Shown here: positions 1 to 64,000 of the stretch, one piece after another | How the letters are laid out: the number at the start of each line of letters is the position of its first letter | How positions within the stretch are numbered: the first letter of the stretch is position 1 | NCBI RefSeq assembly: GCF_039555335.1 | Contig: NC_092646.1 | Location: 20,295,029-20,359,028, forward strand | Reading direction: 5' to 3' | From: Amphiura filiformis | Lineage: Eukaryota > Echinodermata > Ophiuroidea > Amphilepidida > Amphiuridae | DNA: 64,000 bases | The notes under the pieces: model-generated | What the model saw: the letters and a program-made list of their open reading frames with translations, nothing else | Database searches by the model: none | What the model was told of the DNA's origin: nothing | Position numbers and translations under genes: made by a program

Positions 1-650
1 ACGCACAATGACCAGAAAAGTACATTTAAAGCATACTGAAAAAAGCACATTTAAAGTACTGTAACAAGCATATTTATAGTACTGTGCTTTAATTATACTT
101 TATACCAAAACAAGTATATTTAAAGCACTGTGCTTTAAATATGCTTTCTAAACAACATTTCAATGTGCGACATTTGGAACGACGATAAAGTACCTTTAAA
201 GTACAAATAAAGAACAATGACTAGAAAAGTACATTTAAAGCATACTGAAAAAAGCATATTTAAAGTATTGTGCTTTAATTATACTTTATACCAAAACAAG
301 TATATTTTTAAAAAGTATATACAACAGACCTCTAACAAGGCATGTGCCTTTCATGTTTAAAAAAAACCCAACACCACACAAACAAACAAGTCCAAAATAA
401 GCACAATTAAAGTATACTCACTGACACTGGGTAAAAAAGTCCAAATAAAGTGTAGTTAAAGCACAAACAATTTCCCATATTTATCAAAATATTCATTAAG
501 TATAATTAAAGTCCTATAAAGCACATTTAAAGTACACAGTTTTTCCAGGATATGAAAAATAAGCACATTTAAAGTACGCTTTATGTGTACTAATTACCCA
601 TAAAGTACAGTTAAAGTACCCATAAAGTACAGATAAAGTACATTTCTAAT
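1..650. repeat. Degenerate AT-rich array of AAAGTACATTTAAAG-type units
   Basis: The motif AAAGTACATTTAAAGCA and variants (AAAGCACATTTAAAGTA, AAAGTACAGTTAAAGTA) recur irregularly every 20-60 bases. Roughly the first 120 bases (about 20-130) are repeated near-identically at about 210-310. It looks like a decayed minisatellite that probably continues left of the window. No coding potential is seen. Confidence 0.7.
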
Positions 651-1314
651 GTGCTTTATTTGGTCCAGGGTTAATCCTAATCCTATAATACGATCAAACT
701 GGAAAAAAGTTTATATTCTATATACAATGAAATTCAATTTAATTGTAATCTTTGGTCTTTGTTTTATTCCAGGGAGGGGGTGTATGGGATGTGCCACTGA
801 GAATTTTAAAGTGGACCCATCTGTATACCAAGAAATTCGGACCCACCACTGTACGCACCAAAAGTCAAAAATTTGAGCCAAGTTTTTACAACTTTTCCCA
901 AAATGTTTGGCAAATTTCAAAAATTTTGGCTAACAGCAAAATTGGGCTATTTTTCAGAATTTTGCATACTATTCCAGTTTGTTCAAATGAATTGGGATTG
1001 AGCTATGTTTCATCTGACAAAACAGAATTATATTTGTTTTAAATCAAAAGATTTTAATCATGAATTTCTATTGAATTGTATTTCTACTCAAGCTTGCTGG
1101 TATCATGTACATGAATCCGTCCAATAAATGCTACTCGTCATGCTTCCTCTTCTAACTGTAATTTATGTTGCAATATCTGTTATTTTTGCAGCTTATTCCA
1201 GAGTGTGCAAAAAATAGTTCACATGTCTTAAACATGTTTAAATTTTGTAAAGCGGTGTATTGTTTTGGAAAGAATACTTAGATATAGAACTAAAACACTG
1301 AAAATGTATGTACT
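651..1314. other. No gene recognised
   Basis: Only short overlapping frames are open on both strands, with no splice context, domain or repeat I can identify. The stretch separates the AT-rich array from the 60-bp tandem array. Confidence 0.5.
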
Positions 1315-1794
1315 TCTGGATTGGGCTTCCAATGGATTGAAAACTGGTGAAGAGTCAGTCTTGTTGACCTGTTCTCTGGATTGGGCTTCCAATGGATTGA
1401 AAACTGGTGAAGAGTCAGTCTTGTTGACCTGTTCTCTGGATTGGGCTTCCAATGGATTGAAAACTGGTGAAGAGTCAGTCTTGTTGACCTGTTCTCTGGA
1501 TTGGGCTTCCAATGGATTGAAAACTGGTGAAGAGTCAGTCTTGTTGACCTGTTCTCTGGATTGGGCTTCCAATGGATTGAAAACTGGTGAAGAGTCAGTC
1601 TTGTTGACCTGTTCTCTGGATTGGGCTTCCAATGGATTGAAAACTGGTGAAGAGTCAGTCTTGTTGACCTGTTCTCTGGATTGGGCTTCCAATGGATTGA
1701 AAACTGGTGAAGAGTCAGTCTTGTTGACCTGTTCTCTGGATTGGGCTTCCAATGGATTGAAAACTGGTGAAGAGTCAGTCTTGTTGACCTGTTC
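1315..1794. repeat. Perfect 8-copy tandem repeat, 60-bp unit
   Basis: Eight head-to-tail copies of a 60-bp unit starting TCTGGATTGGGCTTCCAATG appear identical base for base. Because 60 is a multiple of three, the array reads open on both strands as 20-residue repeats (minus frame LEAQSREQVNKTDSSPVFNP). There is no supporting start context, splice site or domain, so coding is unlikely. Perfect identity implies very recent amplification or homogenisation, and the copy number may be underestimated by the assembly. Confidence 0.97.
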
Positions 1795-1851
1795 TTGGCA
1801 AATGAGATAAACTCATGCTCTCTGTTCCAAAATGCTTGTAATGTTTACATT

Positions 1852-2129
1852 AGGGCCCGTTCACAAACACTTGTAAGGGGGGGCCTGATGCAAAGGGGGG
1901 GGGGGGCCTGAAATTTTTGACTCTCCTAAGGGGGGGCCCTGAAAAAAAAAAACCACAAATTTTTCTGGGAAAATTGAGTTTATATGCTTTTCTATGGGGT
2001 TGACCAATAATTTTTATGTCAAAAAGGGGGGGCCCTGAAATTTTCGAGGTCTGTAAAGGGGGGGCCCCGAAAAATTTTCGCGATAAAATTGCATCAGGCC
2101 CCCCTTCCAAGTGTTTGTGAACGGTCCCT
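1852..2129. mobile_element. Non-autonomous inverted-repeat element (GTTCACAAACACTT family)
   Basis: The left end (GGGCCCGTTCACAAACACTT) and the right end are inverted copies over about 30 bases with few mismatches. The interior contains G-run/C-run blocks of the type AAGGGGGGGCCCTGAAA and no coding frame. A TA or TTA target duplication is plausible but not resolved. Internal sequence is shared, in reverse, with 19066-19275, and the overall design resembles 5621-5920. Confidence 0.82.
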
Positions 2130-2182
2130 TATTTCTTTCTTTAAAATACTTCCACTATGCTGTAAACTTTTGATGAGAAGGT

Positions 2183-2716
2183 CCCGGTGTCGTCACTTAA
2201 CATTGACTATGTGTACGCATGATCGTTCCCAATTTCGCGTAAAAAAGGGGTTATTTTTAAACTATGTTCGCGAACATTTTATGTTCGCGATGTTTAAAAA
2301 ATAGGGTTGTTTTTGACCACGGTGTACTCGAAATTAAAAATAGGGTATATTTTTGTGAATCATGATAATGTTGAAATCACATGATGCATCCTATTGGATG
2401 TATTTGTATATATTTTTCAGTTATTTTCCTCATTTATATATTAAAAGGACAACAGAGTTCTCCTCAGAAAAGACAATGAATCAGAACAAGTGTTTTTGTG
2501 TGTGTTCTTGAAATGTTAAAAAGGGGTACTTTTGTAAAAGTGTACTTGAAATGCAAAAAATAGGGGTATTTTTAAGGCTAATTTGTACCCGTTTTAGTGT
2601 ACAATAGGGGTAAAAATGAGCGAAAATGTTCTTGAAACCGCGCAAAATAGGGGGGTATTTTTGACTTAGGGAACGATCATGTGTTACGCCTTTGAATGTT
2701 AAGTGACGACACCGGG
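2183..2716. mobile_element. MITE with 22-bp perfect TIRs and 8-bp target duplication
   Basis: The termini read CCCGGTGTCGTCACTTAACA... and its exact inverse, perfect for 22 bases, with a second matched block (ATGATCGTTCCC) inside. The target duplication GAGAAGGT lies at 2175-2182 and 2717-2724. Eight-base duplications are typical of hAT, Merlin, P and some other superfamilies, but these ends do not let me choose among them. No transposase is present. Confidence 0.93.
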
Positions 2717-2724
2717 GAGAAGGT

Positions 2725-3810
2725 ACTCCACGGTGTTAACAAGGTGGAACTAACGGCATGCAGGACGTGCAGTTCAGTGACTCAAAGCAGATCGCATCAG
2801 TCTTAACCCTGGAATTATGAGTGGAAACTTTTGGGCTTCATAAATTTTTGGGCCGTAAATGGCTGATAAAACAGCCTTTGCATTTACAGTCTTGCAATGC
2901 TATGTTTTTTTTCCACCGATATTTTTTGCACATTATATGGCGTATTCATTATGTCTTCATCAGTCGCCGACTGGAAAATAGACCACCAGAATTTTCTCCA
3001 AGAATGCTGGAGAACAATTCATTAACCTGCTATACCTGCAGAGGTAGTTAACCTTGTGGGCTGCTACACGGTTTTGGGACAAAGGTTGGTAATGTGGATT
3101 GTGAGTAACCAACACTGTGTCCTCTCTCTTATCTGTACAATAAGCAAGTCATACAGTATCGTAAAAACTCGACAGTTAGCATATGTGCTTACTAGGGTTT
3201 TGAGCAAATCATCGATACTCATAGATATATACTAAAGCTACGATTTCTCCGTGTTACAAAATTTAAAATGTGTGTTACGAATGGGACATTTCTGTGATAT
3301 TCCGTTTTGCACTATAAAGCACTGAAAAGTTAATACGAATATGTTTTAAAACTGTATTTTGTCTTACCTTTTACTGCATCGTAGGCCTAGAATTAATGCT
3401 AGGGGATTGTTTAATCGTTGATTACTGCTAAATAATCACTTTTTTGGGTTAATTTTGCAAATGAACACAAAAGTTAGACATTTTACACAGTTTTTCACTT
3501 TTATGGCATTTTCACAATTTCTGTGAGCAAACCCTGAAATCGTGGCTTTATTATATACGAACAAGTAAACCTGCAAATGTGTGTCTCAACCCCATGAGCT
3601 CAGTTGGTAAAGCGCAGGACTTTGGTACAACTTCATGTTTTCAAAAGCGCTCGATAGTAAGCACATAGTTTTTACGGTATTTAAAATCATATCAACTTTG
3701 GACCTTGTCCATTGCATGATTTTATGGACAAGCAAACAATTTTTTTTTGCCAATACCAAAGTGTATACTGTATTATAATTAATAGTGCCTTCTTAGCATC
3801 ATCGTAATTA
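2725..3810. other. No gene recognised; weak tRNA-like relic at 3590-3652
   Basis: The only recognisable element is ATGAGCTCAGTTGGTAAAGC near 3594. It matches a tRNA D-arm/A-box well but has no T-arm/B-box partner. It is probably a decayed tRNA or tRNA-derived SINE head. The rest is unique-looking intergenic DNA. Confidence 0.3.
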
Positions 3811-3814
3811 TGTA

Positions 3815-5008
3815 TCTTTCATATGCTCTCTTAAGTTGTAGATTATAAAATGTCCGTCCAGGAAATAGCTGCCTTATGAATTATCCATGCTGAATGAAAT
3901 TATATATTGTAGCCATAGCCAGTGGTGACACCTGAATTTTTTTTTTTTTTTTTTTCAGGGGGATTCATGAGGCATCCCCCCGGTGAGGGGCCACAGCTTT
4001 AATAAAACACATTGCACCCACCTTCAAGCGCACAGAGGTCTGATTATGGGGTTGTCATTTTCTTCAGAAATGAGGGGGATCATGATTATGTCGGTGACTG
4101 GTGTAATAAAATTATTTTATGTATAACCTTTCTTGTATGTTGACCCTCCACCCCCACCCCACCCCACCCTTGAAGAAAATGGGAACCCTTCAGGTCATTA
4201 TGGTGTTTTATACTTTCAAGCTGAACAAGATATTAATAGCCTGAAATATTAGTAATTTCTTTGTTTATTAGTATCAACTTTTAGAGCTGTGCTCAATTTA
4301 TTGCCGATAAGGTTTAATGTCAACCAATTTGTCGAAACCAAAAGATGTGTGAAATAGTACCGTCCAAATTCTTAATATATTAAATTACATTATTTAGATT
4401 AATTGTGACTCATAATAGCTTTCATAAATATGCTCTGATAAGTTGTATGTTGTAAAATGTCCGTCCAGGAAATAGCTGCCTTATGAATTATATATATATT
4501 CATGCTGAAGTGAATTATGCAGTAATTATAGCCACAGCTAGTGGCGACACCTGAATTTTTATTTATTTTGGGGGGGGGGGGGCGTTTAATGGGGCATTTC
4601 GCACCCTCCCTCCCCTTACAACACATTGCACCCACCTTCACCCATCTTCACAGAGGTCCGATTATGGGGTTGTCATTTTCTTCAGAAATGACCAGGTGTT
4701 ATAAAATTTTGACACCTCTATTTTGGTATAACCTTCCTTGCATATTGACCCTCCACCCCCACCCCACCCTTGAAGAAAATGGCAACCATTCAGGTCATTA
4801 TGTTATTTCATGTAGTTGAACAAGATATTAATAGCCTGAAATATCAGTAATGTATTTGTTTATTAGTATCAAGTTTTAGAGCTGTGCTCAATTTATTGCC
4901 GATAAGGTTTAATATCGACCAATTTGTCGAAACCAAAAGATGTGTGAAATAGTACCGTCCTAATTCTTAATATATTAAATTACATTATTTAAATTAATTG
5001 TGACTCTT
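3815..5008. repeat. Tandem duplication of a ~600-bp segment
   Basis: Copy 1 (about 3815-4408) and copy 2 (about 4418-5008) share long runs, including AAAATGTCCGTCCAGGAAAT, a GACCCTCCACCCCCACCCC tract and GCCGATAAGGTTTAAT, about 607 bases apart. They differ by small indels in homopolymer tracts. No gene is seen in either copy. Confidence 0.9.
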
Positions 5009-5620
5009 GTGTGATTGATGTCAGTTGTCATTTGGGTTGTTGCATTTTTTGGTGTATACTGGCCTTACTGGGTATACACCAGGCACAAAAAGAAACTTGT
5101 CAGTTATATTCATCCTTGCTGTTCAATAACTTGATAATTTTGGATTATTCTGAAATATACATTTTGTTAATTGGACTTTTCTTTCTCATTTGACACCCTG
5201 TTCGTGAACATTGAGCAAGAATTGACCAAGATATGCGCCTCAAACTCTCCATAATCTAATTAATCTTAGGTGAAAAAAATAGAGGGAAAATGGGTGTTTG
5301 TGACCTATATTTTGCCCTATTTTCTGACTCCCAGGGAGGCCCCCTTGGGCACCCCCAGAGTGGCCCACCAAAACTTTTTCGATTTTCAGCTGACACCCCC
5401 CCCATGTTGAAAATCTTCCTAAGCCAATGCTGGAGCTTGAATGTTGATTTTGAGGCTAAAAATTGCAAATCGTAGGGTTTTGTTTAGTTTGTCCCAGAGA
5501 TTTTGTTACCAAAAACAAAACAAAAAACATGAGAAAAGCCTAATTATAGGCCTATAATTATGTTAATGCCCAACTGCTCCAATATTTGCATTGCTGTAAA
5601 ATAGGTTCTTTTGATGTAAT
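5009..5620. other. No gene recognised
   Basis: This is intergenic sequence with a C-rich stretch at 5330-5410. The short open frames overlap on both strands and look incidental. Confidence 0.45.
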
Positions 5621-5920
5621 AAGAGAGTGTTCATTAATTATTTGGTAGGGGGGCTGGTCTTCCTCAAATATTTCGCTCGAAAACTTTTTTGACCCGGGGA
5701 CCGCTAAACTTTTTTGACCCCCCCTCTTTTGACAGACAAAACTTTGCCCATGTTAAAAGTGATATAGAGGGTCTCAATGAAAAACTTTTTGCCCCCCTCC
5801 CCCCTTTCCTACCACCTAAAACTTTTTGGTCCCCCCCCCCTCTTTTAAGGTCCAAAACTTTTTGACCCCCCCTCCCCTTTTACCAGCCCACCACACCAAA
5901 GTATTTCTGAACACTCCCTA
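5621..5920. mobile_element. Inverted-repeat element (AGTGTTCANAAATACTT family)
   Basis: The left end AGAGAGTGTTCATTAATTAT and the right end, inverted, share GAGTGTTCA..AA...TTTGGT..GGGCTGG over about 35 bases. The interior consists of ACTTTTTTGACCCCCCC-type blocks. A TA duplication is plausible. The plan (GTTCA.AAA.ACTT ends with G/C-run interior) resembles the element at 1852-2129. Confidence 0.75.
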
Positions 5921-6330
5921 ATATCATGAATAGGCACTATGTGTCCACTTTTACCCGGGACTTTTACCCCTACCCAGCATGTGTCCCGATCAAGGTGGAA
6001 TTATATGGGCCAATGAGTGTGTGCCGAGCAGGTGCCTGGAGCAGGTGCCGAGTTGATTCGGGGCCGAGTTGACCATGCAGTTAATGAATCGATCGATTTA
6101 TCGATCACTAGCTGAGCCTGCAGTAGCATCATGATTGTGTGTTTACATTTCTATCATACATGCATAACAGACACACGTGCACAGTAAAATAATACTACTA
6201 TTCATTTATTCTGCAAGCATTGTCATGATCTGTCAAGTCTCAGGTACGTGTACTGTAAGTTCCAAGTTACTTTTAAAAAGGATCATGATCACGACGCGAT
6301 GATAAGGTAAAAGTGTTGGTCATGTTGGTA
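5921..6330. other. No gene recognised
   Basis: No coding frame, repeat or RNA motif could be supported. The sequence GAGCAGGTGCCGAGT occurs in a short imperfect repeat near 6030-6070. Confidence 0.4.
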
Positions 6331-6334
6331 TTAA

Positions 6335-6686
6335 GGGGGTACTACACCCCTGGCCAATTTTGTGCCTATTTTTGCATTTTTATCAAAAATTATAGCACAT
6401 TGGTGACATGTAAAATATGTATATTATAGGGGCAAGGAATACAACTACTGTACTGAAAATTCAGCAACTCAAGGCAAGTAGTTATTGATTAATTGATCAA
6501 ATATTGGTTTTCCCTCATTTTTGACTGTAACTCCACAACTGTTGTCTGTGCTGAAATAAAATTTCAAGTGCAGTAGTTGTAGTCCTTGCCCCTATAATAT
6601 ACATATCTTACTTGTCACCAATGAGCTATAATGTTTGAGAAAAATGCAAAAATAGGCACAAAATTAGGCAGGGGTGTAGTACCCCC
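6335..6686. mobile_element. TTAA-flanked palindromic MITE
   Basis: The element is a near-complete palindrome. The ends GGGGGTACTACACCCCTG and their inverse are flanked by TTAA at 6331-6334 and 6687-6690. The arms extend about 170 bases and include GTGCCTATTTTTGCATTTTT and ATATTATAGGGGCAAGGA. TTAA targets are characteristic of the Kolobok and piggyBac superfamilies; I cannot tell which from the ends alone. No open reading frame. Confidence 0.93.
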
Positions 6687-6689
6687 TTA

Positions 6690-6960
6690 AGCTTATGCAT
6701 TCGTCAATTGCAGTCCCGGCTCCTGGGTACCCGGGGCACTACGGGACCTAGCCGGGACATGGCGGGAACTTCGTCAGCAATTTCCGCCCGCTAGCCGGGA
6801 AGATTTCGCAGTACTGTCGTGTGGTCGGAGGAGCCGGGTGGGGGCCCGGGAACTTGTCGGGTACTTCGGCAGAGACTCGTGTCGGCAAAAAATTTCGTTG
6901 CTGTGGTATAAATGATTTTTTTTTAACGTCGCGCCCGACGACCATACACCATGTTATGTA
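6690..6960 (+). repeat. GC-rich island, left member of an inverted pair
   Basis: ATGCATTCGTCAATTGCAGT followed by CGGCTCCTGGGTACCCGGGG matches the inverse of 9840-9900 over about 55 bases. Beyond that, inner sequence AACTTCGTCAGCAAT is related to the right island (AACTTCGTCATCAAAT) in direct orientation. Two decayed copies of one GC-rich element would explain both. The short open frame here is incidental. Confidence 0.6.
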
Positions 6961-7790
6961 GGCAATGTGCTGCTGAAAATAGTGCCCTGATTCGTGAAGA
7001 TGGAAACTTGCGAAAAAGTTCGCTTTATTCTTTTATTTACTCAATGAACTTGTCCTTTTAATATATAAATATGCGTGATATATCAGTTTGAAATATACTC
7101 ACTTGAATAATCCAAAGTAGTGGAATTTATATTCAAAATTGGCGATTTTTTCAATCTGTCATTTGGATTTCATAGTACTGAACATCAAACCTTGATGACG
7201 TAGTAAAAGTGTAAGCCCTTTCTTATCAAAGTAGGCAACCCCTGATACTGTCAATCCATCTCGGCTTCAGGAAATGCTACCAAGAGCGGCCGATCACTCA
7301 ATCGGCGAAAAAAGTAGGTCCGATTCACTGCTTCGGACAGTACCGAAACGAAGTTCGTTGAAAATGGGAGGAGCAAGTTCTGTTCATTCATAAAATGTGT
7401 AGAAACTCTCAGGGGCGGTGTTTCTATATAATTTATAGATGATTGGAAAGAGGAAGACATCGTCTGCACAGAGGCATAAGACGAAACTTGGACAGATTTC
7501 GATGGTCCCGTCGTGGACCCAATTTTTACAGACATCTATGTTTCAATACGATTTTTTCCGTAAACTATAAAAACCGGGGACCAAAACGTAAATCTGGCCA
7601 AGTTTATGCTTCGAGCTTCTTGTTTCATTCATAAGACCATTTTAGGATACCGAAAGGAATTGTATACATATTGTCAACTCTAACTTTAATTAATTGTGTG
7701 TGCTTTTACAAAAGAAAATATCATTCCTGCCAAAGAAAATGTACATTTTATCTAAATATATGTCTTATTAATTTTGTATATTATATTTGC
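6961..7790. other. No gene recognised; possible LINE 3' region
   Basis: A 94-codon minus frame (7251-7535) shows no recognisable family. The stretch leads into the AATTG-repeat tail at 7796-7822, so it may be the 3' part of a truncated retrotransposon. Confidence 0.3.
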
Positions 7791-7823
7791 TGAATAAATT
7801 GAATTGAATTGAATTGAATTATA
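7791..7823 (+). repeat. (AATTG)n microsatellite tail
   Basis: GAATTGAATTGAATTGAATT directly follows AATAAATT. Short A/T-rich repeats of this type commonly terminate LINE copies, so this may mark the 3' end of a dead retrotransposon. No reverse-transcriptase motif was found upstream. Confidence 0.6.
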
Positions 7824-8102
7824 AATTCTGTACTCAAGTGTTTGTTATTTTTGTAAATTTTAGAAGTCATTGTCCATAATAAACAACTTTGACAACAATT
7901 TAAACATTTTGTTTTGCATTTATACAAGAAAAGGAGGGAAGCAAGACTAACAAAATAATGTTATGTCTCAAAGCACATGTCGATTTCAAAATTGAATGCG
8001 AATCCATTTTTTTTTTTCTCCTTTTAAAAACTTAAACCTATATGAGCCTGCTAGGAAAAACAAGAATGTGCAAAAAGCTCTGAGACATAACATTTCATTG
8101 TT

Positions 8103-8150
8103 TAGCCTTATGCTGGTTTCATTGAGTGTTTGCCGCTTGCAGTGCTGCTC
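8103..8150 (-). mobile_element. Relic end of the TGCCGCTTGCCGC element
   Basis: CTTATGCTGGTTTCAT followed by TTGCCGCTTGCAG matches the inverse of the right end of the element at 10052-10202. Only one end is recognisable. Confidence 0.5.
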
Positions 8151-9639
8151 CGTGAACGATTTTACTGTTTCAAAGTTCTAACGGCACTCCCAAGTTGAGT
8201 TCAATTTGTATTTGGGTAATTGGCTTGGCGCAGTCAGAGATTTTCTTGACAAAGTTTGGCTTGCAGAGTTACTCAAAATCACCATCAAAGCGGCAGACAA
8301 TCTGAGCCAGTATTTATGATCATGACTACTACAAGCATTGACTTCAGCTTGACGAGAACACTCAGTTTCTGGTACATATTCTTGGATATGTCATGCGCGC
8401 AAAAGGAAAGCATTACTTCCTTCTTATAAATTGCCAGTCCGATATTTGCTTCAATGCTTAGTAGTAGTTTCGGACCTAAAGTTAGTGTGTTAGGGGCAAG
8501 GTTTGTGTGGTCCAGTTTTGACTTCAAAATGTCAAAACTACTACAAGAGTTATTCGGGCAGTCGCACAAGACCATAATACGCCAACACTATCAGTAAACT
8601 CTGAACAAGCAAGTGCAAAATGCAAATTAAATGTGAAGGCAAAATTAATATAAACATAAAATAATGTTAGAAATTCAATTTCAAAAGGTGTAAAAAACAA
8701 ACGAACAAGAAAATTGAAAAATTGAACTTGATTAATTTAAGACAAGTTTAAGGCAAGATTTCCCAAACATGTCCTCAATCACATTCAATTGTATTCATAA
8801 AATCGGCAATGCATTTTATCACAATCGGACATCAATCAATGGCAATACACATACTACGTGCGATGCTTAAAACAAGTTGTAGTCGCACAATGAAATTATT
8901 GACATTTATATAGCGAATTCAAAATATTATTAAACATTGAGGGCAGAAGGGGTTTGATGCTCATTTTCCTACCACCCAGTCTCTTTTTTTTCAACTTAAT
9001 TCGACCATGGTGTGTCCACACAAATTGTCAACAAACAAAGTTTTGGTGGTCACGCAACCTTTGACCTGTGTCTGAACTCCCGTGCATGTTAGCCAATCAG
9101 AGCGCGATTTGCACGTGATCGAAATTGCTCCGTTTTCCCGATTGACCTTGTTTGGAACTAGCGAAATATTGCTGGCTCCTGATCGTTTAAACATTTTATA
9201 GCTTTCTATTCGAATATGACAAAGCAGAATAGTTTATTGAAGCTGTGATAATCATCTCAGGTTTATTCTACAACTTTTACTTCAAGAAAATCCGTGTATC
9301 AGGCGCTGCTGTTTTGCTATTCACATTTTGTGCCCTTTTTGTGATTTAACTTCGCTGAAATTAATTTCCAAAATCACATTTAAAAAATCATTTTCAATTC
9401 TAATAACTGTTCGACGAACAATAACTATCGTACATGCAATTTATTTGAAAAAAAAAAAAAAAATATTTTTTCTAGGACTTTTGTGGGATTTCAACCGATA
9501 TCCCATCTCATTAAATATTCATATAACGTGTGACACATAAATATACACAAAGCACACACAGAGCGTGTTATGGGGATGTTTGTCACATGCCGTTGACAAC
9601 AAATACAGCTCGGAAACTCTTTTATCTAAAATGATGATG
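8151..9639. other. No gene recognised
   Basis: A minus-strand frame at 8285-8575 and smaller frames show no known domain or splice context. The poly(A) tract at 9448-9463 is simple sequence. Confidence 0.4.
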
Positions 9640-9900
9640 ATGAGTCGCTATCTAGCACGGTACTGACTGACACGTCGGCGGGACTTCCGGGAGGTCGGCG
9701 GGGACACGCACAATTTCCCGGGGTATAGGGCCGAGACTTCGCGAAACTTCGTCATCAAATATTGCCCCGCATTGCGGGTATTCGGTAGTGCCGTCGGGAA
9801 GACGTCAGTTACTCGATTTTTCGAAAGCGAGTTGATGCCGACTTCCCCGTAGTGCCCCGGGTACCCAGGAGCCGGACTGCAATTGACGAATGCATTAAAG
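9640..9900 (-). repeat. GC-rich island, right member of an inverted pair
   Basis: It ends with the inverse of the 6690-6745 sequence (CGGGTACCCAGGAGCCGG, then ACTGCAATTGACGAATGCAT). Together with the left island it brackets about 3.2 kb. The 89-codon minus frame inside has no recognisable family. Confidence 0.6.
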
Positions 9901-10051
9901 CTAGTCATGCTAGTCATGCTAGTATCATGAGTATAGGTATCCCAGGTGAATTCAAATTGACTTTCATCAAAAAGATTCTGCTACTGTGCTAGCCATGCTA
10001 GCAGTAGCAAAATTCCCCAAAACAGCATTACGGGGTGTTTCTAGATCTTAA

Positions 10052-10202
10052 GCTTCCAGCATACTTTCCTGCCGCTTGCCGCTGCGGCAAGCGGCAGAGC
10101 GTTTCCACCAATGACAAGCCTTGATTGTGTCCGTTTGTCTGCAATGCGCGTGCGCCACGCCGCTCAGCGGCAAGCGGCAGGGTAGTATGAAACCAGCATA
10201 AG
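10052..10202. mobile_element. Short palindromic MITE with GC-rich hairpin
   Basis: The ends share CATACT..CCTGCCGCTTGCCGCTG in inverted orientation. The left arm itself contains a perfect 13-bp hairpin (TGCCGCTTGCCGC, one-base loop, inverse) at 10070-10096. A relic of the same family is at 8103-8150. Confidence 0.75.
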
Positions 10203-10405
10203 TCTCATGACGATAGCACCTTTTTTTAATGGAACTGCTATCAAAATCTCTCTGAAATGTGCGGGTCTCTCATCACCAAAAAAAATCATATATTTGGGTC
10301 AAGTGAAGTATAGACAACATTTGTGAAGGTTTCCTTCTTAAAAAGCTTCTTTTTAATTTCAATGTAAATTTGTATTGCCGGTTTAGGCCATTTTGACTGA
10401 CTATA

Positions 10406-12480
10406 AGGCCGTGTGTCTTGACTTGGGACCCTGGAAAAGTGGGAGGTGTGACACTTTGACTGAAAATCTCAACTTTTCTCTGTAGTTAAACTATGAAGAC
10501 AGCATCATAATCCTTCAAGTTTACATTCATTTGAAAGCTAATTTATTCTGCTTGAACATGATACCAAAAGATAAGTAATACGACATTGCTAATTAATTTT
10601 ACGGACCAATAAGTTAACGAAGTGCAAAGTGGGAGGATCACGGACACGGATCTTCGGACACGGTACAATGTAATCTCTATGGGAAAAATTAATTTTTATA
10701 GGTACCAACTAAGATCGACTTGAAATTTTTATTAATTTAATATTGTGTGGTTAATAGATGTATTTGAATGGACTTATTAATAGTTCTGCTGTAATATTTT
10801 ATGAATTTTACTTTAATTATACAGATTAATGACACTTAACGAGCTGCTAATTAAGAGTAAGACGATGATGCGACAAAAGCTCTGACATTCAGAAATTGTG
10901 TTGAGAGTTTGAACCACTGTGATAGAAGTCAAATATCCACCCCTCATTAATGCTGTATTTTAGAAGCAAGTAATTAATAAAGAATTAAACAAATTGTTGG
11001 CCTGTAATGTTCTAAATTATTAGCTTAATGACACTTAACGAGTTGTTAATTAGCAACGGCTAAAATAATTTTGCCATCAAAAACGAGTCTGATCATTAGA
11101 AATTGTATGAACTACTTTGAAAAACTACATTGTCCTACAGGTGAAACATTATACTACCTCTCATTTATGCTGTTATTGTTAAGCAATTAATAATATTAAA
11201 AATAAAATGCAACATTGTTTAATGTAACTGATAATTTAATTATCATAATCTAAGTCCAGGAACAGAGTTGACACAGCGTCAAGAACTAAAAGTAATGGCC
11301 CATAACAGTTCCAAACACTCGGAAGCTCCGCTCTGTAGCATTTGTTAACTGTGATGGATAACTGAATGCCAGAGAGCTGTCATGTTATTGTATGGCATGT
11401 TTATAAACTGATTTTCATGCTTATAAGGTTCGCAGAATCAAACACCAGCAAAGATCAAAAGTCTTCTTCTCTAAAGCACCAACAAAAAGTGTCATTGAAA
11501 CTGAAGAAATGGCAAACATTATTGCCAAGGATCAGTAATTGCCATTGAACCATCAAGTGATTCATATGATTACCACTTGTTTAAAAGTTGCATCAGAAGG
11601 CATTATTACAGTCAATGAAGTAGCTTTTCTTCATTCTGACTATAATCGTACATTTTAAATGTAGATTGCAGATCAAGCCAGGAAGCAGCGACTCCACGGC
11701 TATGGAATCACTCATATTTATCAAGTGACTACAAGAGCTTGGGTGTTTGAAAGTAGATGAAAGACCAGCCATTGTACCAAAGCAAAATATTGTACAATAT
11801 TATGTTGGTATTGACCTTTCACAGAGCAAGAAAAAAGCAAATTATTGTGTTCTTCAAAATGCAGACCATGAAGACATTTTGTGTTCATTATCGTGACTGC
11901 GCTTTGATTCAGCTAGGATAAACAAGATAAACTGAGGATTAAAGCATGTTAGACAGGCTCGTAGTTATGCCTTGTATTTTTGATGTTTAGAGAACATGTG
12001 TGTATAACCAGAAAGCACTCTGGACATGATTTTCCTAGACATGTTATGCTGAAATAACAATGTGACGAGTTTTACAGCAAATTTTATGAAGGTAATGTTC
12101 ATCCTCATGTATCACGATTACCTTTATAGGGATACCTGTAAAACTATACATATTTAGAATGCTCTTGCCTTGAATAATCCAATTCTAGCATAGATTATAC
12201 TCTAGGATGTATCTCATCAGCGGACCAAATTTTTTGAGTCAAACACTTTTTTATGGAAAAATCACCAATATTTGTACTTGTAACTTATTAACCCATACCC
12301 CTATCAAGAAAATAATGTCATTTTTGAATTCCTTGGAGCAAAAGCTTCAAAAATATGTATACTTTTAATAGGGTGAGATGTTTAGTTCTTGCGAAGCAAA
12401 CGTTTGATTCAAAAAGGGCGTAAATTTCTTGAATTTTGTCGGTGTCACGCAAAAGGTTCCCAACTTAAGACACACGGCCA
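10406..12480. mobile_element. 2.1-kb TA-flanked element with ~26-bp TIRs
   Basis: AGGCCGTGTGTCTTGACTTG at the left is matched by the inverse of the right end (TGGCCGTGTGTCTTAAGTTG), each abutting TA (10404-10405 and 12481-12482). Inside, TTAATGACACTTAACGAG heads two related segments of about 200 bases (10822 and 11023). Short open stretches around 11,280-11,720 could be decayed transposase coding, but I recognise no domain. The TA target suggests the Tc1/mariner or PIF/Harbinger-like range; the TIR alone does not decide. Confidence 0.65.
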
Positions 12481-13570
12481 TAAACAAATGTGTTAACTGA
12501 GGTTTCCCTGTGATACCTAGGCTATAGTATAAGTAGTACAGTATACAGGGATCTAAATAGGGTGATTGCACAGCCTAGTTTATTAACTAGTAGTTATTTT
12601 TGTGGCAGTTCCTGCAGAACTGACACCTCCTACAGCTTTGACGATCACGTGACAATTCGAATCATCATATCGAAAGTCATGTGATCTGTAAAAATATCGA
12701 TATCAATATTATTTGCACACGTAACGGACCACAGCAGTCACCAACTTTCTGTCAATCAAGAAGTTAATAAATATTCATGAAGGTCTAAACCATATTTGGT
12801 ATGCAGTAAACAACTGAGTAACTGCCCATGCCATGTTCATCAATATTCAGTAAATAAATGGCGCCTATTTTCATTGGCCCGGTTTTCTATACAATGTGTG
12901 ATGTATGCAAATGACCCACTGGCTGACGTCACGTATCCATGATGCTGCCTGGATTTGGCAACGCGATGTTTTGTTTACGCGAGCCAAAGACGGGTAGAAA
13001 AAGTGACAGTTTGGACCCAAAGAAGACGTAGGCTTGTATAGATATAAATGTTGACATATTTCAAGAGTTTAGTAAATTATATATTAATATATATCCTTCG
13101 TATTTTCAATAATTCTTACTTATCTAATCTAAAAAGCTTACAAAGAGGACGCAGAACCTGACATAAATTCTTGCCTGTATCATGCATGCATGCGTGTGTA
13201 TCAGCCAGTCAGCCACACTGACCTGGTAAACAACACCGAGTCACACAAAAAAACGCTATGCAATGTATGGTATATGCACATGATAATCAGCACCTTCTTA
13301 ATTCTTTGCGACAGTTTTTGACTTTTTGAGAGTAATATATTGGACAATTTCTGATATTTTCTGAGCATTAAACGTATATGGTATGAAAAAAAAAAGTGAA
13401 TTTGTCCCGTAAAGTGCATGGGAAATGTGTGCGTACAACACTTAAAAAATATTATTGAAAATATTTACTTCGGAAATAATGTCGAAATTTACATCTACTT
13501 GTGTGTTGCGTCTAAATAAATGAAAAAAAAACAAAGAAAAAAACAGTAGAAAACACATAATATTGCGCAA
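12481..13570. other. No gene recognised
   Basis: An imperfect inverted repeat (GATCACGTGAC...TCATGTGATC, about 12,640-12,690) is the only local structure noted. The open frames are short and unsupported. Confidence 0.4.
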
Positions 13571-13574
13571 AGAT

Positions 13575-13650
13575 TGATTCAATTACTTCGTGATCCTATA
13601 GCATCCTCTTTTTATGACAACTTTTCCAGTAGATATTCACGCAAAAAAGT
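13575..13650 (+). mobile_element. Left half of a split MITE (TTTCGTGATCC family)
   Basis: TTCGTGATCCTATAGCATCC and CTCTTTTTATGACA match the left part of the intact copy at 60079-60413. The homology stops at 13650, where block A begins, and resumes at 28105 with TTATTCCCAAAATTTCAGTT. The whole 13651-28104 stack therefore sits inside one copy of this element. Confidence 0.8.
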
Positions 13651-15422
13651 CATTAGAAAGGCATATTGGAAAAAACCTTGAATTAATTATATCTAATGAG
13701 CGAGCACCTTGCCACTAGTTCTCGCAGCATAAAGACATAGATTAGCTTATTTGCTTTGAACACCAAGCATGTTCAATAGGAGATATTATCAGACAAATTC
13801 GGCAAAAGCATGTCACCAAAAGACTACTCAGTTGTAAACGTTCAAGTAAGTATAGCCTATTCAGCAAAAAAAAAAAAAAATTGGTGGTGGTTATTGAATG
13901 GTGGAGGGGGGGGGGGTGGAGTCCCATGTACTCGATCCCACCCAAGCGAGAAAAGATCCGAACTTAACACCAAAAGATCTATTTTATAACGTTTTTGTTC
14001 AGAGTCCGAATCAATATTTTCAAGGAAATTTTCAAGGGGGGGGGGTCGTATAACGCTTAAGGGACATAAAGTTATTGTCATTTCCAGTAGAAGTTCGTGG
14101 GTAGAGATCTAATGGCACTCGGCTAAACCAGCCTTATCTAGCATTGCATATAGTTTCCATAATTGCATAATCTAACCCCCCCCCCATAGGAATCAGTTGG
14201 CAGTATTCTCCAATTAAATCAAGAGAAAAAAACCATTTTTTGTATGAAATACGGGGTTTTGACCAGTTCAATAGGATTCAAAAACACAACTGGGAAAATG
14301 TAGAAAAGAAGAAGAAGAAAAAAAAAATCATGAGAGAAGGCTTGGGTGGGGTTCAAACCTAGACGCATGCAATATATATACGCGTGATATAAAAATTACG
14401 GTACAGCGCGCTAACCGATTGCACCACGTAGGCAAGATGTATATTTGAGGTAAAAAGACAAACTTAATGAACAAAAAGTCGAAATTGTTTATAAAACTAA
14501 TTTATATCTCTCATGATGGTCTCATCTGTGTTTTATTTGCATGATTAACAACAGAAATCAAACTAAATCCATATTTAAGCAAACAAAATACAAACAAAGG
14601 CAATTTAAAGTCCCTTTTTTTTTTTAAAGTGGGGGATGTATGGAACAAGAGCATACCGCCATGGCGTATAAAATAACATTTCTTGAAAACAATGCGCCAA
14701 GTTTATGCACGATATATCATGTACGACTGCCGTAGGATTGTTCAACTTTTATATATTACCCTAAAATGATGTAATACAAATATTTGTCTGGAAATGCAAG
14801 CATATTATGCTCATTTTTAGGGTTTTAGAGACCTATAGTGACGTTGCACTTCCGGTCCGTTGGAAGTGATTTGCCTCCATGTGACTTGATACGAAATCAG
14901 ACAGTGTCTGACAAGATTTTAATTTTTTCTGTTCTGGTGTGATTTTCTATTTTTTTATTTAAGCAAATTTCATGGGGGGGGGGCAGGGCTGGTGAATGAC
15001 TAACTCTTTGGCTTTGTCCAATATGATTTCCTAATGATAGCATCAAAGAAACTTATCTTAAACGCATGATATTGGCTGAAAAATTAAACAAATGTACTAA
15101 TTTTCAATTTCTACTTAAAGCCAGAGGGGGTGGGTGGTGTTTTGCCACATGAATATTATACATGTAGGCCTACTAATAAAACGCAGATATTTTTCCACAG
15201 AAAATTCCTTGACCAGAATCTAATTTCTAGAATGCTCAAAACTTGCGGGGGGGGGGGGTAGAACATGGATTTTGTTCATTTTTATCTCATTTCCTGTTGT
15301 ATATACCAATACGCGCGAGATTTAAACATTCTAATAATAGGCCTATTCACCAAAGGCAGTGATGCTCACAACTCTATTGTAATATATAACTCTTGGTTTT
15401 CTCCAGGATCACTTTGTAATGG
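13651..15422 (+). repeat. Block A: 1.77-kb unit, uninterrupted copy
   Basis: The block begins CATTAGAAAGGCATATTGG and ends CACTTTGTAATGG. CCATTANAAAG at the two ends is inverted, so the unit may be a DNA element with about 11-bp TIRs. It contains a minus-strand tRNA-like relic and G-run tracts but no protein domain. A second copy, A', is at 15594-16868 plus 27649-28104. Position 14940-14947 (TGATTTTC) is the unoccupied equivalent of the foldback element's insertion site. Confidence 0.93.
14344..14433 (-). pseudogene. tRNA-like relic in block A
   Basis: Read on the minus strand, GTGGTGCAATCGGTTAGCGC is a good A-box/D-arm and GGTTTGAACCCC is a B-box/T-loop, in the usual order. The central part is too long for a normal anticodon arm, the acceptor halves do not pair and the T-stem is poor. 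It is a tRNA pseudogene or tRNA-derived element; the D-arm resembles isoleucine tRNA (UAU), which is only a suggestion. Confidence 0.6.
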
Positions 15423-15593
15423 CCAATCGAATTCTATTGAACAGAAAGTCTGTGTATTTATTACGTAACTTAATCTAAAGTAAATAAACAGACAAATCAA
15501 AGTCTCGGCCAATTGAATTCTATTGAACAGAAAGTCTGTGTATTTATTACGTAACTTAATCTAAAGTAAATAAACAGACAAATCAAAGTCTCT
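15423..15593 (+). repeat. Two tandem ~86-bp copies linking A and A'
   Basis: CCAAT(C/T)GAATTCTATTGAAC begins each copy and AAATCAAAGTCTC ends it. The copies differ at only a few positions. They fill exactly the gap between the two 1.77-kb blocks. Confidence 0.93.
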
Positions 15594-16868
15594 CCATTAG
15601 AAAGGCATATTGGAAAAAACCTCGAATTAATTATATCTAATGAGCGAGCACCTTGCCTCTAGTTCTCGCAGCATAAAGACATAGATTAGCTTATTTGCTT
15701 TGAACACCAATCATGTTCAATAGGAGATATTATCAGACAAATTCGGCAAAAGCATGTCACCAAAAGACTACTCAGTTGTAAACGTTCAAGTAAGTATAGC
15801 CTATTCAGCAAAAAAAAAAAATTGGTGGGGGTTATTGAATGGTGGGGGGGGTGGAGTGGAGTCCCATGTACTCGATCCCACCCAAGCGAGAAAAGATCCG
15901 AACTTAACACCAAAAGATCTATTTTATAACGTTTTTGTTCAGAGTCCAAATCAATATTTTCAAGGAAATTTTCAAGGGGGGGGGGTCGTATAACGCTTAA
16001 GGGGACATAAAGTTATTGTCATTTCCAGTAGGAGTTCGTGGGTAGAGATCTAATGGCACTCAGCTAAACCAGCCTTATCTAGCATTGCATATAGTTTCCA
16101 TAATTGCATAATCTAACCCCCCCCCCAATAGGATTCAGTTGGCAGTATTCTCCAATTAAATCAAGAGAAAAAAAACATTTTTTGTATGAAATACGGGGTT
16201 TTGACCAGTTCAATAGGATTCAAAAACACAACTGGGAAAATGTAGAAAAGAAGAAGAAGAAAAAGAAAATTCATGAGAGAAGGCTTGGGTGGGGTTCGAA
16301 CCTAGACGCATGCAATATACGTGTGATATAAAAATTACGGTACAGCGCGCTAACCGATTGCACCACGTAGGCAAGATGTATATTTGAGGTAAAAAGACAA
16401 ACTTAATGAACAAAAAGTCGAAATTGTTTATAAAACTAATTTATATCTCTCATCTGTGTATTAAACAACAGAAATCAAACTAAATCCATAATTAAGCAAA
16501 CAAAATACAAACAAAGGCAATTTAAAGTCCCTTTTTTTTTTTTTTTTTAAAGTGGGGGTGTATGGAACAAGACGCATACGCCCTTGGCGTATAAAATAAC
16601 ATTTCTTGAAAACAACGCGCCAAGTTTATGCACGATATATCATGTCCGACTGCCTTAGGATTGTTCAACTTTTATATATTACCCTAAAATGATGTAATAC
16701 AAATATTTGTCTGGAGATGCAAGCATATTATGCTCATTTTTAGGGTTAGAGACCTATAGTGACGTTGCACTTCCGGTCCGTTGGAAGTGATTTGCCTCCA
16801 TGTGACTTGATACGAAATCAGACAGTGTCTGACAAGATTTTAATTTTTTCTGTTCTGGTGTGATTTTC
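15594..16868 (+). repeat. Block A' (5' part, before the foldback insertion)
   Basis: This is colinear with 13651-14947, with scattered substitutions and indels. It stops at TGATTTTC (16861-16868), where the foldback element is inserted. The rest of A' resumes at 27641/27649. Confidence 0.93.
16287..16372 (-). pseudogene. tRNA-like relic in block A'
   Basis: This is the second copy of the relic at 14344-14433. Here the B-box is the consensus GGTTCGAACCC, and the intron-like middle is shorter. The acceptor stem still does not pair, so it is not a functional tRNA. Confidence 0.6.
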
Positions 16869-17299
16869 GGATTATTCCCACTTGGTCCAATCCCATTTGG
16901 TCCAATCCCACTTCGTCCAATCCCATTTGGTCCAATCCCACTTGGTCCATTCCCACTTGGTCCAGTTCCCACTTGGTCCAATCCCATTTGGTCCAATCCC
17001 ACTTTGGCCAATCCCACTAGGTCCATGTCCCACTAGGTCCATGTCCCACTAGGGCCATGTCCCATTAGGTCCATGTCCCACTAGGGCCATGTCCCACTTA
17101 GTCCATGTCCCACTAGGTCCATGTCCCACTAGGGCCATGTCCCATTAGGTCCATGTCCCACTAGGGCCATGTCCCACTAGGTCCATGTCCCACTAGGGCC
17201 ATGTCCCACTATGGCCATGTCCCACTTAGGCCATGTCCCACTAGGGCCATGTCCCACTTAGGCCATGTCCCACATAGGCCATATCCCATTTGGACCCGT
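16869..17299 (+). repeat. Left arm of the foldback element
   Basis: The array is built of 15-bp units (AATCCCATTTGGTCC) for about 150 bases, then 16-bp units (ATGTCCCACTAGGGCC) for about 280 bases. It decays at its inner end (CACATAGGCCATATCCCATT). Confidence 0.95.
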
Positions 17300-17319
17300 A
17301 CATAGGCCTAGATGTACAT

Positions 17320-17480
17320 AAAAAGATGAAAAGGTTTAGAAGAACAGAAAGGAAAAAAATGAGATGATGCAGAAGGAGCAGAATAAGGTGGATGAAAAGG
17401 GTGAAGAATAGACAGAGGAAGGAAAAGAGAAGGAATCAGTAGGACAAAGGAAGGAGATGGAGACTGAAGGAGAAGAAGGG
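17320..17480 (+). repeat. Purine-rich tract
   Basis: About 160 bases are strongly A/G-biased (AGGAAGGAAAAGAGAAGGAA and similar). No gene is seen. Such tracts can adopt triplex structures, but nothing more can be inferred here. Confidence 0.7.
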
Positions 17481-17625
17481 ATTGTTTGCCAACATAATGC
17501 CAGAGACTATGAACAGAAATGACCCATAAATGATGATCTTTGGCTTGTATAATAATTATGTGCATAATCATACGAAAGTGGCATTTTATCATAGGCCTAT
17601 GTAATTTGCATAGTTAGCATTATAT

Positions 17626-17920
17626 TATATGTGTACATCCATATCAAAACGATGGACTTGTCGGCTGCTACATGTATCTCATTTTACATAATAGCTAGGA
17701 ATAAATATCAGTCTCATCTCAAGTGGAGGTCACCTCAAATCATACCGAAGTCACTTGATTTAGGAATATAGAGAACATATTCCTAAACCATGTGACCTGG
17801 GGATGATTTGAAGTGACTTCCACTTGACATGAGTCTGGTATTTATTCCTAGTTATTAGGTGAAATGAGACACATGTAACAGCCGACAAGTGCATCGCTTT
17901 GATATGGATGTACACATATA
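17626..17920. mobile_element. Palindromic MITE inside the foldback element
   Basis: Two arms of about 140 bases are inverted copies. The outer ends are TATATGTGTACATCCATATC and its inverse; inner blocks such as GGAATAAATA and AAGTCACTTGATTTAGGAAT also match. The hairpin centre is near 17770. No coding frame. Confidence 0.88.
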
Positions 17921-18014
17921 GACCATTTAAGGTTTGTAAATTGTGTGAACGCACATCGTCACACACCAATTTTGCAAGAAAAATGAGAGTATCTTCTATC
18001 ATGCACGATAAGTT

Positions 18015-18219
18015 GACGAAAAAAAAAGATACCCTGTTCTAAGTCGGTCGGCCTTTTTTTCTTCTTTTTTTTTCTTTTTTTTTAATGACCCAAAAAAATC
18101 ACCAAAATTTGTAAATAATTTGCAATTTGAGAAAATACAAATAAAAATTTCAGTTTTCCCAATTTGTTCAAACTCTGGGTCGGTCGGGCCTGTAGAACAG
18201 GGTTTTCTTTTTTCGTTGC
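18015..18219. mobile_element. Small element with ACCCTGTTCTA inverted ends
   Basis: ACGAAAAAAAAAGATACCCTGTTCTA at the left is matched, with small differences, by the inverse at 18192-18219. GTCGGTCGG follows directly inside both ends. The poly-A edge and GGTCGG subterminal motif resemble the element at 42131-42842. Confidence 0.6.
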
Positions 18220-18499
18220 CTAAAAACAAAAACAAAATTGCTCCTTTCAGACTCAAATCAAAATGGGTACCATTAGACTCTGAAAACCAAAAATGAAATT
18301 TGTCATCTAAGATTCACATGACCACAACCAAATCTTGCAACAAAAGAAAGAACTGCTCTATTACAATAAACTCTATAACATCCACGATATAGTCATCAAA
18401 ATCCCAAAAAATGCATGATAAAGCTCAACATGTACATAACACACTCGTATGTACAACTCCAAATATATCAAGGAAGATGGGCCTTTCTTGACCCATATA

Positions 18500-19065
18500 T
18501 AACAAATACACATGCCTTTTACCAGAAGTCCATAAACCACCTCCAGATAACTTACTCTTCCATGCACATCCTATTATATAGGCCTAATGGACCTACATCC
18601 AAAATATCCACATGGTATGACTATTTCTTAAAACTTATAACCTCAAAACAATCTATATAATTATGTGAACGATGCTTCTGACATCATAAACAAACTAGAG
18701 GCTAACAAACCAGTCCCACTCTAATATCTCACTAGAAATAATACCGGTAGTTGGCACAGCTATATATTCTGAAACATTATTAATCTGAAGCAATAGGTAT
18801 AGCATGCAAAGCCTTTGAAAACTCCAGGTTAATAACATGTTTTAACAAACCACCAACTGAACAATTTAGAAATCTTTTAAGTCTCGTTCTTGAATACAAC
18901 ACCTTTTTTAAAAAGAAAAATGGCATGGTCATGCATGGGACCCACTCTCAGTGCAACTTTATCCAATCTTACATTATACGGTATTCTCAATTACTGGATA
19001 TACTTAGACGACTGTGATCCTATACCAAAGAACAGAAGAACTTAAACAGACATTGACTATCTTTC
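18500..19065 (+). pseudogene. Penelope-like reverse transcriptase relic
   Basis: Conserved Penelope RT blocks occur in order but in shifting frames: LPEVHKPPPDN (near 18520), GPTSKISTWYDYFLK then NYVNDASDIINKLEAN (18585-18710), EAIGIACKAFE...PPTEQFRNLL (18795-18880), an HGT block, an IYLDD sequence at the YxDD catalytic site (near 18995-19010), and RTEELKQTL. Several frameshifts and stops separate them, so this is a dead RT fragment. The GIY-YIG part is missing. It lies inside the foldback element, and its 3' side is abutted by an inverted-repeat element relic at 19066. Confidence 0.85.
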
Positions 19066-19275
19066 CGTTAAAACACTTGTTAGGGGACCTAAAATTATTT
19101 TCAGGGCCCCCTTTTGGCCATGAAAATGTATGTCAACCCCATAGAAAATATAGTGTAAACTCATGTTCTGCGAGAAAATATTTTGGTGATTTTTTAATGA
19201 GCCTCTACAGACGGATTAAAATATTTAGGACCCACTTTTTTGCATCAGCTCCCACCCCCCTTACAACTATAGGCC
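19066..19275 (-). mobile_element. Relic copy of the 1852-2129 element family, reversed
   Basis: The blocks TGTCAACCCCATAGAAAA, TTTTCAGGGCCCCC and AGAAAATATTTTGGTGATTT correspond, in reverse complement, to the interior of 1852-2129. The ends are degraded: AACACTTGTTAGGGG on the left and CCCCCCTTACAACTATAGGC on the right. Confidence 0.75.
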
Positions 19276-19325
19276 CTACTATGAAAACTAAAACAAGTAC
19301 TGAAAATGACCAAAAACAAATATTA

Positions 19326-19408
19326 TAACCATAGTGGGACATGGCGCTAGGGATATGGATCAAGTGGGACATGGCCCTAGTGGGACATGGCCCAAGTGGG
19401 ACATGGAC
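19326..19408 (-). repeat. Third block of foldback-arm repeats
   Basis: Units AGTGGGACATGGCCCTAG appear about five times in right-arm orientation, well inside the element. This may be a remnant of an earlier, smaller foldback unit (16869-19408) or of internal rearrangement. The terminal 15-bp units are absent. Confidence 0.85.
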
Positions 19409-20667
19409 CCAGAGTTTTGCGGAACTAGAGACAGATGCCATGTGTTGCGTCTGGCCAAATGAAGGGGGCTACCTGTACATGTATAGAAGAATGAAATGAA
19501 ATGAAATCTATAGGCCTATAAAACATCATTCTGATATGAAGATTTGGGGGTATGGGTTACAGGTTAATGATAGTGTTGGACAATAAAAGGTGAAGGTGTT
19601 AGCAAAATCATCAGGTACAATTAGTTTGGCTACATGCAGTGTTTGTTGAAGGCATTCTGAAAGGATTGATGTTGCACAAAATTTTGTGTTATGTTCCTGT
19701 GGTTAGAGAAATGACTGTTGTTGATGAAGAATTATGGTGGTGAGAGGATGCATTGCCCATACAGGGAATGCATCCTCTCACCCAGGGCCGTAGCAAGCGT
19801 ACGTGGCAGCCGGCGATGCCATGGAAATTTGTTATATTGCAAAATATTATAGTTTACCCAAAATCAATTCCCTAAATAATCATGTATTTGCTCTCAAGCT
19901 CTCAGCTTTTGACCTAGCTTTGCTCCAAAGCCAACCTATTTTCCATCCAATTGAAAGAAAAAATGAAAAACCATGCCATATGCCCTCTGACACTAATAGT
20001 AAAGACCAGCTGTAGGTCGGCTTTGTATATTTTGCAAGTTTACCCCGTGTCCATCCACGGCATAGATTTTAGTCTCACTCCCAAAATACAGAAGGTCAAC
20101 GGGGCATCCACTATGGAAATAGAAATCTGCACTGTGAGATGAGGATATTAAAGATCACTGGTCTAATTAGCCAACACTCAGCCACCTGTTGTTGATGACA
20201 GATTATACCACAACTACTCTTATCAAATTGCTGTCAATCACATACTTGCTTGAGAGCCATTTAGCCAATCAAAAGCGGGGCTGGCCAGGGTCATGTTTGA
20301 AAATGTCTTATCACTGATTGTGTTGACACATCTAATTAGAGTTGGTAGGATAAAATTTTCAGATCTGGTTTCAAGCAGGGTAATTATGTGATTATTTATA
20401 TTGTTCCATGTTCACTCCCTACCTTTGCAAAGTTTAATCATAGACTCTGATTAATGTTATCAGTATTTTTACTCCTAAAAATTACTTTGCAGGGCATGTA
20501 TAAATGTTTTCATTTTGTTCTCATTTGCAATTTTGTTAATATTTAATATAGTAAATTTGTTAACATAAAATATTGTTCTTGTTTTTATTATTTAATATCA
20601 TCATCTATTATTATTATTATTAACTCTTTATTATAATCAAGGAATCTTTCCAGAATAAAAAGTAGAT
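19409..20667. other. No gene recognised
   Basis: This is AT-rich sequence within the foldback element. A 70-codon plus frame (19803-20015) is unsupported, and GAATGAAATGAAATGAAAT near 19,490 is simple sequence. Confidence 0.45.
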
Positions 20668-23600
20668 AAAGTTGAGTGAATGGGCGATATCAATGCGATA
20701 AAGTGGAGCGAGAGAGGTGAATGGGGGATATTACGATAAATTGGAATGAGAGGGGTGAATGGGGGTATTGATACGATAAAATAGAGCGAGAGAGGTGAAT
20801 GGGGGATATTACGATAAATTGGAATGAGAGGGGTGAATGGGGGTATTGATACGATAAAATAGAGCGAGAGAGGTGAATGGGGGATATTACGATAAAGTGG
20901 AATGAGAGGGGTGAATGGGGGTATTGATACGATAAAATAGAGCGAGAGAGGTGAATGGGGGATATTACGATAAATTGGAGGGAGAGGGGTGAATGGGGTA
21001 TCGATACGATAAAGTGAAGCGAGGAGGGGTGAATGGAGGATATTACGATAAAGTGGAGCGAGAGGGGTGAATGGGGGTATCGATACGATAAGATGGAGCG
21101 AGAGAGGTGAATGAGGGATATTACGATAAATTGGAGGGAGAGGGGTGAATGGGGTATCGATACGATAAAGTGGAGCGAGAGGGGTGAATGGAGGATATTA
21201 CGATAAAGTGGAGCGAGAGGGATGAATGGGGGATATCGATACAATAAAGTGGAGCGAGAGGGGTGAACGGGGCAGGGGGACAATGATGCGAAAAAGTGGA
21301 ACGAGAGAGGTGAATGGGGGATATCGATGCCATAAAGTGGAGCGAGAGGGATGAATGGGGGATATCGATACAATAAAATGGAGCGAGAGGGATGAACGGG
21401 GGATATCGATACAATAAAGTGGAGCGAGAGGGGTGAATGGGGCAGGGGGACAATGATGCGAAAAAGTGGAGCGAGAGAGGTGAATGGGGCAGGGGGACAA
21501 TGATGCGAAAAAGTGGAGCGAGAGAGGGGAATGGGGCATATCGATGCCATAAAGTGGAGCGAGAGGGATGAATGGGGGAAATCGATACAATAAAGTGGAG
21601 CTAGAGGGGTGAATGGGGCAGGGGGACAATGATGCGAAAAAGTGGAGCGAGAGGTGAATGGGGCAGGGGGACAATGATGCGAAAAAGTGGAGCGAGAGAG
21701 GTGAATGGGGGGTATCGATGCCATAAAGTGGAGCAAGAGGGATGAATGGGGGATATCGATACAATAAAGTGGAGCGAGAGGGGTGAATGGGGCAGGGGGA
21801 CAATGATGCGAAAAAAGTGGAACGAGAGAGGTGAATGGGGATATCGATGCCATAAAGTGGAGCGAGAGGGATGAATGGGGGATATCGATACAATAAAATG
21901 GAGCGAGAGGGATGAACGGGGGATATCGATACAATAAAGTGGAGCGAGAGGGGTGAATGGGGCAGGGGGACAATGATGCGAAAAAGTGGAGCGAGAGAGG
22001 TGAATGGGGCAGGGGGACAATGATGCGAAATAGTGGAGCGAGAGAGGTGAATGGGGGATATTGATGCCATAAAGTGGAGCAAGAGGGATGAATGGGGGGC
22101 ATCGATACAATAAAGTGGAGCGAGAGGGGTGAATGGGGGATATCGATGCCATAAAGTGGAGCGAGAGGGATGAATGGGGGAAATCGATACAATAAAGTGG
22201 AGCGAGAGGGGTGAATGGGGCAGGGGGAAAAAATGCGAAAAAGTGGAGCGAGAGAGGTGAATGGGGCAGAGGGACAAGGCGAAAAAGTGGAGCGAGAGAG
22301 GTGAATGGGGGATATCGATGCCATAAAGTGGAGCAAGAGGGATGAATGGGGGATATCGATACAATAAAATGGAGCGAGAGGGATGAATGGGGGATATCGA
22401 TACAATAAAGTGGAGCGAGAGGGGTGAATGGGGCAGGGGGACAATGATGCCAAAAGGTGGAGCGAGAGAGGTGAATGGGGCAGGGGGACAGTGGAGCGAG
22501 AGGAGTGAATGGGGCAGGGGGACAATGATGCGAAAAAGTGGAGCGAGAGAGGTGAATGGGACAGGGGACAATGATGCGAAAAAGTGGAGCGAGAGAGGTG
22601 AATGGGGGATATCGATGCCATAAAGTGGAGCAAGAGGGATGAATGGGGGATATCGATACAATAAAGTGGAGCGAGAGGGGTGAATGGGGCAGGGGGACAA
22701 TGATGCGAAAAAGTGGAGCGAGAGAGGTGAATGGGGGATATCGATGCCATAAAGTGGAGTGAGAGGGATGAATGGGGGATATCGATACAATAAAAAGGAG
22801 CGAGAGGGATTAATGGGGGATATCGATACAATAAAGTGGAGCGAGAGGGGTGAATGGGGCAGGGGGACAATGATGCGAAAAAGTGGAGCGAGAGAGGTGA
22901 ATGGGGGATATCGATGCCATAAAGTGGAGCGAGAGGGATGAATGGGGGATATCGATACAATAAAATGGAGCGAGAGGGATGAATGGGGGATATCAATACA
23001 ATAAAGTGGAGCGAGAAGGGTGAATGGGGCAAGGGGACAATGATGCGAAAAAGTGCCGGAGCGAGCTGGGTGAATGGGGGTATCGATACGATACATTGGA
23101 GGGAGAGGGGTGAATGGGGGTATCAATACGATAAAGTGGAGCGAGAAGGGTGAATGGGGGTATCGATACGATAAAGTGGAGCGTGAGGGGTAAATGGGAG
23201 ATATTACGATAAAGTGGAGCGAGAAGGGTGAATGGGGGTATCGATACTATAAAATGGAGCGAGAGAGGTGAATGGGGATATTACGATAAATTGGAGGGAG
23301 AGGGGTGAATGGGGGTATCAATACAATAAAGTGGAGCGAGAGGGGTGAATGGGGGATATTAGGATAAAGCGGAGCGAGAGGGGTGAATGGGGCATATCGA
23401 TATGATAAAATGGAGCGAGAGGGGTAAATGGGGGATATCGATGCGAAAAGCAAGAGTGGTTAATGAGGGATATCGATACGATAAAGTGGAGCAAGAGGGA
23501 TGAATGGGGGATATCGATACAATAACAGTGAATGGGGGATATCGATACGATAAAGTGGAGCGAGAGGGGTGAATTCCGGGGGTGAATGGGGATATTACGA

Positions 23601-24629
23601 TCAAGTGGAGGGAGAGGGGTGAATATCGATGTGATAAAATGAAGCGAAAGTGGTTAATGAGGGATATCGATGCCATAAAGTGGAGCAAGAGGGATGAATG
23701 GGGGATATCGATACAATAACAGTGAATGGGGGATATCGATACGATAAAGTGGAGCGAGAGGGGTGAATGCCGGGGGTGAATGGGGGATATTACGATCAAG
23801 TGGAGGGAGAGGGGAGAATGGGGGATATCGATGTGATAAAGTGAAGCGAAAGTGGTTAATGAGGGATATCGATGCCATAAAGTAGAGCGAGAGGGATGAA
23901 TGGGGGATACCGATACAATAATGGTGAATGGGGGATGTCGATTCGATAAAGTGGAGCGGGAGGGGTGAATGGGGGATATCGATATGATTAAATGGAGCGA
24001 GAGGGGTGAATGGGGTAAATGGAGTGTGAGTGGTTAATGGGGGAGACTAGCACTTTATCGCATCGATATCCCCCATTCACCCCTCTTGCTCCACTTAATC
24101 GTATCGATATCGCCCATTCACCCCTCTCGCTCCTCTTTTATCATATCGATATCCCCATTCACCACTCGCTCCACTTTATCGTATCGATAATCCCCATTCA
24201 CCCCTCTCGCTCCACATTATCATTATTGTATCCCCCATTCACCCCTCTCGCTCCAGGTTATTGTATCAATATCCCCCATACACCCCTCTAGCTCCACTTT
24301 TTGCATCGATTTCCACCGTTCACCCCTCTCGCTCCACTTTATCATATTGATATCCCCCATTCACCCCTCTCTTCTACTTAATCGTATCATTATCTCCCAT
24401 TCACCCCTCTTGTCCCACTTTATCGTATCGATATCTGACATTTCACCCCTCTCGCTCTTCTTAATCGTATCATTATCTCTCATTCACCCCTCTTGATCCA
24501 CTTTATCGTATCGATATCCCCCACCCCATTCACCCCTTCGCTCCCTTTTATTATATCGACATCTCCCATTCACCCCTCTTGACCCACTTTATCGATCTAT
24601 AACCCCCGTTAACCCCTCTCCCTTTATCT
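20668..24629. repeat. 4-kb minisatellite with higher-order structure and inverted 3' end
   Basis: About 100 degenerate units of 36-47 bases derive from AAAGTGGAGCGAGAGGGGTG plus AATGGGGGATATCGATACGAT. Between about 21,240 and 23,040, three subtypes (...GATACAATA..., ...GATGCCATA... and a 47-bp ...GGCAGGGGGACAATGATGCG...) alternate in higher-order sets of about 130-170 bases. Near 24,040 the orientation flips: from 24,048 to 24,629 the units read as CCCCCATTCACCCCTCTCGC. Large minus-strand frames (up to 780 codons, low complexity, repeating HPSRSTLLYRYPPF) arise because stop codons are absent from the unit. There is no evidence they are genes. Confidence 0.95.
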
Positions 24630-24775
24630 TTAAGAAGAAAACAAAATCCACTGAAATAAAGGCCTAAACCATGTGACTTGTCAAACATGGGCCTAAAGAA
24701 AGTATTTATAGAATATTCGACAGTATTGACGTTTAAATCGTTGACACATAAATATAGGCCCATCTCCATACACTT

Positions 24776-25177
24776 TTCTTAATGCAGAAGAAAATTATCA
24801 GAACATGTACCTATTCCGCTTTGGCTCGCCCACACCCGACCCTTATTCAAGTCTATCCGACGCTAAAAATCCATGACCTTTACATTTTCCAAACTGCCCA
24901 ATTTATGTTCAACTACCTTCATGACCTACTACCATCTCATACTATTGACCCATACTATTTTATAACCAACAAAGACATCCACACCCATGACACCCGTTTC
25001 TCGAATGACCTTCACGTAACCCTTACCAATACCAAGCTGGCTGAAAACATCCTCCGGATCCAGGGTGCCCTGCTCTGGAACTCCCTTGATCAATCATTGA
25101 AACAGTCTCCAACATTGGCTATTTTCAAACATAGACTTAAAGATTATTTAATCGATTCTTATACCACAACTGATTAA
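24776..25177 (+). pseudogene. LINE reverse transcriptase, C-terminal end (5'-truncated copy)
   Basis: The frame reads MQKKIIRTCTYS...FMFNYLHDLLPS...HDTRFSNDLHV...QGALLWNSLDQ...PTLAIFKHRLKDYL. This is the C-terminal region found after the RT domain of CR1/L2/Rex-type non-LTR retrotransposons. About 131 residues remain intact before the stop at 25175-25177. The ATG is not a genuine start; the open frame enters from the truncated left. The catalytic RT core is absent, so the copy is dead. Confidence 0.85.
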
Positions 25178-25712
25178 ACTTCCGCTTTAAGGGTATTTTC
25201 AAACTGCCCGTCTTACTTGGGTCTGTTCTGTCCTGTTCTGTCTTGTCTTGTACTGTTCAGCCTGTCCATACCCCATTAATTTATTTGGCACAATATGTTT
25301 GATTCCGATCTTATCCTAATTATCTTTCAAGTGAGGGAATCATACGCTTCTCGCTTCATTCAGCCTTGTGTCAAAATATGTTATTTATTATATTTTTTAT
25401 TGTTGTACTTTCAAGTATTATTATCTGATTTATTGATTCCGTTCAATTAATTTTCATTTATTCTTATTTCGCCACATGATACATTCGTTGTACATATTAA
25501 TTTTGTAGCGTAAGTTAAATTTCCATCTTGTTCAGATTGGGTGCCACAAGTTTCACGCTCATGCGTTTTATGCATCCACATCTCTTCACTTTTCATGTTC
25601 TTATTGTGTTTCTATAAGTTATCTCATTATGTTTTCCTTATCTTTAATTTCCATTTGTATAATTTTATTGTGAATTGAGATGAAAACAAATAAACTTGAA
25701 CTTGAACTAGTA
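25178..25712 (+). mobile_element. LINE 3' UTR and (ACTTGA)n tail
   Basis: About 530 bases follow the LINE frame. They end AATAAACTTGAACTTGAACT, a short tandem tail typical of CR1/L2-like elements. The T-rich stretch has no other open frame. Confidence 0.75.
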
Positions 25713-27248
25713 AACAGAAAATCTAAAAAGAAAGAAAACTAGTAGAACATGCTGGTAGAAAGTATTAAACATGTTAAATCAGTGGCAATATAAAATGCAA
25801 CCCATGGACAACCAGACATTCATGGCTAAAAATTTAAAATGTCCACCAGCTAATTAGATAAGCACCTGATGATGTGTAAACCAGCATGGGGTCGTCTGGT
25901 CCTGGATGGGTGGAGTTTGAAAATGACACTTTCAGTCAAAATTTATTGCGCTACCTGGTGTCCTGTTGGGATTGAATTGTTTTGAGATTTGGCACTAATA
26001 ACATCAATTAAAATCTCATTACTGGCTGCAATAAAGTGTACAGCAAAATATCAAGAGCCCTCCGCTGGCGCATCGGTCACTGGACTTTCATGGTTGGTGT
26101 GTGGAGTAGACCAATATCTCAGGTAGACAGTGATCTATAAGTGGTCCTACTTTACTTGTTGGTGACTTGTTTATAGTGAAGCTTGCCTTCGCAAGCTCTG
26201 TACAAATACATGTACTGCTGGGTGATGCATGGGAGTGGTATTAATTTTTTACAGAATGGATTGGCCTATATACATTTTCTTTTACTAATACTAGTCACTT
26301 GCTTGGGTTTATTTTACTTGGGGATCTCTGGATCTTCTAAGGTACTGCGAGGGCTCTGATCAAGAGCTACTTTTGACCGCACACCGCTATCATCATGATC
26401 ATTTAATATACATGTACGGTATCTTCGAGGAAGACTTCAGGAAGTGTATTAACTTTGATACTGTATTTAAACTTAAATAAAAGATCCCACGCCATACCAT
26501 CATCAGACTCAGTACGTACAGTACCTGCAATGATGCATGCATGCAATGAAAATGTATAAACTTTAACCATGGATGACAATTACATGTGCATTGCCAAGCA
26601 TGGATTTTAGACCAGACCATGCAAGCATGAGAGTTTTTGAGTCGGATTTTAGATGGACCTGTCGACAAAATCACCAAGATATCAACAGAAATCAGTTCGT
26701 TAGGTACTTACTTACTCGTCTTGATAGTTTTCTTACAGGAAAAGGTGTTCAAAATGACCAAATAGACGTTGAAAATTGGTTCAATCGAACACAACGTACC
26801 TACTCTCGAGCTCTCGAGCTCTCGTGTTTACGTTCTTGCTGCAGATCAGCTGTTTGAGGGTCAATCAATTAGTACTCTCAGGTCAAATCAAATTGGTCAT
26901 GTGACCAAACTCTGCGGTCGGCGACAAAACATGTGATGTCACCAAATTTGTGCTCTATGACGTAAATCACGTTATCCGTATACGTCACAGGGGGGGTTAG
27001 ATTTTTTTGTTAAATGCATTTTTTGGCCCCGATCTATGCTATTTCGTATATTTATCAGCGTTTCCAATCCTTTTGAAACCCAAGTAAGGCATTCCATGGG
27101 CTACAATGTCAAAAGTGTGCCTATATCATAGATTTCTGGGCCATTTTTGACCATTACCAGGTTTGTGCATATGAAAGTAATTAATGTGTTCCGTCAGAGC
27201 TTTAGTCGTGGGCAATGCCACCTGCGGTGGTTCCGGGAACTGTGGCGT
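25713..27248. other. No gene recognised
   Basis: A 94-codon plus frame (26573-26857; MDFRPDHASMRVFESDFRW...) has a plausible composition but no recognised family or splice partners. CTCGAGCTCTCGAGCTCTCG near 26,810 is a short tandem repeat. Confidence 0.35.
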
Positions 27249-27640
27249 CTAGTGGGACATGGCCCTAGTGGGACATGGCCCAAGTGGGACATGGCCCTAG
27301 TGAGACATGGCCTAAGTGGGACATGGCCCTAGTGGGACATGGACCTAGTGGGACATGGACCTAGTGGGACATGGCCTAAGTGGGACATGGCCCTAGTGGG
27401 ACATGGACCTAGTGGGACATGGCCTAAGTGGGACATGGCCTAAGTGGGACATGGCCCTAGTGGGAATGACCTAAGTGGGACATGGCTAAGTGGGACATGG
27501 ACTAAGTGGGACATGGCCCAAGTGGGACATGGACTAAGTGAGATTGGACTAACTGGGTCTGGACAAAGTGGGATTTGGACCAAATGGGATTGGACTAAGG
27601 GGATTGGACCAAATGGGATTGGACCAAGTGGGAATAGCCC
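27249..27640 (-). repeat. Right arm of the foldback element
   Basis: This is the inverted counterpart of 16869-17299. Sixteen-base units (AGTGGGACATGGCCCT) give way after about 27,540 to 15-base units (ATTGGACCAAATGGG) and end GGACCAAGTGGGAATAGCCC at the TGATTTTC duplication. Confidence 0.95.
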
Positions 27641-27648
27641 TGATTTTC

Positions 27649-28104
27649 TATTTTTTTTAAAGCAAATTTCATGGGGGAAGGGGGTAGGGCTGGTGAATGA
27701 CTAACTCTTTGGCTTTGTCCAATATGATTTCCTAATGATAGCATCAAAGAAACTTATCTTAAACGCATGATATTGGCTGAAAAATTAAACAAATGTACTA
27801 ATTTTCAATTTCTACTTAAAGCCAGAGGGGGGGGGCTTTGCCACATGAATATTATAGGCCTACTTATAAAACGCAGATATTTTTCCATAAAAATTCCTTG
27901 ACCAGAATCTAATTTCTAGAATGCTCAAAACTTGCGGGGGTAGAACATGGATTTTGTTCATTTTTATCTCATTTCCTGTTGTATATACCAATACGCGTGA
28001 GATTTAAACATTCTAATAATAGGCCTATTCACCAAAGGCAGTGATGCTCACAACTCTATTGTAATATATAACTCTTGGTTTTCTCCAGGATCACTTTGTA
28101 ATGG
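27649..28104 (+). repeat. Block A' (3' part, after the foldback insertion)
   Basis: This is colinear with 14948-15422 of block A (AGCAAATTTCATGGGGG, GGGCTGGTGAATGACTAACT, ...CACTTTGTAATGG). Together with 15594-16868 it restores one full block. Confidence 0.93.
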
Positions 28105-28260
28105 TTTATTCCCAAAATTTCAGTTGATAGCGATTTTGTGTTATGCATGATTTCGTGTATTACGCTGCTCCATAGACAATGTATTGTAATTTTGTTCTGG
28201 TATACCAGAGCGAAATTCAAATTTCACGATATCTTTGCTAAACGAATATAGGGCCCGTCA
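28105..28260 (+). mobile_element. Right half of the split MITE
   Basis: TTCCCAAAATTTCAGTTGAT, CTGCTCCATAGACAAT and GAAATTCAAATTTCA match 60147-60300. The homology joins directly to the left half at 13575-13650 when the intervening 14.45 kb is removed. Confidence 0.82.
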
Positions 28261-28429
28261 CATTATGTCACCAAAGTCAGTAGGCCTAAGGCGGACTCCA
28301 CACTGACTTCAATTCAACATCGATCCATGCATGCTTTAATTGCGAATCTCAAGTCTTAGGCCTAAAATGTAACATTTACAATTTTACAATTTGAGTTTGG
28401 GCCCTTTTTTGTTTTTTGATAAAAGTGTA

Positions 28430-29400
28430 AAAATGATGGACCAAATGGTTTCAATTGGACCTTCATTTTCCAAATTTCAAAACTTCTCAGGGAGAACATC
28501 CCCTCAAGACACCCCCTGCGTATATAAACAACTGCCCGTGCCCGTTTTCGCTTCTGCATTTAATACCCAGCACTTGATGTTTAAACCAAATACAATAACA
28601 GTAAAAAAGTGGCTTCAATTGGCCTGTCATTTCGCAAATTTGATATTTTCGGCTTTTTCAAACTAAAAATTTTACACAATAATAGTGCAAAAATAGTCCA
28701 CCGAATTGCTTCAATTAGGTCTTCATTTTGCAAAATTTTCTCACCTCTCAGGGGGTACATCCCCCTCAGACACCCCCTGCATGCGCAACTTCATGGGTAT
28801 ACATAATTATAAACCAATAATTCATATATATACAATTTGTTAAAGTCAAAACTTGTCCACAAATGGCTTCAATTGGGCCGTCTTTTCGCAAAATTTAGGC
28901 TTTTTCAAAATTAACTTTTACACAATAATAGTGACAAAATGGTCCACCAAATGGCTTCAATTGGTATTTATTTTCCAAAAGTTTCTTTCTCAAACTTTTT
29001 ACCCCGAATTTTTTTACACAATAGGCCTAATAGTGCAAAAATAGTCCACCGAATGGCTTCAATTAGGTCTTCATTTTGCAAATTTTTCTCACTTCTGAGG
29101 GCGCACATCCCCTCAGACACCCCTGCATGCGCAACTTCATGGGTACATAATTATAAAGCAATAATTCATACAATAAAATTCCAAACTTGTCCACAAATGG
29201 CTTCAATTAGACCGTCTTTTCACAAATTTTAGGTTTTTTCAAACTCAAATTTTACACAATAATGACATTGACAAAATGGTCCACCAAATGGCTTCAATTT
29301 GGTCTTCATTTTGTAAAAGTTTCTCACTTCTGAGGGGGGCACATCCCCCCTCAGACACCCCCCTGCCTCGCGCAAGCGCTCCGGGATGGCCGCTTCGCAG
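28430..29400. repeat. Irregular tandem array of CCACCAAATGGCTTCAATT segments
   Basis: Segments beginning GGTCCACCAAATGGCTTCAA and containing CTTCATTTTGCAAA, a CTCAGACACCCCCTGC block and ACTTCATGGGTA recur at spacings of about 105-350 bases. One pair (28681 and 29030) is about 349 bases apart. The many short MASIG-type frames are by-products. Confidence 0.75.
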
Positions 29401-29783
29401 CCATATGATATTTTACAAAGATCTATTTTGCGCCCCCGGTCTACCAATTCCTGGATACGCGCCTGGACAAGGTCGCCTACTACGTGCCGCGCCTACGACC
29501 AATGGGTCAACGGGCTTGTTGTCAAGTGCGTTGATCAGCCAATCAGTGTGATTGTTTATTACGCTCGACTAAGATAGGAAGAAGGAAGAAGAAAAAAAAA
29601 AGCCAAAAATTTACCCACACAGTTTCTCTTTTTTCAGGACAAATATGCATAAAAAATTGCAACAAGTGTCAACAAGTAATGTAATAATTATTCTCTTCGA
29701 ATAGACCTGCCCTTTTTAAGCACTTCCATAATGACTCCAATACCACCTTAAATTTCATCATAACCTGAGAGTAGGCCTACTAA

Positions 29784-30060
29784 CCTGCAAGATGGTGAAA
29801 ATTGAGGCATGCAGCATGATTAAATTCCTGCATTTTAAGGGTTAGGCCTACAATGCTCAGAAAATCTATGATGAAATGAAAGCTATCTACGGTGATGATT
29901 GCCCATCATATGGCACTGTTGCTTTTTGAAAAAGGAATTTCCAAACTGGCCACATGTCCCTCACAGATGAGCCAAAAAGTGGACGCCCATCACTTACGGA
30001 TGATGCGGCCACAGTGAAGAAACTCAAGAAAGTGGAAGATCTTATCATGAAAAGGTTATG
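29784..30060 (+). pseudogene. mariner-like transposase, N-terminal relic
   Basis: The translation gives MVKIEACSMIKFLHFKG, then AYNAQKIYDEMKAIYGDDCP, SYGTVAF and GHMSLTDEPKSGRPSLTDD. These are the double helix-turn-helix region of mariner transposases, including the (E/D)EPxSGRPS linker motif. Two in-frame stops (after FKG and after VAF) and loss of the DDD catalytic half show a dead, internally deleted copy. I could not define its inverted repeats with confidence. Confidence 0.85.
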
Positions 30061-30645
30061 CGTTTACTGCCCATCTAGCGCCACCTGTAAAGAAAGTAAA
30101 CATACTTATGAGACCATATTTGGACCATAATGTACATAAGGACCAGTGATTACACTGCCAAAATTTCATCGATATAGCTCCTTCACTTCTGGGCGATTTC
30201 AAAAACTTTTGGATACCCCTCCCCTCGTATTATAGGTATGGGCCCTTAGTACTACTACATGTATACATGCATGATGCTATATTTATTAACAAGTGTTTTT
30301 GGTTTTTTTATGCTTGCTTCAGATGCAGATAATTTCCGAGGCTGATACAGAGGACTATGCAGACATCTTTATCGGATAAGTCTTTGTCAGACCCTGTACT
30401 CCACGCTGCTCTGTAAAGTGTGCTGAGGCTTGTGGATCAACGTCTAGGCGTTGTGTCTGTGTGTAGCGCACTAAAAATCACTGCACTTTTTTTTGTTTTT
30501 CTTTTTCTGAATGAAGCCAGTGTGATGTGAATGACCTCTTCAGTTCTAATATTTGTGGGAAATACTTTGCAATGAGTGAATATTTGTGAACGGCTCTTAA
30601 AAAGAAGAGGTGCTCCTTATAAAAAAGAGGAATTTACAAAACAGC
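30061..30645. other. Region upstream of the recombinase-like gene
   Basis: No coding frame is supported. A stretch at 30,410-30,480 (CTGAGGCTTGTGGATCAACG and GTGTGTAGCGCACTAAAAAT) resembles the tail of a short retroelement. An in-frame TAA at 30598-30600 precedes the chosen start codon. No promoter element can be assigned; a TATAAAAAA at 30618 lies too close to the ATG to be a convincing TATA box. Confidence 0.35.
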
Positions 30646-31910
30646 ATGGAAACTTCAAATGTAGATACATCTGTGCCTTGTGGGTCCAGTAGATTTGCAA
30701 CAATTGACCCAGAGGAGTTTCAGGGATTATTGCAACATGCACCAGCCAGTGAACACACACGCAAGAGCACGGTGAAATGTGCCAACATTTTTAGAGCTTA
30801 TTTAGCTTCAAAAGGCTTGCCAACAAACTTTGAAGATTTTGAAGAGAAAAAGAAAGAATTAGCTGATATGTTGGCCAAGTTTTATGTAGAAGTTAGAAGA
30901 GAGGATGGCAAACCGTATAGAACAGGATCGCTAGTGAACATGAGGGCTTCGCTAAATCGACACCTCAGAAACACCCGCAGACAGATTAATATTATCAAAG
31001 ATCCAGTCTTCGCTCAAGCAAACGTTGCATTTTGGGCCAATCAAGAAAAGTTGAAAAGAGAGGGGTATGGAGAACCAAAACACAAAGTGCAGATCGATAA
31101 AAGTGATGTAGCAAAGTTGTATGAATCTGGTGTTTTTGATGAAGATACTTGGAAGGACTGCAGAATAAAGTTTGGTTTGAGCTGACACTATTCTTCGGCA
31201 ACCGTTGCAGAGATAAACAGAGGATGATGAAGAAGGATCACTTCTCTGTTGATACGGATGCCAATGGGAAGCATTATGTCTATCAAGCCAAGGATGTGGT
31301 GATTGGTAACAAGAATCCAGATGATGATAGCATTAAGTCAAGAGCAGATGGGAGAAGGTTGTACGAAACCCAAGCAAAATGGTGTCCGGTGGCATCATTT
31401 GAGAAATATATATCCAAGCTGAATCGTCGTTGCAATTCACTGTTCCAAACACCAATTGAAAGAAGTGAATTCAATTGGTACAAAGCAAGTAATAATCATG
31501 ACAAGCCTTGGTATAACAATAGCCCAGTAGCTGAGAAAACCCTTGGTTCATTCATGACGAAGCTTTCATTAGCTGCAGATCTTTCTAGGCGATACACTAA
31601 TCATAGTGTGAAAGTCACAAGTATCACGGTTCTCAATGAAATTGTGTTTGCAGCCAGGGATAACTTCAGTGCGTCTGGTCACCAAACAGTATCCAGTATC
31701 AACACCCACATTGGTCGACCCAATGATAGAGAGCAGCAGAAGTTACCTGGTGTTGTGTCATTGTCTAATAGTCAACCAGTATCAGAACCAAAGGAGAAAG
31801 AAGACATCACTGCTGACAAGCCATCAACATCTTGTGAGTCTCCATTAACCACAGCTCCTCCTGCTCAGTGTACAACTCAGGCAGCTGCACATACTTCCAC
31901 ATTGGACGAG
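30646..31910 (+). CDS. Exon 1: DUF3504 Crypton-type tyrosine recombinase domain, frameshifted
   Basis: It starts METSNVDTSVPCGSS; an in-frame stop lies upstream. The N-terminal core-binding part reads CANIFRAYLASKGLP...ELADMLAKFYVEV...GKPYRTGSLVNMRASLNRHL. The reading frame breaks near 31149: continuing DEDT into EGLQNKVWFELTLFFGNRCR requires one additional base. The catalytic half follows (NGKHYVYQAKDVV, PVASFEKYISKLN, ADLSRRYTNHSVKVTSITVL, SGHQTVSSINTHIG). By comparison with the family, the Arg in GNRCR is kept, the HxxR motif reads HSVK, and the expected nucleophilic Tyr position reads His. The exon ends with a Ser/Thr-rich tail and GAG|gtaaat. The frameshift may be a real mutation or an assembly error. 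Confidence 0.8.
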
Positions 31911-34900
31911 GTAAATTAATGCAGAATATGATAGGTTCAACAAGCAATAATGGTAACAGTAACACCTAGGTTTCATTATCATTGAGGTATAGGACTTTTT
32001 ATTTTTTCGGAGAAGAGCAGGTAGGGCAACTACTTGATTATATTTCTACATGTTCATACTACATGTACATACTCTGAAAATTTTAGAAAATTCGCACAAG
32101 TCCGTTTTTTTTAAATCACATTTTTGTTCCTAAAATGGGGGTTATAGCGCCCTCAACGGGCACTCTCTCCATAGGGCTACATGTCAAGACCAGTTATAGA
32201 CAAATGGCCCTAAAATAATTTCCTCAAATTTTGCATATGATGTAGATTTAACATCTGGAATGTAATGCAAGTGATGTCGTTGCTGCTCTTCTAAATTCAT
32301 TTTTAAAATGTCCGCCCCAGACCAAGGTGTTCACCACAGGGCCACAAGATACTAGAGGAAAAAATAGTTACAATCCTTTTAATCCTGGAAACTATAATCT
32401 TTTACTGTAAACTTTTGATGTCTTGCATGTTACACAACTTGCTTGGCCCTTAGGTGGAGAAATAAACTCTTATTCCATGTCCAGATATGTGACCCGCTCT
32501 GACAAAATCAGGAACACCTGAAGTCGCATTTTTGACATTTTCTGATTTAAATTGAAATGTGAGCACTAGACAATAAGCTTAAAAATGATAACAAAATTAT
32601 ATAAATAGCATCAATACTTTTCAAGATACAGTGTATACATGTAGATAATTTTGTAAATGATGCCATGATATTTTTGCCAAATTGTTAAATTATTCTTGAG
32701 TAATGGGCCAATTAGTTTCCTGCCTTGCACAGGATTGAATTGGGATTATCATAGATCAACTGTTAATTATTGGTTAAATAAATTTAAGAAGTTCATCAGG
32801 AAAAACATGTTAGAAACAATTTTCCCATCTTTTTCAGTCACAAACATTATCAAAAAATGGCTGCTATGTAAATTTTGTTTAATAGAAAAAAGTTTTTTCT
32901 TTTTTTTTTCTGATGGTTCAGGAAGTCCAGATGATCCAGGAACCATTGAAACAAATGGATTGCAAACACACACACAGGACCATGGTGAGCTGTGCCAAAA
33001 TGTTCAAAGCTTACTTAGCTTCAGAAGACTTGCCAACAAACTTTGAAGAGTTTGACAAGAAGGAGTTGGCCGATTCATTGGCCAAGTTTTATGTGCATGT
33101 AGAGGCTGGACGAGAGGACGGTAAACCGTACAAAGCGAAATCGTTATTTTACATACGAGCTGGTCTGAATCAACTCCTGAAAAATACAGGGAAAGAAATT
33201 GATATTGTCACGGACCCAATCTTCTCCAGAGCAAACCTTGTAATTTCAGCCAATGAAGCAAAGCTGAATAACAGTGTGATCAAAGCAAGGAATACCAGCA
33301 GTGGTCATCAGAATGAATTTAAGCATCGGAAATTGGCTGGTGTTGTGTCATTGTCTAATAGTCAACCAGTATCAGAACCAAAGGAGAAAGAAGACATCAC
33401 TGCTGACAAGCCATCAACATCTTGTGAGTCTCCATCAACCACAGCTTCTCCTGCTCAGTGTATTACTCAGGCAGCTGCACCTATTTCCATACTGGGGAAT
33501 GTGGATGAGGTAAATTAATGCACATACTGTACACAAGGTTACAATTCTGGTTTACCCTGTGGACACTGTGTTTTAAGTACAATTCTGGTTTACCCTACAC
33601 ACTCTGTATTTTAGGGTTGGGTTAGGGCTAAGATTAGGGTTGTAATTGTGTGCAGGGTATACCAGAATTATTCCGTTAAACTAACAAGCAATACTGGTAA
33701 CATTAAGATTTGATTAGAAACCCAAGTTGTGACTGAAACCTTCAGTAATAGTATTTACTAGCGAAAATTTTCGATGCCCCCCTTTTTTTAGATTCTTGAG
33801 TGTTCTGGAAAAAAAATTGGGTCAACATTTCAGTGAAATTGAGACACTTTGTGGAAATTTAAAAGATACCCTCTGGTCAATGTTTCTGATTAAAAAAAAA
33901 ATCACAATTGAAAGTAGGGCTTTTAAGTAATGGGTAATTATGTACTGACTGTAGTTTATTGTACTCGGGTACCTGATTGAATTTTCGGCGGGAATGCGGG
34001 TACCCGAAAATACAAAAAAAAAACACACCATAAGTATATCAGTACTTTTTTTGATGAATTTTTTGTGTTTTCTCAAAATTGCTCAAGTGGATGTAAGGGG
34101 TTTTGCAACAAAGCTCTTCATATGTGTTTGACATGGTCCTTCTTAATGGGCTGTTGTTCACGTTGCATTTTATATTAAAAAAAAGAAACAGATCTCACTG
34201 TTTAGGTTTTAGCCTAGGGCAAGCTTTCTTAAATCCCAAATGTCTGCACTTTTGAAATATTTTCAGCCCGTTGTGGAATTTTTAACCCAAATGAATGATA
34301 TTTCAGACTTTTTTCACCAGTTTGGGCTTTTTGCGTAGTACTAAGCGGTATCTGTAATAAAAAATATTTTAACTTTCAATATGTTTTCTTTATCTTCTTC
34401 AAATCAATGGTTCAGGAAGTTGAGATGATCCAAAAGAAGGCTGAGATAAGGCAGACCTCTACAGTAAAGAATGCCAGCAAGATGCTGCTTCTACTAGCCA
34501 GTATGACCAAGCAATCACAGAGGAAACAGGAGAATGGTACTAGCCAAGTCACATACAAACAGAACCTTAAGGTGAGATTGCATATTATGCAGTATCATTT
34601 AAAGTCATAATGTACGATCTTTTTTCAGAATTTACCTTTATTTTTTTCAAAACCGATTTTTTGGCATATTTGTAATACTTACACATGTTCTAACTTAAAT
34701 CTATGAGCAAACTGTCAAATTCGTCCCTATTTGTAGTAAAACGGATCGATTTTCTGTTGGTCCGACATAAAGTCATAATTTTTTAGATTATGACTTTATG
34801 TCGGCCACGATCGCAAACCGTAGTCTCCTACGCGGCCAGTTTGGTTACGCTCCCGCCACATGTGGAGGGAGCGTAACCAAACTGGCACAGAGGAGACTAA

Positions 34901-37900
34901 CTCTGAGGCCGCACTCGCTGTCCTATAATCCAAATAGTGCGAGATGTTTCGAGTGATAGAGGTGAAGTTTATGATGTTGTTTCTTTGCAAATTCCCAATG
35001 TTTTTCAAGGTCCAAATGTATTGGGAACTTTCATAATGATTGCATATTATCATTTTAGAAGAAAAAAAGAAAAATCTAAAAATTTAAAAAGATCGTACAT
35101 TAAGGCTTTAATCCTTGTAATGTGTTACAGGCGCAACATAAATAATGATTTGAAGCGCATGATTGATCCTAATAACTACAGAATGGTTTACATACTGATT
35201 GTTATTTGTAAATTCATACAACTAGTCCAATAAATTCCACTTACATGCAGATGTTTTGTAAACTACCAGTTTACTTTTTCGATGCTATTGTTGCAATGAC
35301 GATCTGTGTACAGCTGATGTTTTCTGCTGCTTGGCAACGGAGTTGCCAGTTGATTTTCCTATGGAAATCAGATCATCAAATATGTGACTTAAGTTGTATT
35401 GCCCCTCGTCTCTGTTCATGGTGTTGCCCTGCTTCCTAATGGTGATTGCCTCCTTGATCCACCTCTTGTACCTGTTACTCTCTTTGCCAACAATCCTAGC
35501 CTCTTTCCAGTCAATGACATGATTATTCTCTACCACATGATCTGTAATGGCAGATTTATGGACGACTGATTGGGAAGCCTTTCTGGTGGCTCTAGTTTTT
35601 ATGTTATCACCAATTTTCTCTGCCTCCGTTTTGTGTTCATCCAATCGCTTTCCGAACTTCCTACCCGTCTCCCCGATATAAGACAAATCACAATTTCTGC
35701 ATGGGATTGAATAGATGACGTCAGTTGAGTTATGCGGCTCCTGTTTGTCCTTGGGATGGACCAAAAGGTTACGCAAAGTACAATGTGGTTTCATGGCTGT
35801 GGCGATATTATAAGATTTAAACACCCTGGAGAAATCAACTGGCAACTCCGTTGCCAAGCAGCGGAAAACATCAGCTGTACACAGATCGTCATTGCAACAA
35901 TAGCATCGAAAAAGTAAACTGGTAGTTTACGAAACGTCTGCATGTAAGTGGAATTTTTTTGGACTAGTTGTATGAATTTACAAATAACAATCTACTACAT
36001 GTATGAACAGTCCTGATGAATATCTTCAAGAATTTATGGTTTACATACTGCATTAGGTTCTTAGAACCAGCATGATTGCAAACCACAGGCCTTGCCGTTT
36101 GAGGCCAGCGATCGCTCTCGCTCGCTCAATTTCTATAATTTGGTTCACCTCAAGTTTGAAAGTGACGTCAATGCTTCTTCACGGTTGCGATGCAAGCGTG
36201 CCAACAAAAAGCTCATGTACGCGAGCGTGTACACTTAGGGCGTTTAACTTTACGTGCATGATTTGATGCTGCGGCACGGGAAATACACACATACGTCACT
36301 ACCAAACTTGAGATGAACCAAATTTTCTACTCACCATAGACACTACGCTCCCTGGGGATCACCCAAAATTGAATCCAATTTTCATTCAAGTTTCAGCAAT
36401 TTCAATTTATCGTAATAAATTAGCCTTATAATCCCTGAAAACGAAAGAGATGGTGTCAACAGTGCGTAAGTGTTTCATACTGGTATGAATGATATTTCAG
36501 ACCTAGAGAGTGATTCAACCACTCGCCTATCATCATGCTAGCGAGGGATTGGCCACTCGCCTTTAAAATCTAGAAGGCAAGGCCTGACAACCAAGGTGCT
36601 TATGATGTTGGTCATGAACCGTACATTGGGGTATCCCCTATGGAAGTCACTACCCTAATCTGAAACACATACAGAGGTGCCAATTTCAACTGGAGTTGGA
36701 AATTTAGGTAACCCCAATTGAAATTCACACTCCCTGTGTGGAAAATTAAGGCCAGTCTTTTGACAGTATTGGATGGGCACTTAATAATATCACACTTTGC
36801 TTGTTGTAAAGTCACTGGGTGGGCGCTAATAGGGGCATGGGCAGTAAATGGAACAAATACGGTGCCAGAGAAATAGGCAGTTTCACAAGGTCGAGGTGAA
36901 ACAAATTATTTATGATTATATGTAATTATGAGAACAAAATACTAGTGACAGTAATGAGAGATTAATATCACTGATTTCAGTTGCAGAGTATAATATTAAA
37001 GGGCAAGTGGCACCTCAAGACATTTTTGTGCAAATATTGTACAAGACATTTTCACAGTGCAGAGAGGTACAGAAGGCATCTGAGAAACCATGTCAAAAAA
37101 TACCAGCAGAGATATTCACACAGGACAGCAACACATGAAGGTAAATACCCAGCCCATTTCAGTTTATTTTTTATTTTTTAGAATAACATGTGTCTGATGC
37201 AGCTTCCAGTCCAGTCTAGTCCTGTTCTAAGGATTTTCAGAAATAAAAGAAAACTCTATGCAAGGCAGTCGGACTAATAAATTGAGCCATGCCCAATATG
37301 GGCTCAAATTACGCTATGATATATGCCAATATGGACTGTTTATGTACACATCACAATAATTCTGTGGGGTGTAAAAACACGCGTAAAAGGCTGATTTATC
37401 TGTACGCTGGTGATGCAGCACGGTACCAAAAAGCTCAATTTTGAAAGTTTGAGATGGTAACTTTTAAGGCAGGCAGGTAGCTTTTCGGAGTTACCAGCCC
37501 AGCTGGAGGTAACTTTCTATTACAGGTTGCTGGAAGGTGCAGGGCACAATGTTGTCTGATTGGGATGGGACTGGAATGGGCTATTCCAGTTGAAATTCAC
37601 ACTCCCCCTGTGGAAGATTTTGGAAATATCTTCCACAGGGGAGTATGTTTTTCAAATGTAGTTGGTCAAGGTTAATCATTTTGAAATCCATACTCCCCCT
37701 GTATTATGGCTTTACCTTAATCTTCCACAACCAGAGTGAGTATTTCAAATGGAAGCTCCCCAATTGTCAATTCTATTTGAAACCATTACTCCCTCTCTGG
37801 AAGACTTAAGTTAAATCTTCCACAGTGGTAGTGTGGATTTTAAATGGAATAGCCCAATTTTCAGGTCGGGACTGGGTTCCTGACGGGTTGGGTAATCCAG

Positions 37901-40900
37901 AATGCAGTCAAATCATTTTAGCCCTATTTTCCAGCTGTAGTGTGTCTCGTCCTAAGTTGAGAGTAACGTCACGCTGGATTTTGTATATTGGAAGATTCAA
38001 AATTGTGCACACTAACCTAATTCGCGGAACGTATACACAAGCATAGAAGGGCGATTTGTCCGTATGCTGGAGCCACAACTGCATGTACTGATTCAAATCT
38101 ACCACTGCAAAATCCAACATGGTGTTATCCCGACTTGAGACAAGACACACTATTTTTACGCAGTTTTTATCAGACCAATAGAGGGTGTACCAAATGTAAA
38201 TACGTGTAAACCACAGAGGTCTATTATAAACTAGAGGCGATCTACTGTACATGTTCACATAACCTCAAACTTATTTACATAATTTTGGATACCAGCAAGC
38301 TTCAAATAAGCAGGCACCCAGGAGCCATTTACCCAATAATATAGTCATAACACCAAAATCATATGAACCAGGTTCTTCATTTTTTTATTAAATAGAGCCT
38401 GGTAGTTAAAGCAGGTTTTGTATTTAATGTGTATATTGAAATTTAAATAATTCTTTGCTCTTTAAAAATGGCTCCTGGTTCACTAGATAATCTCAGGACC
38501 AGGAGCTGTGTGGCTCCTGCTTATTTTGAGGCTTGGATACCAGGATCGTATTCTGATTTGTTAAATTCTAATTTGCACATTTTTGGATACCTCCATATTT
38601 GGGTTTACCTAATTAATTATTAATGACCCGTACATTGTTTATGTTGTGACGTCATTAGAGCTTGTCACTTGTCCTTTGTGAACGACAAACATTTGCATTT
38701 TTCCTATAATGTTATATTGTGAAATACCATACATGAATAGTGGAAGTGTTAATTTTTATATTAGGAAAATATTTCTGCTGATGACTCCATGTTGACAATG
38801 GCAAAATGTGCTGTATTAATTCTGGAAAGGGTCTGGTGATTTGTGCGTGATCATTATTTTTCAGATGATTTCATTATCGTAACTAGAGTTTGCATATTAA
38901 AAAGTGAACTCCGATGTACATGGTGCGAAAATTCTTGCCGTACCTATTTTGATTCATTTATGTTTCAGCTGGGATGGTTACATTTGCGGCCACACATCGG
39001 TATACATATGACCAGTTCTACCTGTATATAGAATTCTGTGATATAAACCCATCTATATCTAGATGAGTTGACTTCTGACGTTAATGCCTGGCAGTATGCA
39101 CGCATCATCACAATTTCCATTGTTTTTTGTCTGGCAGTATGCACGCGCATCATATTTTTTTCAGGGCTTGTGTTTTTAAAACTCTCACCACATCACAATA
39201 AAACTATTGAACAATGTAGTGGTTGTATGGGGTTCACTCAAGCATATCCATATACCGCTCCCTTGCCTTTGTTGATAAACATTGATGTCAACTCATCTAT
39301 ACAGAGTGAACTTTACTGTGTCCAAACCTGCCCAAAACCACCACTATCATCATGATAATTTCATCTTATAAATTGATTTTTTTTTCTCTCTTAACCTATT
39401 CCTTCAGTGAAGACAGACAGGCAAAGTGCTTACAGAAGAATAGGCTACTTGATTCCAAACTCACATGGTCCAGGGTATATCTTAGTGAAGGTATGATATG
39501 TGAACACAATCTGCTCCATGGGGCCCAAACGAGGCATTTTTGAAAATTGATTTACTGGAAATATTACCTTAAATACAAACATTAGGCTATCATATACTGG
39601 AAACACCACTTGGTTCTAGAGTTATAAAGTTTTGTGATGTCTATTTTTTATGTATTTTATTGTTTTGTACTACATATTTTTGACTTTATCTCAGTTTCAA
39701 ATTCACTGCACCGTTAATATGCCATTTTGGTTTGTTGCGGAGGGCAAATAGTGTACCTCGTATATTGGATAAAGCCTGAAATGGAACGATAATTTAAGCT
39801 TGAGTGCTACAAAAGTTTGCGCAGTTTTTGGCACAACACGTTACACACACAACGCAAACAACTGCACACTTTGAATTGGAAGTTTGCTGGGCGCATGGCG
39901 AAATAATCCAGAGCTGTACACTTTATGCCCACCATGAGGGACATACATTTTTGTACCAACATGATGGAGTCTCTACTCTTTGGTTTGCATTGGCATATGC
40001 ACGGAATCCCAATCAGCCTACATCTTACAAAATACATCAGCAGAGTGCAACGCTATCGTAAGTGCAGTAGAATGCAATAGCTGCCATTTGCAATATTTCA
40101 ATAAATGTACTTAATTTTGATCAATAACACTAGAGAAAAACACCCAACTACATGTAAAGGTGATATCTTGGGTTAGCTTAGTGGCCATCAGGGAAAGTAT
40201 ACAGAACATCAACACTTTGCAATGAGCATGATGAGGGGATTGTGCTGTAAACAATAGGTGTTTTACAAAAGGCAGCTATTACATTTTACTGCACTTATGA
40301 TAGTGTTGCACTCTGCCGACAACATGTACTTCTCTCTTCACTCTGTCTGTATTTTTACCCGAGTGCCATCTGCTTTTTCTCAACAGATACGTGTTGCAGA
40401 TCCAGTTATAAACAAATCAATGGAGGAGGGAGTGACAAGTCAAGTGCAAAATAGTAAGTATTATAAAAAAAAAATTGATGATTCACACACACTTTTAATC
40501 AATGCAATACAGTATCGTCAAGCCCATACATATATTATATTGGGAGGGTGCGGGCTTCCAAATAGGGGACCTTCTTTTCGAATTAAAAAGTGCGCTTATG
40601 CTGATTTTTGGTAAAAAGTGCGCATAAACCCCCTAAATACTGCCCCTTTTTTGGACTTTTTTTAGAAAACTTGATCACCAAAACATGGACCTGAAAAAGT
40701 TTGGAAAAGACATGCTAGAGTAGCTTAGCTGAGTGCTGAAATATTAACAGTTTATCATTCTCGATTTCTTACCCGTCAGGCGGGCGGGCACTTTTGAAAA
40801 ATTACCTGCCAGACATCAAAGTTACCCGCTCCTGGCATCCCTGCTTTAGTATGTTAAAAGTACCTGATAACATAAAATCCTGATAACACAAACTGAAACC

Positions 40901-43900
40901 TGTCTGGCCCCATTGATTTTGTGTTAAATAGGTTCCAGTATATACATGTAACCAAGGTCTTAGCCAGGCATGCGTCCACCCGGCTTTAAGACGGTCTAAT
41001 CTAATTTTAGACGGGTGGATTTAATGGATTTTACAGATGTGATAGCTCTATTAAAACAGATGATTTTAAGGTTATATGAACTTGAGACTAATTCAGAGTG
41101 ACATGTAAAGGCCAAATCAGGACATATTTGACCCTAGTACCCTTCCATGGGTATAGACAAGTTGTTTTATATTTGAGGGTCAAATTTTGGTATCTGCTTG
41201 GACGGGTGGTTTCTGATTTCTGGCTAAGACTCTGCATGTAACGCCCACACACATTCCTGTCATTTGATTGGTGGATACTGCATCATTTGATATGAAATAT
41301 TTATACCATTTCCCCAATATTTCTGGGCAGGGAAAATAGTTCCCATAAAAAGTTATATTGACTGGTGATGATGTTATATAGCTTCCCTGCATTGCATCGG
41401 TATCTTGCATCAACATTGTCATACTCATAGGTTTAGTATGCAATGATTCAATCCAAGTGTCAACAACTCAGATGTGATACATGGTATATTTTGACTACCA
41501 AAAACAGAACTTACTTTTTGAAATCAATTAAAAGGAATTGCACTAAACTGACAAATATATTGGAAATATCATTGTGCCAAATTTCTTCCAGTTAAATTTG
41601 TGAGAAATTGAAAAAGTTTGTTTGTAATTTTTCAACACAAGTCATCAGTTTGTATCAAAAGACTGAAATAAAATGCTTTTTGCCAAGTGATTACACTTGT
41701 AGTGCTGATTTCATGGATGCCAGGGCAAATACATTGCTTGCTCATATTTAAAGCCGTGTCATAGGTGTGTACAGATAATGCTAACTCGACATGTTGAGTT
41801 TTTGACATCATTGAAAGCCCTACGCCAAATCATTGCTCTAAAATAATTTGTTTTTCAGATGATAGTACTCACAATTCCCTGATGACATACAGTAACTAAA
41901 TTCGTTGTAATTTGCATTTTGTTATTTTTCAGGTACCTCCGAAGTAGGCGAAGCTGAAATAGGAAACAAACCACCGCTGAAGAGTAAGCAGCAAATTAAA
42001 TCATCAAAAAGTAAGCATCAATTAAAATTTGTTTTAGTATTACTATTTCTTAACAGGTACATGTAGTCCTACAGCTGATAATGTATTTTAGAGCATTTCC
42101 GGCATGGTAATTTTCTCCAGCTTTCTAGTATTAGGCAAAAAAAAAAAAAAAGGTGTTTGTTTGCCCAGACACGACCGACTCCAAAAAATCAAAAAACATC
42201 ATACACTTTTTTTTTTTTTTTTTTTTTACAATGATATAAAAATAAAGAAAATGATGTTTTTCCCCATGAAAATGCCAAATGACACTTGAAAGTTAATATT
42301 CCTGGCAATCACAGCTTTCATTTTCCCCATTTAGCCCTCCCCAACCATGCCAACAATATTTTACCATCAATCAACATCAATATAGAGAACCAAGCATGAC
42401 ATGTACTAGTATGGTCTGGGATTTTGTACTCCAGCCCGATTTTGTTACCAAAGTTAAACTTTATATGGTAAGGTTGAAATCCGGGGTTGAAATACATTCA
42501 TACGCTCCTCAAAGCAGCCAATCAGAAAAGCGGTTAGAGAAGTATGCGGAGTACATTGATTGTGTATAATGCGCAATCCGCATACTATGCGCAGTGCTTT
42601 CGTACGCTATCGCATAGATTTTCCGGGCGGATGGGTGCATATATATTTGTTCCTTTTTTCCTATTTGACACAAGTACAAAATGTAAAGTTGAATGTCATA
42701 TATTTTCTCTCACCCCACTTGCTGCAACACATACATGTACAGATCTTAAAAAAAAAAAAAAAAAAAAAAAGGAAATCGACCTACCGACCCACTCCTTTCT
42801 ACCCCATGTCTGGGCAAACAAACACTTTTTTTTTTGGCCTAAATATTGTGATATTCCAGTTGAAATCAATACACCTAATTTAAGACTTGACCTTAATCAT
42901 CCACACAGGGAGTGTGAATTTCAATGGGATTACCTGAAGGGGTGAATTCATTTTAAATCTACACCCCCTGTGTGGGAGATTAAGGTCAAGTCTTCCATAA
43001 GGGATGTATGGATTTCCACTGGAATAGTCCATGACTGCATATAGTATATTCAGTATATGATATATGCAGTATATAATGTACCTCTAGGAGTACAGCCAAA
43101 ATGGTTCGCTGAGCTCAGCCAAGCTTTGCTGCCTTCACTGATGGTTTGCCTTTGTTAGAGCCTTCGATACTAACAAGTGAACAGTATTTTAGTTTGTATC
43201 GGAGCCTTCAGCAAAGCAGCAGGATTATAAACACGGGTCATTGACACAACCATAATCATTTGTTTTGACTGTGTGTAATTTTGGTTCATTTTTATGGACC
43301 GATTTTCAAGATATGACTATGTGAAAAAGTTTCTTTTTGAGCTCAGTTTATACAGGGCGTCCCAGAAAAAATTACAGAGTGAATAAGTAAGTCGAGAAAT
43401 AGACATCAGAATCAAAAAATATATAATGTAGCACATAGCCTATTTTATTGTGCATCACATACAAAAATTTCATTTGATTTGGTTGACTGGTTGCGAAGAA
43501 ATTAACGATTAAATAATGCGCGCATCAATGCAATTCATTCCAAGTTTGATTAGCAGGCGCCTTTTTCATAATCGCTCACCGTTTCCTAAAGTTTGTGTAT
43601 CTCATTCAATTTAGTCCACATTATCTATTTTATAATCCAACGGGGTTATGTGTTATTCATTCTTTTACTGAAGATGAATAACAGTTTGTCCGAGAAAACT
43701 TTGATTTCTGCAATCGGACGCTTTCCAACTTCAATTATTTAGGTTGTGCAAATATGTTATATTTTAACTTTCCAAAGAACATTTGAGAGAATAACAATGA
43801 TCAAGTGCTTACAGCTTTACGTGTGATTTTGATACCATGCAACATTAATGTTGAAGTTTTAAATGATTTAAACTTTAATTTGCATTACTATATCTTGGAA

Positions 43901-46900
43901 ATATTCCAAAAACATTAATGTGTGTGAGAAATTTTGGTAGCTGGAATTCTTTATGCAATAATTCTTTATGCAACATTTATATCAACATTAACGAAAAAAG
44001 ATATTTTACAAGTACCGAGCATCATCTCACATGCAAGCTTTCATTTTCAAAATCGTGAAGGTTTTCAAATTTGAACAAAATCTAATTAAATGTTTTGCAA
44101 AAAACAGATTGTTTAAAAAGGATGAAAAGGATTTCACCGAACAAAATATGAAGCCCGTTAACAGTTAGACGCTAGTGCGCATTGTGTTGAATGACTCAAA
44201 CTTGGAATGAAGTGAATTGACGCATGCGTTATGTAATCGCTCATTTCTCTGCAATCAGTCAACTGATTCCAGTAAAATTAACGTATGAGATGGAGAATAA
44301 GATGGGCTACATGTTGATTTTTCGATTTTTGTATTCTGATGTCTATTTCTCGACTTACGTCCAAATTTATTCGCCCGGTAATTTTTTCGGGGACACCCTG
44401 TATTGTACACAACTTTGTCAATTAATTTTCTCTTTGTCAATTAATTTTCTCTTTGTCACACTTAACTTCATTTTGTTTTCCCCCTTTGCTCCCCAACTGC
44501 AGAACTCATCTGTGCACTCTGCAAAAAAGTAACTGGCCAAAAACCTAGACGTCACTTCATGACTATGCATGCCATCTACGACCAAGCAGAGATAGAAAGC
44601 CTTTACGAGGAAAGCTGCGAGTTGAGCAGTCAACTGGTGAGAAGAACAAGAAGTGACTATGTAAGAACCTCGAATTCGTACCAGAAGCAGACCTGCCCAT
44701 ATTGCGGCAAACTTGCCAAGCGCATGGTAGCGCACATCAAAGGATCGCACAAAGATTGTGATGCAAATATTTTGAAGGAGTTCGATATGAGATGGCGAAG
44801 GAGTACAAACAAAGATAGTAAGTGAAATACATGGAGCTATTTTCAAAACTCTAGCGAGATCGATAAATTCAGGTATCATGTGAAAGTATCCATGATTTTT
44901 GGTCACAAATGTGATTTTTGGTCACAAATCTGATTGTGATGATTCACTATGGCAGCAAAATTACAGGGCTTTGAATCCTTCAAGATCTAGCTGGAAAAAG
45001 GCGCTATATAAATCGGAAATTTATTTATTATATATAATGTGATTTTTGGTCAAAATGTGATTTTTGGTCAAAAATGTGATTTTTGGTCAAAATGGTCAAT
45101 TACACGATATATTTACTTTAATCACCAATCAGAATGGAGCTTTGCAAATAATTCACCCCAATTTTTTTGTGTGGTGAAATTATTCTAACAATGTTTTTGA
45201 TTGGACCAATTGATAATGAAAACTTCTTTTTGGCCAATCGGCAGGTAGTTCTCATGGGGTTAACTACAAATATGGGTTAAAAAGTGATTTCATGTTCAGT
45301 AAAAATAAGTGCAGCAAGTCAAATTTTCTCATGGACAACTCATGAACTACTCTTCAACTCCATACAAAGAGTGTGCAATGAGGTGTGGACTGAGGCAGAA
45401 CTGTTTGAATGGCCCTTGTTTATTGTCTTCCGCCAGTCTTCTGGTAAAATAATTTTTATTTGGTTTTCCTAATCCTTAATTTTGAACTTCTTTGACAGAA
45501 ACTCAAACAGTGCCAAGTACCACAGCGGTAGCAACTCAGAAACGTCAACTGGACACAAGTAACAATGGACCTCATAGTAAGTGAATGAATTAATAGTATG
45601 GGCTACAGGGTGGATCAAACATACCTGTACCTAACTTTACTAATTGTTTTATGACATCTTGAAACACCCTGAGTAAGGATTCAACCTGCTCTCTTGATTT
45701 AGTCCTTTGCTTCCCAAACGTTTTTGAAGTAGTAAACAAGATGAAAGAATAACAAAAACTATAGAACACATTGTATCATTAGTTAGTCGTGGATTATTTT
45801 TGTACAATAGGTTAGTGGCATTGAATGTTAGTTTGTAAAAATTGTCTCTCATGTCTGGTGAGGTATTGTCCTTTATCTCCTGAACCACTTGACTGTGATC
45901 GTCTTCATCAAATCACAGCCACCAGATGACCTTTGTATTTCCATGATGCCAGGGATCAAACTGGGGAAATCGAGTTGTATGGCTTTGAGATTTGGCAGTT
46001 CAGCTTTCACTTGAACCATGATCAACTGCAGCTGCCTTTCTATAAAGACTACTAAGGCATGCACGGTAGTAAATAGTGTCTATTACAGGTCAGGTCCCCT
46101 TTTGACAGTTTACCCTGGAGTTGTACGTCACCAATTTTCCATGCGGTCTCATTCACTATCTGATTAAGGCCTAGATAGAGCTTCTCTTTAATTCCTGCTT
46201 GTCTCCAGACTCCCTACAAAAGAAGCACTTTGTATCAGAAGATTCAATGTTTTAAGTTGATGTTTCTCGAGACTCACAAGCCCTTTCAGAGCTCATCTAC
46301 CTTGTTTTCACTGGGTTGTTTTACTCTTACTCTCCAACACCCCAGGTGGGGTAAGACGAAGAGAAAAAAATGTTGTACGCTGAGGTGAACTGCTTAAATG
46401 CCACAAAAGTGGTCTTTGATGCTCTGGAATGCATTTTGTCTCTAAATAATCCAAAATTCACCCCAGTAGTGACTTTAGGTGGTATATTTCAGTCCATGTG
46501 AGAAAAAGATGGTAAATATTCCTCAAGATGGTGATGGGAGATTTTGATGGTCAGATGGATGATGTTCAGAAATGTATTCACCTCGCACATGCGCACTGGT
46601 GTGTTACAGTACTCCTCACGGCCTTTCTCTTTGCCCAATCCCCCGTCTGTTGGTTGACAGCGATTCTGCAATTTTTATGCCATACAGCATTTTAGTTTTC
46701 ATTAGTTCTGCTACTGTACGTACCCCTCGCACCACCACCGCAACTAGAGGTATATCATCTACTGTATCAAAGCTGGGCAAATCACCATACTCACTGAGGT
46801 CCAAGATATTTTTCAGCAGTTCTGTGTAACAAGGTTCTATTTTTTTTTTTTTTGCCACACGATTTTACAGATGATGCGAGATCCGTAATTCATTCATCAC

Positions 46901-49900
46901 TGACTGACAAATTCCAATCATGTTTATCCATGCATCAAACTCTTGTTGCCATCAATAGAGGACCTGGAAATAATAATAAAGCATTATAAAGTATGCTATC
47001 AATGGATTCAAACATAAGATTGATTCATGATTGATACAATATTGCCAATTACAGGTACCTTGGAATTCATATTTAGAACCCCTTGTAACCCATTCATATA
47101 ACCTCCTATCAAATAAACTGTGCCAGAAATGACTTTCCTACCTCCAAATTAGTACAAATTGATATGTCACACAAGTTTTTAGCTCAAATGGTCCAAAAGT
47201 TTTAAATAGTGCATATTTTAAAGATGGTAGCCAGCAGCCATCTTGGATTTGATCATCAAAATGGCAATAGATTCCCAAAATTAATACCTTACCCTAAATT
47301 AAGCAAATTTCAACTGTTTACATGTGTTTTTAGGCAAAATGCTCCAAAAGTTAGAGAAAACCATATTTTGGTTACTGATTAGCATGAAGAAGACCATATT
47401 TTGGTTACTAATTAGCATGATTTTTTTATGCTAATTTGGGATTTCTAAGCATAGAGTCAGAGTAAGTTTTCATGAATCATTTCCTCTTGCCCCAAGAACA
47501 CCCATGCCAAGCGGGGCCATAGCACTATAAAATGCAGTGTTATCCCCTTAGTAAGTCTACTAACATTGTTTTGTTTTTTTTCTTACTTTTTTGTAGGTTT
47601 ATATAGTGCCAAAAGAGCAAGAACAGAAGTGGAAACAACTCATCGACAAGAAAAACCAAGTGGTAATACCTATGGTGAGTGAATAATTAATGAAAGACTT
47701 TTGTAAAAGTGGTTCAAATGGCAAGAACCATATTTATCTAGTTTTACTTATTTAATTTAAAAACTGCAGTGTACTTTTTAAAATCACATTGATCTGATAG
47801 GAAATGAGTCAAGGAGGCCAATAATTTATCTTTCCATAGGTTTTGTAGTTTATAACTTAAGGCCAAATAAGAACTATTACTTTGCCAAAACGGAAACTTT
47901 AGCATGATTGTAGTGCATATGAATACAACTGAAATCTATTTAGGGACAGACTGGCACGTTCAACTGAGCCTAAACTGATGGCCAACAAGCGGCCATCGTG
48001 CCGTGTCATCGGCGCTGTAGATCGTTTAGAAATATGTCACATGTTGCCTTGCGTGATGCAGAGAAGGTCTCATTGAAGCCAATTAAGGGTAGACGAGGTA
48101 TTGTTGGTCGAAGCAACCTAAAAATCGATTTTTATTATCTAGATCAATATATTATTGAAAATTAACACCTTATTGTTTTGCAAAAGTTCATTCTACAAAT
48201 CGTATAATTTGCAAACTTGCTTAATTTATTGTTGTTAATGAGTTATGTAGGTTTTACAAAAGTGTTGTTGTTTCAGCCCTCTTTACAACGTAACTCAAGA
48301 ACCGCAGCACCTATAAAAGTATATCTGTTATTTTAATTATTCTACACACTCGCTATGAATTGAGCAATACAGTTTTTGCCAAAGCTAACTACCATTCGTA
48401 AGATGCTGTGGCCTACCATATCACAACAGTTTAAAATAATTAATAACCTTAATGCACCATTTTGTATAACATAATTTTTATATGTATTCCTAATTATTAT
48501 TCCTCCTCTTCTTCTGCTTATTCTTTTTTCCAGCTGCCCAATCAGTCTCAAACATCGTGCAGCCCTTTGTGAAATTTCCCAACCAGTCCGAAGGTAAAAG
48601 CTCAACTAGTACTGGAAATGATTCACAATGTTCAGTGTGTAACAAGTACCATACTGATGTGATTGATAACTACAAGTGTCAAATTGCTCATCTACAGGAC
48701 GCTATCAAAGATGAGGAGACGAAACGAGCAGGTGCCATCAAAGATGTGGAAAGGAAACGAGCAGCTCATCAACAACATGCCATCAAAGATAAGGAGAAGA
48801 AGCAAGCAGGTGAGAGAGATGGAAAGAAAGAACAATTAGGCTTAAAAACATTGTTTGATTGGTGTGACATAAAAAATTAGTGTAGGTATAGGTAGGGAAT
48901 TTTTTTTTAACTTTTAAAGCTGTGAATTGTGTAAATTGCAATTTGAAAAAGGCTTTGGAACTTTTTTCTTCTTTTTCTTTTTTTAATTAAAATATCGGGT
49001 CGGGCCTTCTTTTAGGGTAAGTCTGGTTACGCCAATCAAACAATTTTTTCAGGCCTTATAGGTTAATTACAAAGCTGTCAAATTCGGCAGTACGGATATT
49101 CCCACTGATGAGTTTGGAAAGAAAATGGTCCAAAATCATTTGAAAAACTACTCGATATCTCTCACCTGTGGTTTACCTGTATGATGAACATAGCGATCCT
49201 AATTTTAGCTACAAATCATGGCAACTTCTCACGCTCAAAGAGCATCGATCATTTTAATCTTCAAGGGAATAATTTTGTCTGAAAGTAGTGAGGGAGGGGG
49301 TTGCCGTGCCGAGTTTCAAAACGAAAGTTGTTATTGAAATACATGCGCCGGGCCGAAGTAAACAAATAATTCATTCACCTGAGGACAACATGACCATCTC
49401 TTCTTTTACATAAAATCCTAAAATGATATCATACACACATTTTGGGCACCAATTTGTACACAATTTGCTTATATTTTAACTTTTATATGAAACTATAGCG
49501 GCATTGCATTGCACAGCATCATCGTAAGGTTATCTTTTAGCATCTTTGGTGCTCTGACAAAAAAATTGGCCAGACAGTGTCTGACCAGAAATAGCAGTTT
49601 TAAACTTTTATTTGCGTAAATTATTAAACACCCATTTTTTTCCTTTAAAGTGGGGTGGGGGGAGAATCAACTTGCAACATGAACGTTAGGCCTACATTTT
49701 TTGAAGATTTGGCAAAACAATTTTGTTTACAATCATAACATGATAATCAGGGATGGATTTAAGCGGTGGCCTTGCGCCAGTTGATTTTGCCTCGGGTCAG
49801 TAAACTTCCATCAGTGCTGACCCTGTGGGCCACTAGATTGATCCTGATATAACTCATATGAGACAAGATATTCTCTCGGTTGGGGCCACGTCACATCCAT

Positions 49901-52311
49901 TCATGCATTGGCGTGAAAACAACTTATCGCATATTTTTATTTGCAGAGAGTCGAACCTGGCACAATAGTGTGATAGCTTGTGATACACTCCAGAGTTCAG
50001 TGAATGCGAATGTTGTTTTCACTCCAGTGCTATTGTCAGCCAGTTTATGCCCGGATGTCCGACCGACAGAATAATCAGTGATGGACACAATTGTCTACTC
50101 CACTTTTCTGCTCCACTTTTGAAAAGTGGACTTTTGTTCAAAATGACCTTTTTTTTAGCAAAAGGGCTAAAAGACTTTTTTTTTCGCTTGCTACGCTCGC
50201 AAATGGGACTTGTTGGGTCAAAAAAGGGGATTTTTTTTAATTTGGCGATCTGCGCCCCGGTTGCGGGCCTGGGAAAATGCTTCTTATTTGCACTTTTTGC
50301 AGTAGAACATATTAAAATAGCTAGGCCAGTAAATTTATTGCAGGGTCAGTAGATTTGCCCTTTCACTGGCCCAGTAGAAAAGTGAAACCTAAGTTTGTCC
50401 CTGAAAAAAATATGCATGCATATCAATGCAATGTCATGACCGACAGTGCCAGATGGAGAAAACATCAATGTAGCACTGACCACTCGTGCGCTGGAGATCA
50501 TAATTAAAATGAACGCCAAGATCAGGTAAGCTTACCTTGTACATGTACAAGGTAGGCTTAAGATTTCACCTAAAGACCACTGCTTCTGTGTGGCTGTCCA
50601 GCTGCCTGTCACTCTTGACTGTAAATTGATCATGAAAGCCTAAGCTTTAAATTTTATGTTTGTTTGTTTTTATGTTTGTTTGTTGCATGCATGACTATAG
50701 ACCTTGCCTTGATGATGAACTACGATAATTTGCAGTGGCGAGTGGAGCAGAAGGTAGAGAAACACACAGAGGATCATCCAGAATGTCATTGTGGTTGTTG
50801 GGAGTGGACTGCTGCCTGTACTAATGTGGGGTATGGTGTCATGTATATGGCAGGAAGAATGCTGGGTGCTCACAGGGCCTCATATATGGCTTTCAACCAG
50901 TGCGTTGACCTTCCTCATGATATCGTTCATGTGTGTAAAAGGAAAAAGTGTGTGAACCCAGATCACTTGTCCCATGAAGAGCGTGATGTCAACATGGGAA
51001 GACAGACATGCAATCTAGTAGGTCATTGCACCGGCAAACACATATCTAAGGATGGCAAAAACAAGACTTGCATTTTTATTAAATGTAAAAAGGTGAGTTT
51101 TTCTTCACTTTGTGGCTACATATTCAATGGTGTGGAAATATTTTTGGAGTTTGCTTCACACAATTCATTGCAACTTGGAGTTCAGTTTGACTCTAGCTGT
51201 GATGAAAACTTCAAAATCATACCCACATAATGTGCAATTGTGACCTGCTACCATGAAATCAGCGTAAAGTCGCAAGGTGTTAGTCACTCAAAACGCCCTG
51301 GCTACTGCGTTGGTGTTCACTCACCTGTAAAAGCCACTAAGTATGTCTGTATGTCCTTTGTGAATTGGGGTACAATGGGCCATTCACGAAGGATAATACT
51401 ACTGGCTTGTACCGGTGGCGGTAAACAAAGAACATCAACTTAGTCAGACCAAATATCTCGAAACTACCAACTCATCAAAATGAGCATAAAGTTGTGGCGA
51501 CTTTATGCTGATTTCGTACGTGGTAGCAGGTCACAATTATTTTAAACTTGAAAATTGGGGGTGGTTTCACATGAGTTATTCAACTAGGATTTAGCTGTCC
51601 CTTGACGTAGACATTTTCTTTATGTACTCTGTTATGGCAATCATCTCTCCGCCTGTGCAGGAAGGCAGTAAATTTTCATCGTCAACCGTGTAATTTAATG
51701 GGATTATTTTGAAATTTTAAAACGCTTGAAATATCACAAACAAATAGGCATGTGTAAATAAATGATATAAATACAAGCTAAAACCGTTGGGGTTCGATAA
51801 TGAACCCCACAAAACTAACCGACTATATTGGAAAATGCCGTTCTCCTCCCCCATTCGCAAAAAGTATTTTAAAAAGTCAAGTCCCAAAATATCACAATTT
51901 GTAAGCATAGCGAGCCGAGCAGCAAAATTAGGTTTTTTACACTGTTTTAGTCAAAAAAGGTCAACATTTTTGGGGAAAAGTCCACTTTTCACAAAATCCC
52001 CCTTTGGAAAAAAGTCCACTTTATCAAAATCATCACCCCCCCCAATAATCCTGCGTATGGGCCTGCCTGCTAAAAATGATGCACCAAGTCTCTTTTGTGG
52101 CCTCTCATTTGAAAACTATAGATCTTTAGAACTTTGGAACTTTAGACCCAGCCCCCCTCCCCGGGTGAAGGACGTACATACTTGTACAACTTGGATATAA
52201 CAGGATATCATTTGTCAGGACACTCCACCATGATTGAGTGTTATTCGTGGAGTAGTGCTGCATATTAATTTTCTATGTCCTGTTTTTTCTCTCCTCCAGA
52301 TCAAACAATGA
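30646..52311 (+). CDS. Crypton-type recombinase / C2H2 zinc finger / HNH nuclease fusion gene (13 exons)
   Basis: The model joins 30646-31910, 32922-33509, 34416-34571, 36981-37140, 39408-39490, 40387-40453, 41933-41983 (or -42010), 44503-44817, 45499-45576, 47597-47674, 48534-48809, 50701-51092 and 52300-52311. All introns are GT-AG, and the phases match at every junction (0,0,0,1,0,1,1,1,1,1,1,0). One frameshift near 31149 must be corrected. Product: about 1,173 residues. Domains in order: DUF3504/Crypton-like tyrosine recombinase (about 40-350), partial second copy (430-530), vestigial third copy, C2H2 finger, two further C2H2-like fingers, charged helical repeats, and an HNH/zinc-loop His-Me nuclease domain at the C-terminus. 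Family knowledge: Crypton recombinases were domesticated in ZMYM, QRICH1 and KCTD1 proteins. DNA binding in the nucleus is inferred. The full combination is not one I know. Confidence 0.75.
31963..32329 (+). mobile_element. CACCTAGG-ended repeat element, copy 1 (intron 1)
   Basis: About 370 bases from CACCTAGGTTTCATTATCAT to CGCCCCAGACCAAGGTG are repeated in reverse orientation at 52378-52755 with high identity. The two ends are weakly inverted (CACCTAGG against CACCTTGG). No coding capacity and no clear target duplication. Confidence 0.85.
32922..33509 (+). CDS. Exon 2: partial duplicate of the recombinase exon
   Basis: Acceptor ...TGATGGTTCAG|GAAGTC, donor GAG|gtaaat, 196 codons, phase 0 to 0. 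It contains a second core-binding segment (CAKMFKAYLASEDLP, ELADSLAKFYVHV, GKPYKAKSLFYIRAGLNQLL, DPIFSRANLVISANEAKL). It then jumps to the tail GVVSLSNSQPVSEPKEKED, skipping the whole catalytic half. The tail DNA is nearly identical to exon 1 (31740-31905), whereas the 5' part is clearly diverged. This suggests recent gene conversion or separate duplication of the tail. Confidence 0.8.
33536..33671. mobile_element. Small inverted-repeat element (ACAATTCTGGTTTACCCT)
   Basis: ACAATTCTGGTTTACCCTAC is inverted at the right end (GTGCAGGGTATACCAGAATT). The first 18 bases also occur once more as a direct copy at 33540. It lies in intron 2. Confidence 0.6.
34416..34571 (+). CDS. Exon 3: vestigial third copy of the duplicated exon
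   Basis: It has 52 codons, phase 0 to 0, acceptor GGTTCAG|GAAGTTGAGATGATCCA and donor CTTAAG|gtgaga. The acceptor and first codons copy those of exon 2 (GAAGTCCAGATGATCCA). TSTVKNASKMLLLLAS lines up with HRTMVSCAKMFKAYLAS. The remainder is a basic, polar linker (TKQSQRKQENGTSQVTYKQN). It is a remnant of the core-binding domain rather than a domain of its own. Confidence 0.7.
34603..35107. mobile_element. TTAA-flanked MITE with two internal perfect hairpins
   Basis: The ends AGTCATAATGTACGATCTTT and the inverse of the right end (AGCCTTAATGTACGATCTTT) match at 17 of 20 positions. TTAA flanks both (34599-34602 and 35108-35111). Inside lie two perfect stems: 17 bp at 34762-34804 (CCGACATAAAGTCATAA) and 20 bp at 34835-34886 (GCCAGTTTGGTTACGCTCCC) with a 12-base loop. 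It is a Kolobok- or piggyBac-like target; no transposase. It sits in intron 3. Confidence 0.88.
35198..36035 (-). mobile_element. Truncated Penelope-like element with inverted arms and 15-bp target duplication
   Basis: ATGGTTTACATACTG flanks the insertion (35183-35197 and 36036-36050). The outer ~160 bases on each side (35198-35356 and about 35829-35990) are inverted copies at roughly 95 percent identity. The GIY-YIG coding sequence lies between them on the minus strand. Inverted terminal arms from partial second copies are known for Penelope-like elements. GTAAACT-GGT-AGTTTAC followed by GAAAC and GTC (35914-35938) resembles the 3' part of the hammerhead ribozymes carried by this group. Confidence 0.9.
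35285..35857 (-). CDS. Penelope-like C-terminal GIY-YIG endonuclease fragment
   Basis: On the minus strand the open frame reads VFKSYNIATAMKPHCTLRNL, DVIYSIPCRNCDLSYIGETG, RKFGKRLDEHK, ITDHVVENNHVIDWKEARIV and YKRWIKEAITIRKQ. This is the Penelope-type GIY-YIG nuclease: the paired Tyr motifs, the PCxxC cysteines, the Arg of GKRLDEHK and the Glu of HVVENN are all present. The reverse transcriptase is missing, so this is a 5'-truncated copy. The fragment itself is uninterrupted over about 180 codons, which suggests fairly recent insertion into intron 3. The ATG is not a real start. Confidence 0.92.
   Translation of the reverse strand: MATELPVDFSRVFKSYNIATAMKPHCTLRNLLVHPKDKQEPHNSTDVIYSIPCRNCDLSYIGETGRKFGKRLDEHKTEAEKIGDNIKTRATRKASQSVVHKSAITDHVVENNHVIDWKEARIVGKESNRYKRWIKEAITIRKQGNTMNRDEGQYNLSHIFDDLISIGKSTGNSVAKQQKTSAVHRSSLQQ
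36136..36325. mobile_element. ~190-bp inverted-repeat element (TTTGGTTCA-CTCAAGTTTG)
   Basis: AATTTGGTTCACCTCAAGTT at the left is matched by the inverse of AACTTGAGATGAACCAAATT at the right, with a GTGACGT block inside each arm. It lies in intron 3. Confidence 0.75.
36676..36760. mobile_element. Partial copy of the GGGCTATTCC-family element
   Basis: CCCAATTGAAATTCACACTCC and CTGTGTGGAAAATTAAGGCC correspond to an arm of the elements at 37577-37856 and 42848-43031. The second arm is not recognisable. Confidence 0.5.
36981..37140 (+). CDS. Exon 4: C2H2 zinc finger
   Basis: Acceptor CTGATTTCAG|TTGCAG, donor CATGAAG|gtaaat, phase 0 to 1. The translation contains a canonical finger, CKYC-x12-H-x3-H (FLCKYCTRHF...YRRHLRNH), followed by a basic stretch (VKKYQQRYSHRTATHE). 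Sequence-specific DNA binding is the usual role of such a finger. There is only one in this exon. Confidence 0.85.
37577..37856. mobile_element. Palindromic MITE (TGGGCTATTCCA family), intron 4
   Basis: The termini TGGGCTATTCCAGTTGAAAT and the inverse of the right end (TGGGCTATTCCATTTAAAAT) match. Each arm continues with CACACT and a GGAAGATTT-type block, and there are further internal inverted pairs. Related copies lie at 36676, 42848 and 53596. Confidence 0.85.
37857..39407. other. Intron 4, remaining sequence
   Basis: No further exon with acceptable splice sites and coding bias was recognised here, and no complete element. Short open frames on both strands are unsupported. Confidence 0.4.
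39408..39490 (+). CDS. Exon 5: short linker exon
   Basis: A strong polypyrimidine acceptor (CTATTCCTTCAG) precedes 83 bases ending GTGAAG|gtatga. Its phase (1 to 0) is exactly what is needed between exons 4 and 6, which is the main support. It encodes VKTDRQSAYRRIGYLIPNSH and GPGYILVK. No domain recognised. Confidence 0.65.
40387..40453 (+). CDS. Exon 6: short acidic linker exon
   Basis: Acceptor TTTTTCTCAACAG, donor AATA|gtaagt, 67 bases, phase 0 to 1. It encodes IRVADPVINKSMEEGVTSQV plus QN. No domain. Confidence 0.65.
40946..41241. mobile_element. Inverted-repeat element (GTCTTAGCCAG ends), intron 6
   Basis: AGGTCTTAGCCAGGCATGCG and CCACCCG at the left match the inverse of the right end (AGAGTCTTAGCCAG and ACCACCCGTC). 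The interior includes GACGGGTGGATTTAATGG. No coding. Confidence 0.6.
41933..41983 (+). CDS. Exon 7: linker with two tandem in-frame donors
   Basis: Acceptor GTTATTTTTCAG|GTACCT, phase 1 to 1. Two donors, AAGA|gtaagca at 41984 and AAAA|gtaagca at 42011, differ by 27 bases, so both keep the frame. The short form encodes STSEVGEAEIGNKPPLK; the long form adds nine residues (SKQQIKSSK). Which is used cannot be told from sequence. Confidence 0.7.
42131..42842. mobile_element. ~0.7-kb element with poly(A)/GTGTTTGTTTGCCCAGACA ends
   Basis: TTAGGC, an A-run and GTGTTTGTTTGCCCAGACA at the left recur inverted at the right (TGTCTGGGCAAACAAACAC, T-run, GGCCTAA). The subterminal sequence contains CGACCGACTCC and, inverted, GGTCGG. 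The interior has no supported coding frame. It occupies intron 7. Confidence 0.82.
42848..43031. mobile_element. GGGCTATTCC-family MITE, third copy
   Basis: ATATTCCAGTTGAAATCAAT at the left and GGATTTCCACTGGAATAGTC at the right are inverted. The internal GACTTGACCTTAATC and GATTAAGGTCAAGTC form a second inverted pair. It abuts the previous element. Confidence 0.75.
43353..44400. mobile_element. 1.05-kb mariner-like non-autonomous element, TA-flanked
   Basis: The ends CAGGGCGTCCCAGAAAAAAT and, inverted, CAGGGTGTCCCCGAAAAAAT lie between TA dinucleotides (43351-43352 and 44401-44402). The arms match discontinuously for about 220 bases (AAGTCGAGAAATAGACATCA; TTCATTCCAAGTTTGA). CAGGGTGTCCC-type ends and TA targets are typical of the mariner/IS630 group. 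No transposase frame remains. It lies about 100 bases upstream of exon 8. Confidence 0.9.
44503..44817 (+). CDS. Exon 8: two C2H2-like zinc fingers
   Basis: Acceptor CCCCAACTGCAG, donor AAAGATA|gtaagt, 105 codons, phase 1 to 1. The first finger is ICALCKKVTGQKPRRHFMTM-H (CxxC...H-x4-H with a ten-residue loop). The second is CPYCGKLAKRMVAHIKGSH (CxxC-x9-H-x4-H). Between them is a charged helix (QAEIESLYEESCELSSQLVR). The tail KEFDMRWRRSTNKD is basic. The spacing is atypical of classical KRAB-type arrays, so a structural or protein-binding role is possible. Confidence 0.85.
44940..45035 (+). mobile_element. Short retroelement tail (GGCGCTATATAAAT)
   Basis: GGCTTTGAATCCTTCAAGAT and AAAGGCGCTATATAAATCGG followed by TTTATTTATTATA resemble the shared 3' tail of many SINE and LINE families in aquatic animals. 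The head is not recognised. Confidence 0.5.
45036..45115 (+). repeat. Short tandem repeat GTGATTTTTGGTCAAAAT
   Basis: Three to four 18-19-base units lie in tandem, with related single units at 44895-44930 on the other side of the retroelement tail. The array may have been split by that insertion. Confidence 0.7.
45499..45576 (+). CDS. Exon 9: Thr/Gln-rich linker
   Basis: Acceptor TTCTTTGACAG|AAACTC, donor CTCATA|gtaagt, 78 bases, phase 1 to 1. It encodes KTQTVPSTTAVATQKRQLDT SNNGPH. It is a low-complexity linker. Confidence 0.7.
45650..46980 (-). pseudogene. Unidentified minus-strand coding pieces within intron 9
   Basis: Several protein-like minus-strand segments occur in order. QEFDAWINMIGICQSVMNEL (near 46,950), YTELLKNILDLSEYGDLPSF and VAVVVRGVRTVAELMKTKML (46,850-46,640), GVWRQAGIKEKLYLGLNQIV behind a good acceptor (46,210-46,110), VQVKAELPNLKAIQLDFPSL and GGCDLMKTITVK behind another (46,040-45,890), then QEIKDNTSPDMRDNFYKLTF (45,890-45,780). 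At least one frameshift near 45,885 and in-frame stops near 46,970 interrupt them. I do not recognise the family. It is either a decayed duplicate of a multi-exon gene or a host gene nested on the opposite strand. Confidence 0.5.
46981..47596. other. Intron 9, remaining sequence
   Basis: A 27-base direct duplication (ACCATATTTTGGTTACT..TTAGCATGA, 47,368-47,422) is the only structure noted. No exon recognised. Confidence 0.4.
47597..47674 (+). CDS. Exon 10: basic linker
   Basis: Acceptor ACTTTTTTGTAG|GTTTAT, donor TATG|gtgagt, 78 bases, phase 1 to 1. It encodes SLYSAKRARTEVETTHRQEK and PSGNTY. AKRAR could act as a basic nuclear-localisation-like stretch; this is only a possibility. Confidence 0.7.
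47675..48533. other. Intron 10
   Basis: No element or additional exon was recognised. Confidence 0.4.
48534..48809 (+). CDS. Exon 11: cysteine pair and charged helical repeats
   Basis: Acceptor TTCTTTTTTCCAG|CTGCCC, donor AAGCAAGCAG|gtgaga, 276 bases, phase 1 to 1. After AAQSVSNIVQPFVKFPNQSE comes CSVCNKYH...YKCQIAH, a cysteine/histidine cluster of unclear type. Three related repeats (AIKDEETKRAG, AIKDVERKRAAHQQ, AIKDKEKKQA) then follow. They are strongly charged and probably helical, possibly a short coiled coil. If the donor is not used, the frame stays open to a stop at 48878-48880 (GERDGKKEQLGLKTL...). Confidence 0.8.
48810..50700. other. Intron 11
   Basis: Repeat fragments include a GGGTCGGGCC/poly-T piece (48,950-49,000), a stretch with AAAAGTGGACTTTTGTTC related in style to 51,950-52,060, and a near-perfect palindrome TACCTTGTACATGTACAAGGTA at 50,532-50,553. 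No additional exon could be supported. Confidence 0.4.
50701..51092 (+). CDS. Exon 12: HNH / His-Me-finger nuclease domain with zinc loop
   Basis: Acceptor GCATGACTATAG|ACCTTG, donor AAAAAG|gtgagt, phase 1 to 0, about 130 codons. Motifs in order: HCGCWEWTAACTNVGYG, AHRASYMAF, LPHDIVHVCKRKKCVNPDHL and ERDVN. They match the zinc-binding-loop HNH domain found in many homing and phage endonucleases (CWxWxG...GYG...AHR.SY...H.C.n..CVNP.HL). The expected metal and catalytic positions (H of IVH, C-x4-C, N-P-x-H-L) are present, so nuclease activity is conceivable. A further Cys/His-rich tail (CNLVGHCTGKH...CIFIKCKK) follows. Without the donor, the frame runs on 46 codons to 51230. Confidence 0.88.
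51236..51538. mobile_element. MITE with TTGTGACCTGCTACCA ends, intron 12
   Basis: AATTGTGACCTGCTACCA, then AAATCAGCGTAAAGTCGC at the left are matched by the inverse of the right end (with CGTACG inserted). AATT borders the right end. No coding. Confidence 0.85.
52300..52311 (+). CDS. Exon 13: last coding exon (Ile-Lys-Gln-stop)
   Basis: The acceptor TTTTCTCTCCTCCAG leads to ATC AAA CAA TGA in the phase set by exon 12. If exon 12 is skipped, exon 11 joins here in phase 1 instead. The frame then stays open to 52493, giving DQTMKTQSVSNSTQHLKGQP and a tail encoded largely by the repeat at 52378-52755. The acceptor is good, but the tiny coding part makes this the least certain exon. Confidence 0.5.
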   Translation: MKQ

Positions 52312-52377
52312 AAACCCAAAGTGTCTCTAATTCAACACAACATCTCAAAGGGCAACCAAACATATTTATTGGGCATC

Positions 52378-52755
52378 CACCCTGGTCTGGGGCGGACATT
52401 TTACAAATGAATTTAGAAGAGCAGCAACGACACCACTTGCATTACATTCCAGATGTTAAATCTACATCATATGCAAAGTTTGATGAAAAATGAACGAGTC
52501 AGTTTTATTTTAGGGTCATTTGTCTATAACTGGTCTTTACATGTATCCTTATGGAGAGAGTGCCCGTTGAGGGTGCTATAACCCCCATTTTAGGAACAAA
52601 AAATGTGATTTAAAAAAAACTGACCTGTGCGAATTTTCTAAAATTTTCAGAGTATGTAGTATGAACATGTAGAAATATAATCAAGTAGTTGCCCTACCTG
52701 CTCTTCTCTGAAAAAATAAAAAGTCCTATACCTCAATGATAATGAAACCTAGGTG
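52378..52755 (-). mobile_element. CACCTAGG-ended repeat element, copy 2 (inverted relative to intron 1)
   Basis: This is the reverse-complement partner of 31963-32329, sharing essentially the whole length with scattered differences (CACCCTGGTCTGGGGCGG start, CCTAGGTG end). It lies just beyond the last exon, so the pair brackets most of the gene. Confidence 0.85.
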
Positions 52756-53090
52756 CCGGCCTCATGAGGAGGTTTAAGAATCCAACTAGTACAGGCAGTC
52801 TCAGCTGGGAATCGTTCTGCACCATCTTTGATATTCTTGATGCAGAGGAACAAGGTATACCAGATGACTTTCTCTTTGGTGAAAAGACTATATCACTATG
52901 GACCACAATGGCCTCATCCCAATGGCATAGTTCAATAACCTCAATTAAACAATCATAGTGCAAAATTTGACCTCAAGTTTCAGAATATGCCCAAATTTTC
53001 GATGAATATGCAAATGTAGTGGGGTGAAAGAACTGTGCCTTGATAGATGAGCATGTTGTGGATCCTAGTGCATAAATGAAAGGACACAGC
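52756..53090 (+). other. Unassigned short open frame
   Basis: The plus frame 52764-52958 (FCTIFDILDAEEQGIPDDFL, FGEKTISLWTTMASS) looks more protein-like than its antisense. It has no recognised family and no convincing acceptor outside the adjacent repeat. It may be a stranded exon separated from its context by the insertion at 52378-52755. Confidence 0.3.
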
Positions 53091-53248
53091 CTATAATTGA
53101 AGACCGAATTAAAAAGACTAGTTTGCGTCTGACGTCAGGGCAAAGGCACGACGTGATTGGTTACTGACCTGCGCAGTACGGCATTTTTGGTCTGGTTGAC
53201 AGGACGTCATACGCAAACTAGTCTTTTCAATTCGGTCTTCAATTATAG
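53091..53248. mobile_element. 158-bp MITE with ~45-bp near-perfect TIRs
   Basis: CTATAATTGAAGACCGAATT, then AAAAGACTAGTTTGCGT and GACGTC occur at both ends, inverted, with two or three mismatches. It is almost all TIR. Confidence 0.92.
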
Positions 53249-53595
53249 ATGTGCCTATAACAATAATCACAAGAGCGAAATATACCAATTTGAAAAGATC
53301 TACCGATTTAGATCAAGTTGAACGGTTATCTTGAAAAACAGGGAGTAGCAAATTTTAAAAGTCAAACGCTTAAAAGCGTTTGACTTTTGAGTCCAAGATT
53401 TGCAGTATGAACTTTCAAGCTTCCAAGCTTTATCTTTCAAGATTTGCTTTGGAATATGTTTACAGTAGTAACAGTACGATGTGAATTTAAAGCTAGCATT
53501 ATAGGGCAGATGTTGAGGTTCTGAACTCAAAAATTGTGAAAATTGTGTTTATCAGCTTTTACATCTTGTACTCTTCATAAGCAATATTGTATCAT

Positions 53596-53868
53596 TTGGC
53601 TAATCCAGTTGAAATCCACACTACCCCTGTGGAAGATTTTGGAAATATCTACCACAGAGGGAGTATGTTTTTTAAATGTAATTGGTCAGGGTTAATCATT
53701 TTGAAACCCATATTCCCCTATATTATGGCTTTACCAATATCATCCACAACTGGAGTAAGTATTTTAAATGGAAGTTACCCTATTGTCTATTCTATTCGAA
53801 ACTCATATTCCCTCTGTGGAAGACTTTTAGCTAAATCTTCTGCAGGGTGTGGATTTTCTAATTTCCAT
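53596..53868. mobile_element. GGGCTATTCC-family MITE, fourth copy
   Basis: It is colinear with 37577-37856 (TCCAGTTGAAATCCACACTA, TGTGGAAGATTTTGGAAATA, GTTAATCATTTTGAAACCCA) but more diverged at its ends. Confidence 0.78.
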
Positions 53869-54141
53869 GAAAAAAAAAAGATTTTTATTTAATTTTTCCC
53901 TACAGATTGTTATTTTTGTTGTCAGATATGGTCCCTTTTTATTTCGAACCAATCAAATAATATTTATAAAAAAAGAAAATCACTTTTTCATTCCAGTGCC
54001 TACCTCATCAAGGATTCTATCAGTCCATTTATTGTTACTGAAATCAATTGGTGCATGTGTTCTGACCATCACATAGAATCGCATATTGACATATAAATAG
54101 AGTATAACATAAAGACACATAGTAGTGTAAGGCTGTATACA

Positions 54142-54480
54142 ATTAATGATTTGGTTCTCGTCTAGAGGATTTTCATGAATGGATGAGGGAGGGAGATTTT
54201 TTTTTCCAATCCAAGGGTAAAATGAGCATTGTCAGTAGTTTTCGGTCTTTCCCACAGTGTTCGAGGAAATGATGAGGTCCCTTTTTTTCAAATGTGAGAT
54301 TCTGAGGGATAAACCACCCTAGAGTACCACACAAAGACTTGGAAAGTGATCCTTGTTCTCTGATAAACTTATTTATATGTATGAACATTTCATAAATCAT
54401 TCCAAAGTCTAACAAAATCAAAAAAAATCTGACAAATCCTAGAAATTGAGGAGGGAGGGGACGAGAACCAAAACATTAAT
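54142..54480. mobile_element. Inverted-repeat element (ATTAATG-TTTGGTTCTCGTC)
   Basis: ATTAATGATTTGGTTCTCGT at the left matches the inverse of the right end (ATTAATGTTTTGGTTCTCGT). GGGAGGGAG motifs sit beside both. No coding. Confidence 0.75.
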
Positions 54481-54750
54481 TTTAAACGTCCTAAACATAG
54501 TTTGTACTTCAATGATTCATACGAGGAGAGAGATTTTAGCCACCAAGATCAATTAATACTTCTGATCATATAAATTTAAGAGTTAACAACACATCTGGAT
54601 GTATTCATAAAGTGTTACACAAGCTCAATATTTAATGGCAAAACATAATCCATGATAATGAAGGTGTCCAACTTACCACGGTCCTGACCAGTCTAAATTA
54701 TGTAAGGACATGGTTACCTGCCCAAATCCTAGTTAGTATAAACATTTATT

Positions 54751-54984
54751 AATAGAGGTTATCCACTTTACTCATGTGTGACTGATAACAAAAGGCGCTG
54801 GTTCCCGTAGTATACCTCATTCAAACCAATTCAATGCACAACCTCGGAGTTACCTGCATGAATTTGGCGGGCTATTTTGTAACAGTCATGGTTGCAAATG
54901 CAGGGACTTCTTTTGAAAGTCCTAAACAAGGTATAGCAGTCGCTGATAGGATATGCAGCTTATAGAACATGGATAACCTCTATT
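54751..54984. mobile_element. MITE with AATAGAGGTTATCCA TIRs
   Basis: The 15-base terminus AATAGAGGTTATCCA is perfectly inverted at the right (TGGATAACCTCTATT). The interior is unique and non-coding. Confidence 0.78.
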
Positions 54985-55786
54985 GCTGGTATTTAGATAC
55001 TGCACAAACCTGGCCAGCCAACAATGTTAGACCTTTAAATTTTTTCACAAATACAGTGCTTGAAGGCATTGCTTTTTGCAGGGTGTGTTGGTTCATTCAA
55101 GTTAGGGTGCATACGTAGCCCCCTAATTTTCAAAAATGTAAGCATTGAACTTCTACCTACCCCTATAGTGTTCCACTTCCTAAAAGAACCCCTCATGTGA
55201 AATTTGGTTGAAATCGATCATTGTCTAGGGGTCCCACGGGCCGTTCAAAAGTATTTTGCTACTGTAGCACTAAATGCAAAAGGCAGCTATTTGGAATGCA
55301 ATATATTTATGTAGAAAATGATAGCTGCTTTATGATTCATTCTGCATAACTGCCCTGTCCATAGTTTCTGAGGGTTTTTCAGCGTCCTAATTCACAAAAT
55401 TTAATGCCGGGCAGCTTTGGGCAGTGTAAACTACATAGTTACCAATAGCTGCCTTATGCTATATTTCACTGGAACTTCATGTACACAGTAATATATAGCA
55501 AAACAGCTACATGAATTTACGCTGAAGTCAGAACTTTACATGTACCAAAGGCAGAACAATGTCATGGTACTAACTATGCTGCTGAGCACTAACTTAAAAA
55601 GGAAGCTTTAAATACCTGGTTGACTGCTTGCATGTTTTATATTTTATTGTCATTTTTCTCTTCAGATTTTTGCCTCTGAAGGTTTGGCATAGGTCTTGTT
55701 TATCACATTCAAAGTATCAACATTATGAGCAGATGCTTGGTATGCAGCAAAGTTAGGCTAGCTTTTAAAATTCTCTGTGAGAAACT
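54985..55786. other. No gene recognised
   Basis: AAGGCAGCTATTTGG at 55,278 and its inverse CCAATAGCTGCCTTATG at 55,440 may be the ends of one more small element. The same GGCAGCTATT motif appears near 3,865, 4,470 and 40,268. Confidence 0.35.
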
Positions 55787-56258
55787 CATGCACGGTTGTT
55801 TGATGTATATAGAATTGGCTTCATTATTAACTAAATGCAAACTATAGATGGCGCTATTTATCCTAAATCATATTTCTTTATTTGCAAGGGGTGGGTGATT
55901 AATACTGTCATTAAAACAGCTGGAATAGGTGAAACAAGCAACACGGACATTTTATAAACATTTATCAAACAATAAAAGGAATTATTTGCATTAAAAGCTT
56001 GAAAGAGTAATTTCCAGTAACTAAATAGCGCCACCAATTTTGTCATTAAAAGATACATTTTATATCCGAAAAAGCTTTAAAACATGCTATAAAGGTGAAT
56101 AATTTTGTAAAAGAGGGAGCATTAAAGTTGAAAATGACTCAAAAGCATCTGTATACATTAGCATGATATCACTTTCAGCTGTTTAAGCCTAAAATTTGGT
56201 TGTACATGATGTTTTGTTTGAAAAATTAATAAATGATCCCATCAAACAACCGTGCATG
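55787..56258. mobile_element. MITE with perfect 19-bp TIRs
   Basis: CATGCACGGTTGTTTGATG at 55787-55805 is exactly inverted at 56240-56258. The inner sequence also contains inverted GGCGCTATTTA / TAAATAGCGCC blocks. The right end overlaps the 3' end of the minus-strand frame described next. Confidence 0.85.
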
Positions 56259-56280
56259 GTCTATTTGTAAAACTTGTAAC

Positions 56281-56591
56281 CTTTGTGAACCATGAAAGCT
56301 CATGAACCGGGACCATGAATCTTGGTTGACTAGATCAGCAAGGGTAGTACACTGGTCTATACAAATTTGAGAAATTTGGGCTTCCCAAGCTAGCAGTAGT
56401 GAATGTATTACTTCCTGAGGCCTAACAGCCAAGAGTCTGTCAGCTAGTGCTTGTTTCTCCTCTTTCGGTACAACACTACTGAAAAGTGTACATGGTACCA
56501 TCTCTGCATTGAGGTGCAGACTGCAGAGATGCCTTTGGAAAGCTCTGATTTCACTTCTTGAAACCACAGGATCTACGGCCTCCTGAGCTTC
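56281..56591 (-). CDS. Possible minus-strand exon, unidentified protein
   Basis: Behind a possible acceptor (CCAAATGACAG|GAAGCTCAGGAG on the minus strand), about 103 codons are open: EAQEAVDPVVSRSEIRAFQR, HLCSLHLNAEMVPCTLFSSV, EEKQALADRLLAVRPQEVIH, SLLLAWEAQISQICIDQC and LVNQDSWSRFMSFH. The composition and predicted helices look like genuine protein. I do not recognise the family. A donor may lie at 56281 (AAAG|gttaca); otherwise the frame runs into the adjoining MITE and stops at 56226. No partner exons were found in the window. Confidence 0.4.
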
Positions 56592-56796
56592 CTGTCATTT
56601 GGTCAGTATATTAAATAGCAAGCTGTCAATTAACAAGGCCCATAGCACCAAATGACATAATTAATTAGTAATTATCAATTTGGTGCAAAATCCCAAAATT
56701 TGCTTTTACATAGTGTTGTATTCACTATCCATCTGTATGTGATATCCATTGAAGGGGTTTTCAGTGATTCTGCAAGAACATCTACAAGTGCAAAAA

Positions 56797-57277
56797 TATA
56801 AAGTCTGCACAAAAAGTAACTCAGCTGTTATAAAAATGCCTATAGCTTCAGAACTAATAATTGTTTTCACAATATTTCAACATAGAAAGAAGGGTAATTT
56901 ATTTACGCGTACCTCATTCGTCAAATGTTGTTCAATATTAACAACACAGTAGTGCTTTTAAAGAAAAATGCCTCAATTTAAAAGTTGCGGTTTACACCGA
57001 TCAGTGAATATTACGCAGCATTGTGGCACGTAAAACCCACCATTATCTTAGCGCTGACTTCAAATCAATACAAATAGCTGCAACTTTTAGATTCGGGCAT
57101 TTTATTTTCAAAACACTGCTGTGTTGTTAATATTGAACAAAATCGGACGAATGGGTTATCAAAATCTGTGTAAATAAATTATCCTTCATTCTATGTTGCA
57201 ATATTGTGGAAACAATTATTAGTTCTGAAGCTATAAGCGTATTTATAACAGCTGAGTTACCTTTTGTGCAGACTTTA
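56797..57277. mobile_element. ~480-bp palindromic element (AAAGTCTGCACAAAA ends)
   Basis: The arms match for about 190 bases in inverted orientation: AAAGTCTGCACAAAAAGTAA, CTCAGCTGTTATAA, AGCTTCAGAACTAATAATTG, TTCAATATTAACAACACAG and AAAAGTTGC at the centre. No coding. A target duplication was not resolved. Confidence 0.88.
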
Positions 57278-58335
57278 GATTTGTATGAATAAGATGGATT
57301 TAATTACTGAGAAGGTTGGATGTGTGAGACTCGTCAAGTAGATTCATGTCTTCGTCAATGCCCATGGTGAACTGCGCAATAACGGTTTGCACATCAATGA
57401 ATTGATGACATATTCTTGGTTTAATCATGGAAGAAAGAGATAAGAAGGAACCACAACGAACGCATTCACTTTGTCCACTCCCTTTACCGACATTTAATTG
57501 ACATTGTTATTCATGAGGATTTACTTTGATCAATACCCGCGTTAAATAGGTGATTGGTATTGTACTCCATGTATTTGCATGTCTTCTGGAGCGTGTCTGA
57601 AGGATGATTTGAACTAATGACCTTCCGTGCAAGCACTCTATAGGATTTTTTCTGGTGACGTGATCATCGGTCATTGATGGCCTACATCTTTTTCTTCCAT
57701 TTCGCCCAATTTTCCCGAACTTTGATGACTTTTTTCTCAGAGTTTGCAGTCTTTGGCCCTGAAACGAGTTCGCTAGTTACGATTATACACATATAAACTA
57801 CTAAATTAAACAGGTTTCATGTACCGGACTCAACCGGAACATTGTACATTATTTAAGAACATTTTGCATCTATTTTTCATCGAAAAAGTCACCAAAATCT
57901 TACCTTATTTGCTAAAGATGAAACTCGGTAAAAAAACGGCCGATTTTGATGACCTTTTCGATTTTTTTAAAGGACATTTTCTACACAACACGATCAAGAA
58001 AACAGTTTGACTGTAGATCCCAAAACAAAGCTACTATACATGTTCAGAGCATCAGTGAAATTCCATAATCTTACTTCTGGGTAGCGTTTGTTTGTTCTTG
58101 GATGGGTTTGTTATAGTTTTTTTCCAGTAATGATTTCGCCAAGCATCGATCGCGGTAAATGGATCATACATGAAAGTAAGTACCATTGATAGCTTTTCTT
58201 TTCATGCGTCAATAGATAAGCGGATTAAAACTTGGCCGATCGAAGTCGTTGTGGTTCCTTCTCATCTCTTTCTTCCATGGTTTAATACAACCGTAGAGTT
58301 TACAGGAATGACCCAAATGATCTATATTACCTACG
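57278..58335. repeat. Inverted pair CATGGAAGAAAGAGATAAGA and intervening sequence
   Basis: GGTTTAATCATGGAAGAAAG and AAGGAACCACAACGA at 57,418-57,460 are inverted at 58,237-58,280. They may be the ends of a decayed ~0.85-kb element. The rest shows no recognisable gene; open frames around 57,819-58,010 and 58,170-58,355 are unsupported. Confidence 0.5.
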
Positions 58336-58792
58336 TCAGTTTGGGGGTGCTGTGAATTCACAAGACTCCTTTGAATTCACAGACCTGGGCGGTGAAATAA
58401 CATCTCCGGATCTGTGATTTCACATACTTTTCACTTGTTTCAATTTTGGCAGCAAATGAAACACTTTGGCAGTCTGTTTGGTACATTAGATAGTTAATAA
58501 ACTTTTTTACTTCAAATTGATCTGTGCAAATTAAACTCTATTTGTGCATTTCTTTAAGCAGAGCAAAATGATGGAATGAAGCAAAATATCAGAAAAACTT
58601 GTAGCATGACTTTGTGCACTGTTTTTGTTGTTGAAGCACAGGAAATGTTTACACCACAACAATATAAACAATTGCATATAAGCACCTTGAAAAAAAACTA
58701 GCTAAAATGCAGTGAAGAAGTTAGAGTATTTGAATTCACAGACAGTCTGTGAATTCAGAGGAGTCTGTGAATTCACAGCGCCACCGAACTGA
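58336..58792. mobile_element. Inverted-repeat element with GTGAATTCACAG motifs
   Basis: TCAGTTTGGGGGTGCTGTGA and ATTCACAAGACTCC at the left are matched by the inverse of the right end (TCAGTTCGGTGGCGCTGTGA). TGTGAATTCACAG is itself palindromic and recurs. Confidence 0.82.
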
Positions 58793-58831
58793 AGTATCTA
58801 TCAGAAGCAAAGAGATTATTCTGTTGACATA

Positions 58832-59346
58832 CAGTAAGCCAAAAAATTAAGGTACCAGTTATGTTCACCCCCTGTATATCGAAAACAAAGGCAAATATGT
58901 CATAATTAGAACCATCAGCCAATGGCTGCGTCTTTTAGCTCGTATTTAAGACCTCATTTGTTGAAATTGTTCAAGAAATAAAATCATGACAATCCAAAAA
59001 CCCAAGGAAGATGCCAAGTTAAAAGTTGCAGTTTACTCCGTTGCATGCACCATTGATTTTTACACAAAGCTTTCGTCGCGAACAGAGAACTAGCACCGTG
59101 CTTCCATTGATTATCACGTTATAACTAGCATCATGCTTTCACTGATAAGAACACAAAAGTGCAACTTTTTATTTCGTTCCTTCCTTAGGTTTTAGATCCC
59201 CGTTTCTTTAATTCCCAACCAATTTCAACAAATAAGGTCTTAAATCAGAGCTAAAGAGTACAGGTATTGGCTGCTTGTTTTCATTTTGACATACCTAGAA
59301 TATACAGGAGTGAACACAGCTGGTACCTTAATTCTTTGGCTTACTG
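58832..59346. mobile_element. 515-bp mariner-like palindromic MITE, TA-flanked
   Basis: The ends CAGTAAGCCAAAAAATTAAG and, inverted, CAGTAAGCCAAAGAATTAAG are flanked by TA (58830-58831 and 59347-59348). The arms extend about 230 bases with divergence. Removing it rejoins GTTGACA-TA-TTTCTTTTTG, exactly the inverse of the other Penelope arm at 59665-59682, so the insertion point is proved internally. Confidence 0.92.
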
Positions 59347-59591
59347 TATTTCTTTTTGTACAAATCCAATAAAAATGAAGATGTTAAACTCACATTTTAG
59401 TGACGTTTCACCACTACACTAGTGGTTTCCTCAGACTGGCAACTCATCACATCTGACTGCTTCCTTTTATAGGCAACAGGAACCGCTATAGAGGGCGTGA
59501 TGAGTTGGTCAAAGATGTTGTTGAGTGAGTTGGCCCCCTCGTCCTTGTTTAGAGTGTCTTAGGAAGCAGTCAGATGTGATGAGTTGCCAGT

Positions 59592-59624
59592 CTGAGGAAA
59601 CCACTAGTGTAGTGGTGAAACGTC
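59592..59624 (+). ncRNA. Hammerhead-ribozyme-like motif in a Penelope arm
   Basis: CTGAGGA (matching the CUGANGA core), a perfect seven-pair stem (ACCACTA, loop GTG, TAGTGGT), then GAAAC and GTC follow in the order of a hammerhead core. One extra A precedes the stem. A partner strand for helix III (GTGATG against CGTCAC, with one G-U pair) lies upstream, but a normal helix I is not evident. The inverted copy is at 59402-59434 on the minus strand. Penelope-like elements are known to carry such ribozymes; this copy may be degenerate. Confidence 0.45.
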
Positions 59625-59747
59625 ACTAAATGTGAGTTTAACATCTTCATTTTTATTGGATTTGTACAAAAAGAAATATGTCAACAGTGAAATCTAACAA
59701 TCCAAATGAACTTGTTCAAAAAAACAAAAAAAAGCAAAGAGATTATA

Positions 59748-60078
59748 TTCAAAGAGTACCAACTCAAAACTGCATTGTGGGTAAAGCTATGGTAAATCCA
59801 CCATATTGGTTTGTTACTCAAGTCATTTTGCTCTGCTTAAGAAAAAAATTAACAGGGCAAATTATGTTGGGCAAATTATGTATACTTTTTGGGCACAACG
59901 AATGTAGCATACATTTTTGGCACGACGGATGTAGAACGCAGACAACCATGCACTTGGAATCTGTTTGCTGGGGGTATAACAAAATAATACGGAGGTACCT
60001 TATTTAGCCACCATGAGTGACAATTAAATATGTCAGACCCTGTACTCTTTTATTATAATCTCTGATCACAGGTTAAAG
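59748..60078. other. No gene recognised; dispersed repeat piece
   Basis: TTTTTGGCACGACGGATG...CAACCATGCACTTGGAATCT (59,912-59,990) is related to 39,829-39,907. The 109-codon plus frame here is not supported as a gene. Confidence 0.4.
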
Positions 60079-60413
60079 GAGTATTTCGTGATCCTAGCAT
60101 CCTCTTTTTATGACATTTTTCAGTACATATCCACGAAAAAAGCATATTCCCAAAATTTCAGTTGATTTCGATATTGCGTTTGCGAGTTATGCATGATTAT
60201 GTGTATTACACTGCTCCATAGACAATACGTTGTAATTTCATTCTGGTGCACCAGAACGAAATTCAAATTTCATGATATCTTTGCCAAAGGAATTAATCTG
60301 CAAGAAATATTTTGTACATAAACATTATGTAACCAGAGGTTTCCAGTGATATAAAAATCTCAAATTTTTTTGAGAAAAGTGGGGGGATGAGGCTGTGGAT
60401 CACGAAATGCCCA
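60079..60413. mobile_element. Intact copy of the TTTCGTGATCC-family MITE
   Basis: GAGTATTTCGTGATCCTAGC at the left and the inverse of the right end (GGGCATTTCGTGATCCACAG) form the TIRs. The interior provides the reference for the two halves at 13575-13650 and 28105-28260. Confidence 0.82.
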
Positions 60414-60624
60414 TGGTACTAATGGAGCTTTTTCCAAGAGTTGTTTGTATTTCTACCTCAAAGGTTTATTTTTATTACTAGTATACCAAAAGTGCCAAAA
60501 TAAAATAAGGACAATTTGTTCTATATGTCAAATGTGTTTCCATGTTGCCATCTCTTCATGTTAGCTTTTGTTAATTGGTCTGTAGCCATATTTCCAGGGT
60601 GGAGGGGGAGAACAAAACTATCTA

Positions 60625-63620
60625 CCATGTCTACTGAAGATAGCATTTTGCTCTTAGGAAACAATACTATATACTGAAGAAAGCATATTGCCCTCTAAGG
60701 CTGCGATCACATAGAAGTATACGGTATTCGCTATACGCTATTCGATCAGGCGAGTATAGGTCAGTTTGCCAATTTTAAAACTGAACCTTCGTCTAACGAA
60801 ATGCTTGTAAGTTTACTTCTTGAGGTCACATTGCATTCAATGAGGTGTCATAATATGCAGAATTAGATAATGCATCTATTAAAAAAATAAATTTACCCAC
60901 ATATGGTTTAGTTTTAAAAGTACGACGGTATACGCTGCACTAAAATCGAACGCGTACGATTCCCACTATACCATACCAGGTATACGCCCTTTTGAATAGT
61001 GCCTCTTATGTGACCCGGTACTATGAAATTACCTTGCTCGATTTAAGCTATACGCGTGCACCGGCAAAAGAAACGTGCACCGTATACCCGAATAGTATAC
61101 TTGTGATCGCAGCCTAAAAGCCTTTAATGAAACAATGCTATCTATTGAAGATTGAATAGTGCCCTCTTATGAAACAATGCTATCTACTGAAGATAGCATA
61201 TTGCCCTCTAATGAAACAATGCTGTCTACTGAAGATAGCATATTGCCCTCTATTGAAACAATTCTGTCTACTGAAGATATTATATTGCCCTCTAATGAAA
61301 CAATTCTGTCTACTGAAGATAGCATATTGCCCTCTAATGAAACAGTGCTGTCTACTGAAGATAGCATATTGCCCTCTAATGAAACAAGGCTATCTACTGA
61401 AGATGGCATACTGCCCTCTATTGAATCAATACTGTCTACTGAAGATAGCATATTGCCCTCCAATGAAACAATGCTGTCTACTGACGATAGCATATTGGCC
61501 TAGCCTCTAATGAAACAATGCTGTCTACTGAAGATAGCATATTGCACTCTAATGAAACCATGCTGTCTACTGAAGATGGCATATTACCCTCTAATGAAAC
61601 AATGCTGTCTACTGAAGATAGCATATTGCCCTCTTATGAAACAATGCTATCTACTGAAGATGGCATATTGCCCTCTTATGAAACAATGCTGTCTACTGAA
61701 TATAGCATATTGCCCTCCAATGAAACAATACTATCTACTGAAGACAGCATATTGCCCTCTAATGAAACAATGCTGTCTACTGAAGATGGCATATTGCCCT
61801 CTAATGAAACAATGCTGTCTACTGAAGATAGCATATTGCCCTCTAATGAAACAATGCTGTCTACTGAAGATAGCATATTGCTCTCTAATGAAACAATGCT
61901 GTCTACTGAAGATGGCATATTGCCCTCCAATGAAACAATACTATCTAGTGAAGATAGCATATTGCCCTCTAATGAAACAATACTATCTACTGAAGATGGC
62001 ATATTGCCCTCTAATGAAACAATGATGTCTACTGAAGATAACATATTGCCCTCGAATGAAACAATGCTATCTACTGAAGATAGCATATTGCCCTCTAATG
62101 AAACAGTGCTATCTACTGAAGATAGCATATTGCCCTCTAATGAAACAATACTATCTACTGAAGATGTCATATTGCCTTCTAATGAAACAATGCTGTCTAC
62201 TGACGATAGCATATATATTGCCCTCTAATGAAACAATTCTGTCTACTGAAGATAGCATATTGCACTCCAATGCTACAATGCTTTCTACTGAAGATGGCAT
62301 ATTGCCCTCTAATTAAACAGTGCTGTCTACTGAAGATACCATATTGGCCTAGCCTCTAATGAAACAATGCTATATACTGAAGATAGCATATTGCCCTCTT
62401 ATTAAACAATGCTGTCTACTGAAGATAGCATATTACCCTCTTATGAACAATGTCATGTCTGCTGAAGATATCACATTACTCTTGTGAAACAATGCATTGC
62501 CCCCGAAAGAAACAATGCTGTCTACTTTAGATAGCATATTACCCTCTAATGAAACAATACTATCTACTGAAGATAGCGCATTGCCGTCTAATGAAACAAT
62601 GCTGTCTACTGAAGATAACATATTGCCCTCGAATGAAATAATGCTGTCTACTGAAGATAACATATTGCCCTCGAATGAAATAATGTTGTCTACTGAAGAT
62701 AGCATATTGCCCTCTACTGAAGATAGCATATTGCCCTCTAATGAATCAATGCATCTACTGAAAATCGCATATTGCCCTCTAATGAAACAATGCTGTCTAC
62801 TGAAGATAATATATTGCCCTCTGAAGATAGCATATTGCCCTCTAATGAAACAATACTATCTACTGAAGATGGCATATTGCCTTCTAATGAAACAATGACG
62901 ATAGCATATATATTGCCCTCTAATGAAACAATTCTGTCTACTGAAGATAGCATATTGCACTCCAATGCTACAATGCTTTCTACTGAAGATGGCATATTGC
63001 CCTCTAATTAAACAGTGCTGTCTACTGAAGATAGCATATTGGCCTAGCATCTAATGAAACAATGCTATATACTGAACATAGCATATTGCCCTCTTACAAA
63101 ACAATGCTGTCTACTGAAGATAGCATATTACCCTCTTATGAACAATGTCATGTCTGCTGAAGATATCACATTACTCTTGTGAAACAATGCATTGCCCCCG
63201 AATGAAACAATGCTGTCTACTGACGATAGCATATTGGCCTAGCCTCTAATGAAACAATGCTGTCCACTGAAGATAGCATATTGCACTCTAATGAAACCAT
63301 GCTGTCTACTGAAGATGGCATATTACCCTCTAATGAAACAATGCTGTCTACTGAAGATAGCATATTGGCCTCTTATGAAACAATGCTGTCTACTGAAGAT
63401 AGCATATTGCACTCTAATGAAACCATGCTGTCTACTGAAGATGGCATATTACCCTCTAATGAAACAATGCTGTCTACTGAAGATAGCATATTGCCCTCTT
63501 ATGAAACAATACTGTCTACTGAAGATAGCATATTACCCTCTAATGAAACAATGCTATCTACTGAAGATAGCGCATTGCCGTCTAATGAAACAATGCTGTC
63601 TACTGAAGATAGCATATTCC
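60625..63620. repeat. 42-bp minisatellite (about 60 units)
   Basis: The unit GAAACAATGCTGTCTACTGA plus AGATAGCATATTGCCCTCTAAT repeats with scattered substitutions; the array is interrupted by a MITE at 60698-61115. Higher-order duplications are visible: about 62,207-62,520 recurs at 62,893-63,215, and 61,485-61,660 recurs at 63,222-63,400. Because 42 is a multiple of three, long open frames exist in two plus frames and one minus frame (MLSTEDSILPSNET repeats). Equal openness in several frames argues against coding. Confidence 0.95.
60698..61115. mobile_element. MITE with AGGCTGCGATCACA TIRs, inside the minisatellite
   Basis: AGGCTGCGATCACATAGAAG at the left is matched by the inverse of the right end (AGGCTGCGATCACAAGTATA), followed by GTATAC-rich subterminal sequence in both. 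Array units resume immediately to its right. Confidence 0.87.
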
Positions 63621-64000
63621 CAGCAAACACAAAAATGTTTTAAAAACGTTTTAAATAAGTTATATTTTGGCTTTTGGTTTAGGTAAAAACGTTTTAATAA
63701 CATTAAAATGTCGGGTTATACAAAGGTCATGATAACGTTTTAAAACGTTTTTTATGAAAACACACTACAACAATATTTTGAAATGTTTTCAAAAAATGTT
63801 ATTGTAAACTATTTTGCAAACATTGTTGCCAAATATTGTGTCAATACTTAAATAACATTATGTTAAAATATTGGAAACCAGCAAACACAGAAATGTTCTT
63901 AAAATGTTTTTTCCAAAACCTTTTAATAACATTTAAATGTCGGGTTATATAAAGGTCATGAAAACGTTTTAAAACGTTATTGAAAATATTTTGGGCAAAC
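63621..64000 (+). repeat. CAGCAAACACAAAAATGTTTT repeat, running off the window
   Basis: CAGCAAACACA(A/G)AAATGTT starts two units 258 bases apart (63621 and 63879). Both contain AATGTCGGGTTATA, AAAGGTCATGA and AACGTTTTAAAACGTT. At least one and a half units are visible. It begins abruptly at the end of the 42-bp array. Confidence 0.8.

Follow-up and report, generated by a model that had tools for sequence, protein, structure and literature searches.

Crypton-type tyrosine recombinases have been domesticated in KCTD1, KIAA1958, ZMYM2/3/4, QRICH1, and WOC. In the sections of PMC3212892 that deal with domestication, all seven human domesticated DUF3504 domains are described as having lost the second Arg and the Tyr, and the domesticated recombinases are proposed to retain roles in binding DNA or proteins; HNH is mentioned nowhere in the main text. 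HNH_3/I-HmuI-type domains are found in eukaryotic mobile DNA in the polinton-like viruses of protists, where some are fused to other domains; in the portion of that report describing these genes, HNH and tyrosine recombinase genes occur together in two elements only, and no fusion between them is described (PMC12220804). The relevant part of a 2017 review assigns at least two of the six homing-nuclease types to eukaryotic transposable elements, naming GIY-YIG and PD(D/E)XK but not HNH (PMC5718144), and a further paper concerns, in its corresponding part, prokaryotic casposons (PMC4046053). The MH1 domain has been interpreted as a degraded homing endonuclease (Grishin 2001, as cited in the pertinent passages of PMC4999995 and PMC4256011). 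In a search of open-access literature, no paper was found on DUF3504 together with HNH, on a Crypton-HNH fusion, or on zf-His_Me_endon; by title, papers on PF05551 were confined to Naegleria, none pairing the His-Cys box with metazoans named an animal gene, and none on HNH in metazoans was on topic.

The locus described here lies in a 64-kb window (the whole stretch of DNA that was analysed) and resembles the domesticated Cryptons in its QRICH1-type N-terminal domain, DUF3504-like core, and additional zinc-binding domains. By motif spacing it may also have lost the second Arg and the Tyr, which would agree with the human domains (PMC3212892). Unlike those proteins, it has a doubled N-domain and an HNH domain at its far end, and neither the exon pieces searched nor the joined exons 2-13 matched BTB or the MYM-type zinc fingers of the ZMYM/WOC proteins. 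The polinton-like viruses also hold HNH and tyrosine recombinase genes in the same elements, but these are not host genes (PMC12220804, in the same portion). The best reading of the region is one multi-exon gene that includes the HNH exon (Table 1), a reading held with moderate confidence. The whole series probably encodes a single host protein; the doubt centers on the splice that leads into the HNH exon, the weakest in the chain.

Table 1. Exons of the gene model, in window coordinates
Exon	Coordinates	Strand	Description
1	30646..31910	+	ATG; QRICH1-type N-terminal domain 30646-31140; frame break; DUF3504-like core 31143-31910; donor GAG/gtaaat
2	32922..33509	+	Second QRICH1-type domain and a tail nearly the same as the exon 1 tail; without recombinase core
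3	34416..34571	+	Short; 5' border is a copy of the exon 2 border
4	36981..37140	+	Single C2H2 finger, C-x2-C-x12-H-x3-H (spacing read from sequence)
5	39408..39490	+	Linker; chained in test A at penalties 16 and 18 (not 20), in test B at 16 only, in test C at 14 and 16 only
6	40387..40453	+	Linker; chained at most penalties, with acceptor 40304 at some instead
7	41933..42010	+	Linker; chained in all tests, except test C at penalty 20
8	44503..44817	+	Two C2H2-like pairs, CALC...HFMTMH and CPYC...HIKGSH; chained
9	45499..45576	+	Linker, phase 1-1, optional; exact borders chained only in test B at penalty 16
10	47597..47674	+	Linker that includes a basic stretch, KRAR; acceptor 10.1, donor 10.0 bits
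11	48534..48809	+	Charged, repetitive; acceptor 10.1, donor 11.7, coding +29.2 bits
12	50701..51092	+	HNH/His-Me finger domain; acceptor 2.6, donor 12.1 bits
13	52300..52311	+	Ile-Lys-Gln-stop; acceptor pyrimidine-rich, in phase; too short for coding support

Exon borders were set by hand on the re-read DNA, and the exons were then joined and translated (30646-52311); the domains, the splice-compatible chain, and the residue conservation reported below were all obtained by computation. Joined exons 2-13 (32922-52311) form one stop-free frame of 760 residues with a single terminal stop, and all 11 introns between them are GT-AG. The sequence-only reading had claimed 13 exons in one frame after one correction; this holds for exons 2-13 and is weakened by the frame break in exon 1 and the poor acceptor of exon 12. 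Several borders have alternatives: the exon 4 acceptor was placed at 36987 or 37058 in the chaining runs described below, exon 7 has another donor 27 bases earlier that leaves the phase unchanged, and in one run the loosest penalty divided exon 8 into two parts. Exon 13 contributes three residues only. A Pfam search of the joined protein returned no domain in exons 5-7, 9, and 10, and the exon 11 segment is probably helical. For the zinc fingers proposed between the two enzyme-derived parts, the Cys/His spacing in exons 4 and 8 is plausible for C2H2 fingers, and the Pfam matches are under the cut-offs both for the exon 4 finger (zf-C2H2_4, E 9e-4) and for the exon 8 pairs (zf-Di19, E 6e-4).

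The analysis drew on the window itself, on phage, viral, prokaryote, and plasmid sequences, and on profile and structure libraries; intron style and domain types suggest that the host is an animal. G+C is low over most of the window, which is rich in repeats. No tRNA and no Rfam match at gathering score were found in the 64 kb, and another ten ORFs, all but one in the flanks, contained no domain at or above the cut-off. The repeats include eight perfect copies of a 60-base tandem repeat (1315-1795), a large array of a 41-base satellite with a strand switch near 24040 and strong GC skew (20676-24620), and about 58 copies (adjacent rows of 48.4 and 10.1) of a 42-base repeat that is open in long frames (61121-63618). 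Inverted copies of one interspersed repeat, with pieces 88-99% alike, lie at 31963-32329 and 52378-52755 and adjoin the 3' side of exon 1 and of the exon 13 stop.

The chain was compared with chance using a custom exon-chaining program that combined general splice-site weights with a codon model and was run at several penalties. Test A took exons 1, 2, and 12 as the training set and scanned just the interior (34.6-50.7 kb). At penalty 18, the best chain scored 65.7, compared with at most 10.3 in 40 dinucleotide shuffles, and the reverse strand, at 34.3, was likewise above the shuffles. This chain recovered exons 5, 6, 7, 8, 10, and 11, exon 4 with a different acceptor, and, in one run, one spurious last exon; looser penalties gave many spurious exons (26 exons in all at penalty 10). 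In test B, exon 12 was left out of the training and the run was extended beyond it to 52330. Penalties 18 and 20 both linked exons 6, 7, 8, 10, 11, and 12 in phase, the former together with one spurious exon; lowering the penalty to 16 brought in exons 5 and 9, a portion of exon 4, and two spurious exons. Both the test A score against the shuffles and the in-phase joining of an untrained exon 12 count in favor of one gene. Test C was trained on exons 8, 11, and 12 only and covered the upstream half at four penalties. All four recovered exon 3 and, as two pieces, exon 2; exon 4 (other acceptor) and exon 7 dropped out above penalty 18, and exons 5 and 6 above 16. Here, the reverse strand scored 31.0 vs. 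32.0 for the plus strand at penalty 18, and 25.0 vs. 24.8 at penalty 20; taken by itself, the chain score is therefore modest evidence for the upstream half. The near-equality is probably due to a minus-strand frame resembling GIY-YIG. The chain is thus well supported downstream and only moderately upstream. The frame in question (35229-35959, minus strand; 213 residues) lies in the intron between exons 3 and 4, has a sub-threshold GIY-YIG match (E 9e-4), and sits between 155-base inverted arms that are 90% complementary; it may be a fragment of a mobile element, Penelope-like or of another kind.

A zinc-loop HNH nuclease had been read at the C-terminal end of the protein, and this identity for exon 12 is strongly supported. 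Exon 12 alone scored 30.9 bits against zf-His_Me_endon (PF05551), above the cut-off of 27; the same domain was just under it in the joined protein (26.0 bits), and HNH_3 was below its own (13.1 vs. 24.8). The profiles anticipated by the sequence-only reading were recovered in part: zf-His_Me_endon exceeded its cut-off in the isolated exon, and DUF3504, the zf-C2H2 types, and HNH_3 did not. HNH families in PHROGs matched exon 12 (PHROG 3593, E 5.8e-16), as did 834 of 50,697 phage records at E <=0.01; among the 20 matches listed, identity was 29-36% and up to 93% of the domain was covered. Searches with back-translated exon 12 peptides found no relatives in viral contigs and, in prokaryote genomes, 14 pattern matches of which none was confirmed. 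A phmmer search of exon 12 against the PDB returned only DNA polymerase gamma, rejected as a chance match (E 1).

Residues C32, H76, C78, C83, H88, and N97 (numbered from 50703) are present in 42 of 42 aligned sequences; H76, C78, C83, and H88 were set by the pattern used to fetch the sequences, and C32 and N97 were free of it. We take H76 to be the catalytic His, N97 the metal-binding Asn, and the Cys3-His group the zinc site. Outside the fetch pattern, exon 12 agrees at eight of nine well conserved columns, and in the viral alignment it matches 20 of the 27 columns conserved at >=85%. The one miss among the nine is position 93, which is Glu in exon 12, Thr in 40 of 41 viral relatives, and Ser in the other. 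This substitution separates exon 12 from phage HNH endonucleases of the HNH_3/PHROG 3593 type, as does the fact that in the best reading it is not free-standing. H98, C100, C105, H110, N119, and C125 of I-PpoI, a His-Cys box enzyme, are spaced as H76, C78, C83, H88, N97, and C103 of exon 12 (H98-L-C100...C105...H110...N119-x-G-R-x-x-C125 vs. H76-V-C78...C83...H88...N97-x-G-R-x-x-C103). The proposal that the metal and catalytic positions look intact is borne out for the catalytic His, the metal-binding Asn, and the first zinc site at I-PpoI spacing. C103, C109, H113, and C123 are also present, with spacing that appears unlike that of the second zinc site of I-PpoI and in a region of low model confidence. 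The locus differs from I-PpoI in having no group I intron match (none from Rfam in the window) and in placing the domain in the C-terminal exon of a split nuclear gene.

The exon 12 structure was modeled from the 42-sequence alignment (pLDDT 79, pTM 0.67), giving a confident core and a poor C-terminal end; a single-sequence fold (pLDDT 34) was not used. Compared with viral models, it gave 96 matches at <=0.001, the best being viral HNH proteins (E to 1.5e-8, TM about 0.6). In the PDB, I-PpoI ranked first as a weak match (E 2.9e-3, TM 0.40), followed by I-HmuI, with none at E 0.001 or better; TM-scores by model length were 0.35-0.41 for I-PpoI, 0.44 for I-HmuI, and 0.45 for NFIC (E 0.22). Profiles built from exon 12 with six phage relatives, or with 41 viral relatives, likewise had I-HmuI and I-PpoI as their best solved structures at marginal E values of 0.01-0.1. 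As the model was folded from viral HNH sequences, fold and sequence do not count as two independent lines of evidence. Smad MH1 and NFI were the next PDB matches after the nucleases, both weak (E 0.22 and above), and exon 12 retains the nuclease residues. Those residues are the reason for suggesting that the domain cuts; alternatively, by analogy, it might bind DNA without cutting, as MH1 does.

The main rival to one gene is a pair of adjoining genes, in which exon 11 closes a Crypton-derived zinc-finger gene (stop at 48878) and the HNH domain belongs to a gene of its own that starts at the ATG at 50691 or close to it. This arrangement is possible, though on the unlikely side, and it turns on the exon 11-12 junction. 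The acceptor at 50701 is poor, and a rival acceptor 35 bases on, at 50736, scores 2.9 bits and is out of phase with exon 11. The exon 11 frame stays open for 22 codons past its donor before reaching the stop, and this tail has a mildly positive coding score (+2.4 bits). The HNH frame also has ATGs ahead of the domain at 50691, 50712, and 50715, and four copies of ATTAAA, a weaker poly-A signal, occur between exons 11 and 12. Against two genes, the exon 11 donor is strong and exon 12 joins it in phase, and AATAAA is absent between the two exons (the next copies are at 51757 and 52715). In addition, the coding score of exon 12, +19.8 bits with that exon untrained, falls to -3.3 past its donor, which is also strong; exon 12 therefore looks spliced rather than like an intronless ORF. 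The exon 11 run-on ends in QLGLKTLFDW, a candidate PIP-box-like sequence.

In the recombinase-derived half, a DUF3504-type domain had been claimed for exon 1. The QRICH1-type domain is above its Pfam cut-off of 30.8 bits in both exon 1 (33.4) and exon 2 (34.2). The DUF3504 core in exon 1 is under its cut-off of 29.7 (21.3 bits, E 3e-4), as it is when the two pieces of the exon are bridged by X in a read-through (20.7 bits). A Crypton origin is supported by the paired QRICH1-type domains together with this sub-threshold core. Reading the core by its motifs places an Arg in GNR (from 31197) and a His in NHS (from 31599). A Lys occupies the expected second-Arg position and a His the expected Tyr position, nine residues after the His of SGH; the DUF3504 profile match ends before both, and we place them by motif spacing, not by alignment. 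The core appears catalytically dead: the single open recombinase frame of an active Crypton is absent, and so, apparently, is the intact R-H-R-Y. Three pattern matches to the core in viral contigs yielded no confirmed relative, and there were none in the PDB at E 1 or in PHROGs at E 0.001. One viral contig (L007) considered as a relative of exon 2 proved to be a chance antisense match inside apparent phage structural genes, and SPMIP11 (exon 1), COQ7 (exon 11), and other weak Pfam names were rejected as under cut-off.

Exons 1 and 2 are tandem copies (N-domain alignment z 55). Over 99 aligned codons, their N-domains have a dS of 0.78 and a dN/dS of 0.31 (bootstrap 0.16-0.51), a value that covers the time since duplication, and the two copies appear to be under constraint. 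Over 53 codons (31740-31898 vs. 33330-33488), their shared tail has 94% nucleotide identity, with a dS of 0.08 and a dN of 0.05. It is thus about 10 times less diverged at silent sites than the N-domains, a pattern suggestive of gene conversion or of a tail exchanged at a later time. No clear constraint is apparent on the tail; a longer alignment gave a dN/dS of 1.02, which includes poorly aligning residues and was not relied on. The 5' border of exon 3 is identical to that of exon 2 at 25 of 30 bases, and no other site in the window exceeds 19 of 30; at the protein level, exon 3 shows no significant similarity to exon 1 or exon 2 (z 0.8 and 1.0).

In exon 1, one frame stays open up to a stop whose last base is 31185, and a second is open from 31143; the interruption near 31141-31185 is in keeping with the single correction of the sequence-only reading. 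Since the recombinase continues from one piece to the next, the interruption is a frame break, and it leaves the DUF3504 core out of frame with the exon's own start. A tiny intron in its place seems unlikely: the donors look poor by eye, and its removal would take out conserved residues. The break may be an assembly error. If it is real, it fits a decaying gene, formerly as described but since reduced to a pseudogene whose first exon is broken and whose tandem copies have collapsed, an explanation that overlaps the one-gene and two-gene readings and is unlikely. The absence of the core from exon 2, and of anything but the border in common between exons 2 and 3, also fits decay. Exons 2-13, however, have no stop or frame break, and the N-domains show constraint, although this may predate a recent decay. 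A mobile Crypton-like element armed with an HNH nuclease is highly improbable: a recombinase-like domain and a phage- or homing-type HNH domain do share the region, but it has many introns, a broken core, an apparently lost Tyr, and a coreless second copy, and the recombinase is the only recognizable domain of animal Cryptons in the account of them by Kojima and Jurka (2011, PMC3212892, in the part concerned).

One gene remains the preferred reading. In its favor we count the open frame of exons 2-13, the chaining results, the strong donors of exons 11 and 12 with no AATAAA between them, the QRICH1-type domain found twice, the constraint on the N-domain copies, and the HNH identity of exon 12 by Pfam, PHROGs, phage records, and model. 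Against it we count the exon 1 frame break, the DUF3504 and C2H2 matches under curated cut-offs, zf-His_Me_endon under its cut-off in the joined protein, the weak PDB fold matches, the Glu at position 93, and, at the junction, the weak exon 12 acceptor and its rival, the stop at 48878, the ATGs from 50691, and the four ATTAAA signals.

For this single gene, we infer from the sequence one transcript, DNA targeting, and nuclease activity. A Crypton-type tyrosine recombinase would have been captured into a multi-exon nuclear gene, presumably of an animal; its N-terminal exon would have been duplicated in tandem, and fusion would have added exons for zinc fingers and, at the C-terminal end, an exon for a His-Me finger nuclease. 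The recombinase part, with a core that has the first Arg but Lys and His elsewhere and with a coreless second copy, would serve only to bind DNA or partner proteins; this role is suggested because it was proposed for DUF3504 by Kojima and Jurka (PMC3212892, in the sections on domestication). The C2H2 fingers would add DNA contacts, and the HNH domain would nick or cut DNA at sites picked by the rest of the protein. A dead recombinase half joined to a possibly live nuclease half fits the residues. The fullest form of this proposal is unlikely: one expressed animal protein would unite a dead Crypton recombinase with C2H2 fingers and with an I-PpoI-like nuclease that is still live. Such a protein would be a targeted DNA cutter owned by its host and assembled from mobile-DNA enzymes of two unrelated kinds, and it would show in a living species the nuclease stage, not yet degraded, that has been proposed for Smad MH1. 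With a nuclease as partner inside one protein, DNA cutting would return to a domesticated-recombinase gene, and if the HNH domain is active in an animal nucleus, its target would be directly testable.
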